A stretch of 64,000 bases of DNA from Krasilnikovozyma curviuscula (taxonomy: Eukaryota; Basidiomycota; Tremellomycetes; Cystofilobasidiales; Mrakiaceae), in contig MVAQ01000031.1 of NCBI GenBank assembly GCA_014825775.1, positions 1-64,000 on the forward strand, given 5' to 3'. The translations under genes were made by a program, and so were the position numbers. This document shows positions 1 through 64,000 of this stretch, piece after piece. The notes under the pieces were generated by a model. That model was not told where the DNA came from and ran no database searches. It saw only the letters and a list, made by a program, of their open reading frames with translations. Numbering within the stretch: position 1 is the first letter of the stretch; every line of letters begins with the position of its first letter.

Positions 1-453
1 CGAGAAGCGTCATGAGCGCATAGCAAAAACAAACACAAAACAGTGACACAGCAGGTTGCATTATGAATAGAGCATAAGAAAGATGAGATTCGGTAGTTAG
101 TTGTACTGGTAGCTGTCTGTTTGCCCCAATTACAGCACGATGACACTATTGTAAAACAACACGTTGCATCATTATCGAACGGGATTACTACTCTAACCTT
201 TAGTGCCAGTATAGGTAGCAAAGTCTATATCTGGGAATAAAGCCATAAAAATCTGAAACACAGCAAGGAAGAGATCAGCGCACGCACGAAACAGACCACT
301 GGGTAGTAGGAATGCTCACTTCGTCAATGATTGTATGCATCAGATGCAAATTGAGCCTATTGCTTTGAAAGACAGCAAAGATTCTTCTAGCTCCTCTTCT
401 AGCGTTCGATCTTCCTATCATGCTAGCAGCGATGTCTGTAAGTGATTAGAGAA
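1..453. other. Left-edge sequence without a recognised gene
   Basis: Low-coding sequence downstream of the sorting-nexin stop codon. No conserved frame, repeat or RNA gene was seen; it probably holds the 3' UTR of the sorting nexin and the end of an outside gene. Confidence 0.4.
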
Positions 454-3400
454 TTAGCATCTGCAAAACCAGGAAGCAGCTGCAGGATACAAACCAGGCA
501 TCATAGTAGAGAGCTTCTTTCCAGCATCAACTTTAGTTCTAGTCTTCTGTTCGTCTGTCCTAGGAACAGATCTCTCCCTAAACTTTCCACCGGGAAACGT
601 GGAATTACTGAAGGAGTTAACAATCTTGAGGAGTGATTCTTCGCCTACAACCTTGTTCAAAGAAGTTCGTAAGCGCCTATGAAGAAAGTTTACATTCTCA
701 GCACCATTGCTTCGCATTAAAGGGAATAGATGGAAGGTGATTAACCTCTCAATGGTGTCCCCAAGTAACTGTTGGAGAATGATGACGATGGCTTGTCGAC
801 GGAGCCAATTTTTCTCTTTCAGCTCGAAGATCTCTACAAAAAGATCACAAATAGGTGCAGTGAAATACCCAGTAGCAGTTTCTCCTTCGAGCGAACGGAG
901 CTCATCTGGCGCTGAAGCGTCCATGGCAGATTCGATGACAGCTGATGATCCGGTACCGTTCAGCGCTGCGCTTGGTTTGAGGTTTGACTCATTACCGGTT
1001 GTGACTGGCAATGCAACGTTAATACCGGCCATGGAAGCAAAGCCTGCTGCTTGACGTTGAAGTCGTTGGCCGATGAGGTCCAACATCGAAGGGCCGAGGG
1101 CCAGTGACTCGTCGATGGAAGTTTGTACACTCTGGAAGATGCTGGTGACCAGATTTTGGCCAAGAAGAGGAGGAAGAAAAGATCCAAGAATGTCTGTGCT
1201 CGAAGACGAAGCCTGTGTTGCAATAGTTTGTTGAGAAAGGAAAGACCGAAGCTCCATACTCGCACACAGTTCTGCAGAAGCTACTAGAGCCTATTGGGAT
1301 GGGAGTGTCATGAATGAGACCGGATTCTTTAGCATTGTCAATCAAAAGCAGCAGGACTAGCACTAGTGAACTCACCTGCAGGTACTTCTCCAGTCCTACC
1401 CTTCTAGCATCGATGAAGGCAGTAGACATGCTGGTCACTAACTTCTTGGCTGGTAGTTCGAGGCCTTTGACAGCATGTGGATACTTCTCCTTCAGAGCAG
1501 AATGCAGCAAAAAGAACTCATTAAACCGCCTGGCTATGACCCAGCCCACAATCGAGTTTTTTCCATCAGCGGCCATCTGCTTGATCTCAATGATGTAGCG
1601 GACGACCTGCTTCCCATCTTCAAGATTCGTAGTTGTTGATGAGATAAATGTTCTGGTTTTTGACGGGTCAAGTCGATTCTCGTGCTCTTGTTGTGCGTAC
1701 TGAGTCCGCTGAAAGTTGAGAGCTCGAGTTTCTCTTCGCAGACCATTGCGAGATTTTGACAACAGGTGGAGTTCATGTTGGTTCCCTGTCAGCTCAGCTT
1801 TACGAATAAGAGCATCGAGAATGACAAGCTGGTGCTCTCTCTTGTAGATCTCTTCAGAGATTTTCCTGATTTCGAGCGGAAGGTGTAAATCGCCAGGTGT
1901 TGCAAATTGGATGAGTGGGTTAGGAGCTTCATTATCGGTATCATGATCTTCTTCGAACGGGACATCTTCAACATCATCGAAAACACGTTTTTCCGGTTTT
2001 GTGAATATCATAGGTGCTGGGACAGGTGCACCTGTCGCTGTCCGGAATGGTGCTGTCGGAAGTGGGGCAGGATACGAGACACTTGTCGAGTAATTTTCTC
2101 CGTCACTTTCTTGGAAACTTTTCTTTCTTTTGATGTCTGGTGTTAGTAAGCTGTCCACACTTGGGGTAGCCGAAGGCGCACGTTGAGCTGAACCGGTCTT
2201 GATGGCACTAGGACGAGAGAATGATGGTGCTGATACAGGGGTTGGTGGAGTAGCTTTCTGACGATCTTTGTTAGATTGGTCGTGGGCAATGATGTTGGTG
2301 AGAGCTGCTTGTATGGCTTCCATCTTTTGAACCTCAACAAAATCATCGTCTTCCTCCTCCTCAGCGCCAATGTCGTCCTCCTCCTCGTCACCAAATAACG
2401 GCGCCCTGGACGATGAGATATCTGGGTCGCTACCCCCCAGAAGAAAATCGAGATTTCCTTTTTCAGTTGCGTGGTTGCCAGTAACAGTGCTATTTGAACG
2501 ATGGCTGCTTTGTAAGGCAGAGAAGTCGGTTTCTGAAGTCCAAGACGATGTCCTTCTTCGTGGGAGAGTGGTAACTCGAGAACCTCGAGACAGCTTGAAG
2601 TCAAAAGCTGGAGATGCAATTGAAAGTTGCGGACCGATAGTTGAAGGCTGTAACACGGTTCGGAAGGCTGATTCTGACCTGGAAGGCAGATGAGGGGGAC
2701 TAGGTGTTGAGTGTGATGGCTGACTGAACGGTGAAGACGCGGACGGACTTCCAAAAAGATCGTCGCTCTTGGCGACAGCCATTGCGCTAGCAACTGGCGG
2801 TGCAGTGGAGCGATGGACCATTTTAGGTGTAGGTTTCGATATGGTGGTGTGCGGCGATTTCAGGCCGGAACTTCCTCCTCCTACAGTGGTTGAGGATGAT
2901 TCAGAGACTGCTTTAAGATAGAGCCCAGACTTCTGAAAAGCAGGAATGAACTCCTCATTCATCTCATCATAGATTTGGCGTTGGGTGGAAAACATGCTGC
3001 GAAGTTTGAGAGCATCAGCACAAAGCACAACATGGGAACACAGTAATAAGACTGACCTTCTTTTCGCTTTACCAAGGCCATCTCCTTGTTCTACAAATCT
3101 CCGTATGTCCTCCTTTTCCTTTCGCAGATCTACACCGAACCTCTGAGAGATCAGCGGGTCTTCGAAGTACGCCTCTAGAAGCATCTTCATATCCTCTCTC
3201 CACGTGTTCTTCTTCTCGTCAGATTCATCTTCGTTCTCTTCATCTTCCTCCTCCAATGGTGTCTTGAAGGATTCAACCATGAGCCAGAACTGAACCAGAA
3301 CAGCGGACTTCTTCCTCTCCATGAACTCCATGAAATAGCTAACACCAGTTGGAGAAGTGAGGATCTCATAAAGACCAATTTTCTTCCCACCATCTTTGCC

Positions 3401-4860
3401 AACCTTGGTAGGTGAAACTGAAATGTCCCACTTGACGCCTGCTCCTCCGAGCGTGCTGACGCCTTCGCCTTCAGCACCGCCAGACAGGACGCGAATTCTA
3501 GCCTCGGCACGTTCTCTCGCGACGAAAAGTCTCTCCAAATGTCCTCTGAGCGCCTCGCCACCAGGACCACCTCTCAGAACTTCCAGTTCTCCTTTCGTTT
3601 TCCTGATCTCTCGAATCACATCGGACCTCAGTCGACGAGCCTCGAGGAGGGACGTGATTTTGCCGATGGATCGGACGAAGCTCTCGAATGACTTCTGGCT
3701 GGTGTGTGTGGAGATCGAAGCACGGTGTTTCTGAGATTTAGTTTTGCTAGATGGCGATTTGACAGGGGTTGATGATGAAAGTGGTTCCGCCGATAGACCA
3801 GGTGTTTGCGAAGTGGCATCCAATGCTGTTCGAAGCTGAGCTATGAGATCTTGTTCTCTCATGTAGTCGCCAACCTGTTTAGAAAGAAAGAAAATAATAA
3901 TAGTAATACAAGCAGTCAGCGCTGCGTTGCTATTGTCGCCAGGTTTGAGGTCGTGCTTCGGCTGACCTGTTTGTCGACAACGCCATTCCAAAAATCAGGT
4001 TCTCCGAGCATCTCTGTGACGATTCCGAGGACCATTGCAAGAATCTCCCTTCCAATCACGCCTGCCAGCTTCGTCGACTCCTTCGCGGGCAACAACTTGG
4101 GCAAAACCTTTTCCACCAAGCTTCTCAAATGAGCTTCCCTCGAGGCTTTGGTGTCCAACGATTTACCAGATACAGAGGAGTGGAGCGTTGTTGGCCCATA
4201 TGCTTGAGAGAGGAACAAGTCTCTTGATTCAGCTGACATGGTTGACATTTCCATAGAAGAACATCTCTTTTCAGCGTTTGAGAATGACTCCAAATGGCCA
4301 GTGAGATGAGGCACGATCTTCCCAACCATGACTTTGGCCAAGTCTACCTTCTCAGATCTGGTAATGAGCTCGCCAAGAACGTGTCGGACCGTTGAGTCAA
4401 CCGTCAAAGGGAAGACGGGTGATGGAGAGATTCGGGTAAGGTACCATGAGGAAACGAATGACGAGGAGATGAGAGAGATGATTGTATTGAGAGGAATAGT
4501 GAGAGACGGCGGTAGAGAAGGGTGAATAGCAGTTTGTGTAGTTGCTGCTGTTGACGTCGAACTGCTGGATTCCCAGGACGCCTTGAGAAGAATGGCGCTC
4601 CAAGCGCTCTTGGTCGAAATCTTCAGGCTCTTGGTAGCTTCCTGGAGTCGTTCGTTCTTCTTTGGTGCTCTCTTACTAGATGTGTCGATCAAGTACGCTG
4701 AGAGTAAGGTGAAAGGGGGAATGAGAACGACGAAGACGGACAGGATCAAGGGCGAGAAGTAAAGGATGGTGCTGAGTGGGATGAGGATGTGGGTGGTGGT
4801 AGGTGGTAGAGCAATAGCAAGAGATAGTAGACCTATCCATACCGCTAACGGAATTCCCAT
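454..4860 (-). CDS. PXA-RGS-PX-nexin-C sorting nexin (Mdm1/SNX13/SNX25-like)
   Basis: Likely an ER-anchored tether that binds phosphoinositides at endosome/vacuole or lipid-droplet contacts, as known for the Mdm1/SNX13/14 family. Modelled as four exons (4860-3967, 3874-3057, 2996-1376, 1290-454), about 1389 aa. The N-terminus has two hydrophobic segments (about residues 1-60), then a PXA domain to about 290 and an RGS-like domain at about 460-600 (Phe-Met-Glu-Phe-Met-Glu start, QFWLMVESFK). A long Ser/Pro/acidic linker follows, then a PX domain around residue 1000-1100 (ARRFNEF, later FIDARRVGLEKYL) and a C-terminal nexin domain ending with an RT-x-EK-xx-TR motif. The 60-nt intron at 2997-3056 preserves frame, so it could be retained without breaking the reading frame. 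Domain order is as in metazoan SNX13/25. The gene diverges from the GT90 gene. Family is confident; the exact organelle contact is inference. Confidence 0.86.
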
Positions 4861-5491
4861 CTGTGAATGCTAGATAGTACGACAAACTGGGAGACCAAAG
4901 TGTCGGATTCTGAGGGACGTTCAGCTGAAATGCCTGCTAGGTATTGACTCTTCGCGATTTAGTAACCTCTGGATGCGCAATGTACGAGCCTTGACAGCCC
5001 TAAAGAATGCCAAAGGCGAACAAAGTCAGTGACGGAGAATTAGCTACGATTGGACTCTGGCACAAAGGGCAATATGCTCATTCTGACCTGTACTGGCCAC
5101 AGCTGATGCTCTATCCGCCAATGACCATCCACCAGCCTGACAACACCCAATTATTATAGCGCTGTGGTGGTAAAGCAGGAGAGAGCAAGCTGAACCGACG
5201 GCGAACAGCCTGCCGCCACACTGATGGTCGATACAGCAAATCCATCTTTCCGATTTGATCATATGAAGGCATAATTTGGATCTAACCCGCAAGTGTTTCT
5301 GAATCTATGCCTACTAGATAGGTCTACTATTGTGCTTTGGATCCTTTTGGTAAACTGTGCTCCCTCAGTCGCGGTCGACTTCGCAGCTCACTCTTTTGAA
5401 ACTCAGCTGAAACCACCCCTATATACCAAGTTTTACAAGATGGCAGACAATCAGCTCTTGCAGCCAACGCTAACTTTGGCAGATGTGAAGC
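4861..5491. promoter_or_regulatory. Divergent intergenic region, sorting nexin / GT90
   Basis: Two genes diverge from this 631-bp interval. A TATATA box lies at 5420-5425, about 70 bp before the chosen GT90 start, which favours ATG 5492 over the ATG at 5441. Short frames here show no family similarity. Confidence 0.5.
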
Positions 5492-8144
5492 ATGCAGGTC
5501 ACTCTCCCCGGTTTCAAGAGGTTCATATTTCTGGCTCTGCTTCTGGCAGCCCTCACTTGGCTTCTAACGCTGACCCTGGAAGACATCACCTATCTCATCT
5601 GGAAGGACTCCAGGCTCGTAATCCGTGACGATGGACTGGTCGAACTGAGAGGGGATCTCGGAAGAAGGCATCCAGTCAGGTACATCGCAGTCTGACTAGC
5701 TTCTGTGTCGTATGAACCTTCGCCTTACCCATTTTTCTGCCCCTCTGCTGGTTGTCACCGCTTCTCGTACTCTCCGCTACGATAGAGAGCTTATACGCGA
5801 CGGAGAACGAGTCTGGAAAGACAAGTTGAGGAGCCAGAGCACCACGTTGTAGGTCGAATGAAACCCATCGTTGTTTTGCCCCTCCGACAACACTTGACAT
5901 TCATATCAATTCTCTAGAAAACGAGCTGTAGCAACGTACAAGCTAAGATATGGAATCAATCCTCCAAAAGGGTTTGAAGAGTGTGAGTCGTCTGCTCCTC
6001 TCTCTCAGTTTCAGACAAAATCAGGACTTGTATTGACGATTATGTGCATGTACCATGGCAGGGTGGAAATTCACACGTCACGTCAACCACTCACTACCAG
6101 ATGCATATGACCAGGTCTTTAGTGACATCGTCCCCCTCTTGGCTCTACCTCCTGCACTCCTCAACTCTCGCTTGAACACCATGATTGAACAGGAGCCGTT
6201 TCAGTTTACGTTCAGACTGACTCCATCGTCGCTGATGCTTCTCGGTGAACGAGCTGGAGAAATTAGACCTCAACAGTTTGGGGAACTCGTCGAAGGTTTC
6301 AGACAGTTTCTTCCAAATGATTTCAAGATCAAAGTAAACAATATGCTGGGTCTCAAGCGCGTGAACGATTTCTGACAAAGCTTTGCTCGCTTCTCGTCAG
6401 GGCATCTTCTCAGATCACGACCTTGGAACAAGAGTTATCATTGATGAATATAGAGAAGCGGCGCTTAAAGCAGTTTTAAATGGATCAGTGTTGTCAGAAG
6501 ATCAATGGACGATGTTTGAAAACAACGATCGATCGGGAGCTCTCGCTTTGGGTCCTCTGAGTGAGTGCCATCTTCGCTTTTGCATTCGCCTTATTATTCT
6601 TCTCACCTGTTTGAATTGGAATGCTAGATGCATGCAAACCTGAATCGCCAGCTGCGACCTGGCTTAAGGAAGCTGGGCCGGATTCCGAGAAGATTGATCC
6701 AGAAGACTTGGAAGTGGCAGAAGATGCAGACACTAACTCGTCCGGTAAGTTTGAAAATGGCTTTAGCTTTCCTTTTCTGGTCGTAACAAATGTGCCCTGG
6801 AAACCGCTTCAACAAACAGGCCAAATCTTGACATTCCTTCGCGATCCGAACCGGGCTTATGACTACTGCCTCCATCCTCGATCAACGAGACTACACGGTA
6901 CACTTTCCTGGGAAGGCCGAAGAGACGCTAGAGTTATACCTCAGTTCGTCTTGTCAAAACTTGCCAAGGCTGGTGAACTCCTGTCGACACCTCTTGAGGC
7001 TTATGAGAATACGACGACATTTATTCCTTGGGCGAATAGGACGACGGACAAGATCTTCTGGTAAGTGGTGTGTTCTAGTTGAATTGCCTTGGAGATCCAA
7101 TATCCAGCTGAATTTACGAGCCAACGTTCTAGGCGAGGAACAACAACTGGCGACTTCTTCAGTCACGCTAACGTCGAACGTCCTTCTTATAACTGGAGAG
7201 ATTCACATAGGATTCGACTCCAGTAAGGTCCGCTTATTATTGCACGACTTGAGATTTACTGACTACTTCCTTGTCCCCAGTACGCTGACCAACGCCCATT
7301 CAGGCTCTGCTGAAGTCCTCTTCGAATACCCTTCCCCTTCGCGAGTCGTCCTCGAGACGAAATCGTTGGCTGCACTAAACGAGAAATATATGGATGTAAG
7401 GCGATATGTCGATTTCTCCTCCAATGTCAGCACTGACATCCAGTTACTTTCGCAGGTCGGTCTCACTGGCGAACCACATCAGTGTGAAACAAGCGTATGT
7501 GAAGAAATGAAGGGCGAAATCAAAGGACGAGGTTGGATTGATCCTAGAGAAGCTTCAAAGTATAAATATGTATTTGATATCGATGGGAATGGGTGGTCGT
7601 CGAGGTACCATCGTCTACTGGCCTCGGGAGCTGTGGTGATGAAGTGCACGTCTCTCCCTGAGTGGAATACAGAGCGGCTAATACCTTGGGTGCAGTGGGT
7701 CACTTCGTTCACTCTATAACATCATGATCAATACTAATCTGTTGTTGCCCCAAAGCTACATACCCATCTCTCTCGACTTGTCTGATGTGTATCACACCAT
7801 CTCCTTTTTCGTTGGCAACTTGGACGGAACTGGGGGTCACGACTTCCTAGCTGAGAGGATAGCAGAGAATGCCAGAGAATGGACAGAAAAGTTCTGGAGA
7901 TGGGAGGGTAAGTCGTCTCTCATGACCTCTTGGCAATGCAAGGACTGACTGATTCCCTGCGCTTGCGTCAATTAGATATGCAAGGTAGGTCGCCCTTGAT
8001 ATGATGGCCGGTTCCTTTTACCTTTCATTGACGCTCTGTTTTGTTCTTTCAGCCTATATGTTCCGTCTGTTGTTGGAGTATCGGAGGGCAATGGCGGACG
8101 ATCGAGACGCGATGAGCTGGGGAGGGAAAATGAACCTATCATGA
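5492..8144 (+). CDS. CAP10-family (GT90) glycosyltransferase, CXT1-like beta-1,2-xylosyltransferase
   Basis: Probable Golgi type II glycosyltransferase; the closest remembered match is the CAP10/Cxt1 group that adds xylose to capsule and glycolipid mannose. The chosen start gives a short basic N-terminus followed by a membrane anchor (FIFLALLLAALTWLL), and a TATATA box lies about 70 bp upstream. At least ten exons. After the anchor come a stem (GERVWKDKLRSQSTTL, RYGINPPKGFEEW, KFTRHVNHSLPDAYDQV), a middle region with NRTTDKIFWRGTTTGDFF, and the conserved GT90 core FDIDGNGWSSRYHRLLASG with SLPEWNTERLIPWVQWVP. It ends with AYMFRLLLEYRRAMADD. Total is roughly 580-600 aa. Exact borders of the small exons between 5680 and 6060 are less certain. 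The donor specificity (UDP-xylose) is inference from the subfamily. Confidence 0.85.
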
Positions 8145-8247
8145 AGGGCCTTCCGATTTTAATAGAATATAGGAGCAATTCCAAGAGGAATCCTGGTTTG
8201 ACTTCCTCTAGCACCGAAAGATCTGTTCACATTTCTGCCCGCGGTAG

Positions 8248-8307
8248 CGGTGGCGCAGGTAGCGTGGGTTGCAAAACATTCATCCGCTTATTGAAACGGT
8301 ACGGTGG
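8248..8307 (+). promoter_or_regulatory. Two CGGTGG hexamers upstream of dehydroshikimate dehydratase
   Basis: CGGTGG at 8248-8253 and again at 8302-8307, within 55-115 bp of the start codon. The same hexamer recurs in four other cluster promoters. CGG is the half-site recognised by many Zn2Cys6 proteins. Candidate regulator site only. Confidence 0.35.
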
Positions 8308-8361
8308 TCAGCTCTAGCATTGTGGCTGCTTTGCTGTGCCCAACAGCGGCTCGAGATCAAT

Positions 8362-9712
8362 ATGTCGAAACCATGTATTCCTACTATGTCTTTGGGGCAT
8401 GGAGCAGCTGGCCACAGCATGGAGAGTAAATTGAAGGCTGCCAGGGCTGCCGGTTTCGAGGGCATTGAGGTAGCTCTTTCCTGTTCCGCAGTGTTTCCAA
8501 TGACAAGAGCTGACTGTTTCCATCCAGGTCTTCTATCCTTGCTTAGAATCATTCTCTCAGACTCTCCCAGGCGACACTGCTCGTGATAAGCTTCGCAATG
8601 CAGCAAAGGAAACCAAGAAAATGTGTGACGAGCTTGGGCTCACCATCATCGTTTTACAGCCGGTCTTGAACTACGACGGTATTATGGATCCTAAGGAGCA
8701 TAGCGAGAGAGTTGAAGAGATTGTTTTCCGTTTCGAGGTTAGTCTCAACTCACATTCTGAATGTACCATTTATACGATCGCCGACTGCTTCGTTGCCTCG
8801 TCAGCTTTGCAAACTCCTCGGAACAGACATCATTCAGATTCCAGCAAACTTTCGTCTCGATGATGGGATCACTGGTGACAAGGACAAGGTTGTCGCAGAC
8901 TTGAGGGAAATTGCCGCATTGGGCTTGAAAGTGTCTCCTCCAATCAGATTTGTATATGAGGCCATGTGTTGGTCAACCTTCAACTACACTTGGCAGCAGG
9001 GATGGGAGATTGTTCAGGCAGTAGATTTGCCGAACTTTGGGGTTGTCTTAGGTAAGGCTTTTGGAGAGATGGTCCTACCAGTATTTCCGCCCTTCTCTCA
9101 CACTTTTTTCGATAGATGCATTCCATATTGCGGGTTACGAGTACGCAGATCCAACTCTTCCTGGTGGAGTTCGTCCCGACGGCAAAGAACGACTTGCCAA
9201 ATCACTCAAAGAGCTCGTCGCTACCATCCCAGCTGAGCGCATCTTCTATACACAGCTGGTAGATGCAGAGAGACTCGACGTTCCATTGGGTCAAGGATCA
9301 ACCAGTCCTTACTATCTTGAAGGACAGCAACCTTACATGAGCTGGTCCAGGTGAGCAAGAGACTTTTCCAACGGCCATGAACATAACAGCTGCTAACCAG
9401 CTGATTGCACTTTCAGAAACTGTCGTGTCTTCCCTTACGAAACAGACAGGAAAGGATATATGCCTATTGAAGATGTGGCAAAAGCGTTCTTGGATACTGG
9501 ATTCCAAGGCTGGGTCAGGTAAGTGGTTAACAGGCATCTTGGAGCTTGTGATCAAAGGGGCCCACACTTACCAGCGAATCTGTCTTTACTACTCGCTCAG
9601 CTTCGAGTTATTCAACCGCTTCATCAACTCAGCAAACGAAACCATCCCTACAGACCATGCTCAAAGAGGATGGAAGTCGTGGCTAAGGCTAAAAGAGAGA
9701 TTGTCGTTGTGA
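8362..9712 (+). CDS. qa-4: 3-dehydroshikimate dehydratase (qa-4/qutC type)
   Basis: Converts 3-dehydroshikimate to protocatechuate, the exit step of quinate/shikimate catabolism in the cytosol. Six exons give about 337 aa, close to the usual fungal length. The fold is a xylose-isomerase-like TIM barrel. It opens with PTMSLGHGAAGHSMESKLKA and AGFEGIEVFYPCLES. The expected divalent-metal ligands are visible at strand ends: Glu in VYEAMCW, Asp and His in VLDAFHIAG, Gln in FYTQLVDAE, Glu in SFELFNR. The C-terminus HAQRGWKSWLRLKE is typical of the family. It is the first gene of the quinate block. The upstream 115 bp carry two CGGTGG hexamers. Family assignment is strong; substrate use is from family knowledge. 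Confidence 0.9.
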
Positions 9713-9829
9713 GATGGCATCACAATGCTCATGTCCTGCTTTGAATTCGCAAAAGCGCAAGATTTGCCATGACGAGTAAAAGATGAAAGGATATGAAATA
9801 AGCAAGTGTCTTATCTACTCCATATTGAT

Positions 9830-9975
9830 CCTTGTGGACAAGGGTATGTCAGTCTCTAGAACGACCTCTACTCCACTTACAGCGTCAGTCACGACTTGAG
9901 CCCGAACAATGAGGACGAGCATCCAGTAAAGCATTCGACACGGTAGGAAGATCTGATTTTGCGCGCTTCCCCACC
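9830..9975 (-). pseudogene. Decayed C-terminal tail of a quinate/shikimate dehydrogenase
   Basis: On the minus strand a short reading frame contains IVRAQVVTDAVSGVEVVLET, which lines up with the C-terminal tail of intact dehydrogenase A about 1.6 kb away (IVRAQVAADTAAGAKTVPET). A looser match lies just upstream (QNQIFLPC against QQKIWFGC). The nucleotide resemblance also extends through the shared cattgttcg...caagtc stretch. Three residues are missing between the two blocks. Nothing further upstream resembles a dehydrogenase: no NTD motif and no Rossmann glycines. This looks like a remnant of a duplicated or moved copy lying between the dehydratase and the ABM gene. Seen by eye only; boundaries are approximate. 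Confidence 0.6.
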
Positions 9976-10091
9976 ACAAGACGTTGGGGAGAGTAGGCAA
10001 ATGTGTCGGTACATCTGGTGGTGATTGCACCAGCTGGATTCGATCCGGTGAGTCCTTCGTGGGTAACGCGGGCGCAGTGGGGAGAACCAAT

Positions 10092-10097
10092 CCACCG
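10092..10097 (-). promoter_or_regulatory. CGGTGG hexamer upstream of the ABM gene
   Basis: Written CCACCG on the plus strand, 105 bp before the ABM start codon. Part of the recurring cluster hexamer set. Confidence 0.3.
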
Positions 10098-10201
10098 CTC
10101 GCTTTAAGCCGAAAAAAGCGTAACCTCGTTTCGCCTCTACACCTCACTCGTCATCTCCATCTGTTCTGTGAGTCCTCACCAATCATCTGCAGACATCAAC
10201 C

Positions 10202-10899
10202 ATGGCTCCAATTACTCTCATGCCGCAGTGAGTGGAACTAGCATGTCACGCTTTTCGCCGAGTTACTCGGGTGCTGACGGCTGACCCTGTTTGCTCGACT
10301 GCCTGTCTGTAGTGAGGATATCAAAGGGAAGTTCTGCACCATTGCTAGATTGAAGGCAGTTGAAGGTAAAGCAGATGAGATGGCTAGCTTGCTTGGACCT
10401 CTGTGTCGCTACTCAAATGACAAGACAAAAGAACTCGACACCCTTACGTGAGTCGCATCGAGAATCGTTACAGACCGTGGACAGTCGTAAACTAATACCT
10501 GCTGTTCATCAGTTACCGAGTGTTGAGGGGTGCCGGCCCTCAAAGCGACATATTCACGGTTGTGGAAGAGTGAGTCACCAAGTTTCTCGTAGTTTTCTCA
10601 GCTGAACTTCATAACACAACATCTTTTCGTTCTCTCCTTCCATCAATGATGACTGTGTCTTGTGATTGAATCTCTCTCTCGTCGGGCCTCCTCAGGTACG
10701 CCAACCGTGAGGCACTCACCCATCACCGGAGCTCTGAGGTAAGTGGGCTGTCGCTTCATACCTCCGGTAATTTCATGTAGGAAATTTACCCTCCTCCGTC
10801 TTCTTGTTCTGTCTTCTTGTTCAGCCATACCAAGCCTTTAGGAATTCTGGTACTATTGGTACTACGGAGGTTGTGTTCCATGAAGAGTTTGGATTGTAG
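10202..10899 (+). CDS. Small ABM-domain (quinol-monooxygenase-like) protein
   Basis: Five exons (10202-10227, 10313-10447, 10513-10569, 10696-10738, 10825-10899) join in frame to 111 aa. The protein is one antibiotic-biosynthesis-monooxygenase/dimeric alpha-beta barrel domain: CTIARLKAVEGKADEMASLL, then TLTYRVLRGAG, FTVVEEYANREALTHHRSSEPYQAF, and VVFHEEFGL. Such proteins act without a cofactor on quinols/anthrones, or serve as heme or aromatic-compound handling proteins. Its place between the dehydroshikimate dehydratase and a quinate/shikimate dehydrogenase suggests a role in aromatic (catechol/quinol) handling; that is inference. CGGTGG (as CCACCG) lies about 105 bp upstream. The high intron number in so short a gene fits the rest of the window. 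Confidence 0.82.
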
Positions 10900-11482
10900 G
10901 GTTGGTCGCAGCATGGATTGAAGTCATCGAATGTGTCTAAGATACGCCGCACAACTGTCGTTCCAGTGTCTTACCTTGAAGTTTGACGAGACAATGCTCT
11001 CTGCCACAGAAAGCAATTGTACAGTTCTGGCGGCAATGAATCTTCTCTTCTGTGGACAGTTTCCTTCACAATAGACTGTGTCAACCTCTGTGCTAGTGGC
11101 TTCCAAGCGCCGTCCATCTAGCTTACTCTAAGAAAACTCAACAGAGGAGGTACATATTGCCCCAACCATTACAACTTGAAGCGCCCGAAGAAATGATACT
11201 TAGTATTGGAAATGGTCGATGAGAGTGGAAAATGAACTCATTACGATAACTCTTCTTGAGAATGCAAAGCCACGAAACCTACTGCTGGCTTGTTGCCATG
11301 TAAAACCTTCGTGGAGCAACAATTCTAGAGCAAACAAGCAAACAAGACAATTGTTTGCTACGAGAAGCGTGTGCGTCAGGTGAAATCTCGCGATTGGACA
11401 ATTTACGGTGTTGGCAGAACATCAACTAGAATAGAGACCTGTACGGTGGGATTGAAAAAAAAAAACTACTTCTCAGATTAAT
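10900..11482. other. Convergent intergenic region, ABM / dehydrogenase A
   Basis: 3' ends of two convergent genes meet here. A perfect 9-bp hairpin (AGCAAACAA, 5-nt loop, TTGTTTGCT) lies at 11337-11359. No gene was recognised. Confidence 0.45.
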
Positions 11483-13214
11483 CTACACTTGAGCAGGTGG
11501 AGTGTAAGTCTCTGGAACGGTTTTAGCGCCAGCAGCAGTGTCGGCAGCGACTTGCGCGCGAACAATGTCGAACGTCTCCTGCACTTTCAACTCGCTCTTC
11601 TCACAACCAAACCAAATTTTCTGTTGTTCGATACCTTGGTGAATCATAGCGACTTCACCGGTAACAACGGTCCAGCCGGCGTCCTTGGCGAGTTGACTGT
11701 AAGAACAGAGACGACGGCGAAGTATATGTTCAACATTAATTCTCACTTCTGAGTGAGCTTCTTTTAAAACTTACCAAACAGTGGTCCAAATGTGAGGGTG
11801 GTAGCACATCTCGAGGATAACACCCTATAATCACAAAGGGGGCGACAAAGAGAATGATGTTAGTACACCTGCCGTCACCTTCATAACAACACATATAGGA
11901 GGTTTACCTTCTCTGGCTTGGAACTGTTGGAAATCACATTTACTTCGTCAGCGATTGTCGCGAGTAATGACGGGGAAACCGAAGGAATCAAATAACAAAC
12001 TCACAAAACTGCTTCGATGACAGCTCTAGCTCTGATCTCTCCCTCAGTAACAGGTGGGAAAGAAGGAACAGCTCCAACGATGTAAGCAGGCGTCTCCCAC
12101 TTCAAAGCATCTTCAGGTTCTCTGAGGTGGATGAGCTCTGGGTTGAAATCCTTTGTTGCGTGCTTCTTGAAGTCAGCCATGAGGGTCTTAACTTCGTCGT
12201 CATCTCGGTTGACGATGTAAATTGGATTGCAGTTTAGCGAGACGTTGAGAGCCTGAATATAACCGATTTCATTTTCACGAGATGATCAGTAAAAGGCTCT
12301 GTAGCGCTTCAAGACATCTGCGAGAGATTGAAAATCTTTCCGACACTCACGTAAACACTAGCTCTGCTCGCACCACCACCTCCAATGATCATTCCTGGTC
12401 TGGCCTTATCCTTTGTGAGGATTGGCCCAGCTCCATGAAGGAAACTCTCGGAAACACCAATGCAGCTGGTTAAGAAGAAATGTACCAAACCGCTTAAGAA
12501 ACAGCAAGGTAAGGTTGGCATAAGTCAGTAAAGTATTACTCACTCAGTGTTGTGCTAATTGAAGTACGATGGAACAAATGTCAGGTCAGTCCAAGAAATG
12601 TAGGTATCGCCGGGAATACGAAACTTACGCCAACGAGCTCTCTTTTCCCTTCAGCGTTTGTTCTCCAGAAGACAGTGTTACAAGCACCAATAGCAGCACC
12701 TTCAGGAGTCAGAGCATCGCACTTAGCAGTGATTGCGACCTTGTATGGCCTGGACGAAAAGCGGGAAACGCAAAAGTGAGAAACGTTTCTCCGGAAAAAG
12801 TCAATAGAAAAGATTGAAAGTAACAACCCAAATGATAGTGTTGAAATATCAAACAAAAACAAAGCCATCCTCTTTTGAGGAGACAGAAAAACGTCTGAGT
12901 TTGAACTCGGTACTTACATTGACACAGCGGATCCACCGAAATCGTCCTTCTTGGTCAATTCCAAGAAGGTATCCATTCCGTCCTGGATCTCAAGCTTTGA
13001 GTAGTTCCATGGGACACCATTCAGGTAGTAAGAGGTGTTGTGCTGTAGCAGCAGTTCCAACAATCGTATTAGTTTCGTACTGTGAAACCTACTTGCCCCA
13101 CCAAGTCTATAGCAAACAGACACTTACGAGGAAAGGAGCATAGGTTCTGTGAAGCGGGTACGCAAACAGATACGTCTTCTTTGGTTCACCCTGTTGAACT
13201 TCAGCTAATCCCAT
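11483..13214 (-). CDS. Quinate/shikimate dehydrogenase paralogue A
   Basis: NAD(P)-dependent oxidation of quinate or shikimate (or the reverse) is expected. About 327 aa over nine or more exons. The start at 13214 gives a family-like N-terminus (KKTYLFAYPLHRTYAPFLHN). The catalytic Lys is in SMPYK, the NTD-type motif is HNTDCIGV, and the Rossmann loop is IIGGGGASRASVYALN, followed by IYIVNRDDDEV and GEVAMIHQGIEQQKIWFG. Two microexons are needed to keep the frame: 11 nt at 12544-12554, encoding most of HNTD, and 16 nt at 11908-11923. Convergent with the ABM gene and divergent from the SnoaL-like gene. Belongs to the same longer fungal class as paralogue C. Quinate versus shikimate preference cannot be read from sequence. 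Confidence 0.87.
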
Positions 13215-13533
13215 TTTTTTTTAAAGAGAATTGGTCGACTGCAACCCTTGCCCAAGCATCTGCAGCGGATAGAAACTACGCATCTCAGAACGCCACGAAG
13301 TCATCTGATATATATTTCCTCAACAATAAGAAAGGAAACAAGGGAACGAAATTGAGATCCAATATACTAATGGGTTCGTATCAATCGATCAGTCCACCAT
13401 AAGAAGCCTGAGTGAGGCGCAGCCTTGCCCCAGCAACCAGGTGGACAAAATGTTTACGCGCTGAACTCCCACCTGGCTCCAGCCCAGGATCAAGTCGGTT
13501 CCATCCCTCAAACCATCAAATATTCTTTTAACA
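13215..13533. promoter_or_regulatory. Divergent promoter, dehydrogenase A / SnoaL-like gene
   Basis: 319 bp between start codons. Contains an inverted repeat: CCAGGTGG at 13437-13444 and CCACCTGG at 13469-13476, 24 bp apart, on the SnoaL side. Unlike other cluster promoters, it has no CGGTGG. Confidence 0.45.
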
Positions 13534-14572
13534 ATGGCTCCTCTTCCAATCGGTGCTGAACCACCCCTTCCACCAGCTACTTTGTCAAACTCCCTCAATG
13601 GCACTGACGCTGATGCTCGTAAGCGTTACTTTTTGTTTGCCATTAGCGTACTGCTGCTGATCTCGTTCTTCTTCTGCTAGTGGAAAGATGGAAGCTCCGA
13701 GAGCTGGCTGAAGGATTTTTCTGCCACCGAGATGCCTGTGAATGGACAAAGATGAGAGCTCTCTTCGCAGATGAGGATGCATACGTCTTGTGAGTTCCTT
13801 CACCCTCATTCCAACCATTGTACTCAATAGCTTTCGTTTCTCAGTACAACCTGGTCAGGAGGAATTCCAATTGACAAGTTCATTGAGGTGTCAGAGATTG
13901 GGTTTACCAAGGGGGTCAGGATCGCTCACAGAGGGAACGGGTGCACCGTCGACATAGCCATTTCAGGTCCATCCAAAGGAGTAAGAGCTTTGACAAAGCT
14001 GAAGGGGTAAATTGAGTTTTCCAGTTTCCCGAGCTGCAGTTAACACCAATCATTGACATTCGACTTGACGATGTTCGTAGCACCATCACCCAGCGATTTG
14101 TGATGCCAACTGCTGTGGAAGGAGAAACTTGTGAAGTCGACATCGAAGCTGACTGTCGACTTTGCTTCTTCTGTGAGAAGAAACCAGATGGGTCCTGGAA
14201 GAACCACGTGAGTCGGGTCGTGAACAGAGGTTCATTGATATTACTATGAGACCGTTCTGACTGACTCTGTCTCCGACTGTTCAACATCGTTTCCCTGATT
14301 TTTTCCCCCTAATTAAGTTCTTCAAGGGGTTCTACGAGAAAGATAGAGCTATCCCAGTTGATCCACGAAAGATCCCAGTCTTCGACGACGAGAAGCTGGC
14401 GACCTTCCCCGCTGGGTACAGGTACCTCGCTTACGGTCAAAGTTCTGCTTACAAGATCAAGATGGACTTGCCAGAGAGCTCTGGTCAGGCTCACGATGAC
14501 TTCTACCTCGCTTTTATCGACTGGTTGGAGGGTAAATCGATTGAGGAGATGAAGGTCACTCTGGGGGTGTAA
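13534..14572 (+). CDS. SnoaL-like (NTF2-fold) protein
   Basis: About 243 aa in four or five exons. After a Pro-rich leader, the segment RWKLRELAEGFFCHRDACEW...MRALFADEDAYVFTTWSGG is the start of a SnoaL_4/NTF2-like cone fold. Later come RIAHRGNGCTVDI, RFVMPTAVEGETCEVDIEADCR, CFFCEKKPDGSWKNHFFKGFYEKDRAIP and a C-terminal FPAGYRYLAYGQ block. Members of this fold act as isomerases, dehydratases, decarboxylases or hydroxylases on small cyclic substrates. The promoter (319 bp) is shared with dehydrogenase A. That placement suggests joint expression and a role in the aromatic pathway, which is inference. It could also be a non-enzymatic ligand-binding protein. Confidence 0.75.
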
Positions 14573-14967
14573 AGAGAAAATGGGTCTTAAGACTGGTATC
14601 CCTGCAGTGTTACCTTTTATTCTGTACTAAATAGAAATTTCTGCTGCGAAGTCCGCAAGATCATTCAAATGTTCTCGAGACGATGAGCTCCAATCCTGTT
14701 GTTGCTGACGCCAAAACTTTCACCCGCTCTTTCTGGTCAGTTTTCTTTCTTCGTTTTGTATCATTGCTTTCTGCTGGGTCTTTTACATAAGGAATTCTAT
14801 TCAAAACTGCATAATTAGATCTTTGCTATAGAAAGCAATAACGATTCTCCCCGCAACGATTTGGTATCTATCCGCTCTCACATTATTATCACGGCTGAGG
14901 CTCCTCGGAACAGTCACCGCCTCAGAGGTGAAGCTTCAAGAAGCTTCAAGACTGCCCTCTTTTACAA

Positions 14968-17900
14968 ATGGAAGAAGAAGAGGGCCAGTCTAGCAAGAGG
15001 CGTAGGGTCACGAAAGGTTAGTCTACCAACAAGACATTCGAACGAAATGAGGCCCGTTATTGACCCTCTGTTTTTTGCAATCAAATCTTCACGGCTTGTC
15101 TACTGCCCACCTCTCTTTCTTAGCTTGTGACTCTTGCTCCAAGAGACGAAGGAAGTGTGAGGGACAGCTCCCAGCTTGCTCAACATGTGTAGCAACGGGA
15201 CGAGTGTGTCAGTACACAAAGTGAGCAACTCGGTATCATCTCACACAATTCAGACGAACAATTTCTTACCCTTTCCTATTTTCCTCTTCAGGATAGCCAG
15301 AAAAAGAGGACCGGCAGCTGGATTTGCTAAGACAGCGTCTCTGTCTAAAGAACGGCAGCAACGACTTGAGTCATTGCTGGGGGAGTTGATATTCGTTGAT
15401 CCGTCAATAGGTGATCTTGCACTCTTCTTGCTTACCAGAGGTCAAGATGCTTCCCAACGGAATACTCTAATGCCGGGTCGAAATGGTGTGGTCCCGTTTT
15501 GCGACGAGGCGACCAAAGTTGCGATCTGGGAAAGATCTAAAGCGAAGGGGGTCGTTGAAGATCATGTTGCAGCTATTGTTGCGACAAAGGATGATGACGG
15601 CCTGAAGGAAGAGGAAGACATGGACGATGAAGGGCAAGAAGGCAGCTTCCGCCCACGGCGGTCTTCAATCAGTCCTTCGCTTCCTCTGGGCTCTCATTCG
15701 CATACCCAGGAGTACATCACGACTCCATCTCTAGAGGACTCGATGTGGACAGCGGGCTCCAATGCAGCTTCGAGCTCTTCTCATCCTTCTTTCCCAACGG
15801 CCCCCTCCTCCAACACCATCACTGCACTCGACCATCAAGACAGTCTGCCGTTCGATATACCCGAATTTGCAGCCGAATCCCGTGCACCGTTTGCCGGTAT
15901 CTCCGATTCGCAGAACTTTGAGCAAACTATTGGCCCTATGCACCTCGATCAGAGTAACATGTTTCAAAACTTCTTCTCGTTACCCCCAAGCCAGCTATTC
16001 CCTCAATCACCTCCGATACCCTCCTCCAATATTTCATCTCAGGACAAATCCCATAACAAAACCCTGGAGATCGTCAACTTCCCAGCCTCTCAGCAGCACG
16101 CTTTGCATCAAAATGAAGGGTTCCTCAACTCCCTGCCCTCAACACCAACACTGGACTCAACGTCAATCACAATTCCAGAGCCAAAGTTCATCCCTGCTTC
16201 AATTCACTTTGGTCCATCTTCCAGTTCCACCATCATGCATGCACTGCAACAGCCTGTCAAACTACCTTCCGTCACACCATCTTTCGCTCAGCTACCCCCT
16301 CCAGCCGATTGCTACGAACTGGTCGACACGTATTTCAACTCTGTCCACCTATGGCTCCCAATAGTCGATAAACGATCCGTCGTTGCATGGTCAATGTCTC
16401 TACAGATGGAGGAAACGAGGCGACAGAATCCAACCTTGCCGACCGAACTGATATTCACCATCATGGCATGCGCGCTGCCATTCTGTCGACTGGGTGCTGG
16501 ACCAGAGAAGAGCGACGGAATCAGTGTTGTGAAGTTTGTGGAACTAGCGGAAGCCCGGATCAGGAGAGTCATCTCAGCTCCATCGCTGGAGACAGTCCAA
16601 AGTTTGATTCTGCTCTCGACAGTCCTGCTGGGTGAAGGAGATCTATTCAAATCGTCGGCTTATCTCTGTAAGCTTCTTGATGTTTTGGGAGTTTCTGTCA
16701 TTGGCCTTATTCTTCTGATCTTGCAGACTCTGCTGTTGGGATAGCGCTTAATCTTGGGCTACATAGCTCAACTTCACCTATCTACCAACATGCTCAGGAA
16801 CAGTCAGTATATGCTCGAAGAACACTCCACTCCTTGGTCATCATTGATGTGCTTCTTGCGCTCCGGCTGGGTCGAGCTCCTGTCATCACCGCGAATCTCT
16901 ATGAATCAACGCTTCCATCTCAGATGGGACCAGAGGAGGTCGAAGTATGGCGACCCCTCAGTACCGACACTCTACATCCAGAATTTCCTACCCCAGCTGA
17001 ATCCCTTTACAGCAGAGGTTCCACTTTTGTTCGATCCAGCGCACTGTCAACTTTCAAAGAACTGTGTTCATTGTCTCTGATATGCTCAGATCTTGCGGTG
17101 CGGCTGAACTCTACCTCCGGCGCCAGCTCCACACTCCCCGAAATCTTCCAACGCTTGGAACTTTGGGAGAGGAAGGTTCCTGCTAATATCCGGATACGGA
17201 AGGGGAAATCAACACCAACGCATCATGTCGAATTGTGGATGATGTACCACTCAGCGGTAGCACTTTGCTCTAGGGGTATGTCGCCTCCTACAGAGTACTC
17301 AGACGCCATCCTCGTCCAATCAGTACTCCAAGCTATTGAATTGGTTGAAGAGTCGAACCGACTCCAACTCTTCCTTCAATCGCGACCCCAAATGGACTTC
17401 TGTTTCATCACTCTCTCCTCCTCCCTGCTCCTCTGTGCGCCAAAAACACCTCTGTGCAGAATCCCGTCTCAGACGGATGTGTTGGTCCTAGCGCTAAACC
17501 AGCTTTCGAAAGTCTGGCCGACGGCTACAGGAACTCTCGGTGTGGTGCGCTCAGCTTTCAAACTGACGATGCCCGAGGAGGATAGCGACAACGCAAGGAG
17601 AAATGGTACTTCAACGGGCGACCTGGTGCTCTCAAGCTGGACCAATCTAGATACACCTGCACCTTCTCAAATATACCAAAATACCGCTACGTCACCAACA
17701 GAACCTCAGCTTGAAGGGTCGATTCTATCCAGAGCGCCGGGTGCCAATGAGATTCAAAACAAGCACCTCACCGACGTAGAATTTGCAGGATGGTAAGATC
17801 GTGTTTACTCACTGATGCTTTAATCTACAACACTGAAGAAGAATTGTATCTTTATGTTATCTTAGGGAGCAAGAGCCGAATGAGATACTGTCTTGGCTAG

Positions 17901-18028
17901 GTGTCCAAGGTCAAACACGACCTAACTCTCCCAACAAAGGGATAGAGGACAACGATCTGATTGGTCGCTGGCTCAATCAACCAGACTCTCTTCAGATGAT
18001 GTTGAACAGCATGTCGAACGGCCAGTGA
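14968..18028 (+). CDS. Zn2Cys6 transcription factor (candidate cluster activator)
   Basis: The start was chosen because it leads in frame through a basic stretch (SSKRRRVTKACDSC) into a full binuclear zinc cluster: CDSCSKRRRKCEGQLPACSTCVATGRVC, six cysteines with C-x2-C-x6-C and C-x2-C-x6-C spacing. Exon 1 ends at 15016; exon 2 begins at 15124. After the cluster come YTKIARKRGPAAGF and a coiled linker, then a long Ser/Pro-rich region. A fungal_trans middle-homology domain follows (CYELVDTYFNSVHLWLPIVDKRS...LGRAPVITANLYESTLP). The C-terminus is WLGVQGQTRPNSPN...LQMMLNSMSNGQ. Total is roughly 860 aa. Lies inside the quinate block, so it may regulate it. It does not resemble the AROM-related activator qa-1F/QUTA beyond the zinc cluster. 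Regulatory target is inference. Confidence 0.86.
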
Positions 18029-19394
18029 TGTAGAGACGAAGGGGAACTGGCACAGTTTACAGAATTGGCGAGGCGATGGAGACCATCAAGGAGGAGGATT
18101 TGTAACAAGAGATTGTATAAATAAATAAAAAGTCATCTTGTATCGAACATGTGATCAGGGTAAGATGTCGTCTTGATGTCGCGATGGTGAAGCGAAAAAC
18201 TATGGAAAACGACACACAGTAGATTATGGGGAGTTGAAGCTTCGTTATGAGATCACCACCATTTTGGCTCAAAGTTCTCCAGATTGAGAGGCAGCTGGTT
18301 TCTTAGATAGTACTCCACCGGGTTTTATTTTTTGCGGGATAAGTTCCGCATGAATCATAGGAAGGACTCCGCCTTGCGAGATTGTGACATGTCCTAAGAG
18401 CTATCGTGCATTAGAGTGGCAGATTGTCAAGATTCAGTATGTTTTCTTGGGTGTATGGAAGGTTAGGTTCCTCGAGCAAAGTGTAATTGGAGGAAGCTTT
18501 CTCTCATCGGGAAGTCGCAGCATCATTTTGATAGTCCGCCTCGCATGGCGCTGCGAAGACTGTTGCTCTGTCTTCTTTTGTACCCCGATAAAGAGTTACT
18601 TGGCTTTATAGAAAGAATTATATGAATTCTAAAGTTGAAGATGCAGCAAGAGAGATCTGTGAATCTAGCGGCATTGACCATGTGAGTGCAAAAAACCATT
18701 TAGGTATCAAATCAAAACACGCGGCAGTCTGGGAAGTCCGCTAAGCTGGGGCCGCTCTCTGCGTCGAACATCGAGCTTCCTTTCAACTACATCTCAATCA
18801 AGCTGTGTCAATAGTGTGATCTTGTCCGAAATCCATGGTGATTGTGTTGCTGACAGTCTTCTTGTTAGCCGCCTGGCTGTGCGTGTCGATGGAGTCAAGC
18901 GCTCGTTCATACTTTGATCTCATCTCACCCGTCGGATTCAACACTGGTTGAAACTACCACCGAGGAAATATTGAAAACCATCCTTTCCCTTCAACGTACC
19001 AAAGCTCTAACTTCCTGTGAACACAATGTACCCTTATCGACAAGACAGGCTCGTTCTGCACGAGATTTGATCGACGTTGCAACAACTTCAAGGACCCCGT
19101 GGGACCACCGTAGCCGGAAAGCTTCTTGAAAGCTCAAAAGCATTATAATTTCAATCTATCAAATTGCACGCTGCCTTCCCATTCATGAGTTCTGCCGTAG
19201 CGCACTCCCTGCCAAAGGTTCAAATGCTGATATTGAAAAGAAGAAGATAATGCTTGCAGTGCCTTACTACCGGTATTTTACACACCATCACCAAGTTAAC
19301 CTCCAGATGAGAGCTTGAGATCCACTGCGCCTTCATCTCAACACGGCGCTGCCTGCGATTGCTTAAACATTAACCTCTTCAACGTGTATCCATA
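18029..19394. other. Intergenic region before the UBX gene
   Basis: 1.37 kb. Mostly without conserved coding signal. A stretch around 18860-19010 might hold the missing first exon(s) of the UBX protein. Otherwise nothing recognised. Confidence 0.35.
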
Positions 19395-20687
19395 ATGACT
19401 TCTATTTGTCCCTTCTTGATAAGTGCAAAAGCACTCACTTGGAGGGGTCCTCATCTCGTGGCGCACCTCTTTGTCTTCAACTTGCCCCGAGCCTCTCTCG
19501 AACTTGACGCTCAAGTGTCATCTTCCAACTCTACTACCTGGCTCGTGAAGATGGAAGATCAGGTAGCATCTAGCTCTACCACAACGGCCCCTCCTACAGA
19601 TATCAAAGTCTACAAGGCATCGAATATCCCAACTAACTTAGGTCAGTCAGCAACTTATATCTTCCACGTAAACGATCCTCCTGCAGAAGACTAATGGCAT
19701 GTCCCTTGCTGGTTCTTTCTCTACTGAACACAGATGAGCTACCTGACGAAGTCTTCGAGCATTCACCGGCTGATGTAAAGAATGCTGTGAGTGACATTGT
19801 GCCAATGAGCTCCTCAAACGTTTGGTAAAGCTGATTCTCTCCACTGTCTGCTGGTTTATGGCTATCCACAGTATGCAGCAGCGCAGTCTCGTCTGCAGGC
19901 CAACCAGGTGCTTCGAACGAGTGCAATGAGGGCCAAAGACGAGAAGCCTAAAGCAACATGGTCAACGGTGAGTGAACTTGAGCTCTCAATCAGTTCTTGC
20001 TCTCGTGTTCTTTCGCTGACGAGCTCGTTCTTCTTTCTTGATTGGAGTCGTAGACGAAAATAAGGATCAAGTTCCCGTCATCTAGGACTCAACTCGAACG
20101 TTCGTTCCCTTCTAACTCGACGATGCCCGCGGTATACGCTTTCGTGCGGGAATGTCTAGCTGAAGATCGTAAATCGACTGGATTCATGCTCTGTAAGCAC
20201 AAGCACACCTTTCTTTGTTGCTTTTAAACTATGAGACTGGGTTCTGATCTCATGCATCCGTTCTGGCAGACCAACCGCCTCGTCAGAACCTGCCTGAATT
20301 CCCGACACCCCCTCCGCCAGCGTCTAAACGACCCCGACCTCCGCCCGAACCAGAAGCGCCCCAAACTCTCCAGCAGCTCGGACTGTCACCTTCATCTGTA
20401 CTGAATATCAGATTCGACGAAGATTCTTTAAATGGTATGTGCTCTCGCGCCAGTATACCTGTCGTCGCTTTCTGACCATATGGCTTTGCGCTCAAATTAC
20501 CGCAGCACAAGATGCACCACCGCCTCTCCTCGCAAGCTTACTGAATGAAGCAGAAGACCTCCCACTGCCGTCAGCAGCACCTCCACCGGCGACACAAGAC
20601 GCCTCCGTCCAACCCCCACCACTACCTAAAACGGCTGGAGGCGGGGCGAGTGGCAAGGTCCCTAAGTGGTTCAAGAAGGGGAAGTAG
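19395..20687 (+). CDS. UBX-domain protein (TUG/ASPSCR1-Ubx4-like), N-terminus uncertain
   Basis: A p97/Cdc48 adaptor by family. Conserved parts in order: NLPRASLELD (end of a ubiquitin-like domain), IKVYKASNIPTNLDELPDEVFEH, YAAAQSRLQANQVLRTSAMR, then a UBX domain (STTKIRIKFPSSRTQLERSF...AVYAFVRECL...FMLYQPPRQ...LGLSPSSVLNIRFDED). A Pro-rich tail ends KVPKWFKKGK. Five or six exons. The true start is unclear: ATG at 19551 gives a clean but shorter protein. The residues from 19395 look like the end of an N-terminal UBL whose earlier exon(s) may lie at about 18860-19010 (VDGVKRSF, SDSTLVETTTEEIL). An unrelated housekeeping gene embedded in the catabolic block. Confidence 0.78.
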
Positions 20688-21082
20688 AATGTGTTGGTTT
20701 AGACATCGACGTGGATCTTGGTTTCCGGGAGCGCTCTTTTCTAAAGCTTTCGTGCACCGCGGCGTGCAGTTGGAGCTTTGGAAGCAATACGATCCATCGT
20801 GCTCAAGAGTAGATACAGCGTTATTCTGACCGGTAACAGCAGCTTATATTATAGTTGTATTCCAGTTTCGCCGTGAAAGAAATCACTGAACAGTCTTTGC
20901 TCAGCACTCGACGAGCGAGGCGATTTCACCAAGCTGGTGTAGGGCCGGCCTACGCTGAGCATACGCTGCACTCACTCTCTATTTTGATGGTTTTGATAAA
21001 AAAGTATTGGAAAGAGTCAAAGAACGATCAAAGCAGGATGCAAGGAAGATGGAAACGTAAAGACTTTAAGGCGCTCCTCTGT
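20688..21082. other. Convergent intergenic region, UBX / Nudix
   Basis: 395 bp between two converging stop codons. No gene, repeat or RNA recognised. Confidence 0.4.
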
Positions 21083-21696
21083 TTACTGTCCGCGTCCATT
21101 CCCTCTCCATTCTTTCCACTTCCTCAGCCCCTCCAGCAGCTCAATCTTCTTCTCACCCCAAGAGAGCAACCTCCTCTCTGCTTCCTCGTATGAAACCCAC
21201 TCTCTCTTCCTTTCGTGCGCTTCGAGCCAGGTTGCGTCGAGTGATTCGACTGGAAGCGGAAATACATGGTACAGCGTTTTGGAATCAGCAGTCTCCAGAA
21301 TACAGGGAAGGTCTGCTGTGCATGTAGATGTTATTCCAGCTATTGTATCGAATCCAAAGGCACTCTCAGTAGTAGGTCTTGCTCCATGGAATGTCGAAAC
21401 GTCATGGAGAAGGAGAATGTTTGAGAAGCCTCACCTTCCTCGCCTGCCTCTCGGGCTGCAGCCTGGTACAGAGACTCGCCTCTCTCATCTTCCCAACCAC
21501 CTTTAGGAACTGCAGGAAACGATCACATGGGTTTAGCTCTCCCGTCCAATCATTCAGTGCAAGGGAAAGACGAAGCACCAATCCATCGGTCAGGGTATTT
21601 CCTTGAGGTGACCATGAGGATTGAGTCCCCCTGCCCTTCACCATTTGGCTTGAATGGGATGGCGACGCAGACGACCCTGAGCTTCTTGGGAGCCAT
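21083..21696 (-). CDS. Nudix hydrolase, diphosphoinositol-polyphosphate phosphohydrolase (DIPP/Aps1)-like
   Basis: Three exons (21696-21579, 21509-21435, 21381-21083) join in frame to 163 aa. The gene is hidden, because no single reading frame shows the whole domain. MAPKKLRVVCVAIPF, then RKYPDRWIVPKGGWEDERGE, and SLYQAAAREAGEEA form the Nudix box; Gly, Glu and REAGEE are at the expected metal/phosphate positions. The PKGGWE start is typical of diphosphoinositol polyphosphate or diadenosine polyphosphate hydrolases. The C-terminus has VFPLPVESLDATWLEAHERKREWVSYEEAE, also a family signature. Exon 3 acceptor is the least certain border. Divergent from the MFS transporter with 138 bp between start codons; that interval holds a CGGTGG hexamer. 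Confidence 0.83.
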
Positions 21697-21834
21697 GGGG
21701 TTGAGGTGGGCGGTGGAGGGTCTGTCGCTCGTGTAGCAACAGCGGCCTTTGCTGCCCCTCCTTTAACAGCCAAGACAATTTTTTTTGGCCAGTTATCCTC
21801 CAAACGACCACTGCAGGTCGGTTTGAATGGAACA
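21697..21834. promoter_or_regulatory. Divergent promoter, Nudix / MFS transporter
   Basis: 138 bp between start codons, with CGGTGG at 21711-21716 (15 bp from the Nudix start, about 119 bp from the transporter start). Confidence 0.45.
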
Positions 21835-23785
21835 ATGAGCCAAACGAAGAAACCTTGGGGTTTCAAATGGAGATCATCAGACTGGTACACGACAACAGGT
21901 GGGCACCCAATTCCAAACCACCTACTCGAAGCGCTTCTGTGCTGAGAAACGACACTGACTGCCTTTGGTCTGCCGCTTGATCCAGTCGTTGCGGTTGGAA
22001 TCGCGACAGATCTGTGTACATACTCGATTGTGGTACCAGTGCTACCGTTCAGGCTCGAATCGCTAGGCTATACGTCCATTTCATCAAAGACAGCGTACTT
22101 GTTGGTCTCTTACGTGAGTCTCTACCTACAACCAATGAACGTAAACTATAACTGATGGTTTCCCTTCAGAGTGCTGGTCTTATATGCTCTACTCCACTGG
22201 TAATCATGTTAGCAGGCCGAACAAAGGGTCGTAGGACCCCTCTCTTGATAGGCTTAGTTCTTCTGTGAGTAAAATGTCCTCGCTGTGCGCATCAGATTTG
22301 AAATCTTGTACTGATTTTGTTCAATGATGACTTGAAGAATGGGTTCACTGGTCATGTTCATGCTCGTACCGACGTACTGGGCGATGGTAAATCCTGTTTG
22401 TTTTTCTTTCCTAAGCAAAATTCATCAATTGACACCTATTGCTTCAGTGCATCGCCAGAGTAATCCAAGGTGCCTCCAGCTCAATGATCTGGGTCATCGG
22501 ACTCGCCCTGCTTTGCGAAAGCGTCGCTGAGGAGCGAGTAGGACAACACTTAGGATTTGCAATGTCGGGCACCTCTATCGGCATGACCATTGGCCCACCG
22601 CTCGGTGGTGTACTTTACCAGCGTCTGGGATGGTATGCTCCTAGTATCTTTGCGGTCATCGTAGCGTTCGTCGATCTGGTAGGCCGTCTGTTGATCTTGG
22701 AGAAGAAGGACGTTGCGAAATGGGCCGCCGAAGAAATTTCATCAGAATCTGACAACTTCACCAACACTAACAATAACCATATTGAACTGGCTGATGAAAA
22801 GAAGAATGAAGTACAACCCGATTCCAAACTGCCGCCTTCGCTTCCCTCTCCTCCATCCGAGTCATCATCACCGGCACTTCAAACGGCACCAACCAGTAAG
22901 CTGACAACTTTCCAAATATTGAAGGCACTTTTTGGGTCACCGAGAGGGATGTCTGTCTACTTCCTCGTCTTTGTGTATGGTGAGCGCCTCCTCAATATTC
23001 TTGGCCCTGGAAACCCTTTTCTCATATCTTCTATTGCGGCGCCAGGCTTCGTCTACTCTTCTCAGGAACCAACGCTCACACTCCGACTAGCCGACATCTG
23101 GAATAAAGACTCACAGCAAGTCGGAGAGATCTATCTCGCGGCGGTGATCCCGACCTTCTTCTCAGCACCGCTGTTTGGGACACTGTCGGACAAGTTTGGA
23201 CCAGAGAGGATCACGACACCGCTGTTGATCTTTGGAATTCCATGGTATCTCTTGCTGTACTTGAAGACCTCGCTCGCTGGATTCATTGTTTTCTTGGCTT
23301 TCTCTAGTGGGTCTGACTTGCCCCACCGCCGGATTGTACGGTGATGCATCTTGGAGATTCAGGCTGACAGATACAATATTTCCTTTTTTTAGGTGTAATC
23401 ATCTCTGGTGTCGTTGCCCCAGTGACAGCAGACTTGGATGCAGTTGCAAAACTGACCCCCGGACTGGACCACACCCGTGCGCAATGACTCGTTCTCTTAA
23501 CACCGACGGGTAGTTACTTATTATTTGCTTTCCCCTACAGATATCTTCGGGTCTTTTAACATGTCCTTCTCCGTTGCTAGCGCTGTTGGTGCGCTAGTGT
23601 CAGGACCAATCTATGACCATGTCAAGAACGGCTGGCTAGTACTGTGCATCATCTGGGCTTGTTTGCTAGTCATCTCTATCCCTTTTGCTTTTTGTTTCGT
23701 TGGAGAAACACCGCTGTTGTTGAGGATGAGAGGGCGGTTACAGGACAGAAAACTGGCTCCGGCCGTAGAACCTTCATCTGCGTAG
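21835..23785 (+). CDS. MFS transporter, DHA1/VMAT-like drug:H+ antiporter family
   Basis: Twelve-TM plasma-membrane or vacuolar exporter by family. About seven exons. N-terminus KWRSSDWYTTTVVAVGIATDL, then YSIVVPVLPFRL (DHA1 motif), the loop-2 signature LAGRTKGRRTPLLIGL, and ARVIQGASSSMIWVIGLALL with SVAEERVGQHLGFAMSGTSIGMTIGPPLGG (motif C). A long Ser/Pro/Asn-rich central loop follows, then SDKFGPERITTPLLIFGIPW and a second half ending GETPLLLRMRGRL. The 66-nt intron in the second half sits in frame. It lacks sugar-porter signatures, so it is not a recognisable quinate permease (qa-y/qutD class). It may export or import an aromatic intermediate; that is only inferred from position. Confidence 0.84.
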
Positions 23786-23892
23786 TGCACAGAGGTAGAT
23801 AGTGTATTTCCATAGATGCTTTACAACTGTATGTTATTGTACAACAACTTGCTAATTTGTAGTCCCACCTATCGATGATCCCCCCCTCTAAA

Positions 23893-26632
23893 TCAACGAC
23901 AAATCTCCCTCGGAAGCACCTTCCTCGTCAAACTCCAAAACTGCAGTCTGACTAAATCCAGATCCACGTCTCTCTTCGACAACTGAATCCACCCATCCGC
24001 TGATCCAAAGCCACAGCCCTTGCCCACAGGATGCGAGGAGTGTGCAAGATCCAAGATGATTCCGCCGGTGTTGGAGTTCTTTAGACTGTAAGGTAGGTCG
24101 GAGATCTCAATCTTATTGCTACAAACGACGATGATTGACGGTGGCCGACCTATCGATAGTTCCTCAAGTTGGTTGAGGTTGGTGATGGGTACGATCTCGT
24201 TAGCAGTCTCTTTGTCTGTTGTGATAGACGGGAAGATCCAGCCTTGAGGTAGTAGTAAATCTACGGAGGACGAGCAAGTGGTGATCTTCGTTGTTGGATT
24301 AGTAAACCCTGTCGTTGCCTGAGGTGTTGATCCCAGCGTAAACACTTTAGGAACACACATCTCTGAGAGCGCTACCATGACTTCCCTTCCTAACCACCCA
24401 TCAGCACCCACTATGATCGCAGAAGAACGGTTGCTTATCGCGTTGGCAGGTGACAGATGATTCGAGATGCACGATTGGATCGCGAGGGCGTTGAGGTTGT
24501 GTAATAAGATCCGCTGTGGGCGATGCTGAAGATTTTCGTCTAAGAGAGTCTTCTCGGAGACGACAAGAGCTATGTCAGCTGATCCAGTTCTTCCAGCCAT
24601 GGCTGATATCTCATATTCTGGAACTGGTGATGGTGATTGGATTGGAATTCGTTGAGGAAACAACACACCGGCGAAATCTTCTTGGTGGAATAGGTCCTGC
24701 AGAGATATCGATTCTGACGGTATGGCCATTGAGAGGTTTAAGCTAAGATGTTCGAATCCTGCTTGGAGCTGAGCTGCACCATTGATGGTTGGTCTGTGTG
24801 ATGTTGTGTACTGGGCGTAATCGTAGACGACTTTTGGTGAGACCAGGCCGTTGATGAGGAGTGAGTCTCTAAATTGGAGGTAAGAGAAACATGGGAATGA
24901 CGTTTCATATCGCGTTGAGAGTCTCTGGTGTGTGACGGGCGTGAAGGTCTGATTATGGACCAGTGTTGACCTTCCCGAAAAACCAAAGTTCAAGGCAATG
25001 AGGGGGACGCCGCCGCGAGCCTTCATGTGAGCCTGATAGTTGAGCAGATCTAGGTTACAGGAGGTGAAGATGACAGGCTTGACTATCTTAACCAGGTCAG
25101 CCCCTAGCGATACGGCTCGTTGATAGATCGCGTCGATCTTGGGACCACCCCACCTGGACTCTGCGTTGGCAAGGTTATCATCATTTGTCAAGAAACAAGT
25201 CATAATGATCTGAGTGTTCGACTTCTGTTTCCACCTCAGTAAGCTTCGGATCTCGTCGTCCGACAATTTTAACTCGACATCGACGAAGTCACACCCGAGC
25301 TTGAAACCATGATGGACGAGGGTGATATATTCCTCTTTTGAACCTCCGAATGCGCCAAGTCCTTGGCCACTTGTTCTGAGACAGTAGATAATGGGTAGTG
25401 GTGAGTTTTGCCTGAGGAAGCCGACTCGGAGAGTGATGGAGTTCATGTAGAGAAGAAGCCAGTTTGGTGGAGGTGTGGTATGGTCTACTTGTGTAGGTGA
25501 CGGAGTCCGTTCTCGCTGAATTTGGATTAGCGTATCTATCTTGAGCTCAACTGCGTCGCATCCAGCTGTAACATGATCCAAGAACGCTGCATTGGTGAAA
25601 GCCATCTCGTCGTCTCCGCTGAGGAAGAGGGAGGTCGTATGGGACTGAGAAGCAAGGGATCTGAGAGGTGAAGGATTGGATTCAGACAGAACAGTTGAAC
25701 GCAGAAACCGTGGAAGATCCAATTCAATATGCTTCAGAGCGAGCGGATGAGGCGGTTGTAGTTCACGCGCAGGCGATGTCGAGACGAAAGTGAGGTTGGA
25801 ACATTCTTCATACCAGGGAAGACGTTTATTCCAGACTGAAAACATAGTTGGAATTTTTTTTAATACAACAACTCGACTGATAGGAGTAAGCATGGCATAG
25901 AGCGGAACTCACTATTGATATAGTTGTCTTTCCAAGTCGCCCAAGTACTTCTTGTCTCTTTACGGAGCAGGTACGAGAACATTTCCTCTTTGTTCCTACA
26001 TACGTGAATGACGGGACCTCCAGATCGAGCCCAGCCAGTCAACAGCCTCCTGTTCTCTTTTATGTCAACCACGCCCCCTCCTAAAACTATGACCTTCCCT
26101 TCTCCATGAACTTGAAGCAATTGCTTTAAGAGAGCAGTTTCATGCTCTCTGAAGGTCTCCCATCCCAAACGAGTGACGGTGTCTTTCACGCTGACGTTGA
26201 AAACCCGTTCATAGAGAATGTCGGCGTCTATAAACGGCCGTCCAAGGAAAGTCGATGCTAGCAGACCTACTGTGGTCTGAGCGACGATGCAACACAAAGA
26301 GTAAGCGATTTTCTTACGGCTCGTATCGATAAAGAGCATAAAGCACTTGCCTTCCCACTCCCTCGAAATCCTATCATAAGAATCGATGCATTTTTTTTGA
26401 ACTTTCCATCCGTAGCTGTCGAGAAAGCAAACAAATATAAGGTCAACATAGGGTTGTAAAGGAAGCAGTTCTTCATGCTGGACTTACACTCTGGAAATTC
26501 TAGGGTTTCACCACGCCCACTCGAGGTTTCCACTATCCGGTCGAGCAAGGCGATATTGACCAATGTTCGCAACGAGCTGACATCGTCACCTGAAGGACCA
26601 GCTGCCCTCGTCTCTGAAGGAGTATCCGTCAT
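23893..26632 (-). CDS. qa-1S: QA-repressor homologue (qa-1S/QUTR): shikimate-kinase-, dehydroquinase- and shikimate-dehydrogenase-like pseudo-enzyme
   Basis: Fungal quinate repressors derive from the last three domains of the AROM protein and bind the pathway activator. About 837 aa in four exons. Shikimate-kinase-like part, residues ~58-190: P-loop GFRGSGKTTVG, FIDADILYERVF, FREHETALLKQLL, VIVLGGGVV. Type I dehydroquinase-like part, ~230-500: LRTSGQGLGAFGG, DFVDVELKL, ADLVKIVKP, SRLSTRYE-like block. Shikimate-dehydrogenase-like part, ~530-837: AIIVGADGWLGREVMVAL, IILDLAH. The active-site His of the dehydroquinase (HDF) is replaced (MTCFLTNDD). The SDH NTD motif reads HNLNALAI. This supports a regulator, not an enzyme. 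One intron, 26277-26350, has a GC donor and splits the P-loop between Lys and Thr. Divergent from dehydrogenase B, 166 bp apart. Confidence 0.86.
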
Positions 26633-26798
26633 TGGGAGGAAGAGGAGGCCACGGTGGCCATGTTGTCGAAGGAGGAGCGAACCTCAGATTTGATAAAGAA
26701 AGGCGGAAGAAACAATCGTGGGTAATTTGTTTTTGCGTCTCACCGCCCAGCTATCTCGAGAAGTGCTAACCTTCGCTTTACCACCAAACTCGCCAATC
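26633..26798. promoter_or_regulatory. Divergent promoter, QA repressor / dehydrogenase B, with palindrome
   Basis: 166 bp between start codons. A perfect 13-bp palindrome GGCCACGGTGGCC (6-bp arms, one central base) lies at 26647-26659 and includes the cluster hexamer CGGTGG (26652-26657). It sits 15 bp from the repressor start codon. A dyad is what a dimeric Zn2Cys6 factor would be expected to bind. Confidence 0.5.
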
Positions 26799-27975
26799 AT
26801 GGCTGAATCGATCTCCAAAAAGTCTTTCTACATCTTTGGATATCCCATAGCCAAGTCCAAGAGTCCTCTCCTTCATGGGACAGGCTTCCAGTATCACAAC
26901 CTGCCGCACACGTTTCAGATCATTGAGACTGAGAAGTTGGACAATGGAGAAGTGGATATCATACAGTTGATCAGATCACCTAGCTTCGGAGGTGCTGCTG
27001 TGACAATGTGAGACTCAGTAATTCTGTTCTTGTTAGTTCTTCTTGGTCTGATCGGTTTCGTCGTCCCCTGCCCTAGGCCGTTCAAGATCGACGTGAGATC
27101 TCACAACTTCAATTTTCTCACTCATTTAGTAATGTAAATTCTACTTCCCTTGAACAGATCATGAAATACCTCGACGAAGTCACTCCAACTGCAGTAACTG
27201 TCGGCGCTGTCAACACTATCATTCCCAAAGAAGGAAAACTTATCGGAGATAACACTGACTGGGTAGGGATTCTCAGACTGGTCAAGAAGCTGTTGAAGCA
27301 ATCCATGGGACTCAACCCAGAGTCAACCGGTTGTGTGTTAGGTGCAGGAGGAGCCGGTCGAGCCGCTAGTAAATGAGCTTCCTTCGATAATTATTTCCCG
27401 CAGTTGTCTCAATATCACTAATCATTGTACCGCCTCTGTAGTCTATGCTCTACACGCTTTAGGATTAAAGACGATCTACCTAAGAAACCGCACTCGCTCC
27501 AAAGCTCAAGAAGTCATCGATTCTCTGCCCTCAGATTTCAACGTCAGCATCGTTGACTCCTTAGACGCTAGCGTCTTCAAAGATGGCCCTCCAATTGTGA
27601 TTGTTGGAACTATTCCATCCAAGGGCATCTCATTATTGCCTAGCCCAGATACTATATACATGGACCCTGCGCTGTTAGGTCATACGTCTGGTGGTGTTGT
27701 GATTGATATGGCCTGTAAGCTTTTGTATCTGCTCTGCTATCCTCTGTTGCTGAATCTCAAAATCTCTCCTTAACCTGTCTACAGATCTTCCTCGTCGAAC
27801 ACCACTAGTCCAACTTGCTGAATCATCACCTTCTTGGGCCATCGGTACGGGTATTGAAGTTCTGTTGGAACAAGGATACGCGCAGTTCAAAATCTGGAAT
27901 GCGCTTGACGCCCCACAAGAATTGATCCACGAGGCGGTGATGGGTGTTTACAACAAAGAAGCTGACGGAAAATAG
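26799..27975 (+). CDS. Quinate/shikimate dehydrogenase paralogue B (canonical AroE-like)
   Basis: Rossmann dehydrogenase acting on quinate/shikimate. Substrate-binding motif YPIAKSKSPLLHG, catalytic Lys in VTMPFK, GAVNTI, DNTDWVGI (Asp of the catalytic pair), GAGGAGRAA dinucleotide loop, LRNRTRSKAQ, C-terminal GTGIEVLLEQGYAQFKIW. Five or six exons, roughly 300 aa. The 16-nt exon 27077-27092 (PFKID) carries the catalytic Lys. Divergent from the QA-repressor gene and so likely co-controlled with it. In Neurospora and Aspergillus the quinate dehydrogenase likewise lies in a cluster with the repressor. Most similar of the three paralogues to classical SDH; quinate specificity is inference. Confidence 0.87.
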
Positions 27976-28047
27976 ATGTTATGCAGCAATGCTTTCAGAT
28001 GTAATGTTTTAGATTGAACCAGAAACAGAAACGCGAGCATGTCCCAA

Positions 28048-29354
28048 CTATTCGCCTCTCAGAACCTTTCTACCGGCTTCTCGAACTTCAAAAGGAACTA
28101 CCTGCCCTGTCCAGAGGTATGTTTGCTCAAAGCAGCCTTCAAGGACAACCTCGACTCCACATATAGTCTTCCAACCTCTTTCCTCTGCAACACCTCTCAT
28201 CAAAGTCATTCTAGGCTGTAGTTACGATAAGTCACATTCAGTGACCCTCCTTGCATGAGAATACTTCAAACTCACTTTGTAAGCCATTTCAAGAAACACT
28301 GGAGTCTCTGGGATAGCCATGAACTCTTTGGGCGTCCCAGCAACACTGTATTTATGCGAGAAAAGCATCTTCGCGATCTCGTAAACACTCTTCTCCGCCG
28401 GCGACTGTGGCTCGATGGATGGGATCGCACCAACTCCTGCACAAAGTTTGACACCTTTAGAGTCCAGTTCTTGAAGAGCGGCGGTCGCTTCTTCGACGGT
28501 ATTCAAGGCGCGGAGATCCCACTGGGGAAACTGTTCGATTGTCGCTTTGGTCTCTGAAGGGTCCCGGTTGATCAAGTAGATGGGAGATAAGTCCATCTTG
28601 TTCATTGCGTAGATGGCTGCCCTCGTCGCACCGCCCCCACCTAATTACATGATGCAGTATGCAAAGACACACACAGAACTTAGCACTCTCGGAGCCAATT
28701 GAAAGCAGGAGAGCGATAACAAGCATACCAATCATCAAAGCAGCTGCTTTCCCAGGCTGAAATTTCAGAGGCGTGTCTGGGTGGAAGGGAGTCGGAGTGC
28801 CAGTGAGTGCAGTGAGGAGCGAGTTTCCAACCCCTGCAGTATCGAGATTGGTGCCGACATGGGTGACAGAATCGTCGTCTTCCTTACGGAAGTAAGTAGT
28901 ATTTACTGATCCAATTGCTTTGGCAGCTGGTGTGAGCTCATCCACAAACGGCATGACGGCGAGCTGTTGGGCAGGAGCGATCTCAATCAGTCATCTCGCG
29001 CGCACAACTCGGAAACTAAAGAGCTAACCTTCAATGGCATCGTAACACAGGATCCCAGAGCGTATGGCTGCTTCATCTCAACGTGCCAAGAGGCGTTAGG
29101 ATCGTCCAACGTTTTGCAGTCAGAGATTCCATATTTGAACTTGGGCAGGCCGAGTGCTGGGAAGATCACATCGAAGAGCGAGGGGGCGACTGAGTGAGAG
29201 ATTGGAGTCTGTATGAGGTAAGTTAAGCAATTGTTTAGCTTGATGTGCGAATGGCAAAAGAAGGAATAGGGATGCTCACTCCGAAAATCCACACTCTGTT
29301 CCTCTCGTCCTCAGCTTTGACTTTGGGTCGAACTTCTGAGTAGATGGAGGTCAT
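28048..29354 (-). CDS. Quinate/shikimate dehydrogenase paralogue C
   Basis: About 345 aa in five or six exons. From the start at 29354 it reads VWIFGTPISHSVAPSLFDV (substrate motif), then GSCVTMPLK (catalytic Lys), FVDELTPAAKAIGSVNTTYF and GTNLDTAGVG, where the usual NTD reads NLD. It continues with MIGGGGATRAAIYAMN, YLINRDPSE, VGAIPSIEP, FLEMAYKPRMT, GWKTICGVEVVLEGCFEQTYLW, and ends VREAGRKVLRGE. Same long fungal class as paralogue A, in contrast to the AroE-like B. Tail-to-tail with B (72 bp between stops), and upstream of the maleylacetate reductase stop. The altered NTD may change substrate choice. Confidence 0.85.
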
Positions 29355-29664
29355 AGTTGTACGGTGAAAGAAGACTCCAGAAAGATGAAGATTGTGGTTG
29401 AAAGCCCACAAAAAGCCATGTGTGCTAGGTCTCGCCGCCGACTGAGCGGTTCGTGAATAGTTCATCCACCTCGACTTGTTTTGTTTTCGCATTCCCGCCT
29501 CAGCGGGCCGCGTCACAAAAGACCATCTCTGACAGTCTTCTTCCAAAATTTCTTCAGCAGTGGAAGAACTGAGGCTGTCACGAACAAGTGGCTTGCAAGA
29601 ACTGAGGGAAATTCTGAGGAAAAGCGCAGATGTAGAACAGATACATATACATTTGCATGTAAAA

Positions 29665-31140
29665 TCATTCTGGTCTAGTTCCGTGAAAAGCGTCTCTTAG
29701 TAGTTTGAGCAGCTTCTCTTTCTCTAAAGGGGCAGGGTTTGGGTATGGAGCATTAGCAGCAATCTCAGCCGCCTTCTCTAGGTCTTCCTCTTTGAACCCA
29801 AGCTCCTTGAGCGAGTACGGCGCGCCGTGATTCTTTGCGAGATCGTACAGTCCTTGAGCAGCATTGTTGACACCCAAATTCTTTGCAACTTTGGCGATGG
29901 CTTCTTTGGCAAAAGGAGTGTTGTAGGCGACTGCGTGGGGGAGAATGACGGTGTGTGTTTCAGCGTGTGGCATGTTGAAGGTGCCTCCCAGCTATCAGAC
30001 CGGTGCAAAGAAGCAGTCAGTAATGCGAAAGAAATGCAGAAAATCCATGGGAAACAACGCCCACAGTATGGCACAGCTTGTGGTGAAGCGACATTCCTAC
30101 AGCTCCCAGACAAGTTCCACAAGACCAAGCGCCGAAGAGCGCGTTGCTTCTGGCTTCTTTGTTGCCAGAGTCTGATTGAATCACGGGTAAAGCTTTGGCT
30201 ATACTAGCAATTCCTTGCTCTGCCAAAGAATCGATGATTGGGTTAGATTCCTTTGAATATAGCGCTTCAACCTTTAAGGAAGAGAGGAGCTCGTGAGCGC
30301 TGCCGTCTGAGGTTGTTGGGAACGAAGGAATGACAGGGACTCACAGCATGAGCAATGGCGTTTAAGCCACTGGTGATTGTCATTTGTGCTGGTAGAGTCA
30401 TGGTGAGGTCAACATCGTAGATGATGACTTGAGGTAAGACGAGGTTGGTCTTCTGTGTAGTTTTGAGGTTATTCTTCGTCTGACCAATAATTGGAGTAGC
30501 TTCTGATCCAGCACTAGAGCACGGCTCATTAAGAGAAAACCTGACGAGAACAAACAAAGGTTTTTATGCTCACTAGGTCGTTGGAATGACGATTTGCTTC
30601 AGTTTACCATTTGAATGAAGAGCAAGAGCTTTTCCGAGACCAGTGGTGGAACCACCGCCAACAGAGACCTTGTGAAAAGTAAACCAGCGTGTAGGTATTG
30701 GAAATCTGTCAAAAGATACCCTTGTGTTTGGAAAACTCACGACACAATCAGCACCTAGTTTCTCAGCGACCGACAACGCATCAAAGGTTACTTCCTCCGG
30801 AGTATCTGCCCACCACAGTGACTTCAGTTTCATACGCCTTGAGATGGCAGAGCAAATTTGGACTCACGCATGGTAGCATTAGAGTACAGACCGACACAGA
30901 GCTCCCCAATCGAAGCCTTGACAGATTCACCTGAAGATACTTGCTGAGGAGTGGTGAGGACCAAAGCTTTTGAGCACCCAAGCTTCTTGATCTCATCTGC
31001 AACCTGGGATCTAAAGAATGAATTAGGAAACTACATAAGCCGAACTGCTCGAGGAGCCAGATATGGACGCAGGATTCGTACACGGTCCCAGATCCGAAGA
31101 TTACCCTCGCGGGAAGGGCGTTGTAGACGAATGGTTGCAT
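29665..31140 (-). CDS. Maleylacetate reductase
   Basis: Iron-type alcohol-dehydrogenase-family enzyme that reduces maleylacetate to 3-oxoadipate with NAD(P)H. Opens MQPFVYNALPARVIFGSGT, the standard start of the family. Then VADEIKKLGCSKALVLTTPQQ, VVSVGGGSTTGLGKALAL (nucleotide loop), VIPTTYAGSEATPIIGQT, PQVIIYDVDLTMTLPAQMTITSGLNAIAHAVE, GMSLHHKLCHTLGGTFNMPHAETHTVILPHA (metal/substrate histidines), and ends RDAFHGTRPE. Eight or so exons, about 355 aa. Divergent from hydroxyquinol dioxygenase, with 191 bp between start codons. That is the expected pairing, since the dioxygenase makes this enzyme's substrate. CGGTGG lies 7 bp upstream of the start codon. Confidence 0.92.
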
Positions 31141-31331
31141 GTTAGAACGGTGGAATGAGTGAGAAGAATGTTGTTGGCAGTGTGTGATGCGCTCAAATAG
31201 CAGTGTTCTCGAAGGCGCGTCAAATCAATTTATCCACTTCCCAAAGCGCCACAAGTCCACTCAACGTACAAAACCTCCTGCTGGTTCACCTCTCGACCAC
31301 GATATTCGCTGACATTCCACTACTCGAAGAA
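31141..31331. promoter_or_regulatory. Divergent promoter, maleylacetate reductase / hydroxyquinol dioxygenase
   Basis: 191 bp separate the two start codons, giving coordinated control of consecutive enzymes. CGGTGG at 31147-31152. No clear TATA box. Confidence 0.5.
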
Positions 31332-32821
31332 ATGCCTGCAGGTTCAGAACCACGCCCAGTTGGAAAAGCTGTAGCTGATGGTAAGCGGATGGCTGAAGTG
31401 CAGCGCAATGAGTCCCCACTTTTAAGTTTCTGACTTGTCCTCGCAGCTTTGGCTCGAGGAGCTCCCAACGTCGACTTAGTAGGTTGTTCTATTCTTGGTT
31501 TGGCCGGAGTGCAGCTATCTGATGCTGCTTGTTGAACCTTAGGCCAAGCTTCCAAATCTCACCGACATGTCACCAGACACCATCACTGAAAATGTATTTG
31601 CCATCAATTCTCTTTGTGATAACCCGAGACAGAAGTTTGTATTTGAGAAACTAGTTCAGCACCTCCATGACCTTGTCAGGGAGACCTCTCTGACGACTGA
31701 GGAGTGGATGTGAGTAGGGCCATCATGTTACCAACAATGTTGAACTGGCTGATTGATATCCTGGTTTTCTCGTGTGGCTAGGCAATCTATACAATTCTTG
31801 ACTAAAGTCGGCCAGACATGTGATGACTTGCGTCAAGAGTTCATCCTGCTGTCTGATATTTTAGGTGTCTCTGCGCTTGTCGACTCTCAAAATCACCCAG
31901 TACCAAAGGGATCTACTGCAACTGAAGCTACGATTCTTGGGCCATTCTTCACCACTGACGCGAAGACGATCACCCACAACGAGTCCATCGCTTCTGAAGG
32001 AAAGGGTGAATACGTGAGTAATTATTTCATTCATCGAAACTTCCTCCATTTCGCTGACTATCAAATTCCAAATAGATGTATGTCTCTGGAAGAATCCTGA
32101 ATCTTGAAGGAAAAGGCGTACCGAATGCTACCGTCGAGACGTGGGAGGTAAGTGATTCTCATGTTTCCAGGCGGAGTACTCCTTCCAAAGTTGCTAATAA
32201 CCATGACTTCCAACTATTTTCAGACGGACGAGGATGGATTCTACGACACTCAATACGCTGACAGACAAGAAGCCGACTGCAGAGGTCGAATCAAAACGGA
32301 TTCCGAAGGTTGCTTCGCTTACAGAGCTGTCCTTCCAGTTGCCTATCGTCAATTTTTTCCCTTCCTGGCTCTGGAGAAGTTAGGAGACTGACATACTCAT
32401 TTTTTATTACACAGCTATTCCAAACGACGGCCCAGTTGGCAAACTCCTTCGATCTCTTAATCGACACGTTTTCCGTCCCGCTCACCTTCATATTATGGTC
32501 TTGGCAGAGGGTTACGAAGAATTGATCACTGCACTCTATCCAAGGGGTGACCCTTACATAATGAGGTGAGCGTCAATGTTTAGGTTTATCTCAGTTCGCT
32601 CAATCTGACCATCGCTCTGCAGTGACGCCGTCTTCGGTGTGAAAACTAGTCTGATGGTTGACATCACCGAGGTGAAAGATGAAGAGAAGGCGAAGAGCCT
32701 TGGGTTTCCACACGGCCCATACTGGAATCTCGAGAAAGACTTCGTGATCATCACCAAGGAGCAAGCAGAGGTCGAAAAGAGGAAGAGTTTGAAGAACTAC
32801 TACGCTTCACTGCAGAAATAG
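31332..32821 (+). CDS. Hydroxyquinol 1,2-dioxygenase (intradiol)
   Basis: Non-heme Fe(III) ring-cleavage enzyme turning hydroxyquinol into maleylacetate. About 340 aa in eight exons. The N-terminal dimerisation region reads ALARGAPNVDLAKLPNLTDM, ITENVFAINSLCDNPRQKF and EEWMQSIQFLTKVGQTCDDL, then RQEFILLSDILGVSALVD. TEATILGPFF opens the catalytic domain. Iron ligands are visible: Tyr in DGFYDTQY, Tyr in VLPVAYPIPNDGPVG, and the two His of RPAHLHIMV. C-terminus LYPRGDPYIMSDAVFGVK and YWNLEKDFVI. The early start (31332) is needed for the GKAVADALARGAPNVDL segment. Spliced-out pieces have normal GT-AG ends. The last core enzyme of the pathway cluster. Confidence 0.92.
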
Positions 32822-33008
32822 TCTATCTTCGATCATCTTCTTGTTATTTGATTGCGACTTGAACCTACAGCGAACGATGACGACAGATCACACTACTAAC
32901 GTCCTGTTCAAAGTCAAAATTTAGGTAGAAATAAATACATCACACGCTTATTCAGACCAAGGGAACGACACCTTCTCGAAAATAAACTCCAAATACTTTT
33001 GTTTTGCC

Positions 33009-35130
33009 CTACGCCTCTCCGAAACGCTCAGGCATGATCACAGGAGCGACCAAGCTCCAGAGGTACAGAGCGACACACAACCAACTGCTGACTATTCTCA
33101 TCCACATGGCGCCTTCTGAACGGCCAATAAATACCACATCCCCTTCAGCTGACGATCCCACAATTGGTGAGGTGGTGACCTTTTGCCTGATTTGAGAAAG
33201 CATCATAATGATTTCATGAAAAGGAGCAGAGTTAGGAATTGATCCTGAAAGATATGATGCGACAGGAGACGAACCAGTCAGTCAAAAGACCAGCAGTGTA
33301 CATGGTAGCTAGAATGAATATGACATGGAACCACGAGTACTGGAAAGTCGGGATAGCAGAAATGACGTTAGTATCTTTACATAGAAGCTAAAACTAGAGT
33401 GAGACAAGAACACTCGCGTTGTATTTCGTTCCACCTCTCTCATCATCCAAACTGTCGCCATTACCACCCTCGTTCTCATTGTCTTCGTCCTCCTGCAAGA
33501 CACTAGCAGGCAGACTGCCGGCTTCAACGGCAGCTAGCAAAGCCTGATATCTCATGGTGTCTTCTCTTCTCTTTGGCTGAGCAGTGACCATTCCGACTCC
33601 TCCAGCTTCAGCCACATAGTTGTCGTCATCTTCTGGCAGCTTGATAGCACCGCTGCTCTTACCCGATGAGGATGACAGAGCTCTTGACGAAGTTGCAGCT
33701 CTAGATGTCGAGTAAGCGATCGCCAAGAAGGTGAATAGTGCTCCGAGTACGACAGTGGTTGTCTTCGCAGAGCTCGAAGCTCGGGTCAGTGGTGAACAGG
33801 TGCCCGAGCCGTCATCGTGGTAGGCAACCGCTGACCCTACAAGGTAAGTCGAGTAGATGGAAACCATGGAGGCTTGAGCCAAACCAGACCTTGGATTCGA
33901 TTCTTGAACAGCAGGTGAGATAGAGACTGCGGTCAACAAGATTGACAACACCAAGTTGAAAGTGATGAAGAATCTGTTCAAGGTGCAACCCGAGCCAGCG
34001 AAGAATCCATACATGATTCCGGTGGAGGTGATGCTCAAGATGTACATCCCAAGTGTTGAGCCAACGAGGATGAACTGCCAGAGGTTCGATTCGGTTTCTT
34101 CCCATTTGTCGAGGCACGACTCGGACCATGTGTGAGCAAAGTCGACCAAAAGGACCAATCCAATCAAGATGAAGAATGAGGCGCCGATAGGAGAGATGTA
34201 GTTGCCAAGGAACATGAAAAACTCGTTGGGGATCAAGAAGGACAGGAAGATCAACAACAGCCATAGCAAGACTTTGGGACCCCACCAGCTGTCGAACGGC
34301 ACACCACAGGAAACGGAGGAAACAGCAGTCAGTAATAGGCTATAGGATTCCTGCAATGTGCAATTGCCAGACTTGCCCATTTTGTATAGCCGCTCTCCTT
34401 TCTCGAGTGGTGTGAACCCCGATCAAAAGAAGGCTCAAGATAAGGTGGAACAATCCCAATGCGAAACAGAATCGATGCACCTAGCAAAACAGATCCAAAG
34501 GTCAGTCTACAATTCCCCTTCAACTTCAACAAGCAAGAGCACTAAGCCAAGTGCCATAGTGAAGAACGAAGGGACTAACTGCAAGTAGACCGTAACATTT
34601 TCCACCAGTGCAATCCATCTTGACCCAGTCAAAACTTAATTTCTCAATTTGGCGAATAGCCAGATCTGTTCTCATCAACCAAGCCAGCATCGAGTTCAGA
34701 CAGAAGATGATCTGAGCAGCCAAAGTGAAACAAGAAGGGGAGGGCCGAGTGAGCGAAAGGACAAGCGAGAAGGTATCCAGAGACTGACAGCAAATCCAAC
34801 TCTCGTCGCAATAGAGCCTGTAATGAGAATTAACACAAAGTGAGCAAGGCATCGTCAGGCAGTGAACGAAAGGTAGCACAGCACAGTTCGGCGACTTGAT
34901 AAGAAGTTTGATACCTACTGTTGCAATTACAGCTTTTAAACAATGCAGAAGCTGCTGTTCCACCCATGAAAAATGCAATCTAACCCATCCAGCAAACAAA
35001 GAAGAAGTCGGTCAGCAACACTGCTGGGAGGCAAGCAGGGGAATAAGCGAGAGGGACGCACGCCAGATACACACGACGTCGCCAACGAGCCCATCCCACC
35101 CAAGATTGGGATTGACATAGCGAGACCCAT
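33009..35130 (-). CDS. TMS1: SERINC/TMS1 family multi-pass membrane protein
   Basis: Serine-incorporator-family protein with ten or so TM segments, in vacuole/endosome or plasma membrane. Opens MGLAMSIPILGGMGSLATSC, then FFMGGTAASALFK, CNCNSSIATRVGFA, MLAWLMRTDLAIRQIEKL, MDCTGGKCYGLLAVHRFCFALGLFH, WWGPKVLLWLLLIFLSFLIPN, FVLI/VDFAHTWSESC, ending VGSSAEGDVVFIGRSEGAMW and LYLWSLVAPVIMPERF. A hydrophilic loop of about 100 aa separates the last TM segments. At least eight exons. Two introns, 34289-34376 and 33340-33417, are only consistent with GC donors. The last exon is reached through an intron after LLTDW. Function in lipid scrambling/serine lipid synthesis is family knowledge. Confidence 0.88.
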
Positions 35131-35623
35131 TTTGTCGGAGAACTATAAGGAGATTGGAATTTGGGCACTAATTCAAGACTTGAGCTAGAATTGTGTTGGA
35201 CGGGAGGGAAGGAGCGGTGAGGGTGGTGTTCAGTTTCGTTTGAATACCCCAACTGACAACTTGGTAAACGTTAAATGATCAGAAGAGAAGCAGGACACAA
35301 ATACCAGGACTTTGAGATGTCGGAGTGATTGTCAAGGGAAGCATTGGAAGCGGCCAACGGCGCTGTGGGTGCGTCGTCGCAAAGGCTGAAACTGCTCATC
35401 CTTATATTTCTACTTTGGCTGTTTTAAATGCTTAGAATTTCCATAAGATTTATAGAGGATATTATCTGTGATGATTGTGGATTCTCCAGCGATTTTTGTA
35501 CATTTAATAGATTTCTGCTTTCCTGGTTGCTCTTTGAGGCTGAGCTTCTTGAAAAGTACCCTGCAACCCCCCTCCCACCCCTTCTCCTTATTTTATTTAT
35601 CTAGCTGCAGGTAGATTGAAACT
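35131..35623. promoter_or_regulatory. Divergent region, SERINC / OLA1
   Basis: 493 bp between divergent housekeeping genes. Pyrimidine-rich tract just before the OLA1 start. No other element recognised. Confidence 0.4.
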
Positions 35624-37747
35624 ATGCCTCCCAAGAAAGCCGCTGCCCCACCAAAAAAGTCCACCTTGGGTCGACCAGGGAACAAGTGAGTCCCTCGAGC
35701 CTCTTATATTGTATTCGACCGATTCTTCCTTTACTACGTGGTCGATTTTCATAATTGATCATGAATGGAAAGAGGCCTGATCGCTAGAATGGATCTCTGC
35801 CTGCTCAAATAATTTTTTAGGCGGATGAAGCAGATTCTGACGTCTTGTGCACTTTTTTTCTTTGCCCGGTGAAACAGCTTGAAAGTCGGTATCGTCGGTA
35901 TGTTAACACATAAAAGGTAGCTTCGGGTATTTTGGATAAGAAGCTGACATTTTAATTGCTGCTGGTTCGCTCTGTGTAGGTCTTCCAAACGTTGGTAAAT
36001 CGTCGTTCTTCAACGTTCTTTCTCAAACCGATTTGGGTAAAGCTGCCAACTTCCCATACGCTACCATCGACCCAGAAGAAGGTCAGAATATACTTTTTAA
36101 CATTTTAAAGCTGAATCAGGGTGAGGGCGCTAACTATCGTCGACTTTGCGCTCTACAATACAGCTCGTATCCCAGTCCCAGATGCTCGTTTCGATTGGCT
36201 TGCCAACTCTTACAAGCCAAAGACTACCATTCCAGCTTTCTTGACCTGTATCGATATTGCTGGTCTTACCGCCGGTGCATCTACTGGTGCTGGTTTGGGT
36301 AACAACTTCTTGTCCCATGTCAGATCTGTTGATGGTCAGTAATATTCAGTCTTCTATCGACATTAGCCTCTCATACTAACTAAGTTTGTTCCACCAATAT
36401 CTCTCTCTGTCTAGCTATCTTCCAAGTTGTCAGAGCTTTCGATGATGCTGAAGTCATCCACGTCGAAGGTGATGTTGACCCACTCAGAGACATGGCCATC
36501 ATTCAAACAGAGTTGAGACTCAAGGATATTGACTGGGTTGAGAAAACATTGATTGTGAAGCAGAAGGCTGCTAGAGGTGCTGGTGGAACTGCTCTCCAGG
36601 ATAAGGCCAAGAAGGAAGAAGCTGCTACTGTTGAGAAGGTCTTGAAGTTCTTGACTGACGAGAAGAAGGACGTTAGAAAGGGTGATTGGACTGCTAAAGA
36701 AGTATGCATCAAGAAGACCTTCTTAACAACTCTGGGAGCGATTTGGCTCACGCTGACAGTGGTTGTTTCCAGGTCGATATCATCAACGAACTTCAACTTC
36801 TCACCGCCAAGCCAGTTACTTACCTCGTGAATCTCTCCGAGAGAGACTATGTCAGAAAGAAGAACAAGTGGCTTCCAAAGATCCACGCCTGGATCGCTGA
36901 AAACAACCCAGGAGACTTGTTGATTCCATTCTCTGTTGCTCTCGAAGAGCGATTGGTCAACATGTCTTTCGAGGAACAGACTGAAGAATTGAAGACCTTG
37001 GGTCTTGAACCATCAAAGGCGCGTGGTACCACCCCTGGCTTGGGCAAAATCACCACTGCTGGTTACGCCAGTTTAGATTTGATCCGATGTAAGTCCTCAA
37101 GCTGATTAAGGCATCTCACCCGTAAATTCTCCCAAATGCTAATACCCTTTTGGGATCTATGTCCAGACTTCACTTGTGGTCCTCAGGAAGTTCGTGCTTG
37201 GACGATCCGACAGGGATGCAAAGCTCCTCAAGCTGCTGGTGTCATTCACAGTGATTTCGAAAACAAGTTCGGTAAGGAATACCCTCAATATGTCTGCCTT
37301 CAGCTCAGCGAAGTGATCCTCAACTTACACTCTGTCTATTTGTTGTTCGCCCCCTACTTTCACTTCTCGTGGCTGCTCTCGTTTTCTTGGTTGGCACCTG
37401 CAGTCTGCGGTGAAATATTCACTTACGATGATTTGGTAGAGTACGGAACTGAAAGTGCTGTCAAAGCTGCTGGTAAGGTCAGACAACAGGGAAAGACCTA
37501 CGAGATGGTCGATGGTGACATGTGAGCAGACGTCCACATTTCATTTCTTACTGTCTTGGTCTTGTGAGCTGACGCCAAGGCCACTTTTATTTCTCACTCT
37601 ATACAGATGTTACTGGCAATCTGGAAGGGTAAGTTCACTACAAATTTTCCTTTCTTGTCTCCTCAGAGGCCGTGGCCTGTACTCGTTAGTCTCGATATAG
37701 CCCGCTAATGACCCTCTGTTTCTTTCTCCTTTTTCATTCCACAGTAA
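35624..37747 (+). CDS. OLA1: Obg-like ATPase OLA1/YchF
   Basis: Translation-factor GTPase-family ATPase, cytosolic and highly conserved. Starts [21 protein letters not shown], then [20 protein letters not shown] (G1), [30 protein letters not shown] (G3), [17 protein letters not shown], a helical-hairpin insert, [10 protein letters not shown] (NLSE in place of NKxD, the known OLA1 feature), FSVALEERL, and a C-terminal TGS domain ([72 protein letters not shown]). Nine exons, about 394 aa. Exon 2 (35878-35897) is only 20 nt and the P-loop is split by the next intron. The stop codon is formed right after the last splice. Confidence 0.93.
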
Positions 37748-38505
37748 ATGTGTACAAACTGGCCTCTGTCATACGTCTGAATCGCTTTACTATAGAACGA
37801 ACTCTTTTTTTTATCATACATTGGTCTCAAAGCAAGGGATTTTTGCGAGTAACGAATTGTGGGATAAAACGCCCTGTAAAACCCACTGACTCCTGACTGA
37901 GTGAATGTAGCTCGACAAAACCATCTCATCTTCACCCAACTTCTTAGCTAGCACGCAGGGGTGATTAAAGTTCGAGGAAGCAACCCATTCAAATGTGCTC
38001 GTCGGGAACACGTCGAGCCTCATTCCCTCCTCACCAGCCGGGGCACAACGCGGCAATGCACACCTTCGCCTGCACACTCGACCCAGCTGTCGAGCAACGG
38101 AGCATGTGGGAGCCATGCTCTGATCCGGAGGTGGCTTTGTGGAGATGGAGACGCGCTCGCGAACGCGCATCATGTCGTGTCTCACTCTATGTCACAGGGG
38201 TTACGTGCAGAGGCGTTCGAGGTGTCTGGCGAATGGCGACGCAGTCACAACCAACAGAATTCTCTGCCCTTGTTTCCAAGAATAGTCAAATCAGATCCTT
38301 AATGAAATCGATGGGTGTCCCCTATGATCTTTGTTTGCTGTAATTTCTTCGTCTCCCGTTATCCTTCATCCCCATCTCCCTCCTCCTACTTCCTCTAGAT
38401 TTTGTTCAGCTGGTGTCTGCTCTATCGACGGTCTCCCGCTGTCCTCACTGCACTGACTTCGATCACACTAGTCTTCACTCCCAAGAACCTGTCTCCAAGG
38501 TTACG
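37748..38505. other. Intergenic region, OLA1 / hydrolase 1
   Basis: 758 bp with several overlapping open frames on both strands but no family similarity or consistent splicing. Holds the OLA1 3' UTR and the hydrolase promoter, with a pyrimidine-rich stretch at about 38340-38400. Confidence 0.35.
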
Positions 38506-40091
38506 ATGCCTTCCGTTAAGATCTCCCAAGGCCTCAAGAATCTCAACGTCAACTAGTGCGTCCATATCTTAAATCACTCGATATCGTTTTGTATCTCTCT
38601 GATTTTGTGATGTTTCCGTCCGATCATCTCTCGCAGCACCGTTTCGACGCCAACCAACGCTCACGCCTCTGAGATCGACCCCAAACTCCCCATCGTCATC
38701 CTGATTCATCCCGTCTACACTTCAGCATGTTTCTATCATGTATGTTCTACTCGTCCATGCCTCTTTTTTCCGAGGTATTCAAAATCGTGGCGCTGACCCC
38801 CTTTTTTTTTGATCTTCAAACAGCCCCAGTTTGCCGACGCCCGAATTCGTCGTTTCAACCTGATAGCCTATGATCTGCGAGTGAGTTTCCTCACACACTC
38901 TTCAAAAGGCCTTTCTATTCAATGCGCTGACCGTTTTCTATTTTGATCAAGGGGCATGGTGGAACTTCCGGTATGGCAAGCATCTTTCGCATTGGCTTGT
39001 GTTTTTGTCGCTGATCTTCCCTTCCACTCCAATTATCTGAAATAGGACCTGTTGGCAAATCCTTTGATCGTGAGGATGGAGCAAAAGACTTGGTATGGTC
39101 AAGAAGGTTTCTTTTCATTACGGGGCTTTGGGCTAATTTTTTCTAATCCTATTCCAGGCCCAGTTCTTGGACAAGCTGAAAATCAAAGTCCCAGTCTTCG
39201 TCCTTGGTGTATCTATGGGAAGTGTCATCGGAACTCAGTTTGCAGTTTCATACCCGAATCGTTGCTGCGGTCTCATGGCCATCTCACCACTCCCAACTCC
39301 AGATCTTGAAGAAGCCCTAGCTGGAAGAGAAGAGGTCTATAACTTGTGGACTGAGGGATGGAATGGAAAAAAACCGAATATGGAGGTGTTGGGAGAAGCT
39401 TTCAGAGGCGCTTTGGAGTTAGCTTTCAATGGAAGCATGCAGGGTCACAACAAGACCCTCTTGGCTGTCTGCGGTGCAGCCGACATCAGTGCCTTCACTC
39501 CAGGTGCGTACTCGTTCCCACTTCCACACCCATGCTGTCCATCCCGCATATTCTGATTAAAGACCTGTTCCCCATTCCAGGGCAAGGCCATAAAGACATG
39601 AGAGCTCTGACGGTGGACTTCTTTGGTGCCAACGCAAAACCTTGGACCGCAGCCGAAGTGAAAGCTTTGGCTCGTATTCCGTGTCTGTTGATGCATTTCT
39701 CTGGTGGGCTCGTCTCGTAGTCTTCGCAAACATTTTCTTGGCGCTGATTCGTCGCGTTGGACACTTCACAGGAGACATCGCTTATCCTTTGGAGACTGCA
39801 GAAACAGTTGAGGAGCATTGGTCTAACAACGCTGTCCAAGTTGGCTTGATCAAAATTAACGGAGGTACGTATCATTCCATCTCTTTGTGTCCTATCGTAA
39901 CGCTCACTAACTCGCTTTTTGTAGGGTGTCACTTCGGTACTTTCACTCTGCCTCAACTCACGAACCGTTACATTGAGCAGTTCATCTCCAACAACTCGGG
40001 GAAGGAGGCGGCGTCGTGTCCTCGTCCAGTTCAAGTGACTTCCCCTTGGGATGACGTCTTCAAATCTCCAGCCGACAGTGATGAAGAATGA
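38506..40091 (+). CDS. Alpha/beta hydrolase, copy 1
   Basis: About 315 aa in eight or so exons, starting MPSVKISQGLKNLN. Core strand and oxyanion region PIVILIHPVYTSACFYH, RRFNLIAYDLRGHGGTSG, nucleophile elbow GVSMGSVIGTQ (Ser), LMAISPLPTPDLEEAL, a cap region, and the catalytic His in GGCHFGTFTL. The Asp is probably in GDIAYPLETAE. The C-terminus is an acidic tail (SPADSDEE). Resembles peroxidase/esterase or enol-lactonase-type hydrolases, but nothing in the sequence fixes the substrate. Followed directly by a second copy on the same strand, so it is a tandem duplication. Confidence 0.83.
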
Positions 40092-40477
40092 GACGTGGTT
40101 AATGGATGGTGTTGTTGTCATTTGATGCTTCTGGGGTCTATGTTTTTACGCTTCCTCTTTTTGTTTTGAGCATGTAACTTTCTTTAACGACCAATAATCC
40201 CCCGGCCTTGTAGGGGAACCGATAGAATTCATTAATTGAGGTGAAATCGTTAAGAAGTTTACCGGGGGAGTTTGGAGTGACTCAGCTTGCTCTGACTCCT
40301 GTTCGGTTTCGCTACAGCCACAGAGCACCTATTGTTTCTCACCCCTGTCAATGCTTCTCCAACCCTCTGAGAACGAAGACTTCCCATTTGATTGTCAAAC
40401 TACTGTTTCTTTTGTCTCGTCCTATCATTTCTCCCCGGCATAGGGCTTTCACCATGTTGTCAAATGGCATCTTTTAA

Positions 40478-41752
40478 GCTCTATCGACACCCACCGCTCC
40501 TTCTTCACCCCTGTTCTCAGATCCTTCTCTCCCAATAGTCGTTTTCATTCTCCCCATATATATGAACAAGACCTTTTTTCACGTCAGTCCTTTCTCCTCC
40601 CGTTCCCAACGGTCATAGACACACAGATGCTCTTCCGAATAATATAGCCTCAACTCACAGACCCCCAAATTAGGCGTTTTAACATCCTTACCTCCGATCA
40701 TGTTAACCATGGCTTCACGACCCTCAACAGCGAAACCTTCACGCGAGACGAGGCCGCGCAAGCTCTAATCGACCTGCTCGACCGCTTGGGAATAGCTGGC
40801 AAGGTGTTTATTGTTGGTGTCAGTCTGGGCAGCTCAGTCAGATTGCAGTTCTCGGTGAGATATTCGGAGCGGTGTGAGGGTGTGGTAATGATCAGTCCTC
40901 TGCCTTGTCCTGAAGTGAGTGGTATGACACTTCTCTCGTCCTATACTGTGCTGATGTTCAATGCTGGGGTCAGCCTGAAGAGGTCCTGAAAGGACGGCAG
41001 GAGACTATGAATCTTGGAAGGAAGGTTGGGATTCCGAGGGAAATCCTAATCATGACGTACTCAGTGATGCGGTTCGAGGAACACTTGAGCTTGGTGAGTT
41101 TGTTTACGTCGCGCGAGCATTTTTTATTCTCGAAATCGCTGACGCTCGTCTTTCTTTCAGGCTTCAATTCTCAATCCACACCTGAGACCAGAAGGTAAGG
41201 GGTTTTCTGCTTCGCTGATTTGATCTGGAAATCAATACTGACCTAGCCTTTTAGTCTGGTCGCGTCGTTGATACCGACTGCCGTTGCGAGATGGGGACCA
41301 GCTCACTTCAAGTACCTTCAATCCATGAGCGTAGACTTCTTTGCCAATGCACAACCTTGGTCAGAGCTGGAGAAGATCAAATGCCCAGTGCTGCTAATTC
41401 ATGGTCTCAAGGATATCGCGTACCCGGTGAAGCAGTCAGAGCAGTTGTTGAAAAAGCTGAGAAGCGCTGGTGTCAAAGCTAAATTGAACACGATCCCAGG
41501 AGCTTGTCATTTCGGATCTTTCACTTGGGCTAACGAGTAAGTGTTGTTACTTTTGCTTTTACCTCTTTTCACCTGACACTTTGTCCTCATTGCGCTAGCG
41601 TCAATCTACTCATCTCTGACTTTGTACTGAACACCATCGGATGTCCAAAAGAAGATCTTCCACTTTCCGTCAACTACTTCTCACCATTTGCTGATGTGTT
41701 TGAGATCGAAGGCGAGGACAGATTGAGAAGCAATGTCCAAGAGACATTTTGA
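40478..41752 (+). CDS. Alpha/beta hydrolase, copy 2 (diverged tandem paralogue, first exon not located)
   Basis: Clear paralogue of the preceding hydrolase: LSTPTAPSSPLFSDPSLPIV aligns with VSTPTNAHASEIDPKLPIV, and IRRFNIL with IRRFNLI. Kept: nucleophile elbow GVSLGSSVRLQFSVRYSERCEGVVMISPLPCPE, acid HGLKDIAYPVKQSEQL, and His in GACHFGSFTWAN. C-terminus NTIGCPKEDLPLSVNYFSPFADVF is unlike copy 1. The RGHGGTS segment has become VNHGFTT. Six or seven exons. The exon starting at 40478 lacks an ATG; a short first exon should lie upstream between about 40300 and 40460 but could not be chosen. Triad intact, so probably a working gene, not a pseudogene. Confidence 0.72.
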
Positions 41753-41808
41753 CCTCTATCTTGCTCCCTAATTTATTCAATAAATCCTAGCTGTTATAAG
41801 ACTATGGG

Positions 41809-44800
41809 ATGTCATTCATCTCATCCCATCAGCGCAGGTACTGTCACGGCGTACGTGCGTGCGCCGTCGTCGAGCAGATAGGACTGCGATCTTGGCCGCG
41901 TGCTGCCGTCCGGCGCTCAACACCACTCTCGAGAAATCTCTATCCAAACCCGCAACCCTCTTCACCAGCCATTATACAACTTATGGGAAGAACCAGACAT
42001 GCTCATACACACCAGACCTTGAATCCCAACTTCAGCGAGGTCTCTCCCTCAGAGAAAGAGACCTCCTTGAGGATCCCACAAGACCTAGCTGGCTCAGCAA
42101 CACCAGAGCAAGACCAGTACGAAAAGAAGGAAAAAGAAAGCTCTATCACTGTCAAGATTGTATCTGCTCTTGCCCTGTTCCCACTCCTCTACTTTATCTA
42201 CACTGGCGTCACTCGACCCCTCAGCCAGTCGATTGGTAAAGGTCTCGTCCATATCATCAAGCCAGATCAAACTAGGATTACCACCACCACCGCTTCCGAT
42301 GGTCTTCACTACCTATCAAAGAGGGTGGACAAGCACTCTGGGGAATACGTAGCGTTTATCGTCTTGATTCCGGTCCTCGTCATTCTGTAGGTTTCTCCAT
42401 CCTTCTCTTGCCTGATCGACGTGTCTCCCTACGCTGACTCGTTCTCCTCTTCTTGTAATCCACTATAGATCTGGCATATTTGCTGGTAAGCATCCTTCAT
42501 AGCGCTGAATGACAGAAATAGAATGAAAATGCTGAGTTTTGCTTGGCTTTCTGCTTACAGGTCTCACCCTCGGGTATAGCCTTATGACATATCGATCCGC
42601 TGATCACTCAAACGTCTGACCATGTTCCTATCGTTTTTCTAGTTATATGTCTCTTGACATGACCCAGCTTACCATCTTGGCTTCTAGCGGAACACCGAAG
42701 CAAAAGGAGCTGGCGCTCAAGATCATTCCCGTCAGAAAGAACGGCCATTTGCTGCTCACCACCCTGCTGCTAGTGAACATGATTGTAAACGAGACTCTTC
42801 CTATTATCTCTGATCCGGTACTCGGAGGAGGTGTCGAAGCTGTCGTCGTGTCGACCGTACTCATTATCATTTTCTCTGAAATAATACCGTGAGTTTGTTG
42901 ACACTTTGAGTCCATTGTCTTTTCTAGTAGTTGATATGGTATTCTTGTCCGTCTGTTTCATCTTCTAGCCAAAGGTAAACTAGTGCGCCAGGTCTTAGGA
43001 ACTATGCCATCGACTAACTTCATTTCGAACAATCTTCCTAGTATCTGTTCGCGATACGGTCTCGTCATCGGTGCTAAAGCAGCATTTATGACTCAATGTC
43101 TCATCTATGTCATGTACCCCATTGGTGAGAACGTCTCATTCGAGCCCTTTCTACCAAGATGCTCACTCTTATTCGATATTCAAAATAGGTCGACCAGTTG
43201 CATGGATACTCGAGAAACTCCTTGGCAACCACAATGGTATCATTTACCGAAAGAACGAACTTAGAGAGCTACTAAACTTGCATCGTACCGGTGGACACGC
43301 CGGTGGTGACTTGCTCAACGACACGATCGGTATCGCCCAGGGCGCTTTGGATCTACAGGACAAGGTGAGCTTTTTTTCCCTTAGAGTCTGACCTTTGGAT
43401 TCTGTTGATTATATATTCAATTGCTTGATTTCTTTTTCTAGGTCGTTCGAGACGCAATGACCCCAATCTCGGAGGTCTTCATGCTCGAGGACACCACCAA
43501 GCTCGACTACGAAGTCCTCTCATCCGTCGTCCAGAGCGGCCATTCACGTATTCCCGTCTACAAAGTCATTGATGCGCCTGATCTCGAAAGACCGGGTAAG
43601 ACGAGGAAGATCAAGCGTATTCTGGGTATCATTCTTGTGAAGTCATTTGTGCTGCTCGACCCGGAAGGTGCGACGGGCTTTACCGATCTTTATTAGTAGC
43701 TGTTTTCCTTGACTGACTTTAGCATGGGTTTCGGTGCTGCCAGACGCTACTCCAATCATGTCGGTTCCGTTTAACATGCATTTCCCATCGGTGCCTCAAG
43801 ACGAACCTCTGTTGAACATGTTGAACGCATTCCAAGAAGGTAGGCTAGAGTGATCACTTCAAATAATATCTATACTAATATTGATCTCCTTCCAGGTCGC
43901 TCCCATCTCGCAGTTGTCTCTCGTCGAACCCGTCGCGTCGTCCTGCCCATCGCTGGGGACGATGATGAGTCCATCATCAACGCCGCCGCTCTCGGCCTCA
44001 AGGATCGTATCTGGAAGAGTCTCCATTTACACGACTCGTCCAGTGACGATGAAGATGTCGAGTTGGGCAATGTATCGTCCTCGAAGGATAATGAAGATAA
44101 GAAGAAGAGAAAACAGCAGAAGAAAAATCGATTGGAAGATGAACGTAAAGAGCAGTTGAAGCAGGGTCAGAGCGTTCCTGCTGATGCTATTATGAGTCCC
44201 ACCCGTGTCGAAGAGGTTAGTTCAACTTCGACTCTCGCTCTGGACGTTCTGAAACTGAACTTGTTTATTGTCTTGTCATAGTTTATCAGTGACGTCGAAG
44301 GCGAATCTATTGGTATCATTACCATCGAAGATGTGCTGGAGGAACTCATCGGAGAAGAGATTGCTGATGAATGTAAGTAGTTCCATCATATAGCTTTCAG
44401 GTGATGATTCTGACCGTCTTGCGCGTTCTTCTTCAAGATGATCAACACGACAAAGAAGGCCACGCTACTGCTGCTTTTATTCCTCAAGAAGCTATCGAAG
44501 CCATTAGTAAAGCTCAACAAGATCGAGCCATGTCAGCGTTGTCAGAAAAAGCAGACGACGACGAGAACCACAAAGAGAAGCCCCAAATCACTGCCCTCGC
44601 CGAACCTATTCCCAAGAGAACTGTCACCGCGTCGTTCGCCAGTCTTCAGTCCAAGCTCGGCGGGATCGCCATTCGTCGTACTTCCTCTGCTCCAGGAAGG
44701 AAGAGAACTGCGCTCCCACTGGAAGAAGGCCTCGTCACCAACGCGACGCCTCCAGCCTCAACCACTCCCATCGCAACCCATACGAGTCTTCCACCGGCTG

Positions 44801-45287
44801 ATGCTGACGAGTCCAACGCCGCATTGACTCTCATCGATGAATCTTCTGATAACGGCAAAACCATATCACAAGCGACTGATGTCGGTGAGGATGAAGCGAA
44901 GATGAAGGGGTCGCCGGCCGTTGACGGTCAAATTGCTCTTCCTCCCAGCGCTGAGCCTGTGGTTGATAATACTCCTGGCATCAACACGCCTCGTGTTGCT
45001 GCAGGATTACCGCTTTCTACTCCTCACCCGGCTTTGCTAGCCGAGGCGTTAGAAAGAGGTCGAAAGAGAGCCCCGGGCGCTTTGCTTGCAACTGGCCTTG
45101 CTCAGGCTCGTTCTCAAAGCATCCCAGTCTCCGGTGTTTCGACTCCTGTTCCAACTGGTATTGGATTTTCTGGAACTGCTAGCAAGAAGAAACTCCCATT
45201 CAAGGTGAGTTTGCTACGCGTTGAGTCTGTGATTGCTTCTCACTCTTGTCTCCCTTCTCGCAGTCAACTCCTGGAACGCTCGGTTAA
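41809..45287 (+). CDS. MAM3: CNNM/Mam3-type membrane protein (DUF21 plus CBS pair)
   Basis: Cyclin-M/ancient-conserved-domain protein, linked to Mg2+/metal homeostasis at the vacuole or plasma membrane. The N-terminus is a Ser/Arg-rich leader, then VKIVSALALFPLLYFIYTG (TM), YVAFIVLIPVLVILSGIFAGLTLGYMSLDMTQL (DUF21 start), VNMIVNETLPIISD, VVVSTVLIIIFSEIIPQSICSRYGL, and YPIGRPVAWILEKLLG. The CBS pair follows (VVRDAMTPISEVFML...SGHSRIPVY; FISDVEGESIGIITIEDVLEELIGEEIADE), separated by an insertion of about 100 aa rich in Asp/Lys. The long C-terminal tail is Ser/Pro-rich and low complexity and ends FKSTPGTLG. Ten or so exons. The start at 41809 is the first in-frame ATG; a later Met before RTRHAHTH is an alternative. 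Confidence 0.9.
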
Positions 45288-45612
45288 CCCAACCAGATTC
45301 TGCCGTTCTTCCAAAGACTCCGCTGTTTCCACAATTATGCAGATGATCTTTCTCTGTGAAGATTCATTGTTTCGTTTTCCTTTTATCAACAAGAAACGCC
45401 TGGAACAACCTTCTGTTGCTTATATAAACATTTTCTTCTCTTGCCATTGAATTCCATACTGTAGCATATACTCAACTTGGATACTTTGATCCTCATGTTT
45501 AGAATCGCATTGCAAAACAAACGCGCTTTGACCCTGCTGGTTTTTAAAGTTCTGTGTGCGAGCCGCTGCTGTCTTCCTTTCGACCAGCATTCAGCCCCAC
45601 AAAACTCTCGTC

Positions 45613-47642
45613 ATGTCCACAGTTCCAGCGTCCTCAACAGGGGGTACCATCGGCATTGCCAACCTGCCTAACCAGAAGCACAAGATTGTTGCTAAGAAAG
45701 GAGCGGTGAGTATTCTGCCAGCGCCATCTCGCGTGGTTTCCTTCTCGTTGCTCTTTTGGAAAGACTGATAGTTTCCTCTGATGACTATATAGCACTTCAC
45801 TCTGATGGTTGTTGGTGAGTACAGCAGGCTTCCCTCGTTACCCACTGGCAGAAAACTCCGTCTTGCTCGAAGGTAAAACGAAGCCGTGGCTAGGATGGCA
45901 GGCCCATGGCCAAGAGAATGGAAAGGTGCCAACCTCAACACCCACTGGATACACTCCAGAGATATACGTCAGCCACATACTTGCTGTAGGATGGGACGAG
46001 TAACGCTGGAGCAGACGAGAAGCAGGAGCTCGAAGGCGTGGCTGGACCTCCAGATGGAATTACCCCTGCCTCCTCTTCGCCAGAGTTTTCGGTGTCAGCT
46101 CTACCAAGGACGTCTTTCACTAACCTCGTTGATTACATCTCTCAGGCGAATCTGGTCTCGGAAAGACTACCCTCATCAACACTCTCTTCTCGACAGAACT
46201 TTCAGCCCCCAAAAATCATCGCGCTCGTTTCGCCAAACAGCTCGATAAGACTACTGAAATCGACATCATCAAGGCCGAGTTGGAAGAAAAGAGCTTCAAG
46301 GTCAAGCTTACCGTGATAGATACTCCTGGATTCGGCGACTACGTGAACAACAGGGACAGGTACGTGCACGCACAGCTCCACCATGGATATTAGTTAGCGT
46401 CTACTGACGGAAGGAATCGATTGGTTGCATTTGTAGCTGGGGGCCTATTGTTGAGTTTGTTGATGATCAACACGAAACTTATATGCGTCAGGAACAGCAG
46501 CCAGAGAGAAGTGACAAGGTGGATCTTCGGGTGCACGCTTGTCTCTACTTCGTTCGTCCTACGGGTCACACGTACGTGTCATCCTATCTTCCTTTTCCAA
46601 ACAATGTTCTTCATACTGATAATTACCTGATTTACTTAGCCTCAAGCCACTTGATATTGAAATTATGAAACGACTTGGAACCAGGGTGAACTTGATTCCA
46701 GTTGTGGCTAAAGCTGATACCCTGACTCCTGAGGACCTTGTTGGATTCAAGCAGAGGGTGAGCAGCTATTGTATCTATCTCCTTGATTAAATGCGGAAGC
46801 TAACGGGCATTTTCCAACAAAAGGTTCGTGAAGTAATCGCCGCCCAAGGAATCAAGATCTACACTCCACCAATCGAGGACGACGATCCTGCCTCTGCTGA
46901 ACACGCAAAAACTTTGATGGTGAGTTGCTGTATCAACTCTTTTCGAAAAATAAAGGGACGAACCTTCTGTACGGCTCAAACTGATGAGCTTATCGGTGTG
47001 ATGCTCTTTACAGGCCGCAATGCCATTCTCTATCATTGGATCGACTCAGGATGTTTCCACCGCGGACGGAAGAACCGTTAAGGGAAGACAGTATCTGTGG
47101 GGGGTCGCTGAAGGTATGGATTTTTGGTGACTCTATTTGATCTTTCCGAAGCTGACCAATTCTTCGTCTTAACCGAATGTTTTCTGCCAGTCGACAATGA
47201 GGACCACTGCGACTTCCGTAAACTCAGATCCCTCCTCATCAGAACCCATATGCTCGACCTCATCTCCACCACCGAGGAAACTCACTACGAAAATTACCGT
47301 CAAGCTCAGATGGAAACCCGTAAATTCGGTGAAGCTAAAGTCAAGAAGCTGGACAATCCTAAGTTCAAGGAGGAGGAAGAGACTCTCCGAAAGAGATTTA
47401 CCGAACAAGTGAAGATGGAGGAGGCTAGGTTCAGACAGTGGGAGCAGCATGTGAGTTATGGTCTTGCCCAACCTCAACAGGTCAGATTCTGACCTTGCTT
47501 TGCTCTTCACTGTAGCTTATTGCCGAGCGTGACCGTCTCAACAAAGATCTCGAATCTGCGCACTCGTCGATTAAAGCTCTTGAGGCTGAATTGGACAACC
47601 TTAGTCTCTACGCTAGACAAGCCGGATCCCAAAGACGGTAGA
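45613..47642 (+). CDS. CDC12: Septin CDC12
   Basis: Septin filament subunit at the bud neck and septum. [20 protein letters not shown] is the Cdc12-type polybasic start, then [15 protein letters not shown] (P-loop), [58 protein letters not shown] (AKAD), [37 protein letters not shown], and a C-terminal coiled coil ([27 protein letters not shown]...[17 protein letters not shown]). Nine exons, about 400 aa. The second intron (about 45815-46143, 329 nt) is several times longer than its neighbours and splits the P-loop Gly. The Cdc12 assignment rests on the conserved leader and the YMRQEQQP motif. Confidence 0.93.
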
Positions 47643-47968
47643 CCCGTCCCTCCCTAATGATTCTCTTTCTTGATGATACCTTTTCTATTCCTTCTTTACC
47701 TGGGCTCTCGCTAGTTTTTTATTTTTTGCGTAAATCGCCAAAGCATGCCAGCCTTCGCTAGCTACATTGAGGTCTTTCCGATATCAGATTCTATCTGTGC
47801 TGCGCTTTCCTGCACATCTTTCGGTTACTGTTCGTCACAAAAAAGAAAACCATCATTGTTTCTAGCCATCTACGCTTCTTACATAGCGACTGACAGGTCC
47901 GATCCGAGACTGAGAGTATTGCGAAGAAAGGCAGAAAAATTTGAAACAAATTAGTCAAATCTCAAGTC

Positions 47969-49642
47969 TCATGAATGAATAATGATCCCAACAAAGACTG
48001 CTGAAAGTGCAACCACCACCCCTATTCCAACCCATGGGACTTGATACGCATTTTTTTTAGCAGCAAGTCGTCTGTTCGAAGATGCGCTCGATGACGAAGA
48101 TTTCTTCGTCATGGTGGATTTGGACGACGACGATGATGGAACGAGCACGCACCCAATGGAAACTAATCCCTTGATGTAGTAGGCAGTCAAATTGCTTTCT
48201 ATCTCTTTCTCGTGTCCTTTAGGAACGCCAGTGAGAGAGAATGAAGCGGTGGTAGAGTCGGAGCCTTGTTCGAGGGTGGTAGTAAGGACGCCAAAGTGAT
48301 CTAGGAGGGAGGAAGAGTGAAATTGGTTTAATGGTGATTCGGCTGTGAAAACGATTTCTAAACTGGACTGACCGCTGGGCCAGCCTGGATTCTTGAGGGC
48401 CCACTTTTGAACTAGCTGGTTTGGCGCTGAGGCCGAAATGACACTGCCATGGACGTTTCCGTTAAAGAGAGAGAATGGGGCTGAAGGGGTAGCAGAGAAC
48501 TTTTAAAATGAAAAAAAAAATGTATCAACATTCAGAGAAGATTGCTACACGTTCGTTGTAGAACTTACTAGCGCGTTGGATCGAGACCAACTAGGGATCT
48601 TTCTCTCATTGGTCAACAATTCCCAAAGGTCAGCAGCGGATATCTGGAATCTACCAGAAACTACGACTGTAGAGGTGTTGAGAGTTGCAGCTGGAGATTT
48701 GGCAGCTGGTGAGGCGGTGGTGGAAGCAGTGGAAGTGGTGGATGATTGAAGACCCGGCGTAGAAGCACCGCTGGCTGATGCGGATCCTGGTTCGGAACTG
48801 ACTTCAACAACCAAGTCTTTGCCGTGGACTTCGATAAGAGTTTTCTGGAATCTGGCGAAGGCGATTTCTAGGGCAGGTGGGAGGATTTTCTTGGTTGCGG
48901 CGTAAGAAGGAGTGGAGGTGGATGCTGAGGAAAACTCGTACTGAAACACAACGGAGATGAGAAAATACCAAAGGAATAATACAATATGTCAGGGCCTACA
49001 ACATAATCGCTTAGTCCATCAATAGCCTCGTGTGAAACTTCGGGAATATGAAGCGTTCCAGAGAACTCAGTACCGTCCGCCAGGGTACCTGTAACGTTGT
49101 AAATGAGTTTATTCAGCACCTTCCTGAAGCTGAATAAGAACCTAAATTCCCAAATCTACTCACCAGTCCAAGCAAGAGTGACATCGAGATCATAGATGGT
49201 GATTAACCTATAGATCCGCACACTCATCAAAATCAGTTCGAGTCCCCTCGTCCGATTAGTCTAGACTGTCATCACCACTAACTTTGACTTTCTTTGTCCA
49301 ACAGTGACATCACCTTCAATAGCGGTGACGCTGGTGACCTTGACCTCGAGCCCCGAACCAGCGTCCGTTGCAGAAACCTTGGGTAGCTCAGTTCGGAACT
49401 ATCGATGATTGCATAGAAAAAACAAGTGTGACCATACCATCCTGATCAGCTTTCTAACCTAGTTTGAAAGTGAGTACAGCTTACTCACCCATTCGTGACC
49501 CCATTTGTCAACGTTTTTTTGCTGAGCAAAGATCATTTAGAAACGTCTTATAACGTCAGACTTCCCTTACACTATTGGTAGAGAAAGAAGCTGAGATGAG
49601 AGTACAGACCTTCCAGTGCCAGTTCTTGATCCCAGATGACAT
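47969..49642 (-). CDS. AHA1: Aha1-type Hsp90 ATPase activator with added C-terminal tail anchor
   Basis: Hsp90 co-chaperone. Begins MSSGIKNWHWK (the NWHW motif), NVDKWGHEWFRTEL, then YDLDVTLAWTGTLADGTEFSGTLHIPEVSHE and KKILPPALEIAFARFQKTLIEVHGKDL (N-terminal Aha1 domain). A Ser/Thr/Ala linker follows, then the AHSA1 domain (VSGRFQISAADLWELLTNERKIPSWSRS, FSLFNGNVHGSVISA, QKWALKNPGWPSG, FSLTGVPKGHEKEIESN, YYIKGLVSIG). About 404 aa. Unusual: after the AHSA1 domain comes a Ser/Lys/Arg-rich linker of about 40 aa, then a single hydrophobic segment VPWVGIGVVVALSAVFVGIII with only HS after it, a tail-anchor layout. Ordinary Aha1 is soluble. Seven or so exons. Divergent from the BAG gene. Confidence 0.9.
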
Positions 49643-51500
49643 AGTGTGAGCTTTACTAGAAAAATGAAGGAGGATGCTGCTGGGCGCACGAAGACGAGCT
49701 TGGGCGAAAGTGCTGGAAAAAGTTGGTGCCACCATCAAAACAGATGCCAGTACCATGGCGGTGCAAGGCAGCAGGGTAGATACTGTACAGGAGTTCTTGA
49801 AGGAGATGAAGAAATTTTTGGATCTTAGAAGCAGTGTGAAGAAGATAACAGCGCAACTCCTGACAGCAAGCAGTCGCAAACGCTATTCCACGCACACTTG
49901 CAATTGCCTCTTCGAGTGTATATCATTGAAAAGAGAACTTGTTTATCATAAAACTACGTATTGAGATGAACAGAAAAAACCCAGTCGTCAAAGGCACTCG
50001 CGACACAGCAAGATCCATCACGTCGCTCCATAATTGTGCATCACAGTGCCCAGACTGGGCTAGCTTCAAGGTCGCCTTTCATCATAATCTTACATCGAAT
50101 GCGACACGAAGATCTTCTTTTTATACCGCTTGGAAACCAGATTGTTCAACGTATTTGTCTTGTCATCTCCCAACTTCTTCTTCAACCTTGGAACAATGAC
50201 CAGCAGCAGCATTTTCGATTGCGTTCATGTATTCTTTATCTTGTGCGATGTTAAAGATTTCCTTGAGATGCTGAAGCTCTGGTGATAAATCATTGATGGC
50301 GGATTGACAGTTATTGCTGACAAAAAATCTGTTGTGTCGTGTAATCAGGCTATGGCGAAACATTTGATCTTGTATTTGGTATGGGTTACGATGGTAGGTG
50401 GAGGGTTCCAAGTGAGAAAGAAGATAGCATTTCTGATGGTGACAGTTTTCACTCAAACACAAAGTTTGGAAGAGAGTTTTAGGGGCATTTCGTTGGTCTC
50501 CCCGTATTGATGCTCGGTTCCATCAGTAGTCGATTATGGGAAAGCACCTAGTAAATCCCAAGCTTGATAGAATCAACTGAGGGTGAAGAGGTGAAAGGAA
50601 TTCGATCGAAGATCTTGATCTGCCTGTTGGTACTGGATGTCTGTCTAAGCTTGGCTTCGGTGTGATCTGTCCTGTTTATCTTCTCACATTCTCTGAAGCA
50701 GAATTTTACAGATGACTTTCAGGTTAATAGTCAGCCCTCAGCGAGATTTCTCCCCCAACTGGTGAGTGCTCTCCACATATACCCCGGCCTCAGCGATTCC
50801 ATCTCGACAGCAAATACAACTCATGGACCTGTGGCCACTCGAGATCTTCGATGATCCTCTCTTCCCTTGAGAATCTTGGGAACCAGAGGAAGAAAGGGTG
50901 CTGCCCAAGGGTGAAAGGTGGTAGTGCATGCCGCGGCCCCTTGTTAGAGACATCAAAACCTCTACATAATAGCTTCGCCCACTTTCATGGAACTTGGGTC
51001 ACTGCGGCTGAGGTTCGTTGTCCTGCTTATTTGTCTTGATGGCTTCAATAGACATATTCGCATTCTTGGATTTTCAAGGGCGGTCGAATCGGTTGCCGCG
51101 TTGGTCTTCCGCCTTGCCGTTCCTTCCTCTGACTAATATCATGCAACCGAGTACCTCACTGACTTATATCCTCTTGTCCTCAACGCCATGGTTCGTTGCT
51201 CATACGAGAAGAGTCATTAACACCCAGCATTGCTGAAGGGAAAGCCATAGGCAGGTGGAGCTTGGGCGGGATGGATCCTTCGAGCAATTTCGACGAGCGA
51301 CGACGAGGTTCCAATCTTATCAATCTGTCGTGCTGGCGATGAATCAGCATTCCACCCCAGCCCGAAATTCTTATAAAGGGCGAATCAATCGACTCATCAC
51401 TCTGACTCCCAACTCCATCAGTCTCACTCACCTTTCCTCTTATCAACCCTTCCTATCCATTCATCTAAACTCGAAACCAAACCTCCCTTCTCATCAAACC
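49643..51500. promoter_or_regulatory. Long divergent region between AHA1 and the BAG gene
   Basis: 1.86 kb between two chaperone cofactor genes read away from each other. TATAAA at 51372-51377, 124 bp before the BAG start codon. Small open frames at 49646-49964 and 50163-50462 show no recognisable domain. Confidence 0.4.
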
Positions 51501-53314
51501 ATGTTCTCCCAGTACCCATCTTATCCTTCTCACTACTCTCACCACCAGCACAGAACATCTGCTGCTCTCCCAACCTCCAGCTCTATTGCTGACCAACTCG
51601 CTCGTAATGAGCAGGAACGCCAGTATCTGTTGAAGCTCTCTGCTGCTGATGCTGAGAAGAAGAAGAAGACCAACAGCAAAGCTGCCTTGTTGAAGAAGTT
51701 TGAGAAGATCCTTGATCAGTTGGCTGACCAGGAAGAAGAGTCAGATGAAGATTCGAATGGTGAGTATTTCTACACTTCTTTCTTGTAACACCATCCATCG
51801 CTTCATCGCATTGACATTTATTCTATTTTGCTTACTCAGCATTCGACCCCTACGAAACATTCAACCCTTACTCTCAATCGTCCAGTTACTATCCGACTAA
51901 GGACGTGTCACACCACCGTAGAATCGCTGCCTACCAACAACAAACTAAGCGACAAGCCCAACTTGAAGCACGCGAGAGACAGCAACTCGAAGCTCTTCGT
52001 GAGCGAACTGCTCTTGAAGCTCAGCTTCGTCATCAGCAACAGCAACTAGAAGCTCGTCGTCTCGCTGAGGCTAAAAAGGCTCGTCAGGCTGCTTTAGAGA
52101 AGGAGAAGGTGCGCGCCGAATACCTGGCTTATGTTGAGGAGCTCGTCCAGCAGAAGAGAAGGGACGAACTGATTGAGAAGGAACAGAAGAGAAGAGCTTT
52201 GATTGCTGCTGAGGTTGCTAAGAAGGTTAGTCCACTAATTTCATTTGGTCATTTTATATTTTTCTTATTTCATCTTGCTGACAAGAAGGACTGTATCCCC
52301 GCTCACTTTCAGCGCGCTATTGAAGCTGTTCAACGCCAACAACAGCAGCAACGCCGTCCAGAAGTTGTCTACTTCATCCGTCGTCCAGATGTTGCAAAGG
52401 CCGCTGCTCAAGCTCAAACCGCTCAGCCAAAGTCTTCACCACCACCACTACTCGCCCCCAAGGCAGCTCGGTCACCATCTGAGCAAATTTCCGCTTTGGA
52501 GTCACGCTTGGAAAGCATCACCTCTAATTTCGCCTTCCCAGTCACCCTCGACTTTTCAGAGGACATCGCCGAAGAAGACTCACTCCCAGCGCTGCTCTAC
52601 AACCACAACAACGCCCCCGTCCACTCTTATGAGGGCGCTCTCACTTCACTTCTCACTGATGCTGACTCTGTTGAGTCGAACGGCGTCGCAGAGATCAGGA
52701 AACTGAGGAAGGAGTTTGTAAAACGTGTCGAGACTGCTTTGGAGGTATTGGAAGTAGGGAAGAGAGAAGTCTGGGAAAGGACCAGAAGAGAGGTCAAGGG
52801 GAAGGCAGTCCAGAGTGGCGAGAAGAAGGAAGTTCCTTCTAGCTCTTCTGCTCCCACTGTCACTGAAGCTCCAGCTCCAACTCCAGCTCCTTCCGCTCCA
52901 ACAGAACCAGCTTCAGCTCCAATCTCCATCCCCATCACCTCTGAATCAGATGACGAAGAAGATACTCCAAATCCCACTCTTCACCTCTCTGTTTCTTTGA
53001 CCCCGTCAAAGGAAGAGTTGGAACCTGAGGTCACCGGGTACGTCGTCGATGATGAACCCACTCCAGCTACACCATCTGTTCCTTCCACCACCACTACGAT
53101 TCCAGCCGCTGTCGCAGCGAACGAAGAGGTCTCCAAGGACGAAGAAGTGGTCTCATCTCGTTCCTCCAGTGCCTCTTCTGGTTCTCGCTCTCCATCGCCA
53201 TCTCGCGCCGCATCTGTCAAAGATGAGGAGGATGAGGATGAGCACGTCGAGTACATTTCTGACAATGAGAAGGAGAAGGAAATCCAGGAGGAGGGATTTG
53301 AAGTAGTTTTCTAG
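51501..53314 (+). CDS. BAG-domain Hsp70 co-chaperone with Gln-rich coiled coil
   Basis: Nucleotide-exchange factor for Hsp70 by family. The ATG at 51501 opens MFSQYPSYPSHYSHHQ; the longer frame upstream is ignored because of the TATAAA at 51372 and lack of conservation. Three exons or more. After the leader, SIADQLARNEQERQYLLKL and a Lys-rich helix, then a long charged/Gln-rich coiled coil (QQQTKRQAQLEARERQQLEALRER...). The middle region has SEQISALESRLESITSNFAFPVTLDFSED. The BAG domain is at TSLLTDADSVESNGVAEIRKLRKEFVKRVETALEVLEVGKREVWE. The C-terminal 150 aa are Pro/Ser/Glu-rich and acidic (DEEDEDEHVEYISDN). About 500 aa. Close analogues are fungal Bag102-like and metazoan BAG proteins. Confidence 0.82.
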
Positions 53315-53356
53315 ATTCGAGTCTTAGATTTATTAGTAGTTTTTGCTTTGTATTGC

Positions 53357-53398
53357 ACTAATGAGAAGTGATTTGATACTAATGAGAAGTGATTTGAT
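53357..53398 (+). repeat. 21-bp tandem duplication, two copies
   Basis: The unit ACTAATGAGAAGTGATTTGAT is present twice head to tail, without mismatch, in the 3' flank of the BAG gene, 43 bp past its stop codon. Confidence 0.9.
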
Positions 53399-53875
53399 AT
53401 AGCTAGTTATTGCTTCCACATGTTGTGATACCCTCCTACAAGAAGCTTTATTATCGCTTATGAAATTTTTAGTATAATGAATGCCTCTGCAGCTCGTCGA
53501 CAAGCAAGCACCAGAAAGTCAATTGTCATCCCTGCTCAGACGTGGTTTTCTCCACTGCACTGAATCAAGTACGCCCTGCCGATGCTATGACCAGGTTACG
53601 CATACCAAGCGGCTCCCATCCTTATCTCGCCATGGCTGGCCATATGCTCCCGATATCTCAATCAGTAGCTCATGACGTTTTGGGGCCGCTATATGGACAT
53701 GGCGCGCTGCCATTTTACGTCGGCTGAAGATCCTCACCATGTCTCTGCAGATCATTTTGATGTCTATTTCCAGACTAGCGTCAGACACAGCTTGCCAGCC
53801 TCTTCTTTTCCATTCTCCATCCCTTTAACCACATCATCCTCCTTCTGCTTTTCTCCCACATCTAAAGCAACAACC

Positions 53876-54802
53876 ATGGCTACCGGTCTCAGCCTAGTTC
53901 GCACCGTCGTCTTCGTCCTTCTCGCTGCGTGCTCAATCGTAGTTCTGGGCATCTCGGCCCATGTTGAAGACTCCATCAGAAGCTCAGCGAGTTTAATTTT
54001 TTTCTCCATCTTCTCCAAGTAAGACTTCCCTGACAAATGGCTTCAGGCTGCTGCGATTGGAGAGGCGGGCGCCAGGACACACACTTGGACGTATTGTGCC
54101 TTCCAAGGTGCTTTTGGCATGCTCGTTGCTATCATCCTGCCTATCCTGGGCTTTGCGACATCGTCCAGTGCTGCTGTCTGGGTCGTGACAGAGCTTGGGG
54201 TCCTCCTGGTGCTGTGGGTGATGTGGTTCGGTAGGTCCAAAATTTCCCAAGTCAGCGTGCATGACTTCCTGCTCGCTGACATTTTTCAATCCACCTACGT
54301 GCCTTTCTCTAGCTGCGGCAATCGCAATTACTGTTCAGACTGAAGGAAAGAACGCCTTATGTAAAAACATCTCTGAGGTGCTCGACGGGTTAGGGTTCGA
54401 TTCTACCGTAAAGTCAGCGCTTCTCGCTGCTTTCAAGAAGGCGTGCTCTGAACTCGACGCAGACGTCGCTTTCTGTTGGATCTCATGGGTTCTTACGTCC
54501 TTCTTGCTGTTTGGACTCGGAGGAATGGCATGGATGCAGCACAGACGAGGACATTCATCTGTAAGTCTGCGTTGATGAACCTTGAACAGCAGACAGCTCT
54601 CAAATAGGGTCTAATGCCTTGTCTTTGACTATAGATTTGGAAGTCCTGTTCGTTTACCTACGACTGGAAACGTAGCCCCAGTGCTCAGCAGCATGGACAC
54701 GATATCTCGTTCACTCAACAACCCTCCGTTCCCTTCGACACCTCGGAGCCCTCTCGTGAGAACCCATTCGTCGATCCAGCTGAGAGCAAACCAGTGGCTT
54801 AG
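53876..54802 (+). CDS. Four-TM MARVEL-like membrane protein
   Basis: About 225 aa in four or five exons. TM1 LVRTVVFVLLAACSIVVLGISAH, then an extracytoplasmic loop, TM2 GAFGMLVAIILPILGF, TM3 AAVWVVTELGVLLVLWVMWFAAAIAI, a loop with two cysteines (NALCKNISEVL and KKACSELDADVAFCW), TM4 WVLTSFLLFGLGGMAWM, and a polar tail ending ENPFVDPAESKPVA. The topology and HRRG boundary match the MARVEL domain (eisosome/endocytic membrane) family in fungi. The ENPF segment may be an endocytic sorting signal; this is inference. No specific function can be assigned. Confidence 0.74.
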
Positions 54803-55629
54803 AGATCTGAGGATTTGAAAAGCTATATGCGACTAAAGTTGCGTGAATCAGTATGCAGATGTGAGATATATTATGTCGTGGCACCACTTCTCACTTGTTT
54901 ACTTTCTATGACCTATTAATATTATTCATGAAATAGTAATTATAATTTATATAGCATCGTAATTCTTCTACCAAAGATCTAGCTCTTGTCACCGTTCGAT
55001 AATCCACACGTATTGGAACTGAGAGAAAGCAAGCTTCTCTACATTCTGGCAGTCTTTCGCTAGAGTGCCAAACATTCAGATGAGGGTAGGAGGGAATAAC
55101 TTGTTTTCAACTTCTGCAAAAGCTTTGGGAATCTATGCTCTCACTCCAAGCTCGCTTTTACCATCTTGGAGGACGAAAGAGTGTAGGGTAGGACTATTAA
55201 AACTTTCCCGCATCTCTCCTCATCTTGGAAGACTTTCGAATACGCCATGAGTAGGGGTCATACCGCTTGCTCTTGTCCACCAGTGTCAGACTCAGGTCCT
55301 ATAACAGACCCCTTAGACCATGTCCATTCTAAGATCTGACTGTGTCGTTCAGTCATTCTGTTTCTCCTCACTGACGTCCGACGAAAAACCCTAGCACCTC
55401 AGCAGCACTGAAGGCTGAAGATATCCCAGTAGAGAGAAGGAACTCTTCCGCCAGGTAGTTGGCCCATTCCTTCCGAGCACCGAAATTGATCCGCAAGGAG
55501 CAGGTTGCGTCTGGGAACAGAGTCTGGGATCTGACTTTGACCCTTCCGCGAAGCTTCCCAGCCATAAAAAGCCGACCGTGCGGCGCAAGACGAATTTCTT
55601 CATCCCAACATCCAACCCCCTTCATTACA
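54803..55629. promoter_or_regulatory. Upstream region of the FAD monooxygenase
   Basis: 827 bp after the MARVEL-like gene. A TATA-like ATAAAAA lies at 55564-55570, 60 bp before the monooxygenase start codon. GC-rich CGG-containing sequence follows it. No CGGTGG hexamer. No gene recognised. Confidence 0.4.
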
Positions 55630-57692
55630 ATGCCTATTGCTACTACTTCTGAGTGGAAGAAACTGAACGTCGCTGTCGTCGGTGGTGGGCTTGGCGGTCT
55701 GAGTGCCGCCGTCGCTCTTCGAAGAGCTGGACACGACGGTAAGTTCGATCTGAAGATCTATACTTCTCGGAAGGGCTCCTTCTCACTCTTTGATGTTTCG
55801 TTCTCTTAATTTAGTCACTATTTATGAAAGAAGATCGTTTGACGTCGAGGTCGGTGCTTCCATCTCCTGTGCTGCTAACGGTTAGTATCTGTCGCGTCTT
55901 CGTTATCAATCGCAGAGACGGATCTCATTTATGAATTTTCCAGGAACCCAATGGCTCCGAGAATGGGGGGTTGACATCCCATACGCTAAACCAACTATCC
56001 TCATGAAGCTCGTAATGAGAGAATGGACCACCGGAAAGATCCTTAACACATACGACCTGTCCGACTACGAGAAGACTTGGTGAGACCCAGTTATAATTCT
56101 TACTTCCCTCGGATATTACTGGAACTAAATATTCTCATTCTAATAGGGGAAACGTCTATAACATGGTAATTTGGAGTTGTTTTGCGTGCAAAGCGGCCTT
56201 CCTTTTCTGACAGATTCCCCCTTTCCGAATCGGTGTGCAGTTCCACAGAGTTGACATGCACAAGACCCTCTTGAAATCTTGTACTGAGGAAGAAGGAGAA
56301 GGAACTCCATGCAAAGTCGTTATCGACCACATGTGAGTGTCGTCGGCTTCCTTCCGTTCCACCTGTTGGATCATCTTACTTAACTTTGCTCTTCCTGCAC
56401 CAGCTGCAAGTCCTTAGACGCTGAAGCTGGTACCGTCACTTTCGAGAATGGTGTCACCATTCAAGCCGATTTGATCATCGGTGCTGATGGCATCAGATCT
56501 GTCGTACGAAAAGAGATTGGTGTCACTCCTGATATCAAGTCAGCACCACAAACATGCTATAGATGTAACGTCAAAACCGAGGACGTGAAGAAGCTTGGAT
56601 TGGCTGATCACTCTTACGAGCCAGCTATGTACGTCAATCAAAACTTTTAAATGGTCCTTTTCCTGTGTGGAAAACTGACATCTCGCTTGCCTCTGTTTGA
56701 TTCGCTACATATTCCTCTTTCTCCTGTTGCTCGATTGTGACTATTTTCAAATCTACCATGGTTCTACTGCAGTCAATTCTGGGGAGGTTACCCAACTGAG
56801 GATCTTAGCAGATACTACAAGATCGTCATGTCACCATGTGCTGGCGGAGAGCTCGTTTCTTTCTACTGCTTCATGCCAACCGAGCTCACCAATCACACCG
56901 AGGAAGGTTTCACCTTTGCTGAGGTTCCAGGTGAGTTTTTATTTTTGGCTTATCTCGTTCGATTGTGTCGATGCCTCCTACTCACTCCCTGTCTGTTTCT
57001 TCCAGTTTCTGATATGCTGAAAGGAAAGTACGATTCACTTGACCCAGAGTGTGTTGACCTCCTCAAAGCCTCAATTGATCGAATGCCATGGAGACTCTAC
57101 GTTCACCAGCCTTACTCTCACTGGTACAAGGGTAAGGCCTGTGTATTGGGAGATGCTGCTCACCCAATGATGGTTCGTCAAACTTTCTTATCTCTTCTTA
57201 GGAAAAAAATACTGAAATATCTCATTCTTCTCTACTGGTCTTTCCCTCTTTATAGCCTCACCAATCTCAGGGTGCCTGTACTGCGATTGAAGATGCTGGC
57301 GCTCTCGGTCTCATCTTCTCCAAGACCTACCCACAATTCACGAACGATGTCCCAGCCGCCCTCGAACTTTACCAGAAGATCAGGAAGCCACGAGCTACCC
57401 GTGTTCAAGCTGCATCAGCTAGGGCTACCGAGAACGTGAGTTTCGTCATTATCTGCAAGTGGTTGCATCTGAAAGCATGATGGCTGACGCTGGATCTTAT
57501 TTCGCTGTTGTTGGTACTTAGTTGAATGAGCGTATCGGTTTCTCTTCGCTAACTGCTCCAGAGGCCAAGTTGGCTGCTGCTGCCAATAAGCTTACCGTTG
57601 ATGAGATGAACACCTATGTGATGGCGGATCACTTGGCTGATATCGTCGCTGGTAGAGAGAGCAACGTCGCAACCACCCACTTGGCTTTCTAA
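55630..57692 (+). CDS. FAD-dependent aromatic monooxygenase, salicylate hydroxylase family
   Basis: Class A flavoprotein hydroxylase, NAD(P)H and O2 dependent, acting on an aromatic acid. About 440 aa over ten or so exons. FAD-binding motif VAVVGGGLGGLSAAVALRRAGH and TIYERRSF, substrate-loop region FHRVDMHKTLL, the DG motif DLIIGADGIRSVVRKEIG, and the GD motif ACVLGDAAHPMMPHQSQGACTAIEDAG. Salicylate hydroxylase, 3-hydroxybenzoate 6-hydroxylase and decarboxylating protocatechuate/4-hydroxybenzoate 1-hydroxylases share this signature, so substrate is not decided. Directly upstream of a Zn2Cys6 regulator on the same strand. If it acts on protocatechuate it would supply hydroxyquinol to the 29.7-32.8 kb genes; that is hypothesis. 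Confidence 0.87.
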
Positions 57693-58225
57693 GGCAATAT
57701 CTGACCGGTTGTATCCTTAGAGTAACCACCTAGATCGAGAACATCATATCCGTTAGAGTTAGACTTTTGTATACACGTTCACTTAACGATTAACCAACCT
57801 CTGGAGCTTTGAATCCGAGAGTTAGAGCAAATGTACGCTTATTCAATTCAAAGAATGGTATCCTCTAAGCCAAAAATATCACTTTAAATAAAATTATTCC
57901 CGCTCGACAGCCCTGGCCTCGAAGTTCTCTTCTGTGGCATATCCTCTGGCTGACCGTCAACACCCCAACGTGAACTTTTGATCGACAAACACCTGGTATG
58001 TACATTTCTACCCATTGAATCTGGAGACAGTCGTTGATTTAGAAAGCTGGCTACAAATCTGACTACACCCTTCACCACGGCGTTTTTGTTCTTGATTAGA
58101 CCTACTCGCTCCTGAGCCGTCTTTCTAGCTACAACTCCTCCCTGCAGTACTCAGAAGAGAGTGACTCTGAAAAGCATTGGGATTCTGTCACAGGAATTAT
58201 CTCACTTCAGGTCCGGGACTGTTCC
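57693..58225. other. Intergenic region, monooxygenase / Zn2Cys6 gene
   Basis: 533 bp, AT-rich near 57840-57900. No gene or clear element seen. Confidence 0.35.
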
Positions 58226-61200
58226 ATGGCAGACACAAAGACGAACCAGCTTCTAGCTGCCGTTGCGCCTGGCGCTGAGAAGAAGGTAGTCCGAAGTCGT
58301 GTTTGGAGGGCGTGTGAGATATGCAGGAAACGAAAGGTAAGAAGAGTGACTTATTGGCTCTTCTTTTAAGGTTTTATGACCTTCGATTGACCGCCTGGCT
58401 GCTTCGTCTTCAATTATCTGGTATCGGGTTTGGTTTTCACCTGACAGATCAAGTGTGACGGACAAGATCCCTGCGCATTCTGCTCACTAAACAAGAAGGA
58501 ATGTACCTGTAAGCTTTGCTTTCACTTCCTAGTGCAGCCGTTGTGTCCTTGTTGTCTCACCGCAATATCTCGGATTGCATTTCCTTCTTTTGCAACCAGT
58601 TAAAGATATTTCCGATAACGCCAGCTCTTCTAGGCAACACGCTACTCTGTTAGATGAACGTGTCTCCCGTATTGAAGAAATCCTAGCTGGCTTTATCCCG
58701 ATGAGCCAGGCGTGGGCCGAATGGACTCACCAGCAGCCTGTTGATTCATCAACTCAACCAGGAGCTGGCGCATTCTTTGGACAAGTAGCTTCAGGTTCAC
58801 TACCAATAGCCTCTGGGTCTTCAAACGGAAATCGTTTCAACCCCGCGTCGGCTTCAGCACTTCAACGATCGGAACCATATCAGCTTCCACCCGAACTTAG
58901 GGCCATGATACCTTCAGTCCCCTTCCCGCCACCCTCTTCCACTAAACACGAGAATGAAGAGACTGGAATCGACGAACTCTTGGAGAAAGGCGATGATGGG
59001 AACGGAGTTGAGTCTTGGTCTGACAGGTTCTCGCATCTTACCAAGGACTCGCTGGGAAACTTACGTTACATCGGTGGGGCGACCTCCTTCGTGTTGGTTG
59101 AAGCGCTGAGAAGTTTACAGCAGGAAACCCAGCGTTTACAGGCAGAGGACCAAGTCTCTCCGTCAAATACCGTTGATTCGCAGAACCAGGCGGTCAGCTC
59201 AGGAAGTAAAAACTTGGAGTTACCATTCTTCAGGAAAGGAATGCACTTCCGAGCATTTGCAAAGCTTCCTCGGGTAGAAGAGACCGAACTACCTCCGAGA
59301 GAAGTGGCAGACAGTCTTGTCGCCGTTTACTTCGACCGGTGCGCTAACTCAGTCGTTTCGTATGGTTGCCCTTTAAAAACTGATACTGATGTTCTTCTTT
59401 CTTCCCTCAGGATTCACCCTCTCTTTCCTGTGCTCCAAACCCAAACCTTCTTGAAGAAATATGCTGCCATTATGAGTCAAACAACCCCACTGACAGATCA
59501 CCCATTTCTGTCGGTGCTATTCGCCGTCTTCGCAGCCGCAGCAAATCTGACCACTCCACCAAAGAAGACAACATCGGATGGTAAACAGCCCCAAACTGAC
59601 CAGGGCTTCCAGTGGACCTCGCAGGATCAGTATGGTGGCCTTGAGTTCTACGAGCAGTCCCAGTAAGTTTAGCTACGTGCCTTCTGCTTTCTTCTCTACT
59701 GACTTGGTTTTGTTTTCGGTTTGTAGACTACTTCTTTGGATTGGATCGCGAGGTGTCTCGCTTGAAAATGTTCAGTGCTTATCTATCTTGGCTCTCTGTC
59801 ACGCCGGCTGGAATACGCTCGCCCAAGCTTGGAACCTGACCGGTCAGGCATATAGAGCCAGTCAAGATCTAGGTCTTCATAGAGATCCTAAGAGGCTGAG
59901 GGGACTCACTAAACTAGAGAAGGAGGAGAGGCGGGGTGTATGGTGGGCTGTGTACTCAATGGATAAAGTCTTAAGTATTCAGGTCGGTTTCCATCATCAT
60001 CACCCTCACCGGTTTCAGTGGCTGATCTGATTTGATTTCAGTTGGGTAGACCACAAGGAGGAGGCGAGGAGGAGTGGGACACCGTACTCCCGAGTGAGCT
60101 GGACGACCACCAACTGTATCTTGCATCGTTGACCACCTCTCCGAGCGTCAGTTCAGTAATCTCTGCATCATCACCTGCGTCCTCTACGAGTTCTTCATAC
60201 ATGACAGGATGGGTAGCGTATCTGAAGATATCTGTTCTTGCTGGTAAGATCGTCCGGAAGGTCAACAGCTTGAAGCTACTCAGAGAGATGGAAGACCCCG
60301 CCAAAGCTGGCGAGATTGCTGCAATGTGAGTACTCATAATACTTATTTTGTTTAGCAAATATTTATTTTTGTTTTTCTAGGGTCGCCAATCTCGACGGAG
60401 AACTGGACGCATGGATAGATCACCTTCCTCATTCTGTCAAGTTCGCAGCTAATGAGACGAACAACCCTAAAATGTTAACTTTATGCCTGTTGGGATTCTT
60501 ATTGTACTACTCGAGCTGCATTAATCTTCGTGAGGGCCAATCCATACTGATTAGTTGGTTCAAGCTGATCTGACCCTCTTCTCTCTCTTCTCCTCAGATC
60601 GACCTTTCATTCCGGATCCAAGAGATGCAACTCAATCCTCTAGGGCTGATCTTAGCTCCTTAATGAAGTGTGTCAGTGCAGCCAAGAGTTGTATCAGGAT
60701 TGGTGATATGGTCAAAGAGCTCCTTCCATCCTCCCATCACCTTGGTCAGTTCCGTCCACAGATCAAAGTTCCCTTGTGTGAAGTCTTACTAACGGAATAA
60801 TTGCCAAGATAGCTTACTCCGTTCAGTATATCACCATCAGCGGTGTCATCCTCCTCAGATGCATAATCCACGTCAATGATCCGCTGCTGGTAGAAGCTGT
60901 ACTTAAAGATGCAACACAATGTGTAAAGATTTTAGAGAGCATGGAGGAGGTGTGGAATGGTGCCAAGAGATGTCGAGAGATTGTGACCGATCTCCTTGTC
61001 GTCGCTCAGCAAAGATGGCTCAAAATGAGTGGGGCATCCAACGCGTGAGCTGATCTTTCCCGCTCTCGTTATTCCATAACCTATTCTAATGTGCACTTTT
61101 GCAATCTTTAGCCACCAAGAGCCATCTCCCTCAGCGCCATACACACCATTTCAACCACAGACGTCGACTACAAACGTCAACACTGGTACGAAGCGACCTG

Positions 61201-61613
61201 CAGGGGAAGATCTCCGGTCTCCACAAGCGTCTAGAGCTCGTTTTGACATGAGCGTTCCAACCAATCACCCTCTTTATCAACACCAGCCTTCTGGAACTGC
61301 CGATTCTCTCCTAAACGCCCATCTTGTTCCATCTCCTTCTCCCAACGCATTCAACTACACAGCACAATCGCCTCAAGTAGATTTTAACACAAACAACTTT
61401 TCTTCTACTGGTACGAGCAACAACAACCAGGACCAAATCGAGGACCTCTTCTCTGGGTTCGACTTCTTGGAGAATGACTTGCCTGCAATCTTCGAATTGA
61501 TGGAAGGTCGACCGCAACCGCAGGGGTCCACCGGGGGTCTTGTAGATGAAGAGAATGGGAAGTTGCTTTGGGAGGCTCTTCAAAGTGGGACGTTCGGTCA
61601 GAACAGATCGTAA
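58226..61613 (+). CDS. Zn2Cys6 transcription factor
   Basis: Starts MADTKTNQLLAAVAPGAEKK. The zinc cluster reads ACEICRKRKIKCDGQDPCAFCSLNKKECTF: six cysteines, C-x2-C-x6-C then C-x2-C-x6-C. A helical dimerisation linker (LLDERVSRIEEILAGF) follows. The fungal_trans domain runs through YFDRIHPLFPVLQTQTF, CHAGWNTLAQAWNLTGQAYRASQDLGLHRDPKRL, ERRGVWWAVYSMDKVLSIQLGRPQG, and later LLGFLLYYSSCINLHRPFI. The C-terminus is Gln/Asn/Ser-rich and ends LWEALQSGTFGQNRS. Ten or so exons, close to 900 aa. Next to the FAD monooxygenase, so a local regulator is plausible. The xylanolytic/LAC9-type architecture does not reveal the ligand. Confidence 0.87.
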
Positions 61614-63697
61614 TGCCAGCGGTGTGTCGCGCGTGGCTGCACAGGGAGGGATAAAGAGATATCTGGCTTTATTTTGTATATACCATTAAAACAATTCTCA
61701 GATAAGAAAGGGAAGCTAGGGATGATATTAAGGGGTCCCCCACCCTCTTCAGGTGCTCTCCAGGGTTCCACCTCTCCACCTCTGTGGCTGCATTAATGGG
61801 AGCGCCATCCCAATCACTGACAGCGGTAGAAACATTGAGCAGAAACAATCCCATTTTCAGTGCGTACAAACTTTCGGAAAAGGTTAATAGAAAATTGCTA
61901 TAGTTTCAAACAAGAATGAAGTCATTGCGCTCTCGTTACCATTTTCCCGGTCGGTTTGAGAACAGGGGCGTGGGTCCATTCGTACGCAAAGTGTTTACAT
62001 GTCGTGGTGCCCTTGAGAGAGACAAGTCCAGAAGCAGAACTGGTACTATGTACCCACCAGTTTTAATGATCTTCATTATTCTGACTCCATATCAGAATGT
62101 CACCAGATTGGCACACTCAGAAACCCCATGCGAATGAAAGTCAAAACGCGTCTCACTAGCATTATTTTTATTTTATTTTACTGAGAGCTTTCTACTCCTA
62201 GATAGTAACTTTGTATGTGCTGCTCCTCGGTGGAAGAAGTAATTTTGAGTGTCTAACTGTAGAATAATTGCTTATTGTAGTTGGACTACACCTTCAGTCT
62301 TGAACCCAATCCGCCGATCATCAGATTGCAGTGAACAACCGTCCAAATGGCAACATAGACTGTCCTTTAGTACTGTTTGAATCCCATTTTTTTCTAATGC
62401 ACAGAAAGTAACAAGGAACTCTTGCATACAATTCGAACTCGACGAGGGTTTACCATGTTGCGACGGACCTGAAGTTCGACCTCCTCCTCCTCTCAGCACC
62501 ACCCATCTGCATGTAACCCAAACGGGCACCTTTGTTGACGTCTTTGGAAAACACATCTGCATATTTCCCTTATAGGCAGGTTGCTGATGTTCCATATCAA
62601 TGGGCAACTGCAGCATCAGGCAGGGAGGCAGGAGAATAAAACAGAGGTTGTCCCCCTTTGGAACACCTGGTTTTAATATTTGCGAACTCAAATTGCCTGA
62701 TCTGAGCGTGCGAACCCCAAAAACAGATTATCAGACATATCGTGAAAACTGAGACCTACGAGGCGTTGTGCCTGAGGCTGGGGTCTCATTTGCGTGGCGT
62801 CACCCTCGCTTGGGCTCAGCAAGTGTTGATTCCTGAATTCAAACCCAAGTCAACACCAGATCCCAACTTTATTAATCTCCTAGCTGCTCTTCTTCGTGGT
62901 GCCATCTCAATTTACTGGTTGGAGCTGCACAGACAACTCCAGGTTGAAAGGGGGAAGAGAATTGGCTGCTGGTAAGAGCGCGACCTGCATCTGGCTTTCC
63001 TCCAGTCCAGAGCCCTGAACTTTCCCATCCGTTATTTCCATCTGTGGCCTACTCCTCGAACCATGAAGAACAGGATAGCACAGTACGAGGTATCGATGAG
63101 CATCTCCCGTCCAGACAACATGTTCAACGTGAGAATGGCTCACGTCCAGCAGAAGATTCACGAGGAAACGCTTTCTACTCAATGGAACTTAGAGCTCAAC
63201 AACAGAAGACGAATCAGCTGGCAGCATGGCATTTCTTCAGTGTCTCCAACCGGTGGGATGGAAAGACAACTGGTCAGTCTTTTTTGTTGTTCAAGTTTTT
63301 TTTTAAGGTTTCTGGATTGGATCGTCAGCGAAGGGTTGGGGAAGCGTATCGGGCTGCGATATAGGCTTTCGACGCAGGAGCTGCTCTTGCTCATCATGCT
63401 CTACTTGACCTCCAACGCACTTGTCTTCCCATCGAAGCTATGTGAGCTGGGGCGATGAGTGCCCAATGTCAGCACGTTGCCACGGAGGATGTCACCGCCG
63501 ATCTCCCCTAGATCGAAACCTTGGATTCTGTTTGTTGTGAAGGTCACCGGTAGCAGTGGTGCTTGCCCATCCTTCGTGGTGCTTCTCTGCAGTTTCTTGG
63601 GCTCAGCGGGGAATTTTTATGAAACAGCGATAGGAAGCTGACTGCTCGCCTCATTTTTGCTCTCATTAACGCTCAAACCTCGCTTGCTTTTCACGCG
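61614..63697. other. Unassigned 2-kb region with possible gene remnant
   Basis: No confident gene. A 77-codon frame at 62742-62975 (ALLRGAISIYWLELHRQLQ) can be spliced to a frame from about 63017 (NAFYSMELRAQQQKTNQLA, WHFFSVSN). A later stretch (AFDAGAALAHHALLDLQRTC, about 63365-63430) looks coding but does not join in frame. It may be a decayed or mis-modelled gene. The minus-strand 139-codon frame at 62272-62691 has no recognisable domain. Confidence 0.25.
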
Positions 63698-64000
63698 ATG
63701 GAAAACAAACTACAAAACTCGTCTTCGTGCCCTCATGTTCATTCACCATTCACCAACTGCAATGATGCTCACCCTCGTCATCCCTGGACTTTACTGTCCT
63801 CGCCGCCGGGTCCTCATCCTGCTAACGTCCGCACGATTAATTTTTTGACACAACCACCTTCTCGCCAACAGAGCGTCACACCACCGCTCCCCTTGTTGGC
63901 GTTGTCTCCTTCACTTTCAGCATCGTCGCAGTCCTCTTCCCAGTCAGATATGGGCTTCCCAACCCCTGAATCAAGCGTCTCCTCAGAAGACGAGTGCGAA
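63698..64000 (+). CDS. 5' end of a Ser/Pro-rich protein, cut by the window edge
   Basis: An ATG at 63698 opens a frame with no stop to the end of the window (101 codons). It reads a low-complexity Pro/Ser/His start (NSSSCPHVHSPFTNCN, HPANVRTINFLTQPPSRQQS) and then LPLLALSPSLSASSQSSSQS, DMGFPTPESSVSSEDE. Such composition is common at the N-termini of fungal regulators and kinases. No domain is visible in this part. The frame may be joined to an earlier exon. Identity is not decided. Confidence 0.45.
   Translation, partial: MENKLQNSSSCPHVHSPFTNCNDAHPRHPWTLLSSPPGPHPANVRTINFLTQPPSRQQSVTPPLPLLALSPSLSASSQSSSQSDMGFPTPESSVSSEDECE

Follow-up and report, generated by a model that had tools for sequence, protein, structure and literature searches.

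A candidate quinate-to-hydroxyquinol catabolic cluster in the basidiomycete Krasilnikovozyma curviuscula

In the 64,000-nucleotide stretch of DNA analysed here (the window), positions 8362-32821 encode a dehydroshikimate dehydratase, three shikimate/quinate-dehydrogenase-family proteins (SD1-SD3), a repressor-like protein, a Zn2Cys6 factor, a maleylacetate reductase (MAR) and a hydroxyquinol 1,2-dioxygenase (HQD). This arrangement raises the question of whether quinate breakdown in this fungus carries on past the classical end point of the qa pathway. The locus is best read as a quinate/shikimate catabolic cluster that would have absorbed a hydroxyquinol ring-cleavage pair, leading from quinate through protocatechuate and hydroxyquinol to 3-oxoadipate, and we hold this reading with slightly better than even confidence. 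If it is correct, a fungal metabolic cluster has been extended beyond the end point given in textbooks by incorporating the pathway that follows.

Gene content of the locus

The locus runs from the dehydratase start codon (ATG) to the stop codon of the HQD model. The enzyme identities, originally proposed from motifs, were upheld at the family level by Pfam, NCBIfam and PDB matches (Table 1), and relatives point to Pucciniomycotina, in line with the basidiomycete origin supposed at first.

Table 1. Positions in the window of the locus features and of the monooxygenase region.
Feature	Position	Strand	Evidence
3-Dehydroshikimate dehydratase (qa-4/qutC type), 6 exons	8362..9712	+	AP_endonuc_2, QuiC
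Small ABM-domain protein, 111 aa	10202..10899	+	Pfam ABM 31.2 bits, cut-off 23.1
SD1, shikimate/quinate dehydrogenase family, 328 aa	11483..13214	-	Shikimate_dh_N; NRD motif; splicing rechecked
SnoaL-like protein	13534..14572	+	Pfam SnoaL_4 21.0 bits, under cut-off of 24
Zn2Cys6 transcription factor, candidate activator	14968..18028	+	Pfam Zn_clus 30.0, Fungal_trans 54.3 bits
MFS_1 transporter, 485 aa	21835..23785	+	Pfam MFS_1 145.2 bits; splicing rechecked
AROM-derived repressor-like protein, 813 aa	23888..26632	-	SKI, DHQase I, degenerate SDH
Divergent region, repressor-like gene/SD2, 166 bp	26633..26798	.	Sequence
SD2, stand-alone shikimate dehydrogenase, AROM type	26799..27975	+	TIGR01809; NRT motif
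SD3, quinate dehydrogenase-like	28048..29354	-	Pfam; NRD motif; relatives; trees
MAR, 342 aa	29665..31140	-	Pfam Fe-ADH and ADH_Fe_C; PDB matches
Divergent region, MAR/HQD, 191 bp	31141..31331	.	Sequence
HQD, 341 aa	31332..32821	+	PDB 8r2w, 1e-106
FAD monooxygenase, candidate protocatechuate hydroxylase, 440 aa	55630..57692	+	PDB 8gsm
Fungal-type transcription factor beside the monooxygenase	58226..61613	+	Pfam Fungal_trans 90 bits

The dehydratase, whose last exon (9601-9712) was placed by hand, scored 105.4 bits against Pfam AP_endonuc_2 in a model with the previous version of that exon, and 108.2 bits against NCBIfam QuiC, far below the cut-off of 1200 of that two-domain model. Its product would be protocatechuate. 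All three dehydrogenases match Pfam Shikimate_dh_N (62.7, 78.2 and 53.9 bits). SD2 passes the Shik-DH-AROM model TIGR01809 with 218.2 bits (cut-off 196) and is 48% identical to the corresponding part of the fungus's own AROM protein, while SD1 and SD3 stay under that cut-off at 137.8 and 145.2 bits. SD1 has its catalytic Lys and Asp in place; its branch in the tree is very long and takes no resolved position, nor does HQD in its own tree. SD3 matches Phenoliferia RQP46_005488 at 70%. We take the NRD motif to mark NAD-type dehydrogenases, and SD1 and SD3 would oxidise quinate and shikimate with NAD, SD2 perhaps acting on shikimate.

The locus had been thought to hold the fungal qa/qut set. The dehydrogenases, the dehydratase and the repressor-like protein bear this out, but the set is not full. 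No type II dehydroquinase (qa-2/qutE) was found among the locus gene models, and a DHquinase_II profile search of the assembly, in which exons were read singly so that genes can be missed, gave no match. The sole assembly match to a type II signature, from a search that also read exons singly and can likewise miss genes, lies antisense to an FG-repeat-like gene. Dehydration of dehydroquinate would fall to a type I enzyme from outside the locus, either AROM on C330 or an AROM-like protein on C89. Quinate permeases of the QA-Y/QutD kind belong to the Sugar_tr class. Pfam recognised the locus transporter as MFS_1 and not as Sugar_tr, and no Sugar_tr quinate permease (qa-y/qutD type) was found in the locus, the listed assembly matches (9 of 302 candidates scored) lying on other contigs. 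As in the qa/qut clusters of Neurospora and Aspergillus, in the accessible part of their description (PMC12610400), a quinate dehydrogenase, a dehydroshikimate dehydratase, an AROM-derived repressor and a Zn2Cys6 factor are grouped, the last two here being a repressor-like protein and a candidate activator. Unlike those clusters, the present locus yielded neither a type II dehydroquinase nor a Sugar_tr permease, has three SDH-family genes, includes MAR and HQD, and belongs to a basidiomycete.

The ABM, SnoaL-like and MFS_1 genes are interspersed with the catabolic genes, the SnoaL-like gene and SD1 facing each other across a 319-bp region. They could provide tailoring and export in a biosynthetic cluster that uses dehydroshikimate or protocatechuate. 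Such a cluster is very improbable, as MAR and HQD are degradative and none of the window proteins submitted to Pfam matched a polyketide, peptide or terpene synthase family.

The ring-cleavage pair and its linkage to the quinate genes

The best PDB matches of MAR are 3jzd (1e-105), 3hl0 (3.3e-103) and 3w5s (1.5e-102), the first two of which have been assigned to the MAR subfamily in the accessible text of PMC5125639. HQD is closest to 8r2v (1.3e-114), named only as an intradiol dioxygenase, and then to the hydroxyquinol 1,2-dioxygenase 8r2w (Table 1), whereas the best catechol dioxygenase in the PDB reached only 1.6e-34. It matches its 19 best database relatives at 61-71%. In the proposed route HQD would open the ring and MAR would yield 3-oxoadipate. 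The hydroxyquinol route requires no enol-lactonase, and the PcaD-type scores of the first of two nearby alpha/beta hydrolases (38302-40091 and 40562-41752) were far under the cut-offs; the candidacy of both as enol-lactonases was therefore dropped.

One further intradiol dioxygenase was seen in the assembly search, on C370, where it adjoins a 7-bladed lactonase and an alpha/beta hydrolase. Together these genes could make up a protocatechuate or catechol branch of the basidiomycete type, or supply a second hydroxyquinol dioxygenase, with the window pair playing a minor part in quinate growth. Basidiomycete variants of these branches are known mainly from gene-cluster evidence, according to part of PMC13094099, and the hydroxyquinol route of Aspergillus niger is a minor one in the account of PMC8262893 accessible here. 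The C370 protein, however, has hydroxyquinol-type dioxygenases as its closest PDB entries and reached 63 bits on the protocatechuate beta model, against a cut-off of 296. We judge this explanation quite unlikely. A point against the main reading is that the C370 enzyme could itself be a hydroxyquinol-type dioxygenase and could act on protocatechuate or hydroxyquinol instead.

The joining of the two halves was followed in 11 relatives from locus tags and the size of shared contigs, and a quinate-type dehydrogenase was linked to HQD in three of them. In Phenoliferia psychrophenolica the SD3-type gene (RQP46_005488) and HQD (RQP46_005487) have consecutive tags, the only firm linkage, although the repressor lies on a different contig from this pair. 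In Pseudohyphozyma bogoriensis the SD3-type and HQD genes are together on a 59,278-bp contig. Two copies of the pair share contigs in Meredithblackwellia eburnea; since these contigs measure 2.5 and 4.0 Mb, the linkage is weak. No linkage was apparent from tags or contigs in the other eight. The original prediction would have fallen had conserved synteny been absent; the consecutive tags of the Phenoliferia pair spare it that refutation. The dehydrogenase-HQD linkage is real and partly conserved, is not general given its occurrence in three of 11 relatives and its firmness in one, and is probably functional.

A different account makes MAR and HQD a general hydroxyquinol module, serving substrates such as 4-hydroxybenzoate, phenol and resorcinol, that merely neighbours the quinate cluster and is regulated separately. 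The eight relatives in which the halves appear unlinked fit it, but the consecutive SD3-HQD tags in Phenoliferia and the common 59-kb contig in Pseudohyphozyma do not. Nor does chance placement explain the arrangement easily: by our own arithmetic, and with a non-exhaustive assembly search, the probability that one of two intradiol dioxygenases lies within 10 kb of these genes is about 0.2%. With the regulatory evidence below, we consider such a module possible but doubtful.

The pairing of qa genes with a neighbouring intradiol dioxygenase has been described before. In the ascomycete Ceratocystidaceae, as described in the accessible text of PMC8896014, the dioxygenase CDO4 adjoins quinate dehydrogenase, dehydroshikimate dehydratase and a GAL4-type zinc-finger gene. 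Unlike HQD here, CDO4 bears a signal peptide that predicts secretion, and its locus includes a dehydroquinase and a permease and is without MAR; the words 'hydroxyquinol' and 'maleylacetate' are absent from the main text of that paper. Among the open-access papers listed, none connected the quinate genes of a basidiomycete with HQD or MAR.

The repressor-like protein and the upstream regions

The repressor-like protein, read through a GC-AG intron (26277-26350), has the SKI-DHQase-SDH layout of the AROM C-terminus. An early 764-aa model scored 104.2 bits for Pfam DHquinase_I and 86.8 bits for SKI; the SDH part, which has no Pfam match, was recognised by alignment with AROM. The DHQase His, the SDH Lys and the SDH Asp are gone, and the P-loop Lys and the DHQase Lys are retained. 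Repressor-like proteins of this kind are encoded on the same contig as SD-family genes, or within 4-8 tags of them, in six of 12 relatives. The protein resembles the repressors of the QutA/QutR, GaaR/GaaX and TanR/TanX pairs, which in the accessible text of PMC10512348 show homology to the final three domains of AROM and are hypothesised to be catalytically dead. In those A. niger pairs the activator adjoins the repressor, whereas here three genes (UBX, Nudix and MFS) separate the repressor-like gene from that of the Zn2Cys6 factor, the N-terminal exons of which were joined by hand. As a pseudoenzyme the protein would sense a pathway compound and restrain the Zn2Cys6 activator, and the locus would offer a basidiomycete setting for the change from AROM domains to repressor, some relatives retaining the dehydroquinase active site.

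Eight core upstream regions were compared with 10 control regions of the window. The top shared 7-, 8- and 9-mers occurred in 4, 3 and 2 core regions (shuffle means 3.4, 2.7 and 2.1), which is chance level, and the QA-1F site was not enriched (3 matches with at most 3 mismatches, 4.8 expected). Among the 63 CGG-triplet spacings tried, CCG-N6-CGG had three occurrences, all in the two core regions of the dehydratase and SD3, and none in the controls; given the number of spacings tried, no weight is placed on it. The lack of an above-chance common motif is what separate regulation of MAR and HQD would predict. Quinate control in A. niger works without linkage, in the accessible part of PMC12610400, and this too counts against reading the locus as one quinate-to-3-oxoadipate cluster.

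A candidate linking monooxygenase

The proposal that the route runs through hydroxyquinol stands, but none of the gene models in 8362-32821 is a candidate for converting protocatechuate to hydroxyquinol, the step that joins the halves; the FAD monooxygenase at 55630-57692 is one. Its best PDB matches are 8gsm, entitled '4-hydroxybenzoate decarboxylase' (7e-48), the tropone 2-monooxygenase 8rqh (5.9e-40) and the decarboxylative vanillate 1-hydroxylase 8x38 (1.8e-38), placing it closest to decarboxylating hydroxylases. The top NCBIfam model, 3-hydroxybenzoate 6-monooxygenase, gave 161 bits and did not reach its cut-off of 459, a result that counts against the main reading. On this sequence evidence it is likely the linking enzyme. 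The gene lies 22.8 kb from the tight cluster, and the roughly nine genes between it and HQD exceed the six intervening genes permitted by PMC10735191, which weighs against a single cluster. The adjoining transcription factor gene, whose model has no Pfam Zn_clus match, would suit a separately regulated hydroxyquinol module.

There are precedents for this chemistry. PhyA of A. niger converts protocatechuate to hydroxyquinol, and the activity is reported from the basidiomycete yeast Trichosporon cutaneum in papers of 1979 and 1986 cited in PMC8262893; in the accessible text of that paper no basidiomycete homologue was found clustering with PhyA, and the basidiomycete protocatechuate hydroxylase gene was unidentified as of 2021. 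As in the route proposed here, in A. niger PhyA-HqdA, the Trichosporon activity and MNX1-MNX3-HDX1 of Trametes versicolor (PMC12915361) FAD monooxygenases convert a benzoate to hydroxyquinol, whose ring an intradiol dioxygenase opens. Unlike the proposed route, these are not described as joined to quinate genes in the accessible parts of PMC8262893 and PMC12915361. If the proposed route is correct, it offers concrete candidate genes for the Trichosporon step.

The proposed route would involve flux from quinate to 3-oxoadipate through a decarboxylating monooxygenase acting on protocatechuate, with induction by quinate and co-induction of the two halves. In its strictest form the proposal is a single quinate regulon reaching to 3-oxoadipate, with protocatechuate as a transient, a dead AROM-derived sensor and the enzyme at 55630 as the basidiomycete protocatechuate hydroxylase; in this full form we regard it as unlikely. 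The decarboxylating step could also fall to a paralogue of the monooxygenase on C376, which is 52% identical to it.

Genes of the putative catabolic locus

The original prediction that quinate-type and hydroxyquinol-branch genes lie together is borne out by our models across 8362-32821 (table), in which hydroxyquinol 1,2-dioxygenase (HQD) and maleylacetate reductase (MAR) can be assigned firmly at the subfamily level. The window corresponds to positions 1-64,000 of its source contig, C243, which measures 134,342 bp in an assembly of 22.4 Mb and 387 contigs. For this intron-rich DNA we wrote a small gene finder, using long reading frames of the window itself as its training set, and several splice junctions were corrected by hand; all models are predictions made without transcripts. 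Two gene pairs are divergent, the repressor-like gene and SD2 (166 bp between them) and MAR and HQD (191 bp).

Features of the window (contig C243) and related genes on other contigs of the assembly
Feature	Position	Strand	Remarks
Dehydroshikimate dehydratase	8362-9712	+	Pfam/NCBIfam, family level
ABM protein	10202-10899	+	111 aa
SD1	11483-13214	-	shikimate/quinate dehydrogenase family
SnoaL-like protein	13534-14572	+	below Pfam cut-off
Zn2Cys6 factor	14968-18028	+	
UBX protein, then Nudix protein	between Zn2Cys6 factor and MFS_1 transporter		
MFS_1 transporter	21835-23785	+	
AROM-derived repressor-like gene	23888-26632	-	
SD2	26799-27975	+	
SD3	28048-29354	-	
MAR	29665-31140	-	
HQD	31332-32821	+	
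Alpha/beta hydrolase	38302-40091	+	
Alpha/beta hydrolase	40562-41752	+	model probably incomplete
FAD monooxygenase	55630-57692		PDB and NCBIfam matches
AROM-like protein	C89:1-9000, model about 366-2830	+	N-terminus reads back to contig start
Dehydratase-like gene	C89:7046-8313	-	
SDH-family protein	within C161:8000-17999, 4295-5388	+	model without N-terminus
Monooxygenase paralogue	within C376:119000-126000, 2894-4876	-	
Second intradiol dioxygenase	within C370:68500-78400, 3614-4954	+	

In the PDB, HQD matched 8r2w, a hydroxyquinol dioxygenase, with an E-value of 1e-106; no catechol dioxygenase scored better than 1.6e-34. The best chains for MAR were 3jzd, 3hl0 and 3w5s (1e-105 to 1.5e-102), followed by 3iv7, an 'alcohol dehydrogenase IV' (3.8e-61), and the remainder from 1.3e-27 on; 3jzd was deposited as an iron-containing alcohol dehydrogenase and is placed in the MAR subfamily in an excerpt of PMC5125639. 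The dehydroshikimate dehydratase is firm at the family level only.

The catalytic Lys and Asp are present in all three window dehydrogenases of the shikimate/quinate family (SD1-SD3). SD2 is assigned as an AROM-type shikimate dehydrogenase (SDH), scoring 218.2 bits on the AROM-type model TIGR01809 (cut-off 196) and sharing 48% identity with the corresponding part of the genome's own AROM; SD1 (137.8 bits) and SD3 (145.2 bits) fall under the cut-off. After the second cofactor-fold strand, NRD generally goes with NAD and NRT with NADP. The NRD of SD1, SD3 and a fourth family member on C161 therefore suggests NAD, and the NRT of SD2, AROM and the C89 AROM-like protein suggests NADP. Pucciniomycotina are not the partners of the C161 protein, which instead falls with Collybia nuda (70% across 268 columns); horizontal transfer and differential loss are alternative explanations.

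Further window genes scanned encode a PX protein, Serinc, a YchF-type GTPase, a septin, Aha1, BAG and a MARVEL protein; a GT90 match in another gene was under cut-off, and no family matched the scanned piece of the gene at 43004. The two alpha/beta hydrolase genes stand in tandem.

Steps that would join the two halves

A profile search of the assembly, reading exons singly, found no type II dehydroquinase (DHQase); the single signature match lay antisense to an FG-repeat-like gene. Type I DHQase domains occur in AROM (C330) and in the AROM-like protein of C89, which combines shikimate kinase (SKI), DHQase and SDH domains and retains both the DHQase residues (His, Lys, Arg) and those of the SDH (Lys, Asp). 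The second dehydratase-like gene, whose product is 31% identical to the window dehydratase, lies about 4 kb away. C89 is possibly a second quinate locus, with the AROM-like protein as a candidate catabolic dehydroquinase, the enzyme otherwise missing. Absences from our own-genome searches are suggestive only, because reading exons singly missed known genes: the Fe-ADH search missed the window's own MAR, the Shikimate_dh_N search recovered SD2 but not SD1 or SD3, and the protocatechuate-beta model gave no match, missing the C370 dioxygenase (63 bits as a joined model).

Conversion of protocatechuate to hydroxyquinol requires a decarboxylating monooxygenase. Of the linked pathway originally proposed for 8362-32821, both halves have genes there, but the candidate for the enzyme joining them, an FAD monooxygenase, lies outside, at 55630. 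Its best PDB match was 8gsm, '4-hydroxybenzoate decarboxylase' (7e-48), followed by tropone 2-monooxygenase, decarboxylative vanillate 1-hydroxylase, and 6-hydroxynicotinate and salicylate enzymes. Its top NCBIfam model was 3-hydroxybenzoate 6-monooxygenase, at 161 bits against a cut-off of 459; salicylate 1-monooxygenase ranked fifth, at 115 bits against 446, and both fell short. The gene is separated from HQD by 22,808 bp and about nine predicted genes. Under rules in an excerpt of PMC10735191, genes are clustered if at most six genes intervene, which leaves this one outside, and clusters less than 30 kb apart are merged, which would include it only given a cluster of its own.

The C376 paralogue is 52% identical to the 55630 protein, and its best PDB match is decarboxylative vanillate 1-hydroxylase (2.6e-46); an adjoining gene resembles an MFS transporter by eye. 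A third paralogue, on C261, is more distant. FAD_binding_3 matched six places in the assembly, exons again read singly; judged by eye, those on C177, C1 and C339 did not look like aromatic hydroxylases. We regard the 55630 and C376 proteins as candidate protocatechuate hydroxylases. As excerpted, PMC8262893 calls the Trichosporon cutaneum gene unidentified and reports no basidiomycete homologue clustering with PhyA; these two would be testable candidates for the gene lacking there.

The second intradiol dioxygenase (C370), whose gene neighbors encode a lactonase of the 7-bladed type and an alpha/beta hydrolase, is 42% identical to HQD; its nearest PDB structures are hydroxyquinol-type. Its substrate may be catechol, protocatechuate or hydroxyquinol, with the three genes as a candidate branch for that compound. 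A CoA-transferase family member is present on C29.

Linkage in relatives and precedents

The synteny expected in related basidiomycetes held in part. Linkage was judged from locus tags and contig sizes in protein tables, proteins on contigs of equal size being assumed to share one contig. An SD3-type protein was present together with an HQD, the latter drawn from the 120 best of 6293 listed, in eleven species, and the two were linked in three: Phenoliferia psychrophenolica (consecutive tags RQP46_005487, HQD, and RQP46_005488, SD3-type; 642,237-bp contig), Pseudohyphozyma bogoriensis (one 59,278-bp contig) and, weakly, Meredithblackwellia eburnea (both on each of two contigs, 2.52 and 3.96 Mb). 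By the same measure linkage was not seen in the other eight, namely Phenoliferia sp. Uapishka_3 (short contigs), Leucosporidium creatinivorum, Rhodosporidiobolus poonsookiae, ruineniae, lusitaniae and nylandii, Rhodotorula paludigena and Rhodotorula toruloides (several strains, not comparable).

Of 12 species with both repressor-like and SD-family genes, six have them on one contig or 4-8 tags apart (Leucosporidium, Meredithblackwellia, R. nylandii, R. lusitaniae, R. azoricus and Microbotryomycetes sp. JL221). Tags and contigs gave no such proximity in Phenoliferia psychrophenolica, Pseudohyphozyma, R. poonsookiae, Sporobolomyces koalae, Rhodotorula pacifica and R. dairenensis; in Phenoliferia, therefore, SD3 and HQD are linked with the repressor elsewhere. 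Three window proteins have Pucciniomycotina as best named relatives (four lineages checked), and SD3 pairs with a Cystobasidiomycetes protein (support 87/88, 21-row tree). A record filed under the fern Adiantum nelumboides (P0082), 69% identical to HQD over 78% of its length, is probably fungal contamination.

The linkage of quinate genes and HQD is real and partly conserved, and an extended quinate pathway is plausible, with its candidate joining enzyme outside 8362-32821. A dioxygenase beside quinate genes is not a new kind of arrangement, since PMC8896014, as excerpted, describes CDO4, a predicted secreted intradiol dioxygenase, around whose gene those for dehydroquinase, dehydratase, quinate dehydrogenase and a permease lie in many Ceratocystidaceae genera. 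The present locus differs in phylum, in having MAR and a hydroxyquinol-type dioxygenase, and in the dehydroquinase, present there and not found here by exon-wise search. In A. niger, quinate raises expression of the protocatechuate genes, as does deletion of the repressor, and the authors stress, in the text excerpted, that this regulation needs no linkage (PMC12610400); linkage here is thus no proof of co-control, nor would its absence be disproof.

The AROM-derived repressor-like protein

In the 813-aa protein, SKI and DHQase domains are joined to a degenerate SDH part, and an intact shikimate-kinase P-loop requires that 26277-26350 (- strand) be read as a GC-AG intron. The protein retains the DHQase Lys but has lost the His motif of that domain and both the Lys and the Asp of the SDH. 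According to a working hypothesis in an excerpt of PMC10512348, such repressors are dead enzymes that bind inducer and free the activator; the window protein may act likewise.

With an E-value limit of 0.001, a search with this protein listed 34 proteins; the best three, from Leucosporidium, Meredithblackwellia and Phenoliferia, are 36-38% identical to it. A tree was built from 23 of these proteins plus three from this genome (26 rows); in it, 20 rows separate from the AROM-like and ascomycete rows and split into clades of 5 and 15. The smaller holds the window protein, on a long branch, those three relatives and one metagenomic protein; the DHQase His is lost in all five and the Lys retained in two. 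No SDH Lys or Asp stands at the aligned columns in any of the 20, in a stretch that aligns poorly. All 15 proteins of the larger clade retain the DHQase His, Lys and Arg, and such proteins are perhaps both enzyme and regulator. This clade (P0005-P0016, P0018, P0020, P0022) is mostly Rhodotorula, Rhodosporidiobolus and Sporobolomyces.
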